A stretch of DNA of 64,000 bases from Boothiomyces macroporosus (taxonomy: Eukaryota; Chytridiomycota; Chytridiomycetes; Rhizophydiales; Terramycetaceae): the NCBI GenBank assembly GCA_027604185.1, contig JADGKB010000070.1, positions 1 through 64,000 of the forward strand. The letters are read 5' to 3'. The notes below the pieces were generated by a model that was given only the letters and a program-made list of their open reading frames with translations, had not been told where the DNA came from and made no database searches. The number at the start of each line of letters is the position of its first letter. Positions within the stretch are counted from its first letter, which is position 1. Shown piece after piece: positions 1-64,000 of this stretch. The translations under genes and the position numbers were made by a program.

Positions 1-95
1 TAAAAAACAAAGGTGGTTGGATAAAGTAATAAAGTCTATTTTTTTTTAATTTTTTTGCGGTACAAGTGCGGTTGACAGACAATATATTGACCAAG

Positions 96-574
96 AATCT
101 CTCTCAATGCTGAATTCAACAAGATGACAGCCTCGAATCTTGGTTTGGTATTTAATGCTGTTCTTTTCCACCACCAGCAAGATCTGTGTGAAAACAACTA
201 CCAATCACACCTGCAGCTAAAGAAAGACACGGTAATTTTTCTATTAATTTAGGTGGTTGAAGATATGATTGACTACTGTCATGAACTGTTTCCTCTAGGA
301 CAACAACTCGATTTGATTCACGATGATGGTGTCAAATATATCCATCCAAAAATGCTATTGAAGCAAGATACCGTAAGTTTTATTTAATTTAGGTTTCCGA
401 TGATATGACCGAATGCGGTTATGATTTGTCGCCATTTCCACAGGTAAGAATTGCTAACATTAGAGTTCAAAGATTATACTTCCATCAATCCCACAGATAT
501 TTGAGATATCATTCTTTGATGAGGTGGTAGCTGATTTGCCAGACTCCTCTGTTGCAATTTTTCAGCATCAATAA
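96..574 (+). CDS. RhoGAP-domain protein, C-terminal part (5' end missing)
   Basis: The first readable residues, NKMTASNLGLVF, match the end of the RhoGAP domain, where an NKM-T-x-x-N-L helix precedes the last strand; RhoGAPs speed GTP hydrolysis by Rho-type GTPases in actin and polarity control. Four exons join in one frame: from about 96 to 231, 253-372, 393-443 and 464-574 (TAA), separated by introns of 21, 20 and 20 nt. The tail after the domain has about 90 residues and no motif I know. The left boundary at 96 is a guess from a possible 3' splice site (TTGACCAAG); the catalytic arginine finger would lie before the window. Bases 1-95 are T-rich and I could not join them in frame. It could instead be a 5'-truncated gene starting at ATG 124. 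Confidence 0.6.
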
Positions 575-674
575 ATCATTTCCATTCATTTAAACTGTAG
601 TAACTAGATTAACAAACGATTTAAATCAGAGAAATAATCAAATAATTGTACAATTTAACTATAATTAATTACTA

Positions 675-3600
675 TTAAATTATTTTGTGTCCATATCGGT
701 CTTTAAACTTGGCCAACTCTTTCTTTACTTCATTCTTTTGTTCACGAGCAAACTTTTGAAACTCTTCTAGTAATTCAATCCTACAAGCAATGTCATTAGC
801 ATCAAATGGAGGCTGAATTTCTGTAATCAACTTACACACTCTAGTGACAAATTCAAGCAAGTCAATTTCCTTTTTCATTTTATAATTTTTCAAGCAAGAT
901 TGAAATCCCTTATATTTGGTTCTTCCTAACGTATTTTTCAACAAAGTAAGCTATAACATACCTTATCATTGAAATTTACAGCATAGTTCGTACTCTTTGA
1001 AGTATTGACTGTTGGTATATTCTTTCCAGGTTGGACATTTTCAGATTCTTCTTTTACGGAGGAGGTTTGTTCACAGGAAGATTCATTTAAATTGCTATTC
1101 AATGGTGATTCTTTCTTCTGGGATAAATAAGTTTTCGAAACTTCCAATGGATTGTTACTAGCAGTATATTCGATCGCCACATGTTTTCTAGTAGCAATAG
1201 AACTTTGTTTTATAGCTAATGGATCTTCAGGAAGTTTGAAGTTTAAAGGATTATCCGATATATTGTTGCTTTCATCCCAGGCTTTTATATTGATATGCAG
1301 TGGATCTCCACTTGCAGGAAAAGTTGACGTTACCTTCTTTGGCATTACACTTAATGCATCACTTGCATAAATTGATGCACTTTGGTTGTACTTTTTCGGT
1401 GACACATACATTGGATCTGTCTTGTCAATTTCAAAACGAGCATGATGGGTTGACTTTGCTGGTATTGACAGAGGATCGCTACTGTTATGTTGTTCATTCG
1501 ACTTCATAGCGGTATTTGTTAAACCCTTGTAACTGTCTTTTATAGATACGTATTTTCCATTCACTGCTATATCATTAAAGTTGACAGAAAGTGGGTCGTT
1601 TCGATCATAATAGCGCTCTAGATCATAATCCCTGACGAGACGGGTTCCAACATTCTCATTACTTTTCTTTTGATTGACTGCAAGATCTGATGAGTAATCG
1701 AGCCCTAATTGTCCAATATTTCTAAAAAACCTTTGCAAGTTGGTATTCAATTGACCATATTCCTTTACCACTTCAATATGATGTCTAATCCACACTGGCA
1801 AGTTCTTTTGAACGGTTGCGTTTGAAAATCGATCATCCAATAGTATTATTGCCCCATAATCTTTTCGGTGTCTTATTACTCGTCCAATTGCTTGATTAAC
1901 AGCGCGATAAGCTTGTTGGCTGTACCATTCATCACCTCCTTTCCTATTATTGATGGAGAGAATCTTCTTTTTAAGTTCTACTTTTGGGTCTTTGAGGGCT
2001 GGAAATGGGATACCACAAATCAATACTGCACGACAATGATCGTCACTGAAATCTATTCCTTCACTCGCTTTCCCTCTGCAAACAGCAAACAAAATCGCCC
2101 CGCTGTGTTTGACAGAATTATTGAACTTTTCAATCACTCTAACAAATTCCAACTTGGATTTGGGTTCAACATAAACTTTCTTGTGCTGCTCCATTAGTCC
2201 AATTATAGAGTTTCTTCCACTTTTCGTAATCTATATTAACAAAAAGTACTCGCTCCCAGGCATCAATTGTTTTCTTTAATAAAGCATAAGAAGTGAAAAA
2301 TACCAAGATTCCTTTGGGAGTGACTTTGGCAATATTTACAATAGAGAGTCCTAAATCGTGAATATACTCTCGCGAATCTCGTTTAGAAAATGAAGAATTT
2401 AGCTCAACACCTGATGGCCCCTTTTGCAACACATTTACCAAGATTTGAGTGTGCTTAATTACATGCGCGTTTTCTACTTTATATGGGAATAAGCTACATT
2501 AACTATCATTTACATTCCGGTTTCCTTTGGAATACTTTCCAGGGGACTCTATAATTAGGTTGACTTACCAAAGTTCCTGAAGCCAAAATAATCGTTCTTG
2601 TTCCTAAAGCTTGAAGCGATTTCATTGCAACTTGAGCACTAAAACACCAGAACGACAAGACTGTTTCCAACTTTTTCACTGGTGCAAATTGCTCTGCAAC
2701 AACCGTGTCTTTCCGTTCAATGTGAACTCTGTAAAACTCTATCACACTGGTATCTTTTTCCAACACTTTGTACAGTAATTTTAATGCATCATTGAACAAT
2801 GCAAGTCCATATCTAGCAATATTTTTTGACTTGTACCCTGTGCCAGATAAAACAGTTATGGCGCCATCCACCAAAAGCGAAAGGTTACTCGCGTTTGAAT
2901 AATCAATTTCAATGGATTGAAATAATTCATACATGTACTTTCCACTCTGCGTTTGTATCCCTGTAAAATTCGATAATTTGTTTTGTAGGAGCTCCAACTT
3001 TACTATTTTTAGAATTGTTTACATTTCAGGGCATTATATTCACCCAATCCAAACTCTGTTTCGTTTTCAGTCCGTAATTTAATCAAGCAATGCTCCATTT
3101 CAATAATCGCTTGTTTAATGTCCGATAGCGTCAATTCGAACGAATAGGACTCTTCACAAAAAGATTCCAGATTATGAGCTTCATCAAAGATCACGATTGA
3201 ATTGGTCAAATCAAGACTCTGTGCCTCCCTTGTTTGAGAGTCAATCAAGTAGTTGTAAGGTAGGAATACAATATCAGCAGATCCCTGATTTTCTCTTGAA
3301 GTGTAAAAAGGACAAGTTCTAGTATTAACAAAACAGACGTATTCTCTTTTCCATAATTGATTAGATCTTCAATATCCATGATTTCATCCTTTCCAGAATT
3401 TTTCGATACATTATTGTAATATTGGCATTTTCGATTCTTTGTTAACGATTTACACATTCCAGTTTTTGAAGCAGTAGCGGCATTTTGAACTGCTGGATTC
3501 ACACACATCTGCTCTCTACTTCCCAATACTACTGCTCTTGGCTTGTACTTTGTATTCTTGATCTGATTCACAACCTGCGATAACTGAGAATGAGTTCGCT

Positions 3601-3973
3601 GAATTAAGTAATAGTACAGATGCGTAGTATATCTTTGGTAATGGCACATCAGATTCTCGATCCTCCATGTATGGCAGAGACCCAAATACAGCCCGATGTA
3701 CTTTTTGTGAATCTGTAGTTTTCTTGTGAAACTTCCAGTCGGTGTAAGCTGCTTTCCAGGCTAATATTGCGCAGAGTAAACATAGTGTTTTTCCAGTTCC
3801 AGTTGGCGATTCGATAATTGCATTTTTACTCTTGAATTAAATAATATTACAGACTGTAAGCTCTGGATCAAGGTACTCATCAATAGATGCTGCTGTGGAT
3901 ATGGCTGAAAAGGGAACTCGATGTTGATATTTTCGAGATTCAGATTCATTTTTGGGATACTATTTCTGGACAT
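675..3973 (-). CDS. RTEL1: RTEL1-like iron-sulfur DNA helicase
   Basis: Superfamily 2 XPD-type 5'-3' DNA helicase that unwinds D-loops, telomeric loops and G-quadruplexes in the nucleus. Nine exons were joined: 3851-3973, 3618-3830, 3339-3598, 3023-3318, 2569-3002, 2514-2548, 2250-2493, 980-2230, 675-950, giving 1043 residues. Motifs in order: Walker A SPTGTGKT, four Fe-S cysteines ([23 protein letters not shown]), DEAH box [32 protein letters not shown], and motif [20 protein letters not shown], which fits RTEL1 better than FANCJ or CHL1. The last exon ([12 protein letters not shown]) resembles the harmonin-N-like domain of RTEL1. Seven introns are 19-20 nt. The last (951-979, 29 nt) is my weakest junction; an 11-nt intron there would also keep the frame. 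A second Met lies 8 residues in. Confidence 0.9.
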
Positions 3974-4178
3974 TCATTTTTTAGAGTGGGATCATTCCTA
4001 TTCAAACAACCTCCTCAATATTGTATCTAATCCAGCACGACCCAAGAACGCCTTGCTGTGCCCAAACTGAGGCAATGTTAATGAGCAGTTACTTTGCCAC
4101 AAAATCTGCATAATTTTTTTGGGGGCTTTGAACAAATCATGGTTCTATAAAAAGCAACAGTTAAACCATGTTTCCATA

Positions 4179-5318
4179 ATGAATTTACTAATAGTGTTAA
4201 TCTGTTCAATCGTCCAAGCCGGCCAAGTTTGTCCCGAGCAAAACTCTTTCTGTGTAGTTACTCAGACGCAAGGAACCGATACTTGCTTCACAATTCACAG
4301 TGCATTCAGCGGATGGAATGCGATAGGAGTAGGCAGCACAAGAATGAAAGGATCAGATATTTATATTGGATGGACCAATTCAACTGGTGGTATTACTGTC
4401 GGAAACTATGAAGGAACTGGTCACTCTCAACCATCATTGAATAGTGTACAAAACCATCACGTAGTACCATTGATGGACCCACAACCTTCTTGGTCCCAAC
4501 AATCTTTTTCATTCTGCAGACCAACTACTGTGTCAACAGGGCAGTCTATCACTCCTACTGCTGGATACATTTATGGAGCTTCAGCGAGTGCTCCATCTGG
4601 TAACCTGGACAGCACCAAAGTCAGCTTGCAACAGCATGACACAAAAGGAACTTTCCAGCCAGACTTTTCTAGTTCAACTACCACTGTTGTAACTAATACC
4701 GGAGGGTCAGCAGATAACGATCAGCCTATTCTCAAGCCATCCGCATCTTTTCCTTTCCAGAGTATTGTAATTACTCATGGTGTGCTGATGTTTATTGCAT
4801 GGGCCATATCGCCTTTTATTGGGATATATATCGCAAGATATTTAAAGTCTGCTTTGGGCCACACTTGGTACATTCTCCATGTGTTTTTCATGTCAATTCT
4901 AACTGGCGCGGCCACTCTAGTGTCGTTCATTCTTATTTATTTGTACTCTTTCGACAGATTTTCTACTGATGGAGATATTGGCAGCTCACACGAGAAACTT
5001 GGGCTTGTGGTCGTTTTGGCTGTCATTATTCAGATAATTCTTGGGTATGTCAGTAATGCCAAGTTTGATCCTCACAGAGAATCCATTCCATGGTGGGATA
5101 AGGCTCATTGGTGGGTTGGAAGAACCCTTTTCCTGCTTGGATTACTCAATGTATACCTTGGAATCAAGTTTTATGGTGAAAGCTATCATTTGGCTGGCTG
5201 GGTATTACCAATGTTTTGGATTATTGTAGCATTTGGCTTTGGAATGATGGTTTATGGACAAGCTACCAAAGGGCAAGATAATCACACTATCGCTACTACT
5301 AATATTTCCAAAATATAA
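4179..5318 (+). CDS. DOMON plus cytochrome b561 membrane protein
   Basis: About 379 residues. A signal peptide (MNLLIVLICSIVQA) leads to an extracellular DOMON-type haem or sugar-binding domain (GWNAIGVGSTRMKGSDIYIGW), a Ser/Thr-rich linker, and a C-terminal cytochrome b561-type transmembrane domain of about five helices with candidate haem-ligating histidines (SIVITHGVLMF, WYILHVFF, SSHEKLGLV). Family members move electrons across membranes, and some fungal relatives feed extracellular oxidoreductases. I chose ATG 4179 over the in-frame ATG at 4119 because it places the signal peptide at the N-terminus. No intron is visible. The gene is divergent from RTEL1 with about 205 nt between starts. 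Substrate and partner cannot be read from the sequence. Confidence 0.8.
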   Translation: MNLLIVLICSIVQAGQVCPEQNSFCVVTQTQGTDTCFTIHSAFSGWNAIGVGSTRMKGSDIYIGWTNSTGGITVGNYEGTGHSQPSLNSVQNHHVVPLMDPQPSWSQQSFSFCRPTTVSTGQSITPTAGYIYGASASAPSGNLDSTKVSLQQHDTKGTFQPDFSSSTTTVVTNTGGSADNDQPILKPSASFPFQSIVITHGVLMFIAWAISPFIGIYIARYLKSALGHTWYILHVFFMSILTGAATLVSFILIYLYSFDRFSTDGDIGSSHEKLGLVVVLAVIIQIILGYVSNAKFDPHRESIPWWDKAHWWVGRTLFLLGLLNVYLGIKFYGESYHLAGWVLPMFWIIVAFGFGMMVYGQATKGQDNHTIATTNISKI

Positions 5319-5390
5319 TATTATTTAATCATTGAATTGAAGCGTTTTTGACATGGCATTAAAATGTGGCATGAATGTCAGTGACACGTC

Positions 5391-5397
5391 TGACTCA
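5391..5397 (+). promoter_or_regulatory. TGACTCA motif upstream of ankyrin gene 1
   Basis: Perfect TGACTCA (the classical AP-1/Gcn4 bZIP site) 53 nt before ATG 5444. The same heptamer lies 48 and 54 nt before two other genes of the array. A second shared word, ATGTGGCAT, is at 5364-5372 and again at 9366-9374. Function is inferred from motif and position only. Confidence 0.4.
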
Positions 5398-5443
5398 CAC
5401 CTCCAATTGATTATAAACCAGAGTGCACACAACAGCAAAAATA

Positions 5444-7327
5444 ATGTTGAACATATTAGTTTTCGAGATTGATATAGTTGCGTCGCACCTGGACTTTGAA
5501 AGCTACTTTGAACTTCGCTGTTCATACAAGAACTATTTCCCAACAACACCAACACTAAGGTCGTTCGGATACATTCAAAAAGTACAAGAAATACAACCTT
5601 ATGAATTGATATATAGTGAACAGTATATTGAATTTCCAGTGAAATTAAATCCAGAATCATATTCCTTCGGTACATTCAAATGCTCAATAGAAAGGGGGGA
5701 CTATGTACATTTCAAGAAAATGCTGCTAGATGACAGCGTTTCGAAAGATGAAATAAACGCGATAATTCAGTCATTCCTAGAGAAGGAAGTTAGGCAATGC
5801 AGAATGGGCTGGGATATGGTGCAGTACATGAATTCAGAGTATGGGGGAGGGTTCCAAGAAACCTATTACAGCTTGTTATATTTCCACGCCTCTCAAAATG
5901 GTCACTTGGATATCATTGAATTACTTGCTGAGAACCCACTGGCGCAATTGCTTTACACACACAACGATATCTTTATAGAAGCCTGTGTACATGGATACTA
6001 CGAAATAGTTAAATATTTAGTTGAACGCAGCTTGGTTAACGTAAATTATAGGGATGGGTCCATGTATTCGGGATTAGTCTATGCAGGTAATCGAGGCTCA
6101 GTTGAAATTGTCAAATTGTTACTGGATTTGCCACAAACTACGCTACTGATAGGCGACTTGTCTTACATTTTATCACATTTCACAAAGGACGAAAAGTATT
6201 CCCAAATCTTTGAATTGTTCCTACACGATCATAGATCAAGATGGAATGAATTCGACAATATCATTCTCATCAATCTTTGCCATTCAGGATATACGAAATT
6301 CGTAAAAGCGATTACAAGTCTTCCTGGGGTTGAAGTCAATGCTACTGCAATTAGGTACGCGGTGCTAAACAATTACTTTGCCATTCTAAAGCTATTGCTT
6401 GAAAAATGCACGTTCAATCCATTCCCAAAGGTATTGAAATATGCCTGCGAGACCTTCAATCCCACCACATTGGGCTTTCTATTGAAAGACCCAAGAGCAG
6501 TTTTGACTCTGGAGGTTATCAGCGATTGCTTGCAATTCAATTCAAAAAATGTATTGAAATACTTTGCAAAGCACAACCTGGTTGACTTTTCGGATAAAGA
6601 TATCCGGAACCTTTTTATCTGCTATGCAGTAAAATGCAACAATCTAAAATTGTTGGAAAGGCTTTTGAATATTGGAGCACCAGAATATAGCAACAAGATC
6701 CAAAGAGAAATTACATCAGGAGCGTATAATGTTAATGTAAATGCTATAAAGTTACTGCTAAAAGAAGAGTCATTGTGGGGAAAGCGTTTATGGGAGAGGG
6801 CATCTCTTAACGCAGTCCAAGTAAACCGTTGGGACCTGATATTTATGTATCTGTCATATTCAAATTTTAACCCTTCATTTAACAGTAATAAGCTTCTCTA
6901 TTTTGCTGTTCAAAGTTCAAAAACCAGCACAATCAAAAAGATTGTTACCCATCCCCAGTTCAAATACAATAATGAAATCGCACCATTCAATGCAGCAATG
7001 CGCAATAGTGACATCAAGGCTACCCAGTATTTGATGAAGCATTTGGATTTTGATCCAGGACAATATTACAACTCTCTCTTTAGAAATGCCTGTAAATACG
7101 CGGACAAAAAGTACATTGAATACCTACTCACTTTGGACAAGGTAGACCCGACAGTTCTTGATTATGAAGCAGCGGTCGAGCTTGTTAAAAGGAAGGATGA
7201 GGATATTTTGCCCTTGCTTGACCACCATAAATTTGGAATTGACCCGGCGACCATGCAGAGTATTTATCAGCTGGCTTTATTAGATTCGGATGATTGTATA
7301 GGTATACCGGATTGGACATTCAATTAA
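5444..7327 (+). CDS. F-box-like/ankyrin-type repeat protein, array member 1
   Basis: About 627 residues, no intron. The N-terminus MLNILVFEIDIVASHLDFESYFELR is the shared head of the array and looks like a degenerate F-box helix pair. The rest is a solenoid of degenerate ankyrin units (for example GHLDIIELLAENP, GYYEIVKYLVERSLVNVNYRDG, GSVEIVKLLLDLP), with family signatures NVNYRD, CTFNPFPKVL, NFNPSFNSNKLL and FRNACKYADKKYIEYLLTLDKVDP near the C-terminus. I prefer ATG 5444 to the in-frame ATG 5423 because it aligns with the starts of the paralogs. F-box/ankyrin proteins often act as substrate adaptors of SCF ubiquitin ligases; that role is inference here. It is the most diverged of the five tandem copies. 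Confidence 0.88.
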   Translation: MLNILVFEIDIVASHLDFESYFELRCSYKNYFPTTPTLRSFGYIQKVQEIQPYELIYSEQYIEFPVKLNPESYSFGTFKCSIERGDYVHFKKMLLDDSVSKDEINAIIQSFLEKEVRQCRMGWDMVQYMNSEYGGGFQETYYSLLYFHASQNGHLDIIELLAENPLAQLLYTHNDIFIEACVHGYYEIVKYLVERSLVNVNYRDGSMYSGLVYAGNRGSVEIVKLLLDLPQTTLLIGDLSYILSHFTKDEKYSQIFELFLHDHRSRWNEFDNIILINLCHSGYTKFVKAITSLPGVEVNATAIRYAVLNNYFAILKLLLEKCTFNPFPKVLKYACETFNPTTLGFLLKDPRAVLTLEVISDCLQFNSKNVLKYFAKHNLVDFSDKDIRNLFICYAVKCNNLKLLERLLNIGAPEYSNKIQREITSGAYNVNVNAIKLLLKEESLWGKRLWERASLNAVQVNRWDLIFMYLSYSNFNPSFNSNKLLYFAVQSSKTSTIKKIVTHPQFKYNNEIAPFNAAMRNSDIKATQYLMKHLDFDPGQYYNSLFRNACKYADKKYIEYLLTLDKVDPTVLDYEAAVELVKRKDEDILPLLDHHKFGIDPATMQSIYQLALLDSDDCIGIPDWTFN

Positions 7328-7432
7328 ATAAATTGTTGATATTAATTATTTACAATCAATAAATGATTTCTTGCATTTTGGTGGTTCAAATAATGCATTT
7401 TTGGTGGCGCAATCCTTGGCAATATTCTTTTC

Positions 7433-9271
7433 ATGTTGGAAAAAATTGGAGTAGAACTGGAGATTGTAGGTCGGCATTTAGCGATTCAAGATTATCTGGA
7501 ATTACTATATGCGCTCAACTATAGACTCCCACTCATTCCGCACTTATCATACCCAGCCTATCGGCTATCATTTCCAAATATCAAATCGTCTGAATACAAA
7601 TGTAGTTGCAAATATGGAGCAAAGTTACATAGTGACTATTACAGCGATGAATCATTTAAATTTGTTTTTCAAGTATCCGATTTAGAAACAATAAGATCGA
7701 TGCTACTCTCACACTCGGTTTCCATAGAAACTCTATTGGTGGCCATTGGCGAAATAATCCAGGAAGAGATTGTAATACCCCAAATTGGATGGGAAATCTC
7801 TAAATATCTATTGGATTTTCATCAGATACCAATAGATCCGCATTATACCTCTATTATGTACTTTCAAGCGGCTGGATTAGGGATGTTGGAGTTGGTTTCG
7901 TTACTAATCCTCGATCTCAATGCACAGTCATTCTATTCACACAATGAGGTTTTTGTTGAAGCATGCAGAGCAGGTAACCCAGATATGGTGGAATTTTTGA
8001 TGGGTCAGCAATTTATAGATATCAATTACAGGGAGGGACCAAATGGATGTTCAGGATTTTCTATTGCTGCAGCAATAGGTAATTTCAAAGTATTCAAGTT
8101 ACTCTTGGCTGAGCCTACAATGGTAATCGAGGAGGGTGGCTTGACTTACCTGCTATCATGTTGGAGAAACGAACCCAAATACATGGAAATGTTTGAAATA
8201 TTGATGGAGGACGAAAGAGCAGTTTGGAATGAATTAGACAACATGCCGCTGTCTTCCTTGTGTATAACTGGACTAGTTGGAGCTGTCGAAAAGTTGTTAC
8301 AACGGGATGATGTTGATCCTGCAGCTGACTCATGTAGAGCAGTAGAATATGCTGTCATAAATGACAATTTGGACATACTAAACCTCCTATTGCAGATACC
8401 AAGTGTAAACCCATTTCCGGGCATATTTACATTTCCATGCCAAAGTCAGAATTTTGGTATTCTAAACAGATTGCTTCAAGATCCACGAGGAATAGTTACA
8501 ATTAACCCCTTGAACGCAGCGATCAGTTCAAAATCTGAATTAGTAATAGATTTTATAGTGGAAAACAACCATCTAGATCTTTGTGATAATCAAATTCGCA
8601 GTGCTCTTGCATCTTTTGCTGTGCTTTTTCAAAAAGAGGAAATTTTGAAAAAATTGTTAAAGATTAAAGAAATATCAATTGATGCAAGACTGGAAGCTGC
8701 TATTTTTGATGCATTAAGTCTTGGAAACACGAAAGCCATTAATTTTTTGATTAGTGATGACACTATTGAAGATGGATTGTTGTGGCAACGATTGGCATTG
8801 AAATCAGCAAACCAAAATCGGTGGGAATTGATTTATCTACTGTTAAATTCACCAAAGTTTAGCCCGTCCTTCAAGAAAAACGAGTTGCTCACATTGTCAT
8901 GCGAACATTCTGTCTCGATAATAACTGAAAAAATAGTAGAGCATCCAAACTTTACATATCAACATGAAGATGGGATGTTCATGGCACTAATGCGAAATAG
9001 TAACATCCAGGATACCAGGTATTTATTGGAAAACTTGCCGTTTGATCCCTCCCAGAAAAGAAATTTGCTATTCCGCAGTGCTTGCAAGTATTCTACCAAA
9101 GAGTACATTGAGTACTTATTGACTTTGGACAAAGTTGATCCAACTGAATTAAATTACCAAGCATTAAAGAGCATTTTGGCAAGAAAAGACGACAGTCTGG
9201 TGGATCTGGTTAACACTGGAAAATTTGGAATTGACATCAACGTGTTTAATCTGTACCTACGAATGGAATAA
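7433..9271 (+). CDS. F-box-like/ankyrin-type repeat protein, array member 2
   Basis: Intronless, 612 residues. The head MLEKIGVELEIVGRHLAIQDYLELL is followed by degenerate ankyrin units. Strong family blocks are FVEACRAGNPDMVEFLM, DINYREG, VNPFPGIF, FSPSFKKNELLTLSCE, DPSQKRNLLFRSACKYSTK and YIEYLLTLDKVDPTELNYQA. The last 150 residues are closer to member 4 than the middle is, so the C-terminal part is under more constraint or has been homogenised. It starts 105 nt after member 1 ends; that gap holds no TGACTCA, unlike the promoters of members 1, 3 and 4. Ligand or target is unknown. Confidence 0.9.
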   Translation: MLEKIGVELEIVGRHLAIQDYLELLYALNYRLPLIPHLSYPAYRLSFPNIKSSEYKCSCKYGAKLHSDYYSDESFKFVFQVSDLETIRSMLLSHSVSIETLLVAIGEIIQEEIVIPQIGWEISKYLLDFHQIPIDPHYTSIMYFQAAGLGMLELVSLLILDLNAQSFYSHNEVFVEACRAGNPDMVEFLMGQQFIDINYREGPNGCSGFSIAAAIGNFKVFKLLLAEPTMVIEEGGLTYLLSCWRNEPKYMEMFEILMEDERAVWNELDNMPLSSLCITGLVGAVEKLLQRDDVDPAADSCRAVEYAVINDNLDILNLLLQIPSVNPFPGIFTFPCQSQNFGILNRLLQDPRGIVTINPLNAAISSKSELVIDFIVENNHLDLCDNQIRSALASFAVLFQKEEILKKLLKIKEISIDARLEAAIFDALSLGNTKAINFLISDDTIEDGLLWQRLALKSANQNRWELIYLLLNSPKFSPSFKKNELLTLSCEHSVSIITEKIVEHPNFTYQHEDGMFMALMRNSNIQDTRYLLENLPFDPSQKRNLLFRSACKYSTKEYIEYLLTLDKVDPTELNYQALKSILARKDDSLVDLVNTGKFGIDINVFNLYLRME

Positions 9272-9383
9272 AGTTTGTAGTTTTGAACCCAAAAGTTTCG
9301 AATCAACAGATCTCTTATCGATCCTCGAGACAGTACGAGTGACTCCACTAATTGCCTTGATGAATATGTGGCATACTTTTTGA

Positions 9384-9390
9384 TGACTCA
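9384..9390 (+). promoter_or_regulatory. TGACTCA motif upstream of ankyrin gene 3
   Basis: Perfect TGACTCA 48 nt before ATG 9432, in the context TGATGACTCACG. The word ATGTGGCAT lies just upstream at 9366-9374 and is shared with the promoter of member 1. Confidence 0.4.
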
Positions 9391-9431
9391 CGAAACACTC
9401 TTTGCAAAATGACTGAAAATTTTTAAAGACT

Positions 9432-11147
9432 ATGCTCGAAAAACTTCAAGCAGAATTGGACATCATTGCTAGCCATTTACACTATGTAGACTATCAGCAA
9501 ATGCGGTTTGCAATTCAGAGTGATTTGAATGAAATTCCAAAAAGCACTTTGACAGCTTACAAACTTTCAACTAGCAGCTATGATCGTAAATCAACGTCTC
9601 AAATCTACCCTGTACAACTTTTGAAGGACTGCTATGGTGAAGAAGCGTTTGAATATGCACTAGCGATCGTTGATATGAAAACCTTTGTTGATGTTTTGTA
9701 CAGTAACACCATCGAAATCTCAGTAATCCAAAATACTATACAAAACATAATGAACGAGAATATCAGCGAACCAAAACTTGCATGGCAGCTGTTAAAATAC
9801 TGCGAATTGAATAGGATTGAAATCGAAAATGACTTTTTTGTCAGCTTATTGTACTCTAGGGCAGCAGAAACAGGATGTGTAGATATTATCAAGTCCCTCA
9901 TGCACAATCAGAAAGCTGAAATTGCAAAGTCACACAATGAGGTTTTCATTGTAGCAGCACAAAATGGCCAAACAGAAGTAGTTCAAGCAATGATGTACCA
10001 GCCATTTATTAATATCAATTACAGAGATGAACATTTTGATGGAACTGCGTTTGTAAATGCAGCAGCTGAAGAATTCGCCGAAACTGCCAGAGTTTTGTTT
10101 AGTCATCCAGACCTGATTTTGGCAAACGGTGATATAACTGACATTTTCAATGGTTGCACTTATACTCCTGAAAGTATGAAGATTTTCCACATGCTATATG
10201 AAGATTCAAGAGCGGTTTGGAATGAAAATAATAATGGTCCTATTGTGGCTCTATCTTCATCTGGTTTAACCGAAGCAGTAGATATATTGTTGGACAGGGA
10301 TGATATAGACCCAACTGTGCGATCTAACAGGGCTGCCATGATGGCTGCATGGAATAGCAAAAAAGAAGTCTTGAAATTACTTCTTTATAAAGCTAAAGTG
10401 AATCCATATCCGAAAATATTTATCTATCCTTGTAGATGTGACGATTTGGCAGTTCTGGAAATCTTGATGGATGATCCTAGATCTTTTATCGATGTTCAAA
10501 GTATCGGCAAAGCTGTAACAGAGAATGCTTGTCCTGTAATTAACCGAATACTTGAAAAAAACTTTGCTGACTTGAGTGATATACATATCCGCTCAGTCTT
10601 GGCTGTATATTGTATACACAACGAAAACATAGACTTGATGAACAAACTACTGAGAATTGGCAGCGTAAATCCAACCTCCAGAATAATGGAGGCGATCATT
10701 CAAATAGCTAAAGATGGTAAATTCAAAGCAGCTGAAATTCTATTTGAAGAGAAGAATTTCAGAAAGGTTCAATTTTGGGAAAAATGCAGTATCAAACTTG
10801 CAACGAACAATCTTTGGAAACTAACTGATATGCTATTGGCTCATGGTTCATTTAATCCTTCCTTCAAGAAAAATGCGCTGCTAACACTCGCCTGCGAACG
10901 AGAGCGGTTTAGCATAATTCGTAAAATTACAGATCATCCTGCTTTTAGATACAGGAATGAATTTGCGCCGTTTCACGCCTTGATCCTGGTTAATAATATA
11001 GGGGTTACTGGGTACTTGCTGGGAAAGTTGAATTTCGATCCAACGCAAAAAGATAACTTGCTATATCGAACGGCGTGCAAATATGCTTCCAAATACTATA
11101 TTGATTTTATCTCATCTCTAGAGAATGAGGGGCTTAATTTAACTTAA
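9432..11147 (+). CDS. F-box-like/ankyrin-type repeat protein, array member 3 (short C-terminus)
   Basis: Intronless, 571 residues. The head is MLEKLQAELDIIASHLHYVDYQQMR. Ankyrin-type units include NGQTEVVQAMMYQPFININYRDE, and the family blocks VNPYPKIFIYPC, FNPSFKKNALLTLACE and DPTQKDNLLYRTACKYASK are all present. It ends in YYIDFISSLENEGLNLT where members 1, 2 and 4 continue for about 40 residues with YLLT-DK-DPT-LN. The last unit has therefore been lost or replaced, probably by a small indel or an early stop. I did not find the missing unit in frame in the 190 nt downstream. Confidence 0.88.
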   Translation: MLEKLQAELDIIASHLHYVDYQQMRFAIQSDLNEIPKSTLTAYKLSTSSYDRKSTSQIYPVQLLKDCYGEEAFEYALAIVDMKTFVDVLYSNTIEISVIQNTIQNIMNENISEPKLAWQLLKYCELNRIEIENDFFVSLLYSRAAETGCVDIIKSLMHNQKAEIAKSHNEVFIVAAQNGQTEVVQAMMYQPFININYRDEHFDGTAFVNAAAEEFAETARVLFSHPDLILANGDITDIFNGCTYTPESMKIFHMLYEDSRAVWNENNNGPIVALSSSGLTEAVDILLDRDDIDPTVRSNRAAMMAAWNSKKEVLKLLLYKAKVNPYPKIFIYPCRCDDLAVLEILMDDPRSFIDVQSIGKAVTENACPVINRILEKNFADLSDIHIRSVLAVYCIHNENIDLMNKLLRIGSVNPTSRIMEAIIQIAKDGKFKAAEILFEEKNFRKVQFWEKCSIKLATNNLWKLTDMLLAHGSFNPSFKKNALLTLACERERFSIIRKITDHPAFRYRNEFAPFHALILVNNIGVTGYLLGKLNFDPTQKDNLLYRTACKYASKYYIDFISSLENEGLNLT

Positions 11148-11283
11148 TATACTACACTCTCGTATAATTACATACTTGGAAACTTTATCCTGCAGGAAAT
11201 TAATTGAGCAAAACTACTGAGCCAATTACAAAGGTATGAGTAAAATGACAGCTCTCTTTGATGGAGCGCTATGGTGACGTGTG

Positions 11284-11290
11284 TGACTCA
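11284..11290 (+). promoter_or_regulatory. TGACTCA motif upstream of ankyrin gene 4
   Basis: Perfect TGACTCA 54 nt before ATG 11338. The flank GTGTGACTCA and, slightly downstream, TGCACACAA resemble the region before member 1 (TGACTCACAC followed by TGCACACAA), suggesting a common ancestral promoter. Confidence 0.4.
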
Positions 11291-11337
11291 ACCCAAAATG
11301 CACACAAATAAAACCTTGGAAAGTTACAGTAAAACTA

Positions 11338-13191
11338 ATGTTAGAAAAGTTGAATGTAGAATTGGAATTGATTGCTAGACATCTCGCTATATCTGATTAC
11401 TTTAAACTTTACTTTGCATTGCACAGCTGCTTGCCCAAAATCCCAGAACAAAGTTTCCACAGTTACAAAGAATCCGTTACATTGCTGAACAATTCACAAA
11501 AATTCAAACATTCCGGAAAGGAATATCCTATCAGGTTATCAAGTGATTACTATCATTTGGAAGCGTTTGATTTCGCGATTGAAGTATCAGATTTAAACAC
11601 CTTCCGTAAAGTTTTGGTATCTGGCAGTTTAGCTCAGAAAGAGTTGGAAACCACCATTCAACGGTTTGTTGATGAAGAGATTGACAAACCTAGAATCGGA
11701 TGGGAAATCGTGAATCGCTTGCACAATCACCACCATGCACTTTTAAATGACTTTTATAGTAGTATACTATATTTTCAGTCTGTAACACACGGGATGGTGG
11801 ATATCTTTCTAGAATTGATGAATCACCCACACTGTGATATCGTACACTCGCAGAACGACGTATTTCTTGAAGCATGCAAATATGGACGGGAGCAAATAGT
11901 CCGAATACTACGGAATCACCCTCAAGTAAATATCAATTACAGAGATGAATCGAGGGAATTGTCTGGTTTCGCGTATGCAGCATACGACGGACATTTAGAA
12001 ACTGTAAAGTACTTGTTGGAACAGCCTATTACTTTAGCTCCTGGAGATCTGACCTATATTACTTGTTCTTCTCAAAAAGGTACTGTTGTGAACAAACTCG
12101 TTGGCATACTAATTAATGACAACAGAGCAAATTGGAGTGAATTCGAAAATGGTCCGATTACTTCGCTGTGCACCAAAGGTCATACAAAAGCCCTAAAGAA
12201 GGTGCTGAATCTTGGACAAATTGATCCAAACTCTGATTTCGTTCATGCTGCAAATTGTGCCGTCCAGCACAGAAATTATGGCTGTTTAGATTTATTATTT
12301 TCAAAAACCAATGTCAACCCATACCCAGATATTGTAAATTTTACTTTGGACTCTGATGATTTAGAAGGATTTAAATACCTGATGGAAGATCCTCGTGCAC
12401 TTGTAACAAAGAACACCATATTTTGGATGGTTAATTCAAAGGCACCAAATATATTGGAGTATGTCATGGAAAACCATTTGGCTGATCTTAGCAACTCGGA
12501 AATCCGCAATTCTCTTGCTTTGCATTTCGTTAAAAATAACCAGAAAAACTACCTTGAGCGTCTCTTGAAAATTGGGAAAATAGAGATAACTCCTAAACTA
12601 GAAGCAATCTTTTTCAACTCAATGCGCACTGGCAATGCCGAAGGATTGCTAACACTCTTGCAAGAAGTCAAAATTGTGACAGGTCCGGTTTGGGAAAGGT
12701 GCTCATTGAAAGCTGCGAAAAAGGATCAATGGAAGGTGGTAGAGAAGCTACTAGATTCTGCCGAGTTTACCCCGTCATACAGGAAAAACGAACTGTTAAG
12801 ACTTGCGTGCGAAAAGAACAGATTTCCTGTGGTGAAAAAGATTATTCAGCATCCAAAGTTCAAGTATGGGGACGAGGATTTACCTTTTATGGCTTTGATG
12901 CGCAATAACAACGCCAAGATTATGCGATTCATGATGGCTAATTTGCCTTTTGATCCAGCCCAAAAACGCAACTTGCTATTTAGAAACGCTTGCAAATATT
13001 CCAAAAAGTACTTTATCAGATACCTCCTTACAGTTGATCGCATAGATCCTACCGATCTGAATCATCAAGCCGCAATCAATATCTTGAAACGTAATGACGA
13101 TGAATTGAATGAGCTACTGAAACTCAAACAGTTCAAGTTGGACCAAAAATCTTTGGAATACTGTACGAATATTGCTCTTAATAAACCCTAA
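11338..13191 (+). CDS. F-box-like/ankyrin-type repeat protein, array member 4
   Basis: Intronless, 617 residues. The head is MLEKLNVELELIARHLAISDYFKLYF, the cleanest form of the family N-terminus and very like the F-box helix of the relative at 55536. Ankyrin-type units include YGREQIVRILRNHPQVNINYRDE and GHLETVKYLLEQP. C-terminal blocks are FTPSYRKNELLRLACE, FDPAQKRNLLFRNACKYSKK and YLLTVDRIDPTDLNHQA. It has full family length and ends only 30 nt before the start of member 5, so the promoter of member 5 must be tiny, lie within this gene, or the two may be read together. Confidence 0.9.
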   Translation: MLEKLNVELELIARHLAISDYFKLYFALHSCLPKIPEQSFHSYKESVTLLNNSQKFKHSGKEYPIRLSSDYYHLEAFDFAIEVSDLNTFRKVLVSGSLAQKELETTIQRFVDEEIDKPRIGWEIVNRLHNHHHALLNDFYSSILYFQSVTHGMVDIFLELMNHPHCDIVHSQNDVFLEACKYGREQIVRILRNHPQVNINYRDESRELSGFAYAAYDGHLETVKYLLEQPITLAPGDLTYITCSSQKGTVVNKLVGILINDNRANWSEFENGPITSLCTKGHTKALKKVLNLGQIDPNSDFVHAANCAVQHRNYGCLDLLFSKTNVNPYPDIVNFTLDSDDLEGFKYLMEDPRALVTKNTIFWMVNSKAPNILEYVMENHLADLSNSEIRNSLALHFVKNNQKNYLERLLKIGKIEITPKLEAIFFNSMRTGNAEGLLTLLQEVKIVTGPVWERCSLKAAKKDQWKVVEKLLDSAEFTPSYRKNELLRLACEKNRFPVVKKIIQHPKFKYGDEDLPFMALMRNNNAKIMRFMMANLPFDPAQKRNLLFRNACKYSKKYFIRYLLTVDRIDPTDLNHQAAINILKRNDDELNELLKLKQFKLDQKSLEYCTNIALNKP

Positions 13192-13221
13192 TATGTATAT
13201 CGTGTTCAACTTTTTTTCAAA

Positions 13222-15072
13222 ATGGAAAGATTGTACAATGAGCTGGATATCATCGCCAGTCACTTGGACATTGAAGCATATTACAATCTACGGTATGCGA
13301 TAGCAAACAGCTTACCAGCGGAACCGCATTTGTCATTATACATGTACCGATTGGAAACAACTAGTTGCAAAGGACCAATTAGCGATGCTCATTATCCTGT
13401 GAAACTGGATTCAAGATACTTTTGCGATGAAGCGTTCGAGTTTGCGGAAAGAATATCCGATACCGAAACTGTTTCCAGGATTCTTGCAACACACAATGTC
13501 TCCAAATTTATGTTGGAAAAGGTATTTCAGAAATCTTCCGGACAGTTTTATAAAAGCCCTAAAATCGGATGGCTGATATCAAAGTATATGCTGGAATATT
13601 ATAAAATACCAATAGACGCAAAGTATTCAAGTTTGCTTTACTTTCAAGCTGCAACTTTCGGATATTTGCAAATTGTACGGGAATTAGTGGATCTTCCTAC
13701 GGTTGAAACTGTATATAGCCATAGCCGTGTGTTTGTTCAAGCATGTCTAAATAATCGCACCGATGTAGCGTGTTTCTTGCTTGAAAAGCCTTTGGTCGAC
13801 ATTAATTTTAGAGCAGTGAGCGGAAGTCGGGGTTACTCGGGATTGATGAAAGCAATTGGTCATGGCAACTTGACTCTAGTTTGCAAGTTGCTCAGCTTTC
13901 CTCATTTAGTTATCCAAATGCGTGACTTATCTGAAGGACTGTCAACCTGGAAATACAAAACGGACAAAACTGAGCTGATGAAAGTTTTCCATGTACTTTT
14001 AAATGATAAGCGATTGATGTGGAATGAACTTGATAACAGACCTCTCAAAGAAATATGTGCTGCTGGAATGGAGGAAGCTGCAAAATTGCTACTCCTGCTT
14101 CCTGGAATTTCATTAGATAACGATGTAATATTTGCCGCAGCATTTTATAAGCAGTACCAGTTGGTTAATACTCTACTTGCAGACTTTGATATTAATCCAT
14201 TTCCAGAGATACTGGTATACCCATGCCGAAGCAAAAGTCTGGCAGAATTTCAGTCACTAATGAAGCATCAACACGCCAAGATTGACCTTCATGTTTTGCG
14301 GAAAGCCATCTATTTTAGGTCCCACGGAATCATCAATTGTATGATTAAAGACAACTACTTGGATTTGAGCGACCACACAGTCCATAATATAGTCGCTGGA
14401 TATGCAGTAAAGCATGAAAAAGTCGAAATGTTGAAACGATTAGCACAGATCAGAAAGTTTGAATATACCAGCCGGCTGTCAAATAATATATACCTGGCAT
14501 GTAGAAAGGGAAGTATGGCAGGCATTTTCTATTTATTGGATACACTGGTAAATTCGCATGGGGATGAAAAATGTTGGAGTATATCGTCAATCTTGCAAGC
14601 TAAACACAACAACTGGGGGTTGGTGGATAGACTATTAGATCATCCATGGTTCAACCCATCTCATAAAAGAAACATCTTGCTCAAATTAGCTTGTAAATTT
14701 GAAAACTTTGAAATAGTTCAGAAGATTACCAGACATCCAAGGTTCCAAATGAAGAAAAGAGAATATCCTATAGATTTTCTTATTCAAACGAGCAATATTC
14801 ACATAACAGACTATATGATCAGACACACAGAGTTTGATCCTGCGACTATGCGTAATTACTTGTTTCGAAAGGCAGCTAAATATTCCTGCAAAGAGTACAT
14901 TGAATATTTGCTCACTGTTGATGAAATTAACCCACTAGACCTAATTCATAAAACTGTTCCGACTATTTTGGAGAGGCATGAATCTTTTTGCACTATCTTG
15001 AACCATCCAAAATTCGAGCAAGCTACTCCCTTTACGAATCCTATAAATACAAGGTATAGGCCAGATGTATAG
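13222..15072 (+). CDS. F-box-like/ankyrin-type repeat protein, array member 5
   Basis: Intronless, 616 residues. The head is MERLYNELDIIASHLDIEAYYNLRYA. Units include GYLQIVRELVDLP and GNLTLVCKLLSFP; family blocks are DINFRAVSG, FDINPFPEILVYPC, FNPSHKRNILLKLACK, FDPATMRNYLFRKAAKYSCK and YIEYLLTVDEINPLDL. It lacks the NYRDG-type spelling of the central block and has a diverged tail (TNPINTRYRPDV). The leader TTTTTTTCAAAATG is typical of starts in this window. It is the last copy of the tandem array. Confidence 0.9.
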   Translation: MERLYNELDIIASHLDIEAYYNLRYAIANSLPAEPHLSLYMYRLETTSCKGPISDAHYPVKLDSRYFCDEAFEFAERISDTETVSRILATHNVSKFMLEKVFQKSSGQFYKSPKIGWLISKYMLEYYKIPIDAKYSSLLYFQAATFGYLQIVRELVDLPTVETVYSHSRVFVQACLNNRTDVACFLLEKPLVDINFRAVSGSRGYSGLMKAIGHGNLTLVCKLLSFPHLVIQMRDLSEGLSTWKYKTDKTELMKVFHVLLNDKRLMWNELDNRPLKEICAAGMEEAAKLLLLLPGISLDNDVIFAAAFYKQYQLVNTLLADFDINPFPEILVYPCRSKSLAEFQSLMKHQHAKIDLHVLRKAIYFRSHGIINCMIKDNYLDLSDHTVHNIVAGYAVKHEKVEMLKRLAQIRKFEYTSRLSNNIYLACRKGSMAGIFYLLDTLVNSHGDEKCWSISSILQAKHNNWGLVDRLLDHPWFNPSHKRNILLKLACKFENFEIVQKITRHPRFQMKKREYPIDFLIQTSNIHITDYMIRHTEFDPATMRNYLFRKAAKYSCKEYIEYLLTVDEINPLDLIHKTVPTILERHESFCTILNHPKFEQATPFTNPINTRYRPDV

Positions 15073-15442
15073 GAATTACTACTCACTGTATATCAATTAT
15101 TCACTGCTTTTCCACCAGCATCTTCATTGCATTTCGAATTCTATCCTCACTTTCTGTAAATTAAAGCTTTCCTTTCTTTGGACTCAATTTCAACTTTTGA
15201 TTCAGGTTATTTGGTAGTTTGGATATCGATTATCAATTCGATGGGTTGAAAAGCAAGAACTTTGAATTACCCCAATTCGTCATTAATGGACTATTAAAAC
15301 CACTCGAGGATTATGATCTCAATATATATCTTACTGTGCATATTCTTTTGGTGTTTTAACTGCTTTGCGAGCTTGAGTTCCCTAAATGTCCCTGCGATGC
15401 TGGTGTGGGCTCAACAATCAACCGTATCCTTCTTTACAAAAA
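15073..15442 (+). pseudogene. Intergenic stretch with a possible orphan exon (about 15209-15358)
   Basis: Between the ankyrin array and the first carboxypeptidase. A frame with an AG acceptor just before it (about 15208) stays open to a TAA near 15358 and reads as plausible protein (LDIDYQFDGLKSKNFELPQF, then a hydrophobic end). It has no visible start or upstream exon. I do not recognise the family. It may be a gene relic or the last exon of a small gene. The remainder shows nothing I can name. Confidence 0.25.
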
Positions 15443-16795
15443 ATGTTGATGCTATTTCTGTTGATAGCCCAGCTTCTTGCAGTCAGCTATGAAGGACAAA
15501 AGGTCTACAGATTCACCATATCAACAAAGGAAGAGCTGGATGCGCTCACAAATCTCAAAGACCATCCAGAGTTTAAATTTGATTTTTGGAGCAGCCCAAA
15601 GATTGGTAATGTGGATGTAAAACTTTCAGATTCCGCACTGCAGTTTGTCAGTCCTCTGGTTAATAATTACACAGTGTTGATACCTGATGTAGAGAAACTG
15701 ATTCAAGAACAAGCCATACCCTACACTCCTCCATCCAGCAAGCTACAAACCAACCACTCAACCAGTGATTTAACAATACAAAATCCATTCTTTTACACTT
15801 ATCAAAATTCTTCTGCTATATTTCAGTTTATGGATGGGTTGGGTGCAAAGAAAGATTTCATTGGGTACACTTTCAAACAGCAGCAGATATTTGGATACTA
15901 TTTTGGCACTGGAAACAAGACTGCCATAGTTCAAGGAGGTCTGCATGCGAGAGAATGGATATCTCCCGCTTTTGTAGTCTATTTGGCAGCTTTTCTTGCA
16001 GGATCGAGTCAAGCAGCTAAATCCTTGCTGGCAGAATATACTGTCCTACTAGTACCACTAGTGAACATTGATGGTTATGATTACACTAGAAGAGCAGATG
16101 GTGATAGGCTATGGAGAAAAAACATGCAAATTAACAACGACTCTACTGTGGGCATCGATCTAAATCGTAACTACAATTTCAAATGGGACACTCCAGGCGG
16201 CGCTTCCCTAGACTCCATGAACGAGACATATCGTGGACCGTATCCAAACGCTGCACCAGAAACAAAAGCGCTTTCAGAGTATTTGGCAAAAGTACAAAAC
16301 AAAGTTTCATACATTGATATCCATTCTTATGGTCAAGCATTTTTATATCCTTGGGGCTATACTTGTACAGTTTCTAGTCCAGATGAACCGGATTTAAGAT
16401 CATCCTCATTTGCAGGGGCTCAAGCTATTGCTAGTCTGTATGGCACATTTTATACTGTTGGATCGAGTTGCTCAAACCTTTATCAAACAAGTGGAGCTTC
16501 AGATGACTATGCTTACGGTGTATTGGGAGTAAAGTATGCAATGACTATTGAACTTCGCGATGAAGGACAATATGGCTTCTTGCTACCTCCTGAACAAATT
16601 ATACCTGTTGGAACAGAGACTGTTGCTGCCTTACTTGCTGTGTGGGAGTATATTTCAAAAGACAGTAATTTAACGTCCAAGTATATCCCGCAAACCCCCA
16701 CTTCCACCATTCCTCCAACCCATACAGTTACCCAATCAAGTGGGCAACCTCTTCCAGTACAATTATTTTGGCTGTTATTCATTTTTGCAATATAA
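15443..16795 (+). CDS. Secreted/GPI-type zinc carboxypeptidase, M14 family (copy A)
   Basis: M14A carboxypeptidase (pancreatic A/B type) that removes C-terminal residues from peptides outside the cell. About 450 residues: signal peptide MLMLFLLIAQLLA, activation propeptide (KVYRFTISTKEEL), then the catalytic domain. Zinc ligands are in GGLHAREW (His and Glu, near residues 168 and 171) and DIHSYGQ; substrate-binding DLNRNYNF and the catalytic Glu in TIELRDEGQYGF are intact. The C-terminus is Ser/Thr/Pro-rich and ends in a hydrophobic stretch (LFWLLFIFAI), fitting a GPI anchor. ATG 15443 is preferred to 15386 because it starts the signal peptide. No intron. It is followed 180 nt downstream by a tandem paralog. 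Confidence 0.93.
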   Translation: MLMLFLLIAQLLAVSYEGQKVYRFTISTKEELDALTNLKDHPEFKFDFWSSPKIGNVDVKLSDSALQFVSPLVNNYTVLIPDVEKLIQEQAIPYTPPSSKLQTNHSTSDLTIQNPFFYTYQNSSAIFQFMDGLGAKKDFIGYTFKQQQIFGYYFGTGNKTAIVQGGLHAREWISPAFVVYLAAFLAGSSQAAKSLLAEYTVLLVPLVNIDGYDYTRRADGDRLWRKNMQINNDSTVGIDLNRNYNFKWDTPGGASLDSMNETYRGPYPNAAPETKALSEYLAKVQNKVSYIDIHSYGQAFLYPWGYTCTVSSPDEPDLRSSSFAGAQAIASLYGTFYTVGSSCSNLYQTSGASDDYAYGVLGVKYAMTIELRDEGQYGFLLPPEQIIPVGTETVAALLAVWEYISKDSNLTSKYIPQTPTSTIPPTHTVTQSSGQPLPVQLFWLLFIFAI

Positions 16796-16975
16796 ATCTA
16801 TCAATTCCAGTTATTTATCCATACCTAAACGTTTCTCAATTCCGCGAAATGAACAGTTGAATAATTGAATCGGCGGTTAACAACGTATACAAACCAATGT
16901 AGATTTTCAAGACCAACTGACAGACCAACGGTATTGTCACCATCCAGCTTTTTCACCAACGTCAATTTTTCACCC

Positions 16976-18300
16976 ATGCTTTCACTGCTGATAGCTGTAG
17001 TTACTAGCAAGCTATACACCGGAGACAAAGTCTACAGAATAAATGTAGATTCCGACTACAAAATTCAGGTACTGGACAATCTCTTACAAAACGATTCCCT
17101 AAATTTACGATTTTGGGATGGCGGAGCAAGACTTGGACAATCTGATTTGCATGTTCCATACAGTTCCTTACCTTATACAAGTATTCTGGATCGAATTGGA
17201 CAGGTATGGATTGAAAATGTACAAGAATTAATCGATAATGAATCAGGTGCAAATTCGAAATACAGTATAAAAACTTCCGCTGTGAATGCAACTGTTAGAA
17301 ATACAACCGGGTTAGTAGACGGAGATTTCTTTTCGTCGTATCATGACTACAGTGACATTTTGGCCTTTCATGATCAATTAGGGCTAAAAAAAGTAGTAGT
17401 TGGCACTTCCTATTTGAATAATCCAATATATGGTTATTATATTGGTTCTGGGCCACAGGCCTTTATTATCCAAGGAGGAATTCACGCGCGGGAATGGATT
17501 GCCCCAGCTACAGTTTCTTATCTCTCCCAATTCCTTCTTTCATCCAATTTTACTTCCAAATTCACATTCTTGATGGTTCCAGTATTCAATGTCGACGGCT
17601 ACAATTACACTAGAACCACTGACAGATTATGGAGAAAGAACAGACAGCCAAATAGTGATGGGACTACTGGTACTGACTGCAATAGAAACTTTAATATAAT
17701 GTGGGGTCAATCTAACGGTGCATCTACTGATACTAATGCTGAAGATTACAAAGGAACTGCTCCAAACTCAACTCCTGAAGTCAGCAGTATCACCACATAC
17801 TACCAGAATTTGAAAAACGTGGTTGGATTTGTCGATTTTCATTCTTATTCTCAATTGTGGATGTACCCGTATGGTAAATTCTGTTTAATTAAAGGCTATG
17901 ATTGTACCCACAATGCTCCAGATTACAAGGACCTAGATGCGGCAAGTAAATTAGCTGTACACGCAATTATCAGCAATAGCACTCAGTTTTATGAATATGG
18001 ACGTAAATATTCGTTAATGTAGCTATTTGTAATACGATCTATCAGGTTAGTGGCAGTGCAACAGATTGGGCTTATGCTACATTAAAAGCAAAGTATTCAC
18101 TAGCAATAGAGTTGCGAGATACAGGGACATATGGATTCATTCTTCCTCCTAATCAAATTGTTCCAACCGGGAATGAAATTGTTTCCGGAATGACTGCATT
18201 CCTCAATTACATTGTTAATGATCGAAATACTACTGAGGCAAGCAGCAGTTTAAAGGCGATTCCACTGTTGGTTGCTATTACTATTTTGAATATATTATAG
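16976..18300 (+). CDS. Secreted/GPI-type zinc carboxypeptidase, M14 family (copy B)
   Basis: Tandem paralog of copy A, 434 residues, exons 16976-18002 and 18023-18300 around a 20-nt intron (18003-18022). Without that intron the frame would stop at TAG 18020, so it could be mistaken for a broken gene; the spliced frame restores the family block C-N-T-I-Y-Q-V-S-G. Active-site motifs are intact: GGIHAREW, TDCNRNFN, DFHSYSQ and AIELRDTGTYGF. A signal peptide (MLSLLIAVVTS) begins at ATG 16976. The C-terminus is hydrophobic (IPLLVAITILNIL), again GPI-like. One paralog has an intron and the other does not, so it was gained or lost after duplication. Confidence 0.92.
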
Positions 18301-18377
18301 ATTTCTAGTTAGCCCTGTATCACTGTCTGTTAGAGTAACTTGTATTCCAGTTGAACTTGCAAAAGTTTCCAGATCTA

Positions 18378-18785
18378 ATGCAACAGCTTGAAGAATTTAG
18401 GAGAAAAAACTATCCAGAGAAACCAATGAATGCAGTAATAAAAGAATACCATGGAATATTTTGCGAACTTGAATTCAACGGAATGATATTTGATTCTGGT
18501 CCGCAAACAGATAGCCAATCTGCACTAGAAGAATCTTGTAAAATGGCTCTACTGTACTATGATATACTGCATAACGAGCCAGTAGTAGAATCAAAGGCAC
18601 ACAAGGAATCCGTATCTCTACTTTATAATTATTGTCAGTCAAATAATCTTGATTGTGAATACACGCTTTTACAAGAGTCAAGGACTGATGGGTACATTTT
18701 TCAACTAATTGTTAATGGTAAAGAGTTTGTAGGGAAGGATGCGAAAAAGAAGCAAGCAAAGGAAATAGCAGCTCATGTAATATGA
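18378..18785 (+). CDS. Small double-stranded RNA-binding protein
   Basis: 135 residues, no intron. The C-terminal half matches a dsRNA-binding motif: ESVSLLYNYCQ (helix 1), a strand region CEYTLL through YIFQLIVNGKEFVG, and the helix DAKKKQAKEIAAHVI with the RNA-contacting lysines. The N-terminal half (PMNAVIKEYHG, then a strand, then ALEESCKMALLYYDIL) looks like a second, degenerate motif. Proteins made only of such motifs act in RNA silencing, editing or ribonucleoprotein assembly; which applies here is unknown. ATG 18378 follows a 77-nt gap after carboxypeptidase B. Confidence 0.7.
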   Translation: MQQLEEFRRKNYPEKPMNAVIKEYHGIFCELEFNGMIFDSGPQTDSQSALEESCKMALLYYDILHNEPVVESKAHKESVSLLYNYCQSNNLDCEYTLLQESRTDGYIFQLIVNGKEFVGKDAKKKQAKEIAAHVI

Positions 18786-18914
18786 ATTAATCCAGGCGGC
18801 ATTAAAGTATTTCAAACAGTAGGATCCATCACTGTAATATGATTCAATTCCATTTCCGCTTTCACTATCCATAGCGACCTTTCTACTTTTTGAATTCGTT
18901 TTTTCAACGCGTCA

Positions 18915-19415
18915 ATGAAGAAACTCCCAAAAATCAAAGAGTCAATTCTGGACTATTTACAAGACCCAGAATACAAATACCTATACAATTTGATATCACC
19001 CAAAATCTACCAATTAGAGAATCTCAAGGAGCAACTGGATTATAAAACAATTAAACAGAAACCAAAGCCATTTACATTTTCAACAGATTTACAAGATATA
19101 GAAGACAGGATAAGGTATGAAATAGAGTTTTTCAATGGCGTTTTAGCACCAGAGATTGTTGAGCCGGCGAAAATAGATTTGTGGATTGGATCAGATTTGG
19201 AGCAAGAGTTTAATGACCTTTTAAAACCGCTAGAAATGCCATCAAATGATTCTAAACCTATTGCAGTGAATGAACTAAAACCGATTGATCTAAAACCAAT
19301 AAAGCCAATACTGGGTATCAAGGAAATTGAAACTTTACCAGCAATGAAACCAGTTATACCTAGTATCCCATTAAAAAATACTTTCAAAAGGCGATTTAAA
19401 ATACAAGGAATATAG
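18915..19415 (+). CDS. Uncharacterised protein, 166 residues
   Basis: I do not recognise this protein. It starts MKKLPKIKESILDYLQDPEY, has a helical, charged first half (LQDIEDRIRYEIEFF) and a low-complexity stretch rich in Pro, Ile and Lys (NELKPIDLKPIKPILGI) before a basic end. No membrane segment or signal peptide. The basic start and the convergent RbfA-like gene, plus the PPR gene beyond it, might suggest a mitochondrial role, but that is a guess. Its TAG is only one base from the stop of the convergent gene at 19417, so the two 3' UTRs must overlap. ATG 18915 follows a T-rich leader. Confidence 0.55.
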   Translation: MKKLPKIKESILDYLQDPEYKYLYNLISPKIYQLENLKEQLDYKTIKQKPKPFTFSTDLQDIEDRIRYEIEFFNGVLAPEIVEPAKIDLWIGSDLEQEFNDLLKPLEMPSNDSKPIAVNELKPIDLKPIKPILGIKEIETLPAMKPVIPSIPLKNTFKRRFKIQGI

Positions 19416-19416
19416 T

Positions 19417-20019
19417 CTATTTAATCTTTTCAAATATCGCATCCAGTTTTTTAATGTTATCGTGTTCAGCATCCCACCTGAAATGTATTTTGGGGGAGTA
19501 TTTGGTTGGCAAGTATCCGCCATTATACCCCTTTAATTGATCAGTCAAAATCTTTTGAATTACTGGTTCGTATTGCTCCAATATTTGTGTAATTGAATTG
19601 CGCTCTTTTAATTCTTCATTATACTCCAATTCATCAACTAACTTCCAGTACACATACAACTTTTTTTCATTAAGGGATAGCTGGGTTCTATTAATGTCCC
19701 ATTTCTGCTTGCCTAGTTGATTGTAGAGGTCGTTGATGACTTCATCCAGTAGTGTGACTATGCGCTTGATTTTCTTTCCTTGAGACTTGTGCTCTCTTGT
19801 ATCATACATCTTTGGTTCTTTGGATTTAATCCTTTGCAAATAATTCGGTTGCAACTCTTTTTTGAATTCTTTGGTTTCTCTAGAACTGAATAGCGGTTGG
19901 TATTGCCCAGGAATGAAATGTGTTTCGGTAATTGGTTTTGATTCAATTGGAAAGTCTGGTATTGTTACTTGCGCTTTTTTAGGTCGAAGTAAACGACCAA
20001 ATTCTCTGAACCTGTTCAT
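19417..20019 (-). CDS. RbfA-like mitochondrial ribosome-binding factor (tentative)
   Basis: 200 residues, no intron. A basic N-terminus (MNRFREFGRLLRPKKAQ) could be a mitochondrial presequence. From about residue 85 the pattern is RbfA-like: helix IKRIVTLLDEVINDLY, strand ending in SLNEKKLYVYWKL, a helix, a conserved-type PKIHFRWD strand, and a final helix IKKLDAIFEKIK. RbfA-type factors bind the small ribosomal subunit during late maturation. The match is by pattern only and rather weak, so treat the name as a hypothesis. Its start is 31 nt from the stop of the upstream PPR gene on the same strand, and both would serve mitochondrial gene expression. Confidence 0.45.
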   Translation of the reverse strand: MNRFREFGRLLRPKKAQVTIPDFPIESKPITETHFIPGQYQPLFSSRETKEFKKELQPNYLQRIKSKEPKMYDTREHKSQGKKIKRIVTLLDEVINDLYNQLGKQKWDINRTQLSLNEKKLYVYWKLVDELEYNEELKERNSITQILEQYEPVIQKILTDQLKGYNGGYLPTKYSPKIHFRWDAEHDNIKKLDAIFEKIK

Positions 20020-20049
20020 TTTTTTGAAAAAAAAAGTTTAAATTTCAAG

Positions 20050-21732
20050 CTATTTATTTCCAATTTCTTTCAGAATCTTTTCTTTGATTTCAAAATACTG
20101 GAATAAATCACAGTACCGCAAGATAATGCTGGTGAACCCACCATAATTGTCCGGATGAATATCGGCTTTCCATCCAAAGCATTTCCAAATCTTGTACAAA
20201 TGCTTATCTCTAATGGTAGGATTACCATATATATTTTGAACCTTGACTGCTCTCTTGTTATTCTGGCAATAGCTGGTAATCATTGCTAATAGCATTTGGT
20301 GTTCGAAATGTTTGGGTATGTAAAATAACGGTTTTGGAACATTTTCCAGCTGGTACTTTGTAGTTTGTGTAAGCACTTGGAAATTGTTCCAGTTTCTTTG
20401 CCAAGGCAAAAGGTGACTATTCCATTTCCTTGTCAAGCAATATTGATACAGGTTATTAAACCTAATCGAGATATTCATCTGTATCATTTTCACCATCAAT
20501 GATTTGACATCTTTTTGCATAAAGCAAAGAAATTTAAACATTTCATTGTAGATGAACGAGCTTGGTTTCTGGTTAGAGTGAAGCGTAAACAAACTCTGCA
20601 CGATTCTATTCAACCTTTGAATTTCTGGAATATCAAAAAGACTACTAGCTGTTGGTTGGCTGCCGTGCTTTAATTTATATTCTTTGATAATATGAAATAT
20701 TCGCTTGTTGATACCCATCATTATCAAGTTGATTACTTTAGGATCTATTTCATATTCATTTTCCAGCAAGAATTCCGTGAGATTAAGGTACTCTGTTTCA
20801 TTCATGATCAAATACTGAACCATCATACTATAAATACTAGAATTCGGTTCAATGTTCATTTGACGCATTTTCTCCAAATAGAACGTAAAGTCGTCTTTTT
20901 TCATTTGCTGGTACAATGACAAGTATCGTTCAAGAATTATTTGAAATGTTTGGACATCTGGTTTCATTTCCTTTATAATACTTGGTATATCATCCGTTTC
21001 AGTGTAATCCAGCAAGATATTGTACATTTTGGTTGATGGATTGGATTTCAAGAATTCATATCCCTTTTTAGTATCTACTCTGGCAATAATTCGCAAAACT
21101 GTTTCATGAAGATTATCTAATGAACTGGAACCATAGATTGATTGCAGATTCTGATACTCTGAAAGAACGTATGGGATCACTTGGTCATCGTTTAATTTAG
21201 CAACTCGAACTTGCAAATATAATAATTCGGTTTCCAAATCCTTATTTTCTACCAACGAATACATGTATCCCGCCTTTTCCAAATCATTCATACCAAGGAA
21301 TGCTTTAATGATGGAATTGTATAGTGCTGTTGTTTTGGATTCAATTTTCCTCAAAAATTCTAGTACTGATGGTAAATCTAATTCACCAGCAAATACACGT
21401 ATCATCTGTGAATGTATTTCATCGTCAGGTTTGTGGTTAATAAGCAGTAGCTTGGAGTAGAGTAATTTTGCAGTGTTTACGTCTTTTCTTTCTATGCAAG
21501 CATCCAAGATTTGTTTGTACAACGAAAGCGAAGGTCTTTTTAGTTCGACAAGTGAATTGTAGTGATTAATCAGCTTTACAAGATTTCTAGAATTCAGAGT
21601 GTCTATTGAATGCTCTGTCGGGGTGCTGTTGGTGTAACTGGTTTTAGGCGGTGAAATATTGCAAGTGAATTTCTCGATATCTGTCTGTATCAGTCTCTTT
21701 AGAAATCGAAATTTCAAGTTTCCCAATTTCAT
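20050..21732 (-). CDS. Mitochondrial pentatricopeptide repeat (PPR) protein
   Basis: 560 residues, no intron. A basic N-terminus (MKLGNLKFRFLKRLIQ) suits mitochondrial import. Helical-hairpin repeats of about 35 residues follow, e.g. LYKQILDACIERKDVNTAKL, then KPDDEIHSQMIRVFAGELD, LYNSIIKAFLGMNDLEKAGY and IEPNSSIYSMMVQYLIMNE. PPR proteins bind organelle RNA and act in its processing, stability or translation; the target cannot be told. The start codon is only 12 nt from the start of the divergent WW gene, and the next Met is more than 100 residues in, so this start is firm. The intervening DNA is just T5A7. Confidence 0.85.
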   Translation of the reverse strand: MKLGNLKFRFLKRLIQTDIEKFTCNISPPKTSYTNSTPTEHSIDTLNSRNLVKLINHYNSLVELKRPSLSLYKQILDACIERKDVNTAKLLYSKLLLINHKPDDEIHSQMIRVFAGELDLPSVLEFLRKIESKTTALYNSIIKAFLGMNDLEKAGYMYSLVENKDLETELLYLQVRVAKLNDDQVIPYVLSEYQNLQSIYGSSSLDNLHETVLRIIARVDTKKGYEFLKSNPSTKMYNILLDYTETDDIPSIIKEMKPDVQTFQIILERYLSLYQQMKKDDFTFYLEKMRQMNIEPNSSIYSMMVQYLIMNETEYLNLTEFLLENEYEIDPKVINLIMMGINKRIFHIIKEYKLKHGSQPTASSLFDIPEIQRLNRIVQSLFTLHSNQKPSSFIYNEMFKFLCFMQKDVKSLMVKMIQMNISIRFNNLYQYCLTRKWNSHLLPWQRNWNNFQVLTQTTKYQLENVPKPLFYIPKHFEHQMLLAMITSYCQNNKRAVKVQNIYGNPTIRDKHLYKIWKCFGWKADIHPDNYGGFTSIILRYCDLFQYFEIKEKILKEIGNK

Positions 21733-21744
21733 TTTTTAAAAAAA

Positions 21745-22282
21745 ATGTCTGAATGGCAATCGATATGGGACAAGGAAGCCAAAGCTTATTACTTTTGGAA
21801 CCCCAAAACAAACGAAACGACATGGGACAATCCATTGAAGAAGGAAGCTGAAGACAAGGAGGAAAAGAAGGAAGCAGCAGAGAAAGCGGCAGATCAAAAG
21901 GAGGAAAAGAAAACCGATGAGGATTATTACTCTTCAAAGGAATACTATGACTGGTATATGGAGAATATGGCTCAGATGCAGTCAGTTCAAGCTACAGCTT
22001 CGTTTTCAAAAAAGCAAACAAACTATGCAGAGCTAGCAATGAACCCAAGGTAACCATTAATTAACAAGATACGATACGGCCAGTCAAGCACAGCATTCGA
22101 ATGCGATGAAGCAAATGAGCTTTTTTTTTGATGTAGAGAAATATCAAAGAGATATGGCGTTGGAAAGGGCGAAACCAAAGGAGAAGATTCAATATACAAA
22201 GAAACAAATTGAAGCATTTAAAAAGAAGAGAAAGGAAAAGAAAATACAGTCTTTGATACAGCGAATGGGGCCGGATATTTAA
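21745..22282 (+). CDS. WW-domain protein, probably nuclear
   Basis: 172 residues from exons 21745-22049 and 22069-22282 around a 19-nt intron (22050-22068). A WW domain occupies the very N-terminus: W4 and W8, the aromatic block AYYFWN and the second signature in TTWDNPL, a fold that binds proline-rich ligands. Then come a highly charged Glu/Lys helix, DYYSSKEYYDWY, and a basic C-terminal helix (YTKKQIEAFKKKRKEKKIQ) after FFFDVEKYQ. The composition suits a nuclear RNA-processing factor, but I cannot name an ortholog. The WW domain begins at once after the Met, so the start is secure despite lying 12 nt from the divergent PPR gene. Confidence 0.8.
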
Positions 22283-22516
22283 TAAATGTAATTTGAAGTG
22301 ACAATCCTGATGTAGGTTTTTATAGTGTGAAAATCTCTAGGGCACTATTGCTGCCACTACGTAGATCTAAGCGAGGGAAAATCGGTCCATCAAAGTATAA
22401 TCCACCACTTTAGCGGATACACGCATTTAGCACTGTGTAATATCTTCCAAATTATTACAGACACTACATATTTTGACAGCGCTAATGAAAGTAAATATTT
22501 TACAATTCGTATTTTA

Positions 22517-23215
22517 TTACGGTTTAAAATCAATTCCACATTCCAAATTTGCAGGAAGTGAGACATCAATTTTTCTTGGGTAAGCTAGCCCCAGCTTGTT
22601 CATGAAATCAATGAAATCTACTTTGGATTTAGTAAACCTTGGATTTACTTTCTTTTCTTCTCCAACACTAGAAGAAGTGAACCCTCTGTAATCGTGTCCT
22701 GGATAGATTACTGTGTCTTCTGGAAGAGTAAAGATCTTTTGCCATACCCCATCATACAATCTACCAGAGTCGCCTTGTTGGAAATCTGTTCTTCCACAAC
22801 CCCTGATTAAAATTGTGTCGCCAGTGAATAATAGTCCTTCTTTTTCCAAGTAGAAGCACATACAGCCATCAGTGTGACCAGGGGTAGCAATACATTTAAA
22901 TTCCAAGTCACCAACGTGGATCTTGTCTCCTTCAAGCAAGTGAATATCAGCCTTGGCGCCGCTAGCTTTAGCAATCATGGATTTAACATGAGGCAAACGA
23001 GATTTAATCAAACCAGTGGAAGTTACGTGGTCAGCATGACAGTGAGTGTTGATGGCGTATTTGAGTTGAAGACCCAGTTCATTAATAAGTTTCAAATCCC
23101 TATCTGCTTGTTCAAAGACGGGATCAATCAAGATCGCTTCCTTGTTTGAACCTAGCAAGTAAGTGTAAGTCGAAGTTTCTGCATCGTATAATTGACGGAA
23201 GAGGAATTTAGTCAT
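22517..23215 (-). CDS. ETHE1: Persulfide dioxygenase, ETHE1 family (copy 1)
   Basis: 232 residues, metallo-beta-lactamase fold. It oxidises glutathione persulfide to sulfite in hydrogen sulfide breakdown. Iron site: [10 protein letters not shown] (HxHxDH), the His of PGHTDGCMC, and the Asp and His of [21 protein letters not shown] and YPGHDYRG. The [12 protein letters not shown] block separates ETHE1 from glyoxalase II. It starts at 23215; an in-frame TAG four codons upstream rules out a longer N-terminus, so no mitochondrial presequence is visible. No intron. Long stretches are identical in DNA to copy 2, about 900 nt away (for example about 22733-22799 and 22876-22957). Confidence 0.93.
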
Positions 23216-23415
23216 TTCTGTGCGCTATTTAGGGATAGCAAAGGTGGACTATTTATAGGTGCTGCGTAATTTCCACTCATGATGAATAACGCAAAGCGGA
23301 AAAATAGCGCCAGGAATTTCAAAATTTTGATACAAGGGATGTTAATGCAAATTAAAATTGCCACGTTTAGAATGAATGATTAATAGTTCAAATAGGGTAA
23401 TTTAATAGATTGAAC

Positions 23416-24117
23416 CTATTGCGGTTTATAATCAATACCGCATTCCAAATTTGCAGGAAGTGAGACATCAATTTTTTTTGGATAAGCCAATCCCAAATTC
23501 TTCATAAAATCGATAAACTCTTGCTTAGATTTGGTGAAGCGAGGATTCAATTTCTTTTCTTCTCCAACAGTAGAGGACGTGTTTCCTTTGTAGTCGTGAG
23601 CTGGATAGATAATTGTTTCTTCAGGAAGGGTAAAGATCTTTTGCCATACCCCATCATACAATCTACCAGAGTCGCCTTGTTGGAAATCTGTTCTTCCACA
23701 GCCTCTGATAAGAATGGCGTCTCCAGTAAACAACACGCCTTCTTTTTCCAAGTAAAAGCACATACAGCCGTTCGTATGACCAGGGGTAGCAATACATTTA
23801 AATTCCAAGTCACCAACGTGGATCTTGTCTCCTTCAAGCAAGTGAATATCAGCCTTGGCTCCACTAACTTTTGCAATCATTGATTTAACATGAGGCAAAC
23901 GAGATTTAATCAAACCAGTAGAAGTTACGTGGTCAGCATGACAGTGAGTGTTGATTGCGTATTTGAGTTGAAGACCCAGTTCATTGACCAACTTCAAATC
24001 TCGGTCGGCTTGTTCAAAAACAGGATCAATCAAGATTGCTTCCTTGTTTGAACCTAGCAAGTAAGTGTAGGTTGATGATTCCGCATCGAATAATTGACGA
24101 AAGATTATTTTAGACAT
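23416..24117 (-). CDS. ETHE1: Persulfide dioxygenase, ETHE1 family (copy 2)
   Basis: Tandem duplicate of copy 1 with all metal ligands kept ([46 protein letters not shown]). The paralog-matching start is ATG 24117 ([10 protein letters not shown]). The frame stays open upstream to another ATG at 24177 and would add 20 residues, [20 protein letters not shown], which are basic, hydroxylated and free of acidic residues, as in a mitochondrial presequence. The longer form may therefore be the mitochondrial one and copy 1 cytosolic. ETHE1 is mitochondrial in animals and plants. No intron. Confidence 0.93.
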
Positions 24118-24353
24118 TCTGTTAAGGGACATTGAGATTGCGGTTTTGACGCAAAAAACTTTTGGCGAATACTTCACTTTTGAACAGTTTAAAACGCCAG
24201 AATAATACCGAATTAAGCGATACTAGAATTATTGCCGCGTTGCACGTATTAGATGAGATAGCGTTGTTCCCTCATTTGAGTTTATGTTCTTGCGTTACGT
24301 GTTCCTGCGACTACGGAATATATTATTGAAACTGGTTGATTGGATAGATTTTA

Positions 24354-25059
24354 TTACCACCACCAGAAGCGAATATAGAATACCAAAGTCACTACAGACA
24401 GCACAATGATGGGTGGCCCGTATTTCTGGTACAATGCCTGCCAGTTCAATGTCTTTGTATCTTGCAAATATTTCTTTGATTCAAAAGACAGGTTTTGAGA
24501 GTTTTGCGACATGCCTAGATTAGTAAAGATTACGGTCAAGCGTCTCTCCTCTTCCAAGGACCTCTTGAATATTCTTGGTCATTATCCTTGTAACGTCATT
24601 CAAATCTTCATTCAGCTTGTTCAAATTCTGTTGTGAGCGGCTGTCCTTGTACTGCTTTTTGGTTTTCTGAATGAAATTATCTTGTTAACTGGAAAATACC
24701 AAACTTGACGAATGCGTATGGTCTCGCTACTCTCTGCATTTCTTGTCCGTACTGCGAATGGAATTCTTTTTGAAGTTCTTCCAAGTAACCAAACGCTAAT
24801 TTCTTTGGGTATGATCGTTCACATAAACACAAGTAACATACACCGTATTCTATCAAGTAGCTAGCATTAATAAGTAGTACTGAAATACGAATTGGTTTGA
24901 ATCAATTGAACATCGCTGCTCAGAATTCGATGATAGTTTTTTAAACAATTGTCTCGCTTGGTTCTTGTATTCTGTTAAATCCTGAGTCTCTTCGTCATCC
25001 ATGCTCGCTGCAAGTGGCAGTCCATCCGCAACTCTGGCAATAATTGTTGATTTCACCAT
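24354..25059 (-). CDS. SEC22: SEC22-type R-SNARE of ER-Golgi traffic
   Basis: 215 residues from four exons (24881-25059, 24700-24860, 24534-24680, 24354-24514) with introns of 20, 19 and 19 nt. The longin domain opens with [19 protein letters not shown], a near-invariant SEC22 signature, and continues through [12 protein letters not shown] and LAFGYLEEL. The SNARE helix spans roughly residues 130-190 with the central R in [13 protein letters not shown]-terminal membrane anchor ends FYIRFWWW. It drives fusion of vesicles between ER and Golgi. Splicing is essential: the unspliced frame stops soon after the first donor. It is divergent from the gene at 25095 with 35 nt between starts. Confidence 0.95.
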
Positions 25060-25094
25060 GTGATTATTTTTAGTGAAAAATTGTAACGTGGAAG

Positions 25095-25556
25095 ATGGAC
25101 TTGTTTGTTCCTGATAAATACAGCCAGCATACCGAAGATTTGTTTAGCTCTACTGATTTATTTGACACTGCTGATACTGATAATGGGGATTTCTCTCTTG
25201 ATTGCCCAAAGGATGTCTTTCAAGATTATTCGCAATACCTCACCAACACTATACCTGCTGTTCAAACATACTATAGCAATATCAAAATTCAAGATCAATC
25301 CGAAGCAGGTGAAATGGGTGTGGACAACGAATTGAATTTGGTTTACAAATCAGACGATAGGTATTTGCTCTTCCCAAAGCAAGATGTTACAGAAATCAAA
25401 ATCAAGGACTTGGATATGGTTTATTTCAATTTGTATTTGGGCGAATCGTTTGTCACTTTTGAATTCAGCGATTTGGATCAAGCGAAAGCAATCAAACGGT
25501 TCTTTGTTGACGATGAAGTAACTTTGAAGGAACTGCCAACAGGTAACTGGATTTAA
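25095..25556 (+). CDS. Uncharacterised acidic protein, 153 residues
   Basis: No family recognised. The first 60 residues are acidic and aromatic (FVPDKYSQHTEDLFSSTDLF), resembling a disordered or activation-type segment. The second half looks folded: NLVYKSDDRYLLFPKQDV, then EIKIKDLDMVYFNLYLG and FVTFEFSDLDQAKAIKRFF, a strand-strand-helix pattern as in small PH- or ubiquitin-like folds. No intron, signal peptide or membrane segment. It is 35 nt from the divergent SEC22 start and is followed 41 nt downstream by the RING gene on the same strand. I considered joining it to the RING gene, but its own stop and the downstream ATG make separate genes simpler. Confidence 0.55.
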   Translation: MDLFVPDKYSQHTEDLFSSTDLFDTADTDNGDFSLDCPKDVFQDYSQYLTNTIPAVQTYYSNIKIQDQSEAGEMGVDNELNLVYKSDDRYLLFPKQDVTEIKIKDLDMVYFNLYLGESFVTFEFSDLDQAKAIKRFFVDDEVTLKELPTGNWI

Positions 25557-25597
25557 ACCAAGGTGAAAGCGAACGTAAAGATGAAAGTAGCCTAGAG

Positions 25598-25995
25598 ATG
25601 GCAAATGATAATTCTAATAACGTGGATTCAGAAAACACTCAAGTAAATCAAGAGTCGGAAAACAGTCAAGTATTGGAAATCGATATCAATGAGCTAAGCG
25701 AGGACCTTGCAGCTCTATTAAAAAGTCCGATATCTGGACAGCATACTTCTAAAATTAATCAAGCATTCAAAGAAAAACAGGAGGCAATCTATCGAGCAAA
25801 TGAAATTTACTTGGAAACAATTAGATCTATCCTTGCTAAGCCATGCTCATTGTGCTTTGACGAAAATGCTACCAAACGTAACTCTTCCTTGACCTAGGAA
25901 TCAACCCTTGCAATCATGAATTATGCGGCAGTTGCAGCGATAGAATAGGATCGGTTTGCCCTTGGTGCAGAGCTGGTATCATTGAAATAATATAA
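25598..25995 (+). CDS. Small RING-finger protein (candidate E3 ubiquitin ligase)
   Basis: 125 residues, exons 25598-25877 and 25898-25995 with a 20-nt intron (25878-25897). Only after splicing does a C-terminal C3HC4 RING appear: CSLC, then CNHELCGSCSDR, then CPWC. The intron splits the RING between the first cysteine pair and the Cys-Asn-His segment, so the unspliced frame would lose zinc binding. The N-terminal 80 residues are acidic and helical (EIDINELSEDLAALLK; INQAFKEKQEAIYRANEI). Similar RINGs recruit E2 enzymes for ubiquitin transfer. No membrane segment. The substrate is unknown. Confidence 0.8.
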
Positions 25996-26117
25996 TCATG
26001 TTTGTAATTTGGGTCTGATGCAACTGAACCCAGTCACTCCTTCATCTCTTGTTTTACTATTTCACCCCTTTTACACGTGATTTGTAGTATATAAACTAGA
26101 AATAATCGTTAGCGCCA

Positions 26118-26469
26118 ATGCTCAGGAACGCACAAGTTGATTACTTCAGACATGAATTTACCATGGTTGACTTGCATCAAACATGGAAACAAGCAACTAA
26201 ATCGAGAATTTCCACAAGCGACCTCCAGACCTCAAGGTAATCTCTTGCTAATAAGACTTGAGAATTTCACTTGGAGAAAGTTTTTCCAAAATCATTTTCA
26301 TCTAGACAAGATATTGGTAAAGCATGATGATGAAAATTACTTGTTTGGGCCAGTAGTATGTGAACCTATAATGAGAAGGAATAGCTCTGCCACTTTAGAA
26401 AGGCTGCCAAGTGATACCTTGTTGAAGCGAACCAAAAAATGCCTTTGCTTATCTCAGCTCCTAAAGTAA
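26118..26469 (+). CDS. Short GATA_AreA-type domain protein without zinc finger
   Basis: 110 residues, exons 26118-26236 and 26256-26469 with a 19-nt intron (26237-26255). The joined frame contains VDLHQTWKQATKSR, then SRLENFTWRKFFQ, matching the short fungal GATA-like domain (formerly DUF1752) found near the N-terminus of AreA/nitrogen regulators, whose core is L/W-K..., R-L-E-N-x-S-W-R. No Cys4 GATA zinc finger follows, and the protein ends 55 residues later. The intron falls inside the RLEN motif, so it is easily missed. An E-box-like CACGTG lies at 26074-26079, 39 nt upstream of the ATG. It may be a regulatory subunit of a nitrogen-control circuit; this is inference. Confidence 0.6.
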
Positions 26470-26703
26470 ACATTTTCATAACTTGGGAGTAATCGCATTA
26501 GTTTTGTCGCAATAAATACCTGCCAATATCTCATTCGCGTGTGAGGTTGTTTCTACTGTTTTCTCGATGCTGGGTAGTCGCTACCGTTCACTAGTTTTTG
26601 ATGGTAAATTACGCACGATGATTCATTGTTCATCCATGATTCGAAACAATGGCAAAGAAATATAAATAGGAAGAAATATGAGTAATGGAATCAATTCCTG
26701 GAA

Positions 26704-27411
26704 ATGCTTGAAATTTCAAATCAATGGGTAGTTGTATCTGGTGATGGATATATTGCCGACAAGGAGCCGAGATCTGGTAAACTTGACTATGCCAACTCCT
26801 ACCTCAACTTTGACAATATCTCACTTAAGCATTTGGAATCAATCACTCAAATTAAAACAACAAACATGTTTTGGGATATTGACGCTTTATTAGATAGCTC
26901 TGTCACTCTTCCTGCTGACTTTATCTCTGGTCTACAAACCCAACCCAAAAATAGCAACACATTGATCGACTATTACGTTGACTGGCTGCTCAAAGAACCT
27001 TCTTTCAACAAACTGCAAGTCAAATGTAATTTACCACTTGCATTTCATTCAAAATCAAACTCCATCAGCTGTCAAGTACAAGGTGTAATCGATCGAGTCA
27101 TATCATCCAGAATCTCTGTATTGGATATTCCGATACTCATAGTAACAGCAAACAAAAATGACCCGATTAAATCGTTTTCAAAGTTACTTTCGATGGCTGC
27201 AGTGCTACACAAAGAACGTAAAAACAAACAGATATATTCAAACATGTATGGCGTTTATGCCGATGGTGAGCGGTGGCGATTTATAATGGTGGACGAAAAT
27301 TCTAATATTTGGAAGAGTAAAACGTTTACTGGGTTCATTGATGAGCTAGTGAAAGATGATTTGGAGAGAATATACCAGCTGCTTTACTTTATCTTGAAAG
27401 CTGCAAAATAA
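26704..27411 (+). CDS. Uncharacterised protein with a possible PD-(D/E)XK-like fold
   Basis: 235 residues, no intron. The N-terminal third is unfamiliar. From about residue 115 the order QVQGVIDRVI, ISVLDIPILIVTANKND, a helix SFSKLLSMAAVLHKE, then YGVYADGERWRFIMVD resembles the core of PD-(D/E)XK endonuclease-like domains common in fungal lineage-specific proteins (strand, strand with E-x-K, helix, strand with W-x-F). The usual E-x-K is not present (ILIVTANK instead), so if the fold is right the catalytic site is degenerate. It is convergent with the bZIP gene, 18 nt from stop to stop. I cannot assign a role. Confidence 0.55.
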   Translation: MLEISNQWVVVSGDGYIADKEPRSGKLDYANSYLNFDNISLKHLESITQIKTTNMFWDIDALLDSSVTLPADFISGLQTQPKNSNTLIDYYVDWLLKEPSFNKLQVKCNLPLAFHSKSNSISCQVQGVIDRVISSRISVLDIPILIVTANKNDPIKSFSKLLSMAAVLHKERKNKQIYSNMYGVYADGERWRFIMVDENSNIWKSKTFTGFIDELVKDDLERIYQLLYFILKAAK

Positions 27412-27429
27412 AGTTGTTGAAAATTAAAT

Positions 27430-28365
27430 TTATTGTTTGGTAGGTAAAAAAACATTAGAGAGTTCAAATAGTTGCTCGGGAGGGATTGTTGGCGGTTTAG
27501 ACTCGAATGGAATATGATGGCAAAGTGGTGCCATTGATAAAGTAGCTGGTAAAAACGGATTAAATTCTGGTATTGGATCAAATAAAAATTGTGTTAATGT
27601 GGTGTGTGCTAGTGGAGTATCTGTATATGAAAACGAAAGGTGGTAATCGCTTTTGGTATTTGTATCGCGCAAATCGGTTGTTGGAGTCCAAGTTGGAAAT
27701 CCGGGATAGTTATTAGAATCGCTAAATATTTTGGATTCTTTGGTTCCAGCTGTCGTACCAGTACCGGAAGATTTAGATTTGTTTTCAGAGATATTTGATC
27801 CAAGTTCCGATAAATTATCCGAACTGTTGGCATTAAACTCTTTTTTGCCCACAAAAGTGTATGAATGGGAGGTCCACTGCGGTAGTATTCTTTTCTCCAT
27901 ATTTGCATTGACCAAAGGAGGTCGAGTGATGGCACCAAAGTTGCCAACCCCACCTTTGACGCCAAATGTCATTACCGGACGTTGAATGTTGCCATAATTC
28001 GGATATGTTTGAGTAGTCTGTTTGATTATCTTTTTGCGGAGCCTGGTGTTTTCCGAAGATAGGATGCTGTTATCGGACCGCAACTTGTCCATGATGTGAA
28101 TCATTCGCTCCCTCTCCTGCAGTATGTTATTATTCTCATGTTTCAACTCTTCCAACTTTGCCAGCAGCTGATTGTTTTCTCGAATCAAGTTGATAAATCC
28201 CGTCCTCTCTAATTCTAGAATTTTTATTCTCTCTTCACATTGTTTCATGTATTCACCCTTCCTCTGTCTGAATGCTTTTTGGGCAGTTCGGTTTTGCTCT
28301 GCCCGTTTTGAAGACTGCTTTCTTTTTTGAGGAATCTTTTCTGGTTCTTCCTTTCTATCTTCCAT
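27430..28365 (-). CDS. Yap/AP-1-like bZIP transcription factor
   Basis: 311 residues, no intron. The basic region KRAEQNRTAQKAFRQRK near residues 20-36 has the fungal Yap/Pap1 spelling (N-x-x-A-Q-x-x-F-R) and is followed by a leucine zipper of about 80 residues (LELERTGFINLI, LEELKHENNNIL, MDKLRSDNSILS). The C-terminal half is disordered, with Ser/Thr/Pro-rich segments. The paired cysteine-rich domains that make yeast Yap1 a redox sensor are not evident. Yap-type factors bind TTACTAA or TGACTCA-like sites and control stress genes. TGACTCA sites occur before three ankyrin genes here, but no direct link can be shown. Confidence 0.88.
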   Translation of the reverse strand: MEDRKEEPEKIPQKRKQSSKRAEQNRTAQKAFRQRKGEYMKQCEERIKILELERTGFINLIRENNQLLAKLEELKHENNNILQERERMIHIMDKLRSDNSILSSENTRLRKKIIKQTTQTYPNYGNIQRPVMTFGVKGGVGNFGAITRPPLVNANMEKRILPQWTSHSYTFVGKKEFNANSSDNLSELGSNISENKSKSSGTGTTAGTKESKIFSDSNNYPGFPTWTPTTDLRDTNTKSDYHLSFSYTDTPLAHTTLTQFLFDPIPEFNPFLPATLSMAPLCHHIPFESKPPTIPPEQLFELSNVFLPTKQ

Positions 28366-28707
28366 TGTGCGGTGAAACTGAATGGCAAGAAAAAAATTTT
28401 GACTTTACTTGCTGGATGGTAAGAATAACAGATTGACTGAAACAGGCCAAGCAAGCAATGGAATGGGGTTAGGAAATATCCCGCAATTCATTAAAATCCG
28501 CTTGGACGAATTCAGTATCCGTTTACCTTTGCCAGGCGGTTTTTCGTTCGCATAAATTATGGATTTATGTACACAAGTAACCGGTAGTTCATTCTTATTC
28601 AAATAGTGTATAGGCAAAAGTCACCCAGAAAACATTCAGGTTTTTGGCAGTAGGTTACACAATCACCTGCCAAGAATCGAAACCAAGAAATCAATAAATA
28701 ACATTTA
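28366..28707. other. Intergenic, between bZIP start and the next minus-strand gene end
   Basis: 342 nt that must hold the bZIP promoter and 5' leader. An open minus-strand frame exists at 28405-28617, but its protein has no recognisable domain and includes the likely leader. I see no RNA gene or repeat. Confidence 0.5.
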
Positions 28708-30245
28708 TTAGACTAGTAATTTGAGCTTATGAGGCGAAGACTTGGCATTCTTTTTACCCATAATCCTTTTGAAAAAGTTCAGCTTCTTTTCATCATCTCT
28801 GCCAGGAGTTACCAGTAAGGAAACTCGCTTTCCATCAGTGACAATGACAGAGAGTTGCGGTTCTATTTTCATTTTTGGCTGGACAACCGGCAATGGTTTG
28901 TCGATAGCAAATTTGGATTTGTTGGTAGTTTTTCCGATTGTGTTGCTCCTGCTAATTATTTGGTTCTTGTCCAGCGAATAAGTCACTTTCTGTCCGATTA
29001 ATTCTGCAGACTCATTTTGTTTGACTATCTGGCTGTTTGGCAAGTACTGGATGACAGTTTCTGATTTCTTTGTTGGTAACGGCTGGGAATTGGTTTTGGA
29101 AGGCTTTTGTTGTTCCATCCTGTAAGGTTTTGGGCTAGCAGACCTTGGCTTTTCTTTTTCCATTACATTCAGTGACTGAATAGCATTCTTTGGGGGATAA
29201 ACCAAGACAGACTGATTGTACACAAAAGACTCTCTTGAAAGAGCGGTTTTCAAAGACTTTTCTACAGACAATACCACAATAGAGCCAGTATCGGAGAAGG
29301 ATTGCTTGGAATCACTCCTTTGCAAACGCAATCTATCGAATTCTGATAGAAATTCAGCTACCCAATTTTGCTTCATGTCGCTCTGCTTATATATCTCTGG
29401 TATATCCAATTTGTGGAAGCTTGGTATCCTTTGCAACTCGTCGTCATACTCTGTATCGTCTGAAGAGTAATCGATTTCTGTTGGATCACTTTCTTCGTGT
29501 AAAGCACGAGTTTGATTTTGATTATCAAAAGAAAACTTTCGAGATGTCATGGGAGAGTTGCTGCCAAGTGTTTCTTCTTCAGAGTCATTAGTAAGTGATT
29601 GTTTTCGACTATTGTTTGCGGGGTGTGGAATTGGGCGAGGTTTCTTTGGATCGCTATATCGAATAGTGGGGTAGGCATTCATAGGCTCTACTTTTGGCCG
29701 TGTGGTTAAATTCATGTCTAGAACTTCAATCTTTCTTTGATTAAATGATGACAGATCATTCATTACAGGTATTGGATTCTTTTGATAATTATCAAATCTT
29801 TGCCGATTTGGTTGAGCAGTATTGAATTCTTTTTTCAACTCTGGCACATTGTTATGTCGTTTGAATTCTTGTGATTTAGCAGCTAGCTTTGGATTTGAGT
29901 TCTTTTTACCAACTCTTTTTTGTCCATAATGAACTGGCTTGGTGATCAAGTCTCTTTCTCGCCTGGCATAGAGGTTAGGAATAGATTTAGCGGCAAGAGA
30001 CATTCTATTGCCTCTCCTAGGTGGAAAATAATTGGTTGGCAGCACTACTCTACCTTGCTGAACGTCAGGAATGGGCAGGTTGTTGAACGACTTTTGTTTT
30101 GCAAGTGACACACTTGAAAGCTCAGAGTCTGACACGGTAATATGAGAATATAGTGATCCAAAGGAAACCTGAGAGAGCACAGAGTTAATTTCAGCTTACC
30201 TTCATGAGGATAGAGGCCATCATTAGCGTTCTTTTTTCTGTACAT
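28708..30245 (-). CDS. Large disordered basic protein
   Basis: About 490 residues, disordered, rich in Ser, Lys, Pro, Gln and Asn, with short conserved-looking islands (RVVLPTNYFPPRRGNRMS, DIPEIYKQSDMKQNWVAEFL, and a C-terminal SVIVTDGKRVSLLVTPGRDD then FFKRIMGKK). No known domain. It could be a cytoskeletal or signalling scaffold. The start is unresolved: the main frame runs up to 30180 without an ATG at its 5' end. An upstream ATG at 30245 opens MYRKKNANDGLYPHE, which can join in frame only through an intron of about 71 nt (acceptor just before DSELSS), far longer than others here. Otherwise translation would begin at an internal Met. Treat residues before SELSSVSLAKQ as uncertain. Confidence 0.55.
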
Positions 30246-30570
30246 TTTGGCTACTATTATGGAAATAATCTAACTTATTTATAGCCGCTAATTAGGATGC
30301 GACATTCATCAATCAAAAAACCGTGTATCGGTTTCGGATACACCAAAATCCTAATTGGAACGAGAAAATTCAAAACTAAAGGGAGTACATGGCCCATCTA
30401 TTAGCAACCGATTTGCTATGTAACAGCGATCTATTATTGGAATTATATTTAAAATAAAGTGTTTATTTTGTGATGGGCTTGCCTGCCGCACGTAATTGGC
30501 TTCAATCAAGGTCCCAAAAATCTAGACAGAGGGGTTCAAAACCTTAAAACCAATTTTATTAGATTCTCGA
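30246..30570. other. Intergenic, with a perfect 7-bp inverted repeat
   Basis: 325 nt between two minus-strand genes. GTGTATC at 30323-30329 and GATACAC at 30337-30343 form a perfect inverted repeat around a 7-nt spacer, about 78 nt upstream of ATG 30245. It could be a dimeric regulator site or an RNA hairpin. Nothing else recognised. Confidence 0.4.
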
Positions 30571-31253
30571 TTAATCCCAATCGTCATCGCTTTCCTCTTC
30601 CTTTTGCTTGTTATCATTAAACAAATCTTCCTCATCGTCATCCCTCTTTTTATCGCCCTTGATCGCACCAATACCTTTCAGTATCATTTCAATATTCTCT
30701 GCGTTCTTTCCTCCAAACATGCTCAATCCAATAATCTGCTTCTGCAAGTCGCCATTCCCATAAATCAACAAAGTTGGAACGTTCTTGTCTGGATAATTGG
30801 GGATACACATATCAGCAACAATCTTTACAAATTTGGTTGCTTTATATTTTGCTGCTAGTCTTTCCAATACCGCTGACATGAATTTTGAATCAGGAACAGA
30901 GTGTTGGAACAGGTGAACCTATATCAATATCAAAATACCACTACCCAGCACTCTTTCGATGCTTCAGTCACTTCAACAGGATAATCAGTTTTTGATATTT
31001 GCGTAACTGTTCCGTACTTTTCATTCGCAAGCTGCTCTTTGATGGCTTGCATTCTCATTCGGCGATAATGTTCCAACACTCTGTCGTCCTCTTCATCTTC
31101 CAGCTCGTCCAACTCATCCAGGTCTCTCTTTTCCAGCGGTTTAAAATTGTGCTCTTGGATAACTTGATCGACCAGCTCTTCCAGCTCTTCTTGCTTGATT
31201 TCCGGAATTATTCCTTTTTCTCTCAGAATATCGTTCCACTCTGTGTCTTCCAT
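30571..31253 (-). CDS. PLP2: Phosducin-like protein 2 (CCT chaperonin co-factor)
   Basis: 220 residues from exons 30939-31253 and 30571-30918 with a 20-nt intron (30919-30938). The N-terminus begins DTEWNDILREKGIIPE, the PhLP2 family signature, followed by an acidic helical segment and a thioredoxin-like domain without the CxxC redox pair: ECWVVVVHLFQHSVPDS, FVKIVADMCIPNYPDKNVPTLL and GNGDLQKQIIGLSMFGG. The tail is very acidic (EEESDDDWD). PLP2 works with the cytosolic chaperonin CCT in folding actin and tubulin and is essential in yeast. The intron sits in the conserved WVV-x-HL strand. Confidence 0.93.
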
Positions 31254-31289
31254 TTACGATCTGAAAAGCAAAATGTTTAAAAAAAGATT

Positions 31290-32984
31290 TTATAGATTCA
31301 ATACAACCAACATGGATACAAATAAACTGGCAGAGGCAGTCAAGGCGGAGCTACCAGGCGAGTTTGTTGGCGGAGATGAAAGGTTACCACCAGAAGTACT
31401 ACTTCCTCCAGTAGAGACACCGGTTGAGCTGGTTCCATTGCCAGAAGCAGTAGAGTTTCCACCAGCTGTTGTATTTCCGTTTGGAGAAACAGCGGTATTG
31501 CCTTTTGCACCAATTGGACCGCTAGATCCGGTTGAGCTAGGGTTGGCAGGAGGGCCAATCCATTTATCCCAGATTGATAAAATATTCTTGTGGGCAGCAA
31601 CAACATCAGCAGGGGTGCTGGCATCAGGTAATTTCAAATCATTGCAATGGTGTCCGTTTGGGATTAAAATAAATGCGTTGTTGCTGTTTGGAACGCCAGT
31701 TACTCCCAAATATCTCCATGGATCAACACCGCCTAGAATTAAAAATATTATTACCTTGAACAAACAAAATCTTGGATGCCTGATTTACGATATCAAGCCC
31801 CTTGTACCTGCTGTTGGTAGCATCAGGGTTTGCAGCAGGCATGGAAGGACCAAATGTACCTTGACATTCTTGAGCACGGCGAGGAAGAGTGTAGTAAGAT
31901 GAAAATGAAGTTTGCTGTTCTGCGGTTTGGAAAAATCCAAACTCAGTACATTGCTGATACTTCCAAGCATCTTGAGCTTGGGCGCCCAATACACCTCCAG
32001 CAGGAGGTGGTTGAGTGAGCATAGCGTTGGCCAACCTGTTATAATCGGCAAGAGCGTCTGCATCAGAAGCTTGTGGATTAGTGAAAGTTGGGAACAGTTG
32101 ACCTCCACAGACAGCATCAAGCAAAGTAGTAGTTTGACCATTGTAGGTGAAAGGATTGATGCTTTTCTTGTATTGAACAGACAAGCTAAGCAAAGTAGAA
32201 TATTGTGCTTTATCTCTGGCATCTCTAATATCTTGTCCAGGTGCCATGGTTGCAGCATCAGATAGAGCTACTGCTCTTCTCCAACCAGCAGCGCAAGCAT
32301 CGGAACCTCCAGATTTAGCAATTCCTTCATCAACGGCATGCCCGTATTGCCAAAAGTCTGCGAGAGCCAAGACTGGTCCGGAGGAAGAGTGGGCAGCATA
32401 AATCAAATCAGGATGCATCATTCTAGCCCAAGCAGCCAACGCACCTAAAGTTAAAGTAAGCGAATACCTGCATAGCTGCCTCCAACAGCAATCCACTTTG
32501 TTCCAGCTGGAGCATTATACCCTCGAATGAAACTGGCAATATCTTCAATGGCCTGTTGAGAGCTTAACCACTGATAGTTTGCCAAATTGAATCCGGCGTT
32601 ATTTACAGGAGAAGAGCTTCCGTAATATCTGTGCTCTAAAATAATGTGCTTTCCGTTGTAGCGCTGAGCAAGGTTGGTTTCAAGTTGAATCGGCAAGTAG
32701 CTGGTGTCCATTGGTGCTTCACCACCAATTTCTAAAAAGATTGGACCGCCAGGCTGATAATAATCGTCATCAACGAAATAAGTCTGGCCCCAGGTGGTTT
32801 GGTCAGAAGGATTGAAATGATCACGGAGTTGAGTGAATTGACTAGTGGTGTGTGCCTTACTTGCAACTTTGGAAATTTTGTTGGATTTCATAGTGTTGCG
32901 AAAGTGCAATTGTCTAACTTGTGCGTTGGTCATTCCTTCTAATCCTGCAGCGTATGCAGCGGCAGCGAGAATGTAAATATGCAT
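31290..32984 (-). CDS. Serine carboxypeptidase, S28 family, GPI-type (copy A)
   Basis: 549 residues from exons 32468-32984, 31755-32444 and 31290-31732; introns of 23 nt (32445-32467) and 22 nt (31733-31754). S28 enzymes (prolyl carboxypeptidase/DPP7 type) cleave Pro-X bonds in acidic compartments or outside the cell. Signal peptide MHIYILAAAAYAAG; RDHFNPSDQTTWGQTYF; nucleophile in VGGSYAG; catalytic Asp in QGGVDPW; His in IPNGHHCNDL. The C-terminus is long, Gly/Ser/Thr/Asn-rich with a hydrophobic end (LFVSMLVVLNL), fitting a GPI anchor. The first intron interrupts the codon after GGSYA, directly at the active site. It is divergent from copy B, beyond the LRR gene. Confidence 0.93.
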
Positions 32985-33314
32985 TCTAATTCTATAATTG
33001 TGGAAACTTTAGCTTGGCTTTTATAGGACGCCGTCTCCTCAAATGGATTTGTCACTTTTAATAATCTGTGACAGTTTCTCTTTTGCACTGGGGTTCGGTT
33101 CAGCCAATCATATTTGAGTATCACAAATACTTGGATGAGCCCACCCGATACCGCACTTGTTTAGTTTAAGCATGCATGGAAGAATCGAATATTTGGAGCC
33201 GCCGTCACTAGAATTACCCTGAAACCCGATTTCTCTCCGGATATTGTCGGTTTTAGACTAGATTCTCACGTGTTTCATAAATTCAACCTGAAATTTACAT
33301 TAGGGGTATTTATT
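32985..33314. other. Intergenic, upstream of S28 copy A
   Basis: 330 nt. It contains a palindromic CACGTG (E-box type) at 33267-33272. No coding frame or RNA gene that I can support. Confidence 0.4.
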
Positions 33315-34415
33315 CTATTTAAAATGAGGATGGACATTCCGTACTCTCTTACAATTATCTACAATTTGCTGGACTCCAAACTTTGTCTTATGAAACCCGC
33401 CTGGAATATAGCCGAGACTTTTAGGATCAAGCAGTATGCTATGCAACAGATTGCGCTCTTGTGCGGTCCACATGTGTGAGTATTGCTCCAGAACCATACA
33501 TAGGATTTCATTTGGGAGATTCAGCATTGCTAATTTTCGTGCAGTATTGATGATTTCTTTGCTATTCTCTAGCTTCTTCTTATTACGTTCAAGCAACGTT
33601 TTGATTTGATCCTGAATATCCTTAGAAACCGCACAATCTTTCAAGGACAAGAACATGATTGTTTGATTTCTTTCGAGGGCATCCAAAATCAATTTTCCAC
33701 CAGCGTCGCTGATTTCATTCCCGCCTAAATCAAGCTTCAAAAGAGTGGTATTGTATTTCAACATATTAGCAAGATAACCGGCTCCCAGATCTGTTATCAA
33801 AGCAGACTTTAGGTTCAATTCACAGAGTATCTTGTTTTCTAAAAGCGCTTCCGAAAACAACCTAGTTCCTACGTCCCCAAATACATTCGCTTCAAGATTC
33901 AGGGACTGCAGCTTTTTGTTTCCCATCAAGGATTTGGCAAGGGCTTTCGCCCCGTAGGCACAAATAGAGTTGTTTTCCAAGTTCAAAGTTTCAACTGGTG
34001 GATTCCAAGTTAAAGCGTTTGCAACCGAGATCGCGCCACGAGAACGAACATTATTGTATCCCAAGTTGACGTTTTCAAGCTTTCCCTTACGAATCAAGTC
34101 AGATACAAGTTCAGCACCACGATGACCCAACAAATTTTGGGAAAGATCAAGGATTTCCAAGTTTGAAACTGGTATTTTTTCACTTTCAAAGGAATTTGCT
34201 ACTGGCTGTACAGGAAGCAAAGCCTGCATAAGATATCCAGTACCCAATTCGGTGATATTGTTATCGCTAAGGTCGATTTTTGTCAAGTTTCCGTCCTTGA
34301 TTAACTTTGATAAGATTTCAACATCGTCATCAGTGATTTTCTTGCGAAATAAGGAGAGCTTGTTGCATTTACGCTTGAGCATCTTGATTGCTTTTGCCAT
34401 TGGTCGAGAGTACAT
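33315..34415 (-). CDS. Leucine-rich repeat protein of the ribonuclease-inhibitor type
   Basis: 366 residues, no intron. At least eight 28-residue RI-type LRR units follow one another: LTKIDLSDNNITELGTGYL, LEILDLSQNLLGHRGAELV, LENVNLGYNNVRSRGAISV, VETLNLENNSICAYGAKAL, LQSLNLEANVFGDVGTRLF, and so on to LSLKDCAVSKD. Such solenoids form protein-binding horseshoes as in RanGAP and NLR proteins. The C-terminal 80 residues contain NLPNEILCMVLEQYS, which resembles an F-box-like helix placed after the repeats instead of before them. No membrane segment. The partner is unknown. Confidence 0.85.
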   Translation of the reverse strand: MYSRPMAKAIKMLKRKCNKLSLFRKKITDDDVEILSKLIKDGNLTKIDLSDNNITELGTGYLMQALLPVQPVANSFESEKIPVSNLEILDLSQNLLGHRGAELVSDLIRKGKLENVNLGYNNVRSRGAISVANALTWNPPVETLNLENNSICAYGAKALAKSLMGNKKLQSLNLEANVFGDVGTRLFSEALLENKILCELNLKSALITDLGAGYLANMLKYNTTLLKLDLGGNEISDAGGKLILDALERNQTIMFLSLKDCAVSKDIQDQIKTLLERNKKKLENSKEIINTARKLAMLNLPNEILCMVLEQYSHMWTAQERNLLHSILLDPKSLGYIPGGFHKTKFGVQQIVDNCKRVRNVHPHFK

Positions 34416-34868
34416 TTTGAAATTGTTTTGAGGAAGATTAGGTGGCTCTCACCTCATATTGGGTCACGTCTTGATTGGTCTTGTGATGCAAGTCTAATTT
34501 CCAAGATAAATAAAAGCAAGCCAGGAAAATCACCACAGTTTTTTAAAGTAGAATAACCGGATAAATTAGTAGATGTATATGCGGCTATACTTTTATCAAT
34601 ACTTGATTAATTTCGCTTTATTTGACGTTATTAACTATGATTCATCTGTCTTCTTAAGCGCCACAGGACTTGGTGCATTGACAAATCCATACAATTTCAT
34701 GCAATTCATTCAATTGACCTTAAAAGAGTCATTTAACCCATTCAGCTCTTCATGGACAGTTCACTTTGAGAATGGCTAACACTGACAGCTGTAATGATTT
34801 GGCTTATTGATAATGGATGAATCATTGCTTTCTATCAGTTAGGAGACATCGGAAAATCACAGCCGCAA
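34416..34868. other. Intergenic, no supported gene
   Basis: 453 nt. A plus-strand frame at 34573-34779 encodes a 68-residue, aromatic-rich peptide (MYMRLYFYQYLINFALFD) with no match I know and no splice continuation; I do not call it a gene. The region may be what remains around the dehydrogenase relic that follows. Confidence 0.4.
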
Positions 34869-35107
34869 TTACCAATTGGAAGGGTGGTAGTCTTTTAGAA
34901 ATACACCATAATACTTTTCCCCACCTTGATAGCCAGTAAGCACAGGATCCAAAACCCTCATTGCTGCATCCCATTCATCAATCGGCTGAACCCATCCGTG
35001 ATTTTTCAATGCGTGTGGATGTTCGTCGGTAATCCAACCAGTGTCAACCGAAGTCATGTAAATGACACATTCATCTCGGCAAGTTTCACCATAGAGGAGA
35101 TATCTTG
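34869..35107 (-). pseudogene. Orphan last exon of a short-chain dehydrogenase/reductase
   Basis: From 35107 down to the TAA at 34869 the minus strand reads as the C-terminal part of an SDR-type oxidoreductase: CVIYMTSVDTGWITDEHP, then PIDEWDAAMRVLDPVLTGY and GVFLKDYHPSNW. A typical 3' splice site (TTAATCCAAG) directly precedes it, so it was once an internal or final exon. No GT donor lies within 60 nt upstream, and no Rossmann-fold part (TGxxxGxG, YxxxK) is found before the S28 gene that starts at 35289. The remainder of the gene appears deleted. Naming rests on the pattern of the C-terminus only. Confidence 0.5.
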
Positions 35108-35288
35108 CTTGGATTAATATAATTAAAGGGAAATCTGAATTCCTGGTTTCAAGGGATATATCATTCCATTATTTCAAAATATTTTTATTGGCGAATGATT
35201 GAATCCTAATCTTTGGGAAGGAGTTTCAAGTGCTTTTCTTTTAGTCTTTTTAAAAGTTGAAAGCCCGCCACTTGGCATTGTCCATTGA

Positions 35289-37189
35289 ATGCATTTGATA
35301 TTCGCTCTCTTATTAACTTGCTGCAGTTCGCATGTTCCGTTTGGAGTCAGTAGACATCGACTGTTTCAACAAAAGAGCCAAATCACCGGGATTACGGACA
35401 TCCAATATCAATTCTTTCAACAACCTAGGGACCATTTTACTCCTTCTGATACTACAACATGGCAACAGGCGTACTATGAATTCAATACCTACTACCAATC
35501 TGGTGGTCCAGTATTCTTGTCTATTTCTGGAGAATCACAAATGAATTCCTCGTTTATTGGTTACGGGCTGGAAGCACAATTGGCTGAAAAGTACAATGGG
35601 CTAGTAATTAATTTGGAACACAGATATTATGACTTGAAAAACCAATTTCCTCAGGACTACCCTTCTGATTTTGCGTTGCTTACAACTTCTCAGGCACTAC
35701 AAGATATAGCTGGCTTCATTAGATTCAGAAGGACTTTATTGCCAGCTGATACAGTATGGGTTGCAATTGGCGGCTCATATGCTGGAAATCTTGCTGCTTG
35801 GTCAAGGTTAAAGTTTCCTGATTTGATATACGCAGCCCATTCTTCAAGTGCTCCAGTACTTTCGACCTCTGATTTTTATCAATATGGAGTAGCAGTACAG
35901 GCTGGGATACAGTACTCTGGAGGTTCTGCTACTTGTGCAACCAATTGGCAAAGGGCAGTCAAACTGTTTGACAATTACATGATCCAACAGGGATATTCTG
36001 ATGATAAAAAATTCAAGTATTCATCATATTCAACTTTATTGGCAAGTGCTGTTCAGTATGGAAGAGATATTACGAATCCTCCAAAGATGGGGCCAATATG
36101 TGGAGGGGTATCGTATCCAGCCTTCACAGACCCTTCAGCAACTGACAGTGCATTACTCGATGCATACCAGCAAGTTGTTTCTGCCTACAGTGCAGATTCC
36201 TCGTCAGGAGCTCGCTCAAATCCCCTATACAATGTTATTCTTCCATCCTCAGATAGCGACAACCAAAGAAATAGTGTTGCATGGCTTTTTCAATCTTGCT
36301 ATGAATTTGGATATTTACAAGACTACACTAACCAAGAAAGCACGGCATATTCACAATTCAGAACACTCAGTTTCTATTTGAGTAACGTGTGTCAAGATCT
36401 CTTCGGAGTGCAGCCATCTTCTGACTTGGTTAACGCTGCATATATGGGTTTAAACATTACAAGTGCAATCTCTCGTATTGTGTACGTGCATGGTACAGTA
36501 GATCCAGTAGTTTATTGTTGACTGTAGTGGCACACTATTGGAGTAAGGGATGTGGGTTCAACAGACAATGTTTTTATAAGAAATGAAATGGGGCATCATT
36601 GGTGAATCAATATTAATGTAGTGATGACCTGGCCGGTAGTTATGGTATATCTCCTTCCACCTTGAACCGCATCATGACAGCTTGGGACTCTTATTTGGGA
36701 AACAATCCCAAAAACACATTCAACGGATCTATCGCTAATACCCCTGTCAAATTTGTGAACCTTCCTCCTATCCCTTCTGGAGGAAATCGTTTAACTAGTG
36801 TATATGTCGTGGACTACAAAAAATTGACATCATTCCTGGTTTTCGCAGCTCTTGTTGCTGTAGCAATTATTGGGTTCATTTGTTACAGAAGAAGATCTAG
36901 GAATCAAGGTGGACTGAAGCAAAACATCTTTGCTGCTAACGGTCATATTGTAGCGCAACGGTATTTCAACCAACAATATTCAGCTCCTCAGCCAATATAT
37001 CCTCAACAGCAATATCTGGCACATCAACAACTCCAAGGCTCTATCCCTGCAATACCACAATACCCAACGCAATCCAACGAACAATATCATGCGAGTAGCA
37101 ATAATACATCTATCCCATCTTTCCCACCACCAAGTCATCTAGAATCTCCACAAATCGAGTATCCTGGTAAACTCAGTTATCAAGGGTAA
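35289..37189 (+). CDS. Serine carboxypeptidase, S28 family, membrane-anchored (copy B)
   Basis: 619 residues from exons 35289-36506, 36528-36601 and 36622-37189; introns of 21 nt (36507-36527) and 20 nt (36602-36621). Signal peptide MHLIFALLLTCCSS; family block QPRDHFTPSDTTTWQQAYYE; nucleophile in IGGSYAGNL; Asp in HGTVDPW; His in NEMGHHCDDL. Unspliced, the frame stops right after the catalytic Asp, so the gene would look broken without its tiny introns. Unlike copy A it ends with a transmembrane helix (FLVFAALVAVAIIGFICY) and a cytoplasmic tail rich in Gln, Pro and Tyr. Its intron positions differ from those of copy A. Confidence 0.92.
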
Positions 37190-37571
37190 AATACAGCATA
37201 GTCGACTAGACAGAATTTGTTTGAAAATAGATTATATTTTTCAGTATATGGACTATTTCTTCTGTTTTTGTAGTACATGCTTTCGAAACCAATCACATTT
37301 TAACTTGGTTATCTGTGTTTGCTAGCTTGAATCTATTGCCTTGTTATTTGAAAATGTTACAGATCGATGATATTGTTCGTGATAAAGAGCATACTCCCTT
37401 TTTGATAACGCCGATAGTACATTACTTGGACAAAGCATTAGATACTCCTAGAAAGATTGATGAGTTGAGATATTGGCAATGATTACGCAGTCAAGGTGAA
37501 AGGGCTTCAATCACTGCAAGATAGTAGAATGTTAAAGCAAGAGTGATTGTACTGTACAGTTAGACGGTATA
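37190..37571 (+). other. Intergenic with a 42-residue open frame (37354-37482)
   Basis: 382 nt after S28 copy B. ATG 37354 opens a short frame with protein-like composition (DIVRDKEHTPFLITPIVHYL, then TPRKIDELRYWQ) ending at TGA 37482. It has no recognised family; it could be an orphan exon or a tiny gene. No other signal seen. Confidence 0.25.
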
Positions 37572-38375
37572 TTAATTTTCACTTTTAATATCTTCTTCAG
37601 ATGAAAAGTTTTTAATTTGTTTTGTGCTTCCTGAAGTAGACGTCTTTTTCTTTTCTGGGACCTGACACACAAACGTAGACGCGGTTATTCCAAAGTAATT
37701 TTCAATTGTGAATTGGATAAAGAATCTGCTGCCCCACACATTTGTGAAGGAAAAGGTAATTGATACCAGGAGAGCTATTACCACCAACAGCACTCTTAAA
37801 CTTCCAAATATGAAAGCCGATCGCGACTTTGACTTTGAATTGACTTTTTTCCTGATAACCACTATAAACACAACGCAAACAGTGAAATAAATCGCAAATA
37901 GTATCATTTTACCAATCAGATTTGTGACGGGATTAACAGTAGAAGCACAATAGTCATCATACGCAAATGTAATTCCTTGGAATGCAGATGCTTCGATAAA
38001 CCCCATTGCGATAGCTAAGACCACCAACAGTGAGTACTTGTATAGTAATTTGAAACGTTCGTGCAATATTCCTGATGACCTGTGAACCAAAACATATACA
38101 GACATCACTTGGTATAGGAAATAACAGCAGTTGCAAAATATCCACAGTGACAAACAGTGGTTTACACTATGAAAGAACTTTGATATCGTAAAGGTATACA
38201 GTGATGTGAATGAAATCTGGTTTATAACTTGGAATATTGAAGCTAAAAGCTGTAGTGCCATCACATAGTTAGGATTGGTGTGATGCTGTTCAAAATTAAT
38301 GTACGTGCTGTGGATCCCCAATAGAATAGAGCAAAGCAATATTGCAATTCCAATAGTATCAGAAATCATTTTCAA
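37572..38375 (-). CDS. Multi-pass membrane protein, about seven helices
   Basis: 267 residues, no intron. Hydrophobic segments at about residues 7-22, 40-60, 77-97, 117-137, 155-177 and 190-213 leave a short loop N-terminus and a Lys/Ser/Glu-rich C-terminal tail of about 40 residues. The topology resembles a 7TM receptor-like or integral membrane protein, but I see none of the motifs of class A receptors, rhodopsins or transporters. A similar-looking protein is encoded at 62948-63724. The in-frame Met at residue 3 could also be the start. Confidence 0.6.
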   Translation of the reverse strand: MKMISDTIGIAILLCSILLGIHSTYINFEQHHTNPNYVMALQLLASIFQVINQISFTSLYTFTISKFFHSVNHCLSLWIFCNCCYFLYQVMSVYVLVHRSSGILHERFKLLYKYSLLVVLAIAMGFIEASAFQGITFAYDDYCASTVNPVTNLIGKMILFAIYFTVCVVFIVVIRKKVNSKSKSRSAFIFGSLRVLLVVIALLVSITFSFTNVWGSRFFIQFTIENYFGITASTFVCQVPEKKKTSTSGSTKQIKNFSSEEDIKSEN

Positions 38376-38446
38376 TTCAGATGTAAAACAAGAAGAAACG
38401 TCATCCGATCAGAACGTCACAAAAATGCGCACAGAGAGTACTGCAC

Positions 38447-39078
38447 TCAGAGATTATATTGTTCATAAAAATCTTTGATAATTTCCGCTTGCTCTTCTTC
38501 GCTACCTCCAAAATCATCAACCATCATCCTCGTGAAGGAATTGAAAAACTCTTCAAATGATTCTGCCACTTTACAAACTTTTTTAGCCGAATTGATGATA
38601 CAAACTTTACCATAGTTTTTGCTTTCTACATCTACGCATACTACAAATTTTAATTCTCCGTTATATAGTTCTTCGTCAAAATCAAGTTCAATATCAGTCC
38701 ATGCGACTTTGTTGCTCGCATGCGAATTGGTGAGAGGAAACGTTGGGATTCCGAAATTTGCTGTGGAACTTGGTTCAGCATTGTAAGTTTGCCAAATATA
38801 TTCAAACACACCTAATGGAAATTTCACATTGTTATCCGGAAACGCTTCCTGTAGTTCTTCCAGGGCTGATTCCATGTCTTCTGGATCTTCTATGGGATGG
38901 ACTGTAAATTCTTCGCTGTATTTTTGTTGCAGTTCATCAATTAATGATTTCAATTTCCCACCAACTTCGTTTCTCATTATTAAAACAAATACCTTTGACT
39001 AGTAATGAACTGAAATCTCTGCATTTTCGGTACTTGTTCGATCCCTTCGAATTTAATCAAATCTTCATAGTTGGGCAT
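38447..39078 (-). CDS. Acidic protein, weakly SUKH/SMI1-KNR4-like
   Basis: 203 residues from exons 38993-39078 and 38447-38972 with a 20-nt intron (38973-38992). The first exon begins MPNYEDLIKFEGIEQVPKMQ. The C-terminal half (FVVCVDVESKNYGKVCIINS, then VAESFEEFFNSFTRMM) recalls the end of SUKH domains, where a Y-G-x-V strand is followed by A-x-SF-x-EF. The N-terminal SUKH signature is not clear, so this is a weak assignment. SUKH proteins in fungi act in cell-wall signalling and elsewhere in immunity to toxins. The leader contains long A and T runs. Confidence 0.45.
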
Positions 39079-39690
39079 TAAAAAATTTTTTTGTCAAAAA
39101 ATTTGCACAGATGGAGACTGGACACTGACATAATGGAGTTGTCCACTTCATAAACATATTCGCGAAATAGAGAAAAGTAAGCGCAGACACGTAGCGTGCT
39201 CATTTCTAAACCACCCATACTCAAACAAACCAATCCTAATTGGTTTGATAACACTGTCGTTTAGTTACCATTTATTGGTCTTTATTTGTATCGCATAATC
39301 CATCGTTATTTCATCAAGATATCGCGAAAATGTTTTCCTTGTTACTCTTCCTGAAAATTTGATGCAAGCTATTCCATATTTTTCCACTATTCGCCAGTAA
39401 GGTCCAGCGTTAAAGTTTATTCCAGTGATCCTTCTGAAAATCGTTATTCCACAAAATTATGGTATTAGTAGGACTTAATTATGTGGAGGATGTTTGATTC
39501 GATACTCTTGGACGATGTGGAGGATATCTAATAATTACTTGAAACGGGACGCTATTGTTTGTAATGTTTCATTTATCCGCCATTCGTAAAAATTTATAAA
39601 AATGAGTCATTCTGAGTAATTTGCCACAAACCAGCTGGAAAATCACATTCACCCGTTTTTCATAAAAAATAAGACTCCTCTGCAAAAATT
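39079..39690. other. Intergenic, with a direct repeat
   Basis: 612 nt between divergent genes. ATGTGGAGGAT occurs at 39481-39491 and again at 39515-39525. A possible orphan exon on the minus strand is listed separately. No RNA gene recognised. Confidence 0.35.
39265..39433 (-). pseudogene. Possible orphan last exon
   Basis: Minus-strand frame from 39433 to TAA at 39265 reads as protein (ITGINFNAGPYWRIVEKYG, then FSGRVTRKTFSRYLDEITMD) and is preceded by a 19-nt intron-like sequence at 39434-39452 (GTGG to TTTTCAG). The sequence before that is closed by stops in every frame I tried. Family unknown. It may be a gene remnant. Confidence 0.25.
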
Positions 39691-40278
39691 ATGACCGAGT
39701 GTGAATACAAGCTAGAGATCCGCCAGACTCCCAAGACAGGTAGGGAGACTGGTACAACAAAGCCGTACCTGAAGAGCTTAATGTAACCTTTTCTTAACCG
39801 TAGCTACCCCATGCTAGCCATAAAGATTGTCTTTCCTACTAGAAAAACAAGAGAAGAACTAGAGTCGCTCAACTACTTTTGCCACTTGGTTCTACTGTCT
39901 GCTGACGGAAAGGAAATACAAACGCTGATAAAAAATTCCATATATGCAAAGTCGCTTTACACTGTCAACTTTACTGGTGATACTATGGTGTCTGGCCAAG
40001 TCCTGAATGACCCTGTGGACGGAGAGCCTTACATATTCTTTGTATTCCCTGAAATGGCTATAAGAGTGCCTGGAGAATATTCAATACTATGTAGGGTGCA
40101 GAACATGTTTGACCTGGACGACCCTATTCAAGAAATCACCACTGTCCCTTTCAAAGTATACCACCATGACCAGTATGTGAAACCAAACAAAACCACGCAG
40201 CTCACAAAGTCATTCCTCATCCAAGGAGTGCGGAGCTTTGGAATATGTCAAATGTTGAAAAAGCAAGTAGAGGACTAG
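39691..40278 (+). CDS. Velvet-domain regulator
   Basis: 188 residues from exons 39691-39782 and 39804-40278 with a 21-nt intron (39783-39803). It is almost only a velvet domain: YKLEIRQTPKTGRETG (the classical start), FPTRKTREELESLNYFCHLVL, DGEPYIFFVFPEMAIRVPG and YSILCRVQNMFDLDD. Velvet proteins (VosA/VelB/VelC/VeA group) are fungal DNA-binding regulators of development and secondary metabolism with an NF-kB-like fold. The short form fits a VelB/VelC-type core without a disordered tail. An in-frame stop occurs at the very start of the intron (ATG TAA), so retention would be detected at once. Confidence 0.88.
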
Positions 40279-40339
40279 GAGGGTTTTATCTGTAGTATTT
40301 TTAATATATCTTTCAAAAATTTCTTTCAAATTTTTCAGA

Positions 40340-42474
40340 ATGGAATCTGAGCGAGAGCAACATTCGTCCCAAGATTCACTGGAGGAATTGCCAGAAATAC
40401 CCCACGCTCCGCTTCATCCATCTCAAATCGAATCACATAATAATACTCCAGTTCAAACACCAGCACACATTGTAGTCGAAGAAGGGGAAGTTGTAGATAG
40501 TGAAGATAAAGAATTTACAGGAGTTTCTCCAATTTCAGAATACGAAATAGAGAACAAATTGGGAGAAGGAACTTTTGGGTATTAGCTAGTTAATCAAAGG
40601 GAAGTGCTGCTTGCCACACACTCCAAAACAGGACTTCGAGTGTACTTCAAATTAACATCAGAGCGCTAAAAAAGATTTTAACACATAATGACAAGGAAGG
40701 ATTTCCAGTTACTTCTTTAAGAGAAATTAAACTGCTGAAAAGCATCGACCATGAGAATATTATTGATTTGATGGAAATAGCGATTGAAAAGGGTAGCTTC
40801 ACACTTATACAGGCGATCCGAAACGAAACTTGCACGCAACAATATACATGGTCTTTCCTTACATGGATCATGACTTGGCAGGGCTACTGGGGAATCCAAG
40901 TGTTACTTTAACAACTGCTCAATTGAAGAGCTACACTCAACAAATATTACGTGGTATAAAGCACTTGCATGATAATGATATTATTCATAGAGACATGAAG
41001 GGTAGCAATCTGTTAATTCAGGGGCAAATATTCTTGTGGATAATTGTGGCAGAGTAAAATTGGCAGATTTTGGATTGGCAAGAACTATAAACCACACAAT
41101 GACTACAGTATCTAGAACTAATGTAGACTGTGGTTACATTGTGGTATCGTCCTCCAGAATTGCTATTGCAGGGCGGGAATAGCTATTGTAAATACACTAC
41201 TGCTGTAGATATGTGGGGTGTAGGGTAGATGTGAATTAAACAAGGTGTATTTTTGGGGAGCTGTTAAAAAGACGTCCTATATTGCCTGGTGCAAATGAAA
41301 TGGATCAACTGAAAAAGATTTTCGAACTACTTGGTTCTCCAACTGCTCAGAACTGGCCTGGATATTCAGATTTGCCACTTGTAAAGGATGGTAAAGTTAC
41401 TGATTTCGGAGTGAAAGAGTCTACTTTGAGTACAAAGTTCAATAGCTCAAGGTGAGACCAATTTTAACCAGTTATTCCAATGAAACTTACAACCTTCTAT
41501 ACAACTTGTTGCGTCTAGATCCTACCAAGAGATTGAGTGCCAGCGAAGCTCTCAAGCATGAATACTTTAAAGTCTCGCCATACCCAGCAAAACCAGGAAC
41601 AAGAGAGTAGCCTTTAGTTTATATTAGCTTCCAAGCATTCCCTAAATCGCACGAACTTGATGTGAGACAGATGGCAAAGGTTGAATTACCTCCACACTGT
41701 GATTACAAGAATCGCGACCACAGCAGAAATTATAACAGACGGAATGATTACGACCGTGATAGGGACCGAGATAGGAATGATCGTAATGGCCATCGACGCG
41801 ACGATGAAAGACCTAGAAGAGATCATGATGATAGAAGGAGTTCAAGACGGGATGAGAGGAATGATGCCTCGCAAAGAGATGACAGGAGATTTGATGAACG
41901 AAGAAATGACGATCGGTCAAAAGATGATGATAGGGATAAAAGTTTTCGAAGTGACAGGAATAGAAATGATGATCGATATGATCGAGGAAGAAATGCTGAT
42001 AGAGGATATGATCATGAAAGACCTAGGGAAGATAGAAGACGGGATAATGATAATAGGCGTAGTGATAGATTTAATCCTGATCGACGCAGATCTCCCTACA
42101 ATAAAAGATCACCTGTGAGGAGCAGAGATAACACCCCAGAAAGAAGACGGCGATCTCCAGATCGAAAGGACACTATCGAAAAAAACGATTCGGTTCAAAA
42201 TAGTGTCCACTCACTCATGGAATCATCACAGCATTCAGCCGCTCAAGATAGTGAAAGAAATGGTAGAAGAAGAGATTCTGACAGAAAAAGCGTGGATAAT
42301 ACAGAATCTGAAAAGAAGGACGATGAATCTAGAAAACGAAAAAGTCCCGAGCATGATAGAGACGATGGCCATCGAAAAAAAAGTCAAGATAGAAGAGATT
42401 CAATGAGGGACCGTCGATCTAATAGTTTCAAGAAATCTCCAAGAGGAAATTCAAGAGACGACGATGCAAAGTAA
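40340..42474 (+). CDS. BUR1: BUR1/CDK9-like transcription kinase with a long Arg/Asp-rich tail
   Basis: 657 residues from nine exons; introns at 40579-40599, 40642-40661, 40793-40812, 41002-41021, 41108-41126, 41225-41244, 41452-41471 and 41607-41627 (19-21 nt each). After an acidic N-terminus (residues 1-70) comes a full CDK domain: GEGTFGEVLLA, VALKKIL, the cyclin-binding helix [31 protein letters not shown], a T-loop Thr in [16 protein letters not shown], and [23 protein letters not shown] then leads into about 260 residues of Arg/Asp/Ser repeats. CDK9/BUR1 phosphorylates the RNA polymerase II tail and Spt5. CDK12/CTK1 is the alternative, but the helix spelling and order favour BUR1/CDK9. 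Without splicing the kinase is in pieces. Confidence 0.88.
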
Positions 42475-42598
42475 ACGTGCAAAAATCAAAAGAAATTCAA
42501 GAGATAAGATGCAAAATAAACATGTACCTCAATTTATTAATCAGCCAACTCTTCAGCTGAACTAGATCTATTTATAACAGCTTCATCCCACGGCCCTC

Positions 42599-43438
42599 TT
42601 ATTTCACTACCGTTAGTACCAAATACTTTTTGTATTTTTGTATTTCTACAAACAACCAAGGACAAACAAAAGTAATGAAAATGTACACAATGATAATGTA
42701 TCCCCAGGTTTCGTTCAAGACCAAACTACAGAAACACACCAAAATAGTAAGTGGGAGCTCTATCTTGGGATACCTTTTCGTTATTGCCCTAATAAAGATT
42801 GGAAACAGGGCAAACAAACTGATCCCACATAAAAGCAGCAATAGTACTTTGTAATTATCAGGTAACCGAGATGATAGTAGCACATTAACAAACATTGCTG
42901 CATTGATTGACATTGGTTCAAACTTTCCATTCAAGGAGTAATCGTGAAACAACAGATTGACTATAAACATGAATAGGGTCATTGCCCATATAGTATCTGT
43001 AGAGATATCCACCGTGAGGTTTTTCATCAAAGGAATAATGAATATAATTACAGTAAGAAACAGAAATGAGCTGGTAATCATTGACCATGTAAACGCGGGT
43101 GTATGCTTCATTCTAATATTAACCCTATTTCAACCTTGTATAAAGCGCATAACAAATAAATACAATAATAATTCCTGATACAGGATACGTCCAATCATAT
43201 TCATTTTCCGCAATATGATTATACAATCCTAGATAAATAAATATTCCCGCAATTTGCTGAGAAATCTTGAATGAATCTTGCACGACGGTAAAGTAAGAAT
43301 GTGTCCTGACATTGACATTCTTTTTCATTAATTTCAGAAAAGAAGAGTCTACATGGTTATCAAAATAAAGATCCGAGTACCTATGATTAGCTAGTAGTAC
43401 CTGCAAATGGCTGTTTCAAGTACAATTTCTTTTTCCAT
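42599..43438 (-). CDS. GPI2: GPI2/PIG-C subunit of the GPI-GlcNAc transferase
   Basis: 265 residues from exons 43401-43438, 43135-43380 and 42599-43112; introns 20 nt (43381-43400) and 22 nt (43113-43134). YFDNHVDSSFLKLMKKN is the conserved N-terminal PIG-C block; several membrane helices follow (IAGIFIYLGLY, IIIVFICYALY, SFLFLTVIIFIIPL, FMFIVNLLFHDYSLNGKF with the family block HDY, then VLLLLLCGISLFALFPIF and others). The complex makes GlcNAc-PI, the first step of GPI anchors in the ER, which suits the GPI-type enzymes in this window. The first exon codes only 12 residues and its start (second of two nearby ATGs) was chosen by frame. The start is 17 nt from the divergent EAPP gene. Confidence 0.85.
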
Positions 43439-43455
43439 TTTCTTTCCATTTTTTT

Positions 43456-43896
43456 ATGGTAAAATTAAAAGATGATTCTGATTCTGATTATGAAGAGATT
43501 AATGTGGATATGAAAACAGTACTAGAGAAAGCGGATCAGCAAGTGGAGAGCGATCCGGATGATGATATTGTCGACACTGCTCCAGACTTTTATGATCCAG
43601 AAGCTGATGAAAGGGACGCACAGTGGGTATCTGAACTAATGAATGAAAAGTCGGATGCTATCCTGCATTGTCCCTTGTGCTTTACTAGGATATGTTATGA
43701 CTGCCAGAAACACACAGAGTATAACCAGTACAGGGCAATGTTTGTTTTTAATTTGAAAGTAATCAAGAGCGAATTATTAAACAAAGAGTATCATCCTGTA
43801 GAGTGTAGGGAGTGTGGGTGTAGAGTAGCGGTTTATGACCAGGAAGAAGTTTATCATTTTTATCATTTCATAGCAGAACCAGTTAATAAAAAGTAA
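43456..43896 (+). CDS. EAPP: EAPP-family protein (E2F-associated phosphoprotein)
   Basis: 146 residues, no intron. An acidic N-terminus with SDSDYEE and DPDDDI is followed by DFYDPEADERDAQWV and two cysteine pairs, HCPLCFTRICYDCQKH, ending in the family block YNQYRAMFVFN. A later set, ECRECGCRVAVYD, completes a zinc-binding unit of about four pairs. In animals EAPP binds E2F factors and modulates cell-cycle transcription; in fungi its role is not known to me. The start is 17 nt from the divergent GPI2 start. The order of Cys pairs and the RAMFV block make this assignment good. Confidence 0.85.
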   Translation: MVKLKDDSDSDYEEINVDMKTVLEKADQQVESDPDDDIVDTAPDFYDPEADERDAQWVSELMNEKSDAILHCPLCFTRICYDCQKHTEYNQYRAMFVFNLKVIKSELLNKEYHPVECRECGCRVAVYDQEEVYHFYHFIAEPVNKK

Positions 43897-44122
43897 TATT
43901 GTTATATCTAGTTGGTTGTAGTCAATGGTTCAAAATCTAGTTGCTAGATCTAAAGCACATCGGCTTGGTTTAAATATTTTTTGGTCGGGTAGATGAAGAG
44001 ATTAAAAGGCATCATTGTATAGCAGACAAGGGCTAGGGTTACAGTTATAAAGTTTAAATTCAACTTTACTTGAATTCAAAATCACAAATAACGTTCAAGA
44101 TCAGAAAAAAAAGTTTTACAAA

Positions 44123-45386
44123 ATGTCAGGATTGGAAGAGGACTCTACACTACTATTTGAAACTAGTGAAAATGTCAAAGTCATTTCTTCTTTCGATCAG
44201 ATGGGACTGAAGGAAGAGCTAGTAAGAGGGATCTACGCTTACAGTAATCATTCCTAATACAGATTTTGAAAAACCTTCCGCTATCCAACAGAGAGCCATT
44301 GGACCAATTACAAGTGGAAGAGATGTTATCGCACAAGCACAATCAGGTACTGGTAAAACCGCAACGTTTTCTATTTCAGTTTTACAGACAATTGATACCG
44401 CATTGAGGGAAACTCAGGCGTTAATCCTGTCACCAACTAGAGAACTGGCAACCCAAATTCAATCAGTAGTATTGGCTCTTGGAGATTACATGAATGTTCA
44501 ATGCCACGCATGTATCGGAGGTTTTTTATATTAATATAGGAACTTCAATTGGTGACGATATCCGCAAATTGGATTATGGACAGCATGTTGTCTCTGGAAC
44601 TCCGGGAAGAGTTTACGATATGATTAGAAGAAAGAATCTTCGTACTCGTCACATCAAGATGCTTGTGCTTGATGAAGCTGATGAAATGTTGTCTCGTGGA
44701 TTCAAGGACCAAATTTATGATGTTTACAGATATCTTCCGCCTTCAACACAAGTAGTATTGCTTTCTGCTACTCTTCCTCACGATGTCTTGGAAATGACAC
44801 AGAAATTCATGACTGATCCGATTAGAGTGCTTGTAAAGAGAGATGAACTTACATTGGAAGGGATCAAGCAATTCTTTGTCGCTGTTGAAAAGGAAGAATG
44901 GAAGTTTGATACACTTTGTGACTTATATGATACTCTAACTATTACTCAAGCAGTCATGTTTTGCAATACTAGAAAAAAAGTAGATTGGCTAACTGCCAAA
45001 ATGAGAGAAAACAACTTTACTGTAGCTGCTATGCATGGTGAAATGCCGCAAAAAGAAAGAGACGCAATTATGCAAGATTTCCGTCAAGGAACAAGGTAAA
45101 CCATATTAACACAGTCGTGTCTTGATCACTACTGATATTTGGGCCAGAGGTATTGATGTCCAACAAGTTTCATTGGTAATCAACTATGATTTACCAAACA
45201 ATCGTGAAAACTACATTCACAGAATCGGAAGAAGTGGTAGATTTGGTAGAAAAGGTGTTGCAATCAATTTTGTAAAACAAGAGGATGTAAAGATTCTTCG
45301 TGATATTGAGCAATATTATTCCACTCAAATTGATGAAATGCCAATGAATGGTAAGTAGTATTAACATAGTTATTGATTTAATTTGA
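44123..45386 (+). CDS. eIF4A: Translation initiation factor eIF4A (DEAD-box RNA helicase)
   Basis: 395 residues, exactly the family length, from five exons: 44123-44243, 44263-44520, 44540-45095, 45115-45350 and 45370-45386, with four introns of 19 nt each. Motifs: [22 protein letters not shown] (Q motif), [63 protein letters not shown] and [15 protein letters not shown]. The last exon encodes only five residues plus stop and restores the invariant end N-V-x-D-L-I. It unwinds mRNA leaders within eIF4F. This gene is the best internal proof of the tiny introns because every residue around the junctions is known to be conserved. Confidence 0.97.
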
Positions 45387-45891
45387 ATAAAAATCGTAAT
45401 TGGAAAAATTCTATTCAGTATTTAACCTCTGTGCTGGCGATTATTAGTATGTGTACAACCTGATTCCTCTGAACGATAATTAACCCGAGAAGTAACATGG
45501 TAGCCCTACTCAAGATGCCGTAAATATGCGATTATCATTCTGAATCATTCATTAAACTGTAATTCAAGGAGCAGCGTCAGTGAACTTGTTATTGGGTGCA
45601 GTCCCTTTTTGGCACAATGAAAAGAAATTTGCTGCTTGGCAGCCAACATTCACCAAGCGAATTGGAAAATATTTATCGTTCTCTGCTTCACTACTCCACA
45701 CTACCAATCGATGCCGGACACTTCTCTTCCTTCAAGAGGCCCTAATAGTTTTTCCCTTGTGTTATCGAAAATAATCGCTTCACTTTTTGAGCATAGGTCA
45801 CATGCTAATGCGGTCCTGTGACACCTTCTATCTTGGACAGTAATTAAATTCTCATTGTTTGTAAAAATTCATTTTCTAAACAACTTGCAGC
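45387..45891. other. Intergenic, possible relic coding on the minus strand
   Basis: 505 nt between eIF4A and the RAD5-like gene. On the minus strand around 45690-45840 a frame reads RRCHRTALACDLCSKSEAII, vaguely like the start of a fungal Zn2Cys6 finger, but it is closed by stops on both sides and I could not splice it. I list it as background with a possible relic. Just before ATG 45892, GTAAAAATTC to TTGCAG could be a 5' UTR intron of 30 nt. Confidence 0.25.
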
Positions 45892-48800
45892 ATGCAACCG
45901 ATAATAGTGCCGGATTCGCCATTACCCTCTAATTCTAGCTCTCAGTACATAGATATATCGGACGAAGAATCGCCAAAAAACAAACAGAATGAGGACATTC
46001 AAGTTGTTCGATCTTCAATCAAATCAAACGGAAAAGACCAGGATATTATGATTGATGAGTCAAGATCTACCAAACCTAAGCCTCCAATTCAGCCTGTTTC
46101 TACATTTATTTGTTACGGAATGCTTCTTACACAAGTGTACCAAGTCCGAGATACCTTTATTTACCACTACAGGTCGTTGAACCAAGGAGTTATCCCTGCA
46201 AAGCTTGGCTCTGCTTTGGCGCCGGATAGATCCTACCACAGTATATAAATCTAATAGTAGAGTTTACAGTTCTGGATATCCAAACAGATCAAGTATTTCG
46301 AATTAACAATAGGTCATTTGCTATGTCAACGATTCGTTCTGTCGCTTGATGATGAATTTACTCCCACATTTAAAATTTGAGTTGTATTTAAATATCGAAC
46401 AAGTATATATTGTTAATGCAGGTTCATCAACCGTATGCAAAGTTTTTGGTTTATGGAAGACAGGAAAATGCTATACCAGTGGGAAATTATTTACTTTCAA
46501 AGCAGCAAAGGTTAGAACCGCCAGGTACCTTTAATTTAATTAGATGTACAACCTAAACAGCGCTACTGGAATCCACAACAGAATATTAATCAACAAATAG
46601 TTAATCAGAATAGTCAAGCGGTGGTTGTTGATCAAGCAAACGCACAAATTGAAGCACTGTACCAGTCATTTACCCAAACCAAAGACTTGGAGGAAATGGA
46701 ACAAGATCCAAGGTTGAAATCCACGTTATTCAAGTATCAGAGGCAAGCTCTGCATTGGATGTATAGTAGAGAAATCGATAAGGGTGATGAATCTCTAGTA
46801 TTCTGGAAGAAACAAGGAAACGGATGGAGAAATGTTATAACCGATACCAAAAGAAATGAAAGACCGAAACCAGTTCGCGGGGGAATATTAGCAGATGATA
46901 TGGGCTTGGGGAAAACGATACAGATCATTTCAATCATCTTGAAAGGGCAGCCAAAGCAACTTACCAATGTAGTCAATGCACGAGCATCTCCAGCCGTTGA
47001 AGATCCATTTGGATTCCTGAGCAAAATAGAGAAAATTGAACCGAAAAAAGATGAACTAAAGGTGGATAATTTAGCAACTATTCCTTCGAGAACCACGTTA
47101 ATCATTTGCCCTCTGTCTACAATTCATAATTGGGAGGACCAAATTCTAACCCATACAAAGGAGGATAGCTTAAGCGTGCTTGTATATCATGGAAACTCTA
47201 GGATTAATGATCCGCGAAAAATTGCCTCTTATGATGTCGTAATTACAACTTATAACTTGATTGGACTTGGAATTGGAAAGTAAGTTTTGCTAACTCAAGG
47301 GGAAATTCATCTCCGCTACATCAGGTTTACTGGTACAGGATTGTTTTGGATGAAGCACATATTATCAAGACTGCCTCTACTCACCAAGCAAAAGCGGCCT
47401 TTTTACTTGTTGCGGATGTAAAATGGTGCTTGACGTAATTTACATTTAATTCTAGTGGGACTCCAGTTCAAAACAAACTCGATGATCTTTTCAGTTTAAT
47501 CAAATTCCTCAAAGTTGATCCGCTAGACAGAAGGGCAGATTGGACGACCCATATAATTAAGCCTATTGCTAATGGAAAAAATCCTAATGTGTTTAGGAGT
47601 TTACAGGTAGATTCTTTGTTAAACAACAGACTTTGATGAAAGGATTAACTCTGCGAAGGACAAAGAATGAAATGATTGACGGAAAGCCATTGATTACCTT
47701 GCCAGAGAAATTGGATACAGTTCTACTACTGGACATGGCACCATTTGAGCGAGAAAAGTATAATAGAATACACGAACGGGGTAAAGCAATGTTTGAAAGT
47801 CTTCGTGAAAACGGCACTGTGATGAAGAATTATATCATGATCTTGAAGTCTATTCTGTTGATGAGACAGGCTTGTTTACATCCTGATTTAGTAAAAGATG
47901 CTGAATTTGCTTCAAACGACGGTAAAACAAAACTTATACAGACGGCTTAACGGATACAAGTCATCAATTGACTCCAGACCAAGCGCTTAGTTTGTATAAA
48001 CTTTTAAGAGATTCTGAAGAGGATACGTGTATATTTTGTTCTTCTCCTTTGGATGGTCCTGCGGGAAATTATGCTACACCTTGCAGGCACTTGTATCATT
48101 CTTGCTAACTCAGAATTTGCAACAATTGTTCGACAACAAAATTCGCAAAGAAACGGAGTGAAGGATCAAAGTCCATCATCAATTCACAACCTGTGGCCGA
48201 ATGCCCGACTTGCAAAATTGATATCAATGAACAGTCTTTGGTTGAAATACCAGAAAATGGGTCGGAAAACTTTGACTTGGATACTGTGTTAAAGATTAGT
48301 AAGGACAGGTACCCTACAAAGCTCCTTGCGCTTTTGGAAGATTTGGAACACATTCGAAAGGAAGATATTGTATATCGACGGGATCCTACCAAATCTGTCA
48401 TTTTTTCTCAATTTACCAATATGCTGACACTCTGTGAAGTATTATTTTTTAACATAGGGGCCATTACGTGAAGCTGGCTTCAAATGTGTCCGATTAGATG
48501 GTGCAATGAATCGTACCCAGAGATCTGCGGCGATAGAGGCTTTCAAGAACGACCCAGAAACAACAATATTTTTAATCTCAATCAAGGCTGGAGGTGTTGG
48601 GTTAAATTTAGTTGCCGCGACAAGAGTATATTTGCTGGAACCTTATTGGAATCCTGCAGTAGAGCAGCAAGCCATAGATAGAGTACATCGTTTAGGCCAA
48701 ACTAAACCTGTAACTACAATAAGACTAATTATCAAAAACTCTATCGAGGAGAATATGCAGAAACGACAAAAGTATAAGCAGCAGCTTGCTCAAAAAGCGC

Positions 48801-48925
48801 TTAGTGAAGAAGACAAAGATACCAGCAGCAGCGACGGTAAAAGGAAAAGAAAAAGAATCGACCCACTTGTTAAAGAAAACAAAAAGATTGAACAGATGGA
48901 GTCTTTATCAATTCTATTCCGCTAA
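45892..48925 (+). CDS. RAD5: RAD5/HLTF-like SNF2 ATPase with RING finger
   Basis: 943 residues from eleven exons; introns at 46241-46260, 46293-46312, 46403-46421, 46525-46543, 47280-47299, 47435-47455, 47607-47629, 47922-47941, 48093-48113 and 48439-48457 (19-23 nt). A disordered N-terminus and a divergent HIRAN-like part lead to the SNF2 ATPase: FKYQRQALHWM, GGILADDMGLGKT, LIICPLSTIHNW, VLDEAHIIK, LTGTPVQN, then a C3HC4-type RING inserted between the lobes (CIFC, PCRHLICNNC, CPTC), and the helicase C-lobe (IFSQFT, RLDGAMNRTQR, SIKAGGVGLNLVAA, DRVHRLGQTKPV). RAD5/HLTF promotes error-free bypass of DNA damage through PCNA polyubiquitination and fork reversal. Two introns fall within or beside the RING. 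Confidence 0.9.
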
Positions 48926-48934
48926 ATATATTTA

Positions 48935-50746
48935 TTATAGATTTATTTTATCAAATACTTTAGGATCTACTTTTTTGCTATTTCTAAATACATCTAAAAC
49001 ATCTTCAAATCCATTTTGTGCTGCTATTCTAATTGCTTCGTAATCATTATCCGATGGATCTACCTTTTTGTGGTTCAAAAGTAGCTTTACAAATTCTGGT
49101 TTTCTTTTGCTACATGCTCGCTTGAGTATAGCGTTGCCTTTATGTGACGGATCAATTCTCTTATCTTTGAGCAACATTTTTGCGATTTCCAGGTTATCAG
49201 TTCGCATAAGGTGTTTGAAAACTTCAATGAACTTTGTTGGCTTGAATGATTTGTGATCAAGTACTTTTGCCACTAGTTCTGGTTTATCTTGAGTAATTAA
49301 TAACTTTAGTATAGTAGTTATAAACGAAGATAGATTGTAGTATTTGTTGGATAGATACATTTCGAAAATTTGATAGTTTTCGTCTGTTAGTGCCAAGATA
49401 CTTTGTGTTTCCAGCCAACTGGTGCCTTCGAATGATTGATCCAGGAGAGGCGACAGCAACTTTAACGGACCATGTTGTCCATTCCGATAAAGAAACTCCA
49501 AATAATTGACGTTGTTTTGACTGTAGGAAATAGAGAGTTGGGACTTTTCAATGACATTTTTCAATAATTCCTGATAATTTCGAATCGCTAGAGCAAGGAG
49601 GTGGGTAGAGTTGAATTCTTCAAGTGTTAATATCTTTTCATCAATAATATAATCAATCAATTCCGTATTGGACTTTAATATTGCATTGGTAAGTATTTCG
49701 TTTCTGTGGAGAAATACATTGGCTCTATGATCATTTCGCAAATATCGAAATATCCTCAAACTGTTTGCACAATTTGTAAATATTCGCGAATCTTGATCGT
49801 ATGGATTTACGCGATCATCATTCACTAATAGCTGGACCAAATCAAAGTTTCCAGTTGCTGCTGCTTCAATTACTGCTAAATTATTTTGCGCAGCGGGGTT
49901 TACAGATTCCTGTCCAATCAGATACTTTACAGCTGCATATTGACCAGTTCTACTAGCAACAATTATGGGCATGTCGTTATTTTCATTTAAAAACGGCTGC
50001 ATTCGATTGTGTTGTAACAATTCCAATACATGCTGGTGTTTGATATTCAACTCCAATATAAGAGTCAGATCTCCGATTCTAATTTCCAGTCCATCTTCTT
50101 TCATTATCCTCTCTAGAATTTCTTTTCTAGGATTGTCAGCAGCAAAACTAACCACACTATTCTGTCCCATTCGGAAATTAAAGTCTATTCGCTCGTCATC
50201 CAAGAATAATTCCAGCAAGTCGAGATCGATAAAGCTACAAGATTTGAGAAATACTTGATTATGGGTAGATATGTCTTGAATGATATTAGATTGGAATATT
50301 GTTTGAATCAAAGTGGTATTCATTTCATGTACTGCTTGCAGATACAACTCTGTCGCTGCAGCAGCTTCCAAAATGATTTGAAACTCAGTGTTTAAATATT
50401 GCGTGAATATCCACTTTGTATCCGAATACATTCGGCCGTATATCACTGCTCCATAAATCATTGACAATTCCTCCCTAGTGTAGCTTTTAAACATTTTCAA
50501 AAACTGAGAGTCATGGGCATTATTTACAACGAATACAAGAATATCCCATGTATAGTATTCCGGTGCTATTGACGGAAGGTAATCTTGAAAGTTGAATCCA
50601 TCTGTAAACGAGCCTTTGTAAGCAAAAGAAGTCAGTTGTGGATTCTTTGGCAGCTTTGAATACAGACTAAAATATAACTGAAAATATTCGTGGAAATTGA
50701 GGTGCTGCGCAATCAGGTCAATTTCATTGAGACATTTTTGAAGCAT
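48935..50746 (-). CDS. F-box-like/ankyrin-type repeat protein, dispersed member
   Basis: 603 residues, no intron, 35 kb from the tandem array and in opposite orientation. The head MLQKCLNEIDLIAQHLNFHEYFQLYF aligns with the array genes. It differs in having more canonical ankyrin units near the end (GNAILKRACSKRKPEFVKLL, KKVDPSDNDYEAIRIAAQNG) and keeps the block DDRVNPYDQDSRIFTNC found also in the gene at 55536. The stop is 9 nt from that of the convergent RAD5-like gene. No TGACTCA lies in the 120 nt before its ATG. Confidence 0.88.
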   Translation of the reverse strand: MLQKCLNEIDLIAQHLNFHEYFQLYFSLYSKLPKNPQLTSFAYKGSFTDGFNFQDYLPSIAPEYYTWDILVFVVNNAHDSQFLKMFKSYTREELSMIYGAVIYGRMYSDTKWIFTQYLNTEFQIILEAAAATELYLQAVHEMNTTLIQTIFQSNIIQDISTHNQVFLKSCSFIDLDLLELFLDDERIDFNFRMGQNSVVSFAADNPRKEILERIMKEDGLEIRIGDLTLILELNIKHQHVLELLQHNRMQPFLNENNDMPIIVASRTGQYAAVKYLIGQESVNPAAQNNLAVIEAAATGNFDLVQLLVNDDRVNPYDQDSRIFTNCANSLRIFRYLRNDHRANVFLHRNEILTNAILKSNTELIDYIIDEKILTLEEFNSTHLLALAIRNYQELLKNVIEKSQLSISYSQNNVNYLEFLYRNGQHGPLKLLSPLLDQSFEGTSWLETQSILALTDENYQIFEMYLSNKYYNLSSFITTILKLLITQDKPELVAKVLDHKSFKPTKFIEVFKHLMRTDNLEIAKMLLKDKRIDPSHKGNAILKRACSKRKPEFVKLLLNHKKVDPSDNDYEAIRIAAQNGFEDVLDVFRNSKKVDPKVFDKINL

Positions 50747-50943
50747 GAAAAATCAGGCAAGATTTACTCGCGAGCAATCACATCCAAATATTCTGTTGGA
50801 ATGATTCCTAAAAACCAAGAAAACTTTATAAGGATTTCGCACCAAACGATCAAATTGAAATAACCTTGCGGGCTATAAAAAAGTGGTGGATTGTCCGAGT
50901 TGATTTCTTAAATTTGACTGGTAATTTCTTACAAAAAAATTCA

Positions 50944-51864
50944 ATGAAACCCAAGCAAAATATCTTTCTGGTGATAGTTGCATTTCTGATATTCGTTATA
51001 TTTATTCAACAGAACAATCCATTAGTAGAAACAGCGATTGCTAAAGTCGAATCCAAGAACAGAGCTGAAAAGCGAGCTTATCTCTTTTACGCTACTTCAA
51101 AACCTTATGCCTGCAGCGTAATGGTATTTGCTGAGCGATTCAAACTGTTTAAAAAGGATCCTTCAATTGATATTTTGGCGCTTGTTTCTGGGCTGGACGA
51201 ATCAACTTTAAACAAGATGAATAGCCTCGGGATAAAAACTAGTCACGTTGATATACACTCAGCAACCGGCGATAAGAACTCAGAAAATAGAGAGCGTTAC
51301 AAAGAATCAAATACGAAACTGCATATATTCAAGGATTGGGGATACGACAAGTTTGTTTATTTGGATGCAGATAGTTTACTAATGACAAATATCGATGATT
51401 TATTTGATTTACCTGAAACGAAACTATTCTGGGCTCCTAGAGCGTTTTGGCTTTCAGAAAAGTACCAGCCAGCGTTCACTACTGTCCTCATTGTTGGAAA
51501 ACCATCAAAGAAAATTTACGAGGATTCCATACAACTTTCCAAGAAAGAGAACAGTATGTATGACATGGACATTCTAAATAAGCTATACCGCCATCAAGTT
51601 GGATTGCTCCCAAGCATTTATGGTTTACTAAACAGGAATATATTATACCAGTCAGAATTACCCGCGGAATATTGTGGGGATTTGACGCAAGTAAAGAAGG
51701 ATTTAAAGCTGGTTCACTTTACTTCGGCAATTAGCGCAACAGGGATATATGGAAAGCCTTGGTCTCAACCTCGGAAAAAGCCCGAGAATATTCAACCTGA
51801 TACCGAATTGTATTTTGAATTGTTTGAAGCTTTTTTTTCTCTTTACGATCGAGTCTGTCCCTAG
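50944..51864 (+). CDS. GT8-type glycosyltransferase, type II membrane protein (copy A)
   Basis: 306 residues from ATG 50944, no intron. A short cytoplasmic start (MKPKQN) and one signal anchor (IFLVIVAFLIFVIFIQ) are followed by a GT-A fold domain of the glycogenin/galactinol-synthase group: RAYLFYATSKPYACSVMVFAER, DWGYDKFVYLDADSLLMTNID (DxD metal site), and the FDLPETKLFWAPRAFW, MYDMDILNKLY and HFTSAISATGIYGKPW blocks. It should act in the Golgi lumen on glycans. ATG 50944 is preferred since the frame upstream of it has no good start and lies before the anchor. A tandem paralog follows 185 nt downstream. Confidence 0.88.
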   Translation: MKPKQNIFLVIVAFLIFVIFIQQNNPLVETAIAKVESKNRAEKRAYLFYATSKPYACSVMVFAERFKLFKKDPSIDILALVSGLDESTLNKMNSLGIKTSHVDIHSATGDKNSENRERYKESNTKLHIFKDWGYDKFVYLDADSLLMTNIDDLFDLPETKLFWAPRAFWLSEKYQPAFTTVLIVGKPSKKIYEDSIQLSKKENSMYDMDILNKLYRHQVGLLPSIYGLLNRNILYQSELPAEYCGDLTQVKKDLKLVHFTSAISATGIYGKPWSQPRKKPENIQPDTELYFELFEAFFSLYDRVCP

Positions 51865-52049
51865 ATAATTACAAGTACTTTTAACTGGTAATCTAACTTT
51901 TGGAAGAATAAATATGATTTATTTCGATAATATGACCGCCAATAACCCAGTGTTTTCTACGTGATTTCTATCTGAAACAATTTCTCGGTTTGTGATGATT
52001 CGGTCCTCTCTTTTTGGATGACAAAGAAAAAGTTTCCCCATTGATAATC

Positions 52050-52973
52050 ATGGCTCTAATGTCAAATCGCTACGTTCGCATTATTGTTTTGTTTCTCTTA
52101 GTAGCAACTCTCTTTTCCCTCACGCTATCAAAGTTCAAGTCCAGTTATCCAATTATTCATACAGCAAAACAGAATTCTCCAACTGCAAAGAGTATAAAGA
52201 GAGCTTACATGTTCTATGTGACCTCCAAGCCGTATGCGTGCAGTGTAATGGTGATGGCGGAGCGTTTGGAAATGTTTAAAAAGGATCCTGCAATTGATAT
52301 TGTCGCATTGGTGAACGGGATAGACAACAGCCAGCTATCAAAGATGCACAAGATGGGAATCAAAACAAAGCCGGTAAATAAATTACAAGCGCTTGGGAGC
52401 AGTAATGAAGCCGAAAAAGAGGTCTGGAAAAACTCGAATACCAAATTTCAAATCTTTAAAGATTGGGGATACGATAAATTCGTTTACTTGGATGCAGACA
52501 CACTGTTAATGGACAATATTGATCATTTATTTGATTTACCTGACGTTCCTACCTTTTGGGTTCCAAGAGCGTATTGGTTACCAGAAGTTTACCAACCAGT
52601 ATTCTCCACACTACTGATAGTTGGCAAACCATCGCAAAAGATTTATGATGCTGCTGTCAGCTATTCAAAGGTAGATAATGGAATCTACGATATGGACGTA
52701 CTAAACAAGCTGTACAAACATAAAGTAGGAGTTCTGCCAAATATATATGGATTGATCAACCGAAGTTTTTACCAAGGCTTTCCTGAAGAGTATATGCTGG
52801 ACGGAGCAGTATTTGAGGAGGATTTCAAGCTAATTCACATAACAGACTATGCTACTCACCAGTATGGTAAGCCATGGGATTATCCTCAAAACAAGCCAGA
52901 GGATAAGACAGCCTATCCGTACTTTTACCAGACACTAGAAACATTCAACAAGCACTATGACAAGTACTGTTAA
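52050..52973 (+). CDS. GT8-type glycosyltransferase, type II membrane protein (copy B)
   Basis: 307 residues, tandem paralog of copy A with the same order of motifs: anchor IIVLFLLVATLFSLTL, RAYMFYVTSKPYACSVMVMAER, DWGYDKFVYLDADTLLMDNID, FDLPDVPTFWVPRAYWLP, YDMDVLNKLYKHKVG and HITDYATHQYGKPWDYP. ATG 52050 places the anchor at residues 10-26; a second Met three residues later is equally possible. No intron. It ends 6 nt before the stop of the convergent sensor-domain gene. Donor and acceptor sugars cannot be told from the sequence. Confidence 0.88.
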   Translation: MALMSNRYVRIIVLFLLVATLFSLTLSKFKSSYPIIHTAKQNSPTAKSIKRAYMFYVTSKPYACSVMVMAERLEMFKKDPAIDIVALVNGIDNSQLSKMHKMGIKTKPVNKLQALGSSNEAEKEVWKNSNTKFQIFKDWGYDKFVYLDADTLLMDNIDHLFDLPDVPTFWVPRAYWLPEVYQPVFSTLLIVGKPSQKIYDAAVSYSKVDNGIYDMDVLNKLYKHKVGVLPNIYGLINRSFYQGFPEEYMLDGAVFEEDFKLIHITDYATHQYGKPWDYPQNKPEDKTAYPYFYQTLETFNKHYDKYC

Positions 52974-52979
52974 TATACT

Positions 52980-53702
52980 TTATTGAAACATTCCAACGTA
53001 TATATGTGCATTCAAAATAAACGATAACCTGATTAACTTGAATGTAATTGGAAACAAGACAAACGCGATTATGAACTGTAATCCGCATTGCACCCACGTA
53101 CCAGATGGATCAGTAAAAATAGTTTTGTAAGTTCCATCAGTTGTGTTGATTCTTACTGGATTAATCAACCACGGTATTGGATTCGTAGCTATAGTAAATG
53201 AGAACAGCGCTACCCCATAAATGAATTTGTAAATTGCCAAGTAAAGCCCCGCCTTCCAAGTTTTCAAATTTAAAATTGTATTCTTGAAATGTTTTACTAC
53301 ACTTTCATTCGGCTTGTAGTAATATTTAAGCGGTTGGAATGGTTCGTTTGCACAGTATGAAAGAAGTGCTCCATCGACTGCAGCGAGTAGCCTCCATGAT
53401 TGGCATGATAAATATAGTAATGGGACACCAATTGGGGCAATGATTAATAGACCCATTGAAACTGAAAAAGTTGTAATTACCCAGACAAGGCAGAATATGC
53501 TGAATGCGAAATGTATAGTTAGGCCGTAAAAGTATGATAGCCAAGCGTAAGGATTCTTTAGCGAATCAAAAGTCGATTCTTCTTTAAAGTACACCTGTTG
53601 TGGTTCTGCCTGTGCCCTTTCCATTGTGATATACCGAAGCGGCTCTTCACTTGTAATGGTATTGTGAGGTGATTCCAAGAGAGGAGTTATGGTTCTTGAC
53701 AT
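52980..53702 (-). CDS. Membrane protein with a putative sensor-type domain
   Basis: 240 residues, no intron. After a polar N-terminus of about 60 residues, the pattern NPYAWLSYFYGLTIHFAFSI, then a second helix ending VSMGLLIIAPIGVPLLYLS and a central helix LAAVDGALLSY resembles the four-helix sensor domain known mainly from bacterial histidine kinases and also found alone in some chytrid fungi. A second helical pair follows (LYLAIYKFIYGVALFSFTI; FIIAFVLFPITFKLI). No kinase domain is attached. The gene is preceded at 53762-53767 by a CACGTG site within TCACGTGA, about 60 nt upstream of the ATG. Confidence 0.6.
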   Translation of the reverse strand: MSRTITPLLESPHNTITSEEPLRYITMERAQAEPQQVYFKEESTFDSLKNPYAWLSYFYGLTIHFAFSIFCLVWVITTFSVSMGLLIIAPIGVPLLYLSCQSWRLLAAVDGALLSYCANEPFQPLKYYYKPNESVVKHFKNTILNLKTWKAGLYLAIYKFIYGVALFSFTIATNPIPWLINPVRINTTDGTYKTIFTDPSGTWVQCGLQFIIAFVLFPITFKLIRLSFILNAHIYVGMFQ

Positions 53703-54436
53703 TTGAATTTAATTTAATATTTGCAGGTTTTTATGTTACAAAATGAGACTTAAAAAGAAGTCACGTGACGAAAACTTAACCAGCAACTAGAGAGCCTGTA
53801 TTGATTGTTTTTACAAAGGGGTCTCGGATTAACCATTTTTTAAAGACCAATTTCAGCAACTTGTAGAAACCGAAATAACATGTGATTGCACAATATCGGT
53901 TTAGCCGAGTAAAGTTTGGATCAAAGACAAAGTCAGAGAGCAATACCAAGCCGATGGTACTTTATTTTTAGAAACCAATCTGGACGAAGGGTCTTCACAG
54001 TTGATTGTTGCATTTAAACGATAGTCCAGGTCTAACTGTTGCATTTGCTACTTTAAAACGCGTGGTGGGGTCAAGGCTAAATGCAGCTGCAATTAATTAC
54101 TTTTGTAAAGACTCAACAATTGTAAAAGTCTTTGTGATGTTTCGGTAGCTTATTGTTATCTCTCTTTCTGTCATTTTACTTTGTGAAGACAATCAACTTC
54201 TTTTGTTTACCAAATCTTTAGTGTTTTGCCATAATGAACAACCTTATGATCAATCATGTTACTTGATTCAATACAAGCAACGCGGATGGATCGAATGAGA
54301 TTGGATTAAAAAGGCTGATGTGGCGAATGTTTAGACACATCATTTCCAGAATCTAGTCGGCTATTTTTCATGGTACTTTATTCCGTTCTTGGTTCGCTCT
54401 TAGCTTCTGTCAATCAAGTTTGATTTTTTCTCAAAA
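53703..54436. other. Intergenic, no supported gene
   Basis: 734 nt, the longest gene-free stretch here, between two divergent genes. It holds TCACGTGA at 53761-53768 and a small inverted repeat (AAAGACT and AGTCTTT around 54110-54140). No coding frame, tRNA or repeat element was recognised. Confidence 0.45.
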
Positions 54437-55309
54437 ATGACAAATGAATCCAAAAAGTATTTGGTTCTGGATGGCGGATTTGCAACCGAGCTGGAGCGAC
54501 TGTCTAATCAATCATTAAAAACAGATCTATGGAGTGCACAGCTATTACATTCAGATCCGAAATCTATTGCAAAACTACATCAGATTTACTATGAAGCAGG
54601 AGCCGATATTGCAACCACTTGCTCATACCAAGCATCCATTGAAGGGTTTAAAAAGGCTGGGATTGATAACCCTGCTGAGCTGATCCAATTATCCGTTGAA
54701 CTAGCCAGAGGTAGAATAGTAGCTGGCTCAATTGGCTCTTTTGGAGCACTGTTGGCAGATGGGTCAGAGTATACAGGAAACTTTGGAGTAGGGCTTCAAG
54801 AACTTGTGCAATCACATTCCGAAAGAGTAGAAACACTTTTGTCAGGAAAATACAAGCCAGATTTGATTCTGTTTGAAACGATTCCAAGTCTATTGGAAAT
54901 TAAAGCAGTTATTCAAGTAGCAAAGACGATCAGCATTCCAGTATGGCTATCGATGCAGTGTAAGGAAAATACAATTGCTAGTGGTGAATCTATCGAAGAA
55001 TGTGTTGCTCTGTTGAACGAATCAAATATCGAATGTATTGGGGTAAACTGTGTTAATCCACTTATAGTTGCTCCGGTTTTACAAAGAATTCGGTCTTTAA
55101 CAAGTAAGCGAATAATGTGCTATCCCAATGGCGGTGGGGAGTGGGACGCCATGAATAAGGTGTGGATTGGAAATGAGGACTTTGAAGAATTCAAAGATCT
55201 GGTTCGGCAATGGGCAGCTTCTGGAGCTACAGTTATTGGTGGCTGCTGTCACACTGGCCCAAAGCATATTCAAATAATTAAAAAAGTACTCGACGAACTG
55301 AATAAATAA
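54437..55309 (+). CDS. Homocysteine S-methyltransferase
   Basis: 290 residues, no intron, of the MHT1/SAM4/MMUM class that makes methionine from homocysteine using S-methylmethionine or S-adenosylmethionine. Motifs: LVLDGGFATELERL at the start, YYEAGADIATTCSYQAS, RIVAGSIGSFGALLADGSEY, ETIPSLLEIKAV, and the zinc cysteines in CIGVNC and GGCCHTGPKHI. Length agrees with the family. It is cytosolic with no targeting signal. The neighbours (sensor protein, F-box/ankyrin gene) are unrelated in function. The ATG at 54437 is preceded by a T-rich leader (TTTTTTCTCAAAA). Confidence 0.94.
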   Translation: MTNESKKYLVLDGGFATELERLSNQSLKTDLWSAQLLHSDPKSIAKLHQIYYEAGADIATTCSYQASIEGFKKAGIDNPAELIQLSVELARGRIVAGSIGSFGALLADGSEYTGNFGVGLQELVQSHSERVETLLSGKYKPDLILFETIPSLLEIKAVIQVAKTISIPVWLSMQCKENTIASGESIEECVALLNESNIECIGVNCVNPLIVAPVLQRIRSLTSKRIMCYPNGGGEWDAMNKVWIGNEDFEEFKDLVRQWAASGATVIGGCCHTGPKHIQIIKKVLDELNK

Positions 55310-55535
55310 GCGTGTATATTCAAATATCTGGTGAAGGTATTACACATTGGATTCCAGACCAAATATAAGATTTCGCTGCTGTCAATCATTCTCTATACAA
55401 AGCAAAGTTACCATGCAACAGATTTTACTTTGGTGATAATACGGCCGCAAATTTCATAGAGTTAGTCGTTTTATGACTGTAATTTCGTCAGGCGGAACTG
55501 AAAAGTTTCATAGCAAGTTTTTTTCCTGTTCAACA

Positions 55536-56936
55536 ATGCACACACTTCCAGTTGAACTTTTACAATTGATAACTCGCTTCATTGACCATGACGACTATTA
55601 CAACCTCTACTTTTCATACCAAAGCAATATTCCTCTACCTCCTGTTCTCTCACTAACAGCGTTCAATAACTTCATCAAAACCAAGAGGTACTACAGGATT
55701 AGAATTGGGAAACTAAAGCATATTGGTCTACCAGTACTAGACAAGGAATATTATTGCCCAGAAATATTCAGCTATTTACTTGGCTTGAATTGTCTGGAAG
55801 CTGCAAAGATGTTTCATTTGATTAGTAATTCAGAACTGCTAGAACTCCTAAGCAGGTATTTCTTTTATGAAAGATCGATTCTTGCTTGGCCATTGTACAA
55901 ATACCTAAATCAGCAGAATATCGCTATTCCTGGAAACATACTGGGAAACATATACCGGAACGCTGCGAATAATAATTGCACCGAGATATTAATGGAAATG
56001 GTGGATTTGGTGAGTATATGGGAGAAGAGGACTGTGTTCCATTCAGTTTGTTACAGCTCAGCTTTCGAAGTGTTTGAATATCTGTTGCAACATCTGGAAA
56101 TAACTCGTGGACGATTCTCAGATATACTCCGATGTGCACTAAATAGGGATATGAGATTCATCAAGAAATTTTTGGAAACTTGTCAAGGAAATGTAGATAG
56201 TGGTACATTGAGATATACAATCCAGCACGTTGATAAAAGTTGCGCAAAATTACTGTTCAGTTATCCAAATACTAGAAAGACTCTACTTGATTGCGATAAT
56301 AATCACTTATTGACAGGTAGTGGAAAAATTCAATATGTATTCATTTGGGATTATTTGTTGGAGAACCTTGGCGACCCTGCAAGTAGTCAAAATGAAGCAA
56401 TATTTGTCGCTTGTAAGGAAAACGCTTGGTATTTGGTGAGCAAGCTACTTGAGGATCCTCGAGTTAATCCATATGACCGAAACTGCTCGATATTCACTAA
56501 TCTTTGCGGTCGAAAGCAATTTCGTATATTCAAGATGCTCTACAAGCCAAATCTCACTTTTGATTTCAAGTCCATTCTGCTGGAATTGATAACCAGGAAC
56601 AGCCAGAACACGATAAAGTTTCTCTTGGACAACAATGAAATCAAACTTGCAGACTTTGAACCGGTTCACATCAAAGCCCTGCTAAAGAGCGGAAACGGTA
56701 CATTAAAGGAACAGCTTTTGAATATCCCTCAGCTGCTTCCATTGTTCGAACAGCAGATATTGGAACCCTACCAGATTGGAAAGGCTCAGAATTGGCATAC
56801 GATAAAATTGAGTCAGCGACACTTTTGGGTCCTCGTTCCATTGCTTGATCAAAGGTTCAATGAATTCTTTGATTGGGCAATCTCAGAGGAAATTGTAACA
56901 GATAAAAAGTTGATTTCAATTATTATAATAAAGTAA
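55536..56936 (+). CDS. F-box plus ankyrin-type protein, short diverged member
   Basis: 466 residues from ATG 55536, no intron; an in-frame ATG at 55473 would add 21. The N-terminus HTLPVELLQLITRFIDHDDYYNLYFS is a clear F-box start (LP-x-E-L-L), and the continuation D-x-Y-x-L-Y-F matches the heads of the tandem array (DYFKLYFALHS), so the array heads are probably worn F-boxes. Further shared blocks are LDKEYYCPEIF and EDPRVNPYDRNCSIFTN. It ends about 130 residues short of the family, before the FNPSFKKN and FDPSQKRN blocks. It may be a truncated gene or a functional short form; the reading frame itself is intact. Confidence 0.8.
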   Translation: MHTLPVELLQLITRFIDHDDYYNLYFSYQSNIPLPPVLSLTAFNNFIKTKRYYRIRIGKLKHIGLPVLDKEYYCPEIFSYLLGLNCLEAAKMFHLISNSELLELLSRYFFYERSILAWPLYKYLNQQNIAIPGNILGNIYRNAANNNCTEILMEMVDLVSIWEKRTVFHSVCYSSAFEVFEYLLQHLEITRGRFSDILRCALNRDMRFIKKFLETCQGNVDSGTLRYTIQHVDKSCAKLLFSYPNTRKTLLDCDNNHLLTGSGKIQYVFIWDYLLENLGDPASSQNEAIFVACKENAWYLVSKLLEDPRVNPYDRNCSIFTNLCGRKQFRIFKMLYKPNLTFDFKSILLELITRNSQNTIKFLLDNNEIKLADFEPVHIKALLKSGNGTLKEQLLNIPQLLPLFEQQILEPYQIGKAQNWHTIKLSQRHFWVLVPLLDQRFNEFFDWAISEEIVTDKKLISIIIIK

Positions 56937-57142
56937 TATATTAATTAAGACCGCACATACTAGCAAATTAGTATTGGAAGGTCGTCTGGTAGGTTTCAGA
57001 AATATATTTCATGTACCCGTTGAAATGTAATATTAAAAAGGTTCAATACGAAGCAAACTGGCCATGCATCTTGAAGTGCTTCAATGAACATTGAGCTCAG
57101 CTACAAAATTTACAAACTCCTTTTAAAAACAGTAGGATTATA

Positions 57143-58258
57143 TTAAAGTACTGGGAGTTCTTTGAACATTCTCAAGACATCAGTATAGCTCAATACGCCA
57201 GAAAGAGCATCCAACCCGTCTCCAGTTACCCAAACTCTGTGTGTTTTTTTAGTTTGCATTTCCTTGATGGCATGTTCGAGTGTAACATCGTATTTCACCT
57301 GAGAAATTTGATCCGCCATCAATCCTTCTCTGTTCCTCCTTTCGCTTTCCAAATATTCAAATACCGGCTTGTTTAGTTTTGACATATTGTTCAAGTTTAA
57401 TCCACGAAGGTCGGATGCGGAAAAGTTGGCAACCAACTCTCCATTCTTGTTTATAACTGGGACTGCTTGAAGATTGTCCATATACATTGTCTTTAATCCA
57501 TGAAGGGCAGACTGGGTTTCCAAAATGGCAATGATTGGCGCTTTGTTTTGGCCCAACAATACAGAAACTGTTCCAACCTGGATATCAAGAATTGGTTCGA
57601 GGATTTCTTTTGGCAGTACATTAGAGTTGACTAGGAATGATACCAAGTCAGTTTGAGACAGAACTGTGATGGATGCAGTGGGTGGAATAGGGCCAAAGAC
57701 AGATTCCATCAATATGTCCGAGTCAACTACTAAAACACGATGTTGCTTTGAGATGCTAAGCGCAGAAACTAAATCCGAAACCGCATCGGTGGAGTAGAAC
57801 ATCCATGGAGCTAGCGACTCGGCAGAGGATCCAAGTGCCTTTTCAACTGGGGTGTTGAAAAACTCTTTAGCATCCATTCTTTCAATATAATCAAATAGAT
57901 TAGACTCTTGGAAATCCTTGTCAGAGTCAAATATTTCTTCAAATACAGCAAACGACAAGACATCGTAGATTGACAAAATCCCGATATAGATGTTATCTCC
58001 GGTTTGCTCGTCAACAGTATAAACTGGGGCGGATAGGATATTGGCATTGTTTAGCGCCTTCAAGAACACTCGGATTGTGGTTTTTGCTTCAAAGGATACT
58101 AGCGGATGGAACGTTGATTTCCTTTTGTAAGCCAAGACTTCAGAGATCTTCAAATCAGCCAAGAAGGCGTTTGCTTTCTTTACGGCTTTTGTAACATGTT
58201 GGTTTGAGTTGAGCATTTGATGGTCCATCGTTGTTTCGGTTTTTATAGGTTTTTGCAT
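57143..58258 (-). CDS. Four-CBS-domain protein (AMPK-gamma/SDS23-like)
   Basis: 371 residues, no intron. Four CBS motifs in two Bateman modules: VFLKALNNANILSAPVYTVD with YIGILSIYDVLSF, then DLVSALSISKQHRVLVVD with TVLSQTDLVSFLV, GLKTMYMDNLQAVPVINKNG with NFSASDLRGL, and AIKEMQTKKTHRVWVTGDG with GVLSYTDVLRMF. Such modules bind adenine nucleotides and act as energy sensors. An SNF4 or SDS23-type identity is possible; the length and unusual insert in module one (FEEIFDSDKDFQESNLFDY) leave it open. A Met ten residues in (MDHQM) is an alternative start. Confidence 0.8.
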   Translation of the reverse strand: MQKPIKTETTMDHQMLNSNQHVTKAVKKANAFLADLKISEVLAYKRKSTFHPLVSFEAKTTIRVFLKALNNANILSAPVYTVDEQTGDNIYIGILSIYDVLSFAVFEEIFDSDKDFQESNLFDYIERMDAKEFFNTPVEKALGSSAESLAPWMFYSTDAVSDLVSALSISKQHRVLVVDSDILMESVFGPIPPTASITVLSQTDLVSFLVNSNVLPKEILEPILDIQVGTVSVLLGQNKAPIIAILETQSALHGLKTMYMDNLQAVPVINKNGELVANFSASDLRGLNLNNMSKLNKPVFEYLESERRNREGLMADQISQVKYDVTLEHAIKEMQTKKTHRVWVTGDGLDALSGVLSYTDVLRMFKELPVL

Positions 58259-58547
58259 AGCTGACTAACAATGACACACAGTGACTTTATCATGCAAAAT
58301 GAACAATTCAGACTCATAAGGATCACGTCTCCTGACCAACCTTGTAATTTCCATTCCGCAAAATAATTGCGGGTGGCAATATCAGCATTGGAGTACAGAC
58401 ACCAATCGCTAGTCTCAGTCCGCTTCTGCATTAAAGTGCAATTAATACAAATTTAATTGTGATTCTCAAATAGACAAAGATAACAATGCTCAGACTGCAT
58501 CCTGCTGTTCATTGAACTTGAAAAAAAATCTAGAAAAAAAAACCAAA

Positions 58548-59709
58548 ATGTCGACGATATTGGAGAAAATCAAGGATATTGAAAATGAAATGGCAAAGAC
58601 CCAGAAAAACAAAGCGACTTCGTATCACTTGGGCACATTGAAAGCAAAATTAGCCAAACTTCGAAGAGAGTTATTGATGCCATCCAGTGGAGGTGGTGGT
58701 CCTGGTGTTGGATTTGATGTTGCAAAAACAGGTGTAGCTAGAGTTGGGTTTGTCGGGTTCCCTTCTGTCGGAAAGTCTACCTTAATGTCAAAATTAACAG
58801 GAACCCATTCTGAAGTTGGTGCGTACGAGTTCACCACGCTCACAACTGTTCCTGGTGTTATCCAATACAAGGGTGCAAAAATTCAAATGCTTGATTTACC
58901 GGGTATCATTGAAGGTAATGGTATTTAATATAGGTGCCAAGGACGGTAAAGGTAGAGGTAGACAGGTCATTGCCGTAGCCAGAACATGCTCATTGATTTT
59001 CATTGTCTTGGATGTACTTAAGCCATTGGGAGATAAAAAGATCATTGAAAGAGAATTGGAAGGTTTTGGAATTCGTCTCAACAAAAAGCCACCAGCAATC
59101 ACTGTTCGAAAAAAGGAAAAGGGAGGGATTAACATCACTGCTACCGACAAATTAACCAATATTTCAAAGGATGTCATTAAAGCCATCTGCTCGGAATATA
59201 AAATTCACAATGCGGATATCTCAATTAGATGCGATCCAACTGAAGATGAGTTTATTGATGTTTTGGAAGGAAATCGTATCTATATCCCTTGTTTGTATGT
59301 CTTGAACAAGATTGATCAAGTAACTTGAAGTTGACATAGATCTCTATCCAAGAATTAGATATTATTTACAAGATCCCTCACTCTGTCCCAATCTCCTCTC
59401 ACCATGAATGGAACTTTGATGATTTGCTAGAAATGGTAAGTGTCGCTAATGTAGATGTGGCAATACTTGGATCTCTGTCGTATCTACACAAAGCCAAAAG
59501 GTAGACTTCCCGATTATGAACAGCCGGTGGTTCTAACAAAAGACAAGAACACTGTGGAAGACTTTTGTAATGCTATCCATAGAGGAATTCTCAGGGACTT
59601 TAAGAACGCTATCGTTTGGGGCTCAAGTGTTAAGCATCCTGGCCAAAAGGTCGGAAAGGAGCATGTACTCAACGATGAAGATGTAGTTCAGATTGTCAAG
59701 AAAATTTAA
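58548..59709 (+). CDS. DRG1: DRG1/RBG1 developmentally regulated GTPase
   Basis: 367 residues, the family length, from exons 58548-58914, 58934-59319, 59340-59435 and 59455-59709; introns of 19, 20 and 19 nt. N-terminal helix-turn-helix [20 protein letters not shown] and [17 protein letters not shown]1 GFPSVGKST; switch region [12 protein letters not shown]3 [20 protein letters not shown]; the inserted S5D2L-type segment ([15 protein letters not shown]); G4 NKID; and a C-terminal TGS domain ([19 protein letters not shown] to [15 protein letters not shown]). With its Dfrp partner it binds translating ribosomes and relieves stalling. The first intron interrupts the Gly following DLPGIIEG, part of the active site. 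Poly-A leader. Confidence 0.96.
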
Positions 59710-59791
59710 TATATTCCAATACAAGTACACAGATTATAGCTGTTGATGCTTGCGTCATTAAAATTACGCGATTGTTTTAACTATTACCATC

Positions 59792-61702
59792 ATGAAGAAT
59801 CAGAGGACCCATCGCTCCGTAATGGAAGCTACTGCAGCGCATGACGCTTTTCTAGCCAAAGTATCTATTCGCTAATTACAGATTGGTTCCAAGATCGGAG
59901 TGGTTGCAAAAGATGGAACTTTATCCAGACAGAACATTACTCCAATGTCAGACTCTACACCGTTTTTAAAACCATTCAGACAGCGAAGCTTACCATTAGT
60001 TGCAAGGAGATTCCTACCAAGACCTACAGACAAGAAAAAGAAGGCGGCACGTCAACCATACGAGAAATATTCATCTGCCGTGGATTTAAACAAGGAAGTG
60101 CCAGCAACTTCATCGGATACTGTAGTTGTTCAATCAGTTTCGCCTGGGAAACTGTCTGTATCATTATTACAGGAACCGGAAATTGATATTTGCTCGATTG
60201 CTGGATATGAAAAAAGTCATATCGATGAAGTCGAGAATATACCCAAGGAAATATCAATGCCAGAGAAGCAATACCGCAGATATAAATCAATCCAAATTGC
60301 AGCACCCAAGGAAAAGTCTTTAATCGAGAGCGCAGTCTTGCAAAAAATCTCTGAATGGAGTGTATTTGATGTACAGCTATTACGTGATATTACTCGTATA
60401 ATTGAGCCGATAGTTGCAGCAGATATCCTATATGACTACCTCAATGATATGTCTGCTGGGATAGCCAAAGAGAGGGATTATACGGAAGAAAAACCTATAG
60501 CTCCGTCCAGTAAAATCATGGGAAATATAGCAGAATCCAACTACGATATATCTTCGACATTGGTATCTGCAGGGTTTCTTTTCATGTCTCATGAAGTTAG
60601 AGAATCGCTTGAATCGAAATATTACGAAAACAAAGGGGAGGATAAGGGCAGGTTTGTCTCTCGTAGCAAATTGTTTGAAAGCCAAAAAACAACAGCCGAT
60701 ACTCAGCAACACTATCCGTACATGAGAAACTTACCTCCTTCTATTCCGGCCGATCCTTACAATGCAAGCTACTCTAAAACAAAGAAATTCACAAATACCA
60801 CAGTATCAGCGCCATTGTTAAGCAGAGAGTCTACGCCTAAACCAAAAGTATACAATAAGGATAGAAATGAATCACCAACTTGTATTGTTCGACTAGATAA
60901 TAGCCTACTGGATAGCAAGTTTGGTGATACAGAGCATTCTTATGATATAAATGATGGATTTGATAGTGAATTCATGTGGGGTAGGGATCCTCCCGGTGAA
61001 AATGAAGGACAATACGTTGAAACTATGGAGGATTACCATCAAGAAGATGATTCAAGCAAATCCGCCAATCTTGAAGATGAAGAGCAGTCAAATGTGATCG
61101 ATAACGAAAGTGATGCCCCAAGGACCTCTTCCTGCTCTTCAAGGAGAAGAGAAAGATTTAAACCAAACTTTTTTCCTAAAGAAGTGAGTTTGGGGAGTCT
61201 TGGGCCAGACAAGGAAAACGAAGAATATATATCAAAGGTAAATCTTTCTAATATAGTTGGGAAAGGTAGCCAAACAAAAAGAATATAGTGATAAAATAAG
61301 AAAAATGGTCTTGGCAAAATGCAAACCCACAGCCAACTCTCCAAAAGGAAGAGAAACCAAGAAAGCTCCAGATGAAAAAGCAACGAAACTGCCAACGCTG
61401 ATTACCAAACCAACTGATGGTAACGGAAAATTTCCAACTAGTCTTACAAAGGCTCAAAAGGTACCTATTTCCAACAGTAGATGAAGTTTTACGCTTCTAA
61501 TATTAAGAAACCAGACCTAGTTCTAAAGAAATCAGCAAAATCATTGACCGATGTACAATTTGGAACTAAACTGCCTCCTATATCTAAAAGGAGGTGTAGC
61601 TCTGTGCCTTCATACTCACCAGACTTGGTTTGGCTGGAGACTAAACATAATTCAGACGTGACAACTGCTGAAAACATTCGGAAATCATTCAAAAATATGT
61701 AG
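59792..61702 (+). CDS. Disordered protein, possibly flagellar
   Basis: 616 residues from exons 59792-59860, 59882-61237, 61257-61460 and 61481-61702; introns of 21, 19 and 20 nt. It begins MKNQRTHRSVMEATAAHDAF, is mostly polar and disordered with an acidic middle (DDSSKSANLEDEEQ) and has one helical part (SAVLQKISEWSVFDVQLLRD). A basic motif, KQKEYSDKIRKMVLAKCKP, resembles short E-Y-x-K-x-(I/V)-R stretches seen in ciliary proteins such as JHY; this is weak. It sits directly upstream of and in the same direction as DNALI1 (86 nt), an axonemal gene. Otherwise uncharacterised. Confidence 0.6.
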
Positions 61703-61788
61703 ATACCACTTGTATACTATAAATAAAAATAGTAATCTGAAGCGTTCTTTTTTCGATCGCGTCACTCTTCTTTTCACAGATAATTAAG

Positions 61789-62668
61789 ATGGCACCAGGA
61801 TATTCACTAGTTAGATACGATAATCCCGTTTTGGTTTCCCGTAGTGATGTCGTTGCTTCAGCAAAAGCTGCAGGAGCTAAAGCAGTGGGAGGGGCGGAAC
61901 AGAAAAAGGGATTACCAAGTGGTTCGAAAAAGTTGCCGCCTGTTGAAGATAAAGGAAGGGCAAAAACGCCAAGCCAAACTGAAGATATTTTGAATTCAAT
62001 TCTTCCACCAAGGTTTGAGCAAGGTTAATTTCAGAGAATGGGACGAATCAGGACAGTTATGGATTCAAAAAGTATCAAGTACCCCAGCAACCAGACTGGA
62101 TGTGATTAATTTACAAGTAGGTTTCCATTAAACTAGGAACAATTGGACCACATCTTGCAAAAACGTCAAGCTCGTGAAACTGGGATTTGCCCAGTTAGAA
62201 GAGAACTATATAGTCAATGCTTTGGTTATTCATGATTAATATCAGATGAATTGATTAGACAGGTAACCATCAGTTGTCAAGAGCGTGGTTTACTGCTTTT
62301 AAGGGTTCGTGATGAAATCAGAATGTCAATTGCGGCTTATCAAACCCTTTACGAAAGCAGTGTTGCTTTTGGTATGCGAAAAGCGCTCCAAGCTGAGCAA
62401 GGGAAATCAGACATGGAAACCAAAGTATCACTCGCTAATATAGATTAAAGAATTGGAAGATGAAAAGCGACAACTGGAACAAAGTGTACTAGAATTAAAA
62501 GCCAAATGCGAGGCGATTGAAAAAAGAGAGGGTGAGAGAAGAGCAATGGAAGAACGTAAACACGCGGAAGAAATTGCGTTTCTCAAGAAAACTAATGTCC
62601 AGCTCAAGGTAATTTACGGCTGATATCAGACTCAATTGGAAGGTATTCTTAGTCCACAAAAAAAGTAG
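61789..62668 (+). CDS. DNALI1: Axonemal inner-arm dynein light chain p28 (DNALI1)
   Basis: 258 residues, as in the family, from exons 61789-62012, 62035-62116, 62137-62224, 62246-62424, 62444-62608 and 62630-62668; introns of 22, 20, 21, 19 and 21 nt. Signatures: SLVRYDNPVLVSR near the start, EDILNSILPPREW, LWIQKVSSTPATRLDV, RQARETGICPVRRELYSQCF, ERGLLLLRVRDEIRMSIAAY, LYESSVAFGMRKALQAEQG and a coiled-coil C-terminus. p28 is a subunit of single-headed inner-arm dyneins in the motile flagellum. Its presence shows the organism has or recently had swimming zoospores. The first intron starts GTTTGA and the third GTTATT, weak donors. Confidence 0.96.
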
Positions 62669-62947
62669 AAAGTATCAATGTTCCAAATGTATTGAAAATA
62701 AAGAACCTATTTTTGACAGTCGGCTTTCAACAATCCGTGGTGTTTCGTTTTCTTGATGGATAATGCGAGTATTTTATTTGGGATCTATTGAATGAATGCG
62801 GCATCGACGTTTTATTCCATTATTTAATTGCTTAGGTAATGTTGGTTTGCCAGCAGACCAATAAATCATAAATCTTGGAATGGGAACACTTTCAATTGCT
62901 CTTTGCATCAGTAAAACACGGGAATAATGGTGCAACACAACAGTGTG

Positions 62948-63724
62948 TTACACTGCATTCCGCCTTGCTTTGTGGGATATAGACCGTTTTGAATTATCAT
63001 TGTGAAATTCCATTGAGGCTGATTTGGGTATATTGACAGAGTGATCTGTTGAGTTGAAAAGCGAGGATATGAATTTGTTTGTAACCAGTAATGTGATTAT
63101 ATCCAACGACCACCCTGCGTAAATTGGGCCGCTTCCAATCATTGGGTTTAAAATAGTCCACACACACGATAGAACGAAAAGTATACTGGATACTACTATA
63201 AGGATAAATATCTCTACTTCAGAATTTGAGTTTATCTTTGTTGCAGAATGCAATTTATAATACAGCAAAGCATGGTTGATAAAATCTGTCGCGGCAACCA
63301 TTGCATTCCCACCTGCAAAGATATCTGGAGTTGAAGGTATCTCTCCAAAAACAGTCAGGATGGTATATATAGGGACGATGGTATAGAGAAGCGGGATTAT
63401 CACTAGGATCCACACAACTTTACCACCAATGCGTGTTTTCATGAACACCACAAAGCGCATAATATAAGATATTTGAAGAAATATAGTAGAAATATAGTCC
63501 GCTACTGTTAGAGTGATACAGATCCCATCATAATAAGGTGGGCTGGATACTACATCATATGTAATCAGAATCATTTGGCACAAGCAAAAAGTAAACGCAC
63601 CTAGGATGGATATGAAGATTGTAATCTGCATAAATCTACCATCCAGTAATTTGTCATAGTCAATTAGCCCTAGCCCTACTCCAATATTCGTGAATGCAAA
63701 GACATAGAATATACTTTGTGACAT
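62948..63724 (-). CDS. Seven-helix membrane protein, family unknown
   Basis: 258 residues, no intron. About seven hydrophobic helices: IFYVFAFTNIGVGLG, ITIFISILGAFTFCLC, ICITLTVADYISTIF, VVWILVIIPLLYTIV, an amphipathic segment near VAATDFINHALLYY, IFILIVVSSILFVLSC and WSLDIITLLVTNKFI, then a polar tail with KRSISHKARRNAV. The topology is receptor-like, but no motif of a known receptor class is present. It resembles the protein at 37572-38375 in size and layout, though I could not align them by eye. The start is 105 nt from the divergent gene that runs off the window. Confidence 0.6.
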   Translation of the reverse strand: MSQSIFYVFAFTNIGVGLGLIDYDKLLDGRFMQITIFISILGAFTFCLCQMILITYDVVSSPPYYDGICITLTVADYISTIFLQISYIMRFVVFMKTRIGGKVVWILVIIPLLYTIVPIYTILTVFGEIPSTPDIFAGGNAMVAATDFINHALLYYKLHSATKINSNSEVEIFILIVVSSILFVLSCVWTILNPMIGSGPIYAGWSLDIITLLVTNKFISSLFNSTDHSVNIPKSASMEFHNDNSKRSISHKARRNAV

Positions 63725-63829
63725 TATTAAAATTCATGACGTATTGCTTATTTAACTACTGACAAGTGCATTCTGCGTTGTTTAAACCGCAAGAGGCTCT
63801 TTACTTTTCTCAACTTTTTTGAATCACAA

Positions 63830-64000
63830 ATGTCGGTATTGCTAATTATCCACACCCAAAAAGGAATCATGAATCCAACATTCGCCAAAACTGAAATATT
63901 AAACAGGATATCAGAGTTTGCTGGAAAGGCGCGCAAGCAAGGATTGCCAGTGATATTTCTTAGGGAGGAGGAATCAGCACCAGGAGCTCCATTTGCAAAA
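63830..64000 (+). CDS. Isochorismatase-fold cysteine hydrolase, N-terminal part (cut by window end)
   Basis: 57 residues are visible, in frame to the last base. SVLLIIHTQKGIM aligns with the first strand of isochorismatase-like hydrolases, normally hydrophobic-D-x-Q-x-x-(F/M), and is followed by a helix (ILNRISEFAGKARKQ) and strand GLPVIFLREEE, the usual order. The catalytic aspartate of the Asp-Lys-Cys triad would fall at His8, which is unusual. The Lys and Cys lie beyond the window. Members hydrolyse nicotinamide, isochorismate or amides, or have lost activity. The ATG follows a T-rich leader. Confidence 0.6.
   Translation, partial: MSVLLIIHTQKGIMNPTFAKTEILNRISEFAGKARKQGLPVIFLREEESAPGAPFAK

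Follow-up and report, generated by a model that had tools for sequence, protein, structure and literature searches.

Introns of 19-23 nt as the probable norm in the chytrid fungus Boothiomyces macroporosus

Genomes in which ultrashort introns are the rule are already a known kind. Nuclear introns of roughly 20-30 nt occur in the ciliates Paramecium and Nyctotherus, and some introns of microsporidia, which are relatives of the fungi, measure about 23 nt. One comparative source gives 16-17 nt for mikrocytids, 15-16 nt for heterotrich ciliates and 18-21 nt for the chlorarachniophyte nucleomorph, describes microsporidia as having few introns and a reduced spliceosome, and lists 224 predicted introns for Mikrocytos mackini and 17-19 identified spliceosomal proteins for mikrocytids (PMC10245619). 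For Stentor coeruleus, the published account describes 15-16 nt introns with GU-AG ends, in which the branch A is the 10th nucleotide of 15-nt introns and is followed by a 5-nt tail; in that ciliate Slu7 and Prp18 went undetected, the Gly-rich plug of Cwc25 is missing and the Isy1 N terminus is not conserved (PMC9505925). The initial annotation of the DNA analysed here had named Stentor and the Bigelowiella nucleomorph as precedents, and ultrashort introns are indeed the norm in both, but that list was incomplete in that the mikrocytids were missing (PMC10245619). Among the matches listed in the open PMC literature (titles and abstract openings), no report of ultrashort introns in chytrids was found.

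Our window (the whole stretch of DNA analysed, 64 kb) comes from Boothiomyces macroporosus, and the short gaps that interrupt its genes are, very probably and judging from sequence, U2-type spliceosomal introns of this Terramycetaceae chytrid (Rhizophydiales) that have generally been shortened almost to the limit of what the spliceosome can process. Boothiomyces macroporosus is taken to be a free-living chytrid, and its introns lie in the main nucleus of a fungus, whereas the Bigelowiella nucleomorph is a relict endosymbiont nucleus. Paramecium and Nyctotherus have tiny nuclear introns as well, but they are ciliates with a broader length range. The Bigelowiella nucleomorph resembles our genome in its nearly identical length range and its intron richness, and the mikrocytids (M. 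mackini and P. canceri) resemble it in having very short and uniform introns; however, mikrocytids are parasites, with 224 predicted introns in M. mackini as compared with 352 calls in 264 kb alone of B. macroporosus, and microsporidia have few introns as opposed to ~1.9 per kb of coding sequence in our sample (PMC10245619). Shared with Stentor are GU-AG ends, a narrow length range, a near-fixed branch A and canonical U1, U2 and U6 motifs, and GUAAUU, which starts the most abundant Stentor intron, is also the commonest donor hexamer in B. macroporosus; Stentor introns are nevertheless shorter, are without a strong branch consensus and belong to a different kingdom (PMC9505925).

In the window, 57 introns were re-called in 18 genes, all of them 19-23 nt long and running from 232-252 to 62609-62629 (gene-finder models scoring at least 10). 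This upholds the tiny introns of the initial annotation, which had counted 59 in 19 genes, and both of its example introns were recovered exactly (44244-44262, GTAATCATTCCTAATACAG; 62425-62443, GTATCACTCGCTAATATAG). The most intron-rich gene encodes a RAD5-like SNF2 helicase (45892..48925, + strand), with ten introns at 46241-46260 (20 nt), 46293-46312 (20), 46403-46421 (19), 46525-46543 (19), 47280-47299 (20), 47435-47455 (21), 47607-47629 (23), 47922-47941 (20), 48093-48113 (21) and 48439-48457 (19). Seven each interrupt an RTEL1-like helicase (938..3973, -; 3831-3850 (20), 3599-3617 (19), 3319-3338 (20), 3003-3022 (20), 2549-2568 (20), 2494-2513 (20), 2231-2249 (19)) and a CDK9-like kinase (40340..41610, +; 40579-40599 (21), 40642-40661 (20), 40793-40812 (20), 41002-41021 (20), 41108-41126 (19), 41225-41244 (20), 41452-41471 (20)). 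The gene for the axonemal dynein light chain p28/DNALI1 (61789..62668, +) has five, at 62013-62034 (22), 62117-62136 (20), 62225-62245 (21), 62425-62443 (19) and 62609-62629 (21), and that for eIF4A-III (44123..45386, +) has four of 19 nt each, at 44244-44262, 44521-44539, 45096-45114 and 45351-45369. Three are present in the DRG1/RBG1 GTPase gene (58548..59709, +; 58915-58933 (19), 59320-59339 (20), 59436-59454 (19)) and in SEC22 (24354..25059, -; 24861-24880 (20), 24681-24699 (19), 24515-24533 (19)), and two in an S28 peptidase gene (31290..32984, -; 32445-32467 (23), 31733-31754 (22)) and in a second S28-like peptidase gene recognised by eye (35289..37189, +; 36507-36527 (21), 36602-36621 (20)).

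Nine further models make up the rest of the 18. Two carry three introns each (124..574, +: 232-252 (21), 373-392 (20), 444-463 (20); 59822..61702, +: 59861-59881 (21), 61238-61256 (19), 61461-61480 (20)), and a two-intron gene (16976..18300, +; 17874-17894 (21), 18003-18022 (20)) is presumably metallocarboxypeptidase-like, judging from its motifs. Single introns interrupt a gene with what we take to be a WW-like N terminus (21745..22282, +; 22050-22068 (19)), a presumably phosducin-like gene (30571..31253, -; 30919-30938 (20)), the model at 25095..25897 (+; 25543-25562 (20)), a small gene at 18378..18822 (+; 18777-18795 (19); model score 18) and the models at 38447..39078 (-; 38973-38992 (20); score 19) and 39691..40278 (+; 39783-39803 (21); score 16). 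A tRNA scan of the 64-kb window with bacterial settings found none, and a DNA search of plasmid sequences with the window gave no match.

Joining the exons restores conserved protein, as had been claimed. For 24 of the 57 window introns, in six genes (eIF4A-III, DRG1, the CDK9-like kinase, SEC22, one S28 peptidase and DNALI1), the joints were compared with homologues, and 24/24 lie inside the homologous matches; 19 of these were seen in alignments and are gap-free at the joint, and the five of DNALI1 were placed by match end-points only. Specifically, all seven joints of the CDK9-like kinase fall within its alignment to CDK9 (6z45), spliced eIF4A-III aligns to 2j0q over residues 5-395, and the joints are gap-free in DRG1/RBG1 against 4a9a and in SEC22 against SEC22b (8hr0_C). 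Residues 65-250 of spliced DNALI1 cover profile positions 1-186 of 187 in PF10211 (E 1.2e-91). In the S28 peptidase at 31290..32984, the first joint restores GGSYAG and the second falls in a weak segment (E 0.00092). We note that coding lengths divisible by three are no separate evidence, because the gene-finder works that way; likewise, the finding that 69 of 78 introns of 21 nt would bring an in-frame stop if retained (analysed with regard to NMD) is uninformative, because open 21-nt introns are unlikely to be called.

The introns share a three-part layout. They open with a GUA(A) donor and close with a YAG acceptor, and between the two comes a YTRAY branch site whose A most often occupies position 14-15, in some cases 16-17, and is followed by 5-6 nt up to the intron end. 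The branch motif occurs in 253 of 344 introns, as compared with ~58 in shuffled interiors, for a set called with a branch-site score; its A is at position 14 or 15 in 210/253 and the tail is 5 or 6 nt in 220/253. In a set called before any branch score, the motif was present in 29/43 and the tail was 5-6 nt in 25/29. This motif is complementary to the branch-recognition region of U2, which is canonical. Donors begin with GTA in 313/344 and match the U1 5' end, with a pairing that is partial because +5 is G in just 19% (T in 46%). The commonest donor hexamer is GTAATT (56/344), which also appeared 27 times, against six for GTAAGT, among 307 ORF-joining candidates obtained with no donor model. 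Length variation comes from a difference of a few nucleotides in each of the two gaps, donor to branch and branch to acceptor. The major spliceosome would presumably remove these introns by its ordinary two-step chemistry, with a predicted lariat loop of ~14-16 nt and a tail of 5-6 nt. Assuming normal pairing, the U2 helix starts from about intron position 9, and U1 and U6 occupy positions 1-6. At full footprint, U1 and U2 would therefore hardly fit together on one intron, which suggests that recognition is probably cross-exon or that U1 leaves before U2 binds stably, and that donor pairing has been relaxed (loss of +5G).

The initial annotation had further proposed changes to the spliceosome. 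These were not seen where we looked: the U1 5' end (ACUUACCU), the U2 branch-site region (GUGUAGUAUC) and the U6 box ACAGAGA are canonical (the U1 match, at 68.8 bits, is just below the Rfam cut-off of 69.5), and genes for SF1, U2AF65, Slu7, Prp18 and Cwc25 are present, with 7/7 of the splicing-related protein families searched having been found. A compensatory snRNA change was rejected on the canonical appearance of U1, U2 and U6, and a loss of second-step factors on the finding of Slu7 and Prp18. The splicing-factor genes themselves carry tiny introns whose removal restores domains. Slu7, split before splicing into matches of 154.6 and 94.7 bits, then reaches 294 bits over positions 1-253 of 253, and U2AF65, with matches of 230.7 and 31.1 bits before, reaches 342.7 bits (cut-off 310.3). 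The presence of Slu7 and Prp18 sets B. macroporosus apart from Stentor, where they were not found, and so does Cwc25, which at its likely start reads MGGGDLNLKKSW (the gene model begins further upstream), where the Gly-rich plug is missing in Stentor (PMC9505925). In Isy1, whose gene model is uncertain at its 5' end, the first 31-36 residues fall outside the alignments or aligned ranges available for solved Isy1 chains.

We sampled 264 kb of the 15.2-Mb genome as 20 stretches at fixed positions on 20 contigs, picked blind to content (a non-random draw). Among 352 called introns, 344 were 19-23 nt long, with a composition of 71% AT; this proportion overstates uniformity, because the final gene-finder had a length prior that favoured 17-24 nt. 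The finder allowed GT-AG ends alone. With a flat length prior and learned signals, 146/196 calls were 19-23 nt (23/33 in the window) and the others were scattered. Most introns are thus at or below ~25 nt within a narrow range, as in ultrashort-intron genomes, both with the prior (344/352) and without it (146/196). The sample bears out ultrashort introns as the norm, and the word "uniformly" used in the initial annotation was slightly too strong given 7/352 putative calls at 54-259 nt.

These seven calls lead to the alternative that survives best, although we hold it to be unlikely, namely a mixed genome in which tiny introns stand beside a substantial ordinary class that coding-based methods miss (in 5' UTRs or between weakly coding exons). 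The 47/196 flat-prior calls longer than 23 nt would fit it, as would one intron called in Isy1 (46 nt). Some longer introns may also exist given that Slu7, Prp18 and U2AF65 are retained, even though the few nucleotides behind the branch point leave scant space for a polypyrimidine tract and, in yeast, short branch-to-acceptor distances are not known to require Slu7 or Prp18. However, an ORF-joining scan over 10-150 nt, which required no motif beyond GT/AG, gave a GT-AG share of all joins of 1.1% at 19, 1.6% at 20, 1.7% at 21 and 0.8% at 22 nt and at most 0.7% at all other lengths (0.4% at 23 nt, not above background), with no second rise up to 150 nt, and the long calls are scattered. Motif spacing, assessed without gene models, gave 73 matches at 19-22 nt versus 2 in reversed sequence, and over 23-60 nt it was just slightly above the reversed control (42 versus 27). 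The same scan and spacing serve, with two more controls, as chance tests of the tiny introns themselves. Under a flat prior with no branch model, 49/116 called introns were 19-23 nt (9/19 in the window alone), of which 43 begin GTA, and the remaining 67 spread over 10-274 nt, with GTA in 24. Shifting the favoured length window left 15-24 calls in nine shifts versus 345 unshifted; the +5 shift, which covers 22-29 nt and so overlaps at 22-23 nt, gave 42. A pattern search of all contigs supports tiny introns as the genome norm more weakly: 15 of 23 matches were 21-24 nt long where 17-47 was possible (two of the 15 being a duplicated place), and the total of 23 was not above the backwards control (25). 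As the pattern was ill-suited, requiring 7 nt behind the branch A where 5-6 is usual, length clustering alone is informative.

Removal by other means, either translational bypassing or excision at the DNA level as happens to internal eliminated sequences in ciliates, is very improbable. The gaps are short, AT-rich and within genes, and in size they are like such elements, but their GT...YTRAY...AG structure is strand-specific and accompanied by canonical U1, U2 and U6 and by a broad complement of splicing factors; neither process is known in fungi. We give next to no chance to the view that the gaps stem from gene decay or from mistakes in sequencing or assembly and look like GT...AG by coincidence. 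This view could account for the many gaps that are not multiples of three (as with indels) and for the joints missing from public models, but it is contradicted by GT-AG being the top of 256 dinucleotide pairs in the ORF-joining test (259 seen versus 102 expected), by the narrow branch-site spacing, by the recurrence of the pattern on further contigs and by conserved proteins that run on at both sides of the gaps.

Returning to spliceosomal introns near the minimum length, their presence would add an intron-rich fungus to the organisms with uniformly ultrashort introns, its own being among the shortest known. It would also allow the spliceosomal requirements of minimal introns to be tested independently and could inform how small removable introns get. 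We also entertain, at somewhat less than an even chance, that an essentially complete and unremodelled spliceosome splices introns of 19-23 nt as the norm in this fungus. If so, the standard machine would get by with just ~14 nt between donor and branch point plus 5 nt between branch point and acceptor, and early recognition would take place across exons and not by joint binding of U1 and U2 on the intron. Dispensing with Slu7/Prp18 and the Cwc25 plug, as reported for Stentor, would not be required, and the weakened donor +5G (GUAAUU) would have arisen convergently in a ciliate and a fungus as a signature of minimal introns.

Public gene models of B. macroporosus hold 9 of the 21 joints compared in three genes and disagree at 12. 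Specifically, model P0148 has 4/7 RTEL1-like joints exactly, and P0028 has 3/4 eIF4A-III and 2/10 RAD5-like joints. At the discordant joints, the public models drop exons, start late or fuse neighbouring genes, and we read this discordance as annotation error; protein sets from the group may therefore be unreliable. By eye, and misjoined edges apart, neither P0028 nor P0148 shows substitutions relative to the window in correctly joined exons, and their listed identities (88% over 78% and 98% over 79%, respectively) are due to the misjoins. The RTEL1 model of Boothiomyces sp. JEL0866 is gap-free, by eye, at 6/7 window intron sites. In Terramyces, segments delimited by the window intron sites are missing from the public models of RAD5 and RTEL1, which makes it a candidate for tiny introns.

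Gene models were built independently of the intron list in the initial annotation, using a Viterbi gene-finder whose intron signals were learned from its own flat-prior output and a coding model for which long ORFs served as training data, taken from the window (bases 1-64000 of contig 70; the genome comprises 15.2 Mb in 216 contigs) and from 20 sampled 10-kb stretches (L009-L028) at fixed positions, one on each of 20 contigs. The initial annotation had claimed 59 introns in 19 genes, all of 19-23 nt. Our window models scoring at least 10 kept this length range without exception but gave totals of 57 introns (first 232-252, last 62609-62629) in 18 genes, and both introns originally offered as examples (44244-44262 and 62425-62443) were recovered at exact coordinates. 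Across the combined 264-kb sample, where counts used models scoring at least 20, 96/143 genes had introns, at a density of 1.88 per kb of coding sequence and with a median exon of 208.5 nt in spliced genes.

The length peak stood out from chance prior to any motif use. When joinable ORF pairs were scanned at lengths of 10 to 150 nt, the GT-AG share computed from the scan counts was 1.1, 1.6, 1.7, and 0.8% at 19, 20, 21, and 22 nt and ≤0.7% at all other lengths, with 23 nt at background. GT-AG was also the strongest among 256 dinucleotide pairs in a variant of this analysis (259 vs. 102 expected), followed by GG-TA (150 vs. 92.6). In a flat-length model without a branch site, 116 introns were called, 49 of them 19-23 nt long (window only, 9/19); 43 of these 49 started with GTA, and the remaining 67 were dispersed in length (24 GTA). 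Once signals had been learned, calls of 19-23 nt made up 146/196 under a flat length prior (window only, 23/33) and 344/352 under a length prior in the 264-kb sample; shifting the favoured length window lowered the calls inside it from 345 to 15-24 (42 for 22-29 nt). A gene-model-free search for donor hexamer, branch motif, and acceptor, with 5-6 nt from the branch A to the intron end, yielded 73 matches at 19-22 nt vs. 2 in reversed sequence and 42 vs. 27 at 23-60 nt pooled (window only, 13 matches at 19-21 nt); its motifs were drawn from the same sample, and its evidential weight lies in the spacing.

The anatomy of these introns was described from the 344 calls of 19-23 nt, which had an AT content of 71%. 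Donors began with GTA in 313; +4 was A in 59%, +5 was T in 46% or G in 19%, and +6 was T in 56%, and acceptors were TAG or CAG in ~89%. The branch motif YTRAY occurred in 253 introns compared with a mean of 58 in shuffled interiors. Its A lay at position 14 (110), 15 (100), 16 (28), or 17 (7) in 245/253, and 5 nt (112) or 6 nt (108) from the intron end in 220/253. Because this caller scored donor and branch motifs, earlier sets provide fairer motif figures: without a branch model, YTRAY was present in 29/43 introns, 25 of these 29 with a 5-6 nt tail, and in the ORF-joining candidates, a set of 307 that contains some chance joins, GTAATT outnumbered GTAAGT by 27 to 6.

The claim that intron removal restores conserved proteins was borne out in the six genes compared with homologues. 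Spliced eIF4A-III aligned over residues 5-395 to eIF4A-III/DDX48, DRG1 over its full length to Ribosome-interacting GTPase 1, the CDK9-like kinase to CDK9, SEC22 to SEC22b, and one S28 peptidase to the prolyl endoprotease of Aspergillus niger. In these five genes, 19/19 joints were gap-free. The first S28 joint restored the GGSYAG motif; the second was supported by a weak segment (E 0.00092). For DNALI1, the five joints were judged from the match range, residues 65-250 against PF10211 positions 1-186 of 187, which spans them.

Of the other 33 window joints, 17 (RAD5, RTEL1) were compared with relatives. B. macroporosus belongs to Terramycetaceae (Rhizophydiales, Chytridiomycota), and an intronless window protein was 93% identical to a protein of Boothiomyces sp. 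JEL0866 and 84% to one of Terramyces JEL0728. The public B. macroporosus models P0028 (eIF4A-III/RAD5) and P0148 (RTEL1) showed by eye zero substitutions over correctly joined exons, P0028 being a single 1138-aa model that merges eIF4A-III with the adjoining RAD5-like gene (44123-48925, forward strand). By exact peptide match, public models contained 9/21 joints in the three genes (eIF4A-III 3/4, RAD5 2/10, RTEL1 4/7), all at introns of 19-21 nt; therefore, an independent pipeline recovered some of these introns, and at others coding sequence dropped out of its models. By eye, the JEL0866 RTEL1 model was joined gap-free at 6/7 window sites and starts downstream of the seventh, the Terramyces RAD5 model lacked segments closely matching window exons 3 and 6, and the Terramyces RTEL1 model jumped from the intron 5 donor to the intron 7 acceptor. 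The Terramyces models suggest introns, of whatever length, at the same places as in the window.

Genes were present for U1 (slightly under its gathering score), U2 (two copies), and U6, all with canonical recognition sequences. The U2 copies (stretches L029 on contig C80 and L030 on C178) diverge mainly in the 3' half and share the branch-recognition region. All seven protein families searched had matching genes: Slu7, Prp18, U2AF65, SF1, Cwc25, Isy1, and the METTL16-type methyltransferase (PF05971), a family that occurs in bacteria too. Introns of 19-24 nt were modelled in all seven, plus one 46-nt call in Isy1. Splicing united two Slu7 pieces (154.6 and 94.7 bits) into one full-length domain of 294 bits, and two U2AF65 pieces (230.7 and 31.1) into a match of 342.7 bits, above the family cut-off. 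Taking the likeliest start, Cwc25 retains GGG at its N-terminus; the gene model begins further upstream. The Isy1 N-terminus did not align to solved Isy1, and the 5' end of the model is doubtful: it was modelled in frame via two introns of 17-20 nt around a 1- or 4-nt exon (about 1434-1560 of stretch L046), the alternative being an undetected first exon.

The sequence establishes lengths, geometry, motifs, canonical snRNAs, and factor genes, and the introns are probably removed through ordinary lariat splicing by the major spliceosome. U1 and U6 would be expected to pair with intron positions 1-6 and the U2 helix to begin at about position 9, which would leave little RNA between them. Just 3-4 nt separate the branch A from the AG, and therefore no polypyrimidine tract is possible there. 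Given this crowding and lack of tract space, we favour cross-exon recognition, over exons with the median of 208.5 nt given above, or U1 release prior to stable U2 binding. Relaxed U1/U6 pairing may lie behind the loss of +5G.

Genomes with ultrashort introns form a known class, to which B. macroporosus, which we take to be free-living, adds a fungus. Among the titles and opening abstract lines listed by searches of the open PMC library, none reported such introns in chytrids. Introns are 15-16 nt in Stentor (PMC9505925), 16-17 nt in mikrocytids, and 18-21 nt in the chlorarachniophyte nucleomorph (both PMC10245619). The most abundant Stentor intron starts with GUAAUU (PMC9505925), a donor also used in B. 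macroporosus and possibly convergent. Slu7, Prp18, and the Cwc25 plug, all kept in B. macroporosus, are given in PMC9505925 as not found in Stentor.

The window also carries repeated genes. A tandem array of five genes, all intronless and each coding for about 570-630 aa, lies at 5444-15072 (forward), with ankyrin repeats confirmed in both members tested, and two more related-looking copies lie at 48935-50746 (reverse) and 55473-56936 (forward), the latter with a match under Pfam's cut-off. Very similar tandem intronless metallo-beta-lactamase-fold genes, glyoxalase/ETHE1-like by eye, occupy 22517-23215 and 23416-24132 (reverse), and a further tandem pair of intronless genes, similar to each other and the first matching glycosyltransferase family 8, occupies 50944-51864 and 52050-52973 (forward). 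Elsewhere in the genome, pairs of places with equal scores (C2:277278/319874, C20:74242/119309, and C49:3194/C100:4789, by contig) suggest recent segmental duplication or haplotypes retained in the assembly.
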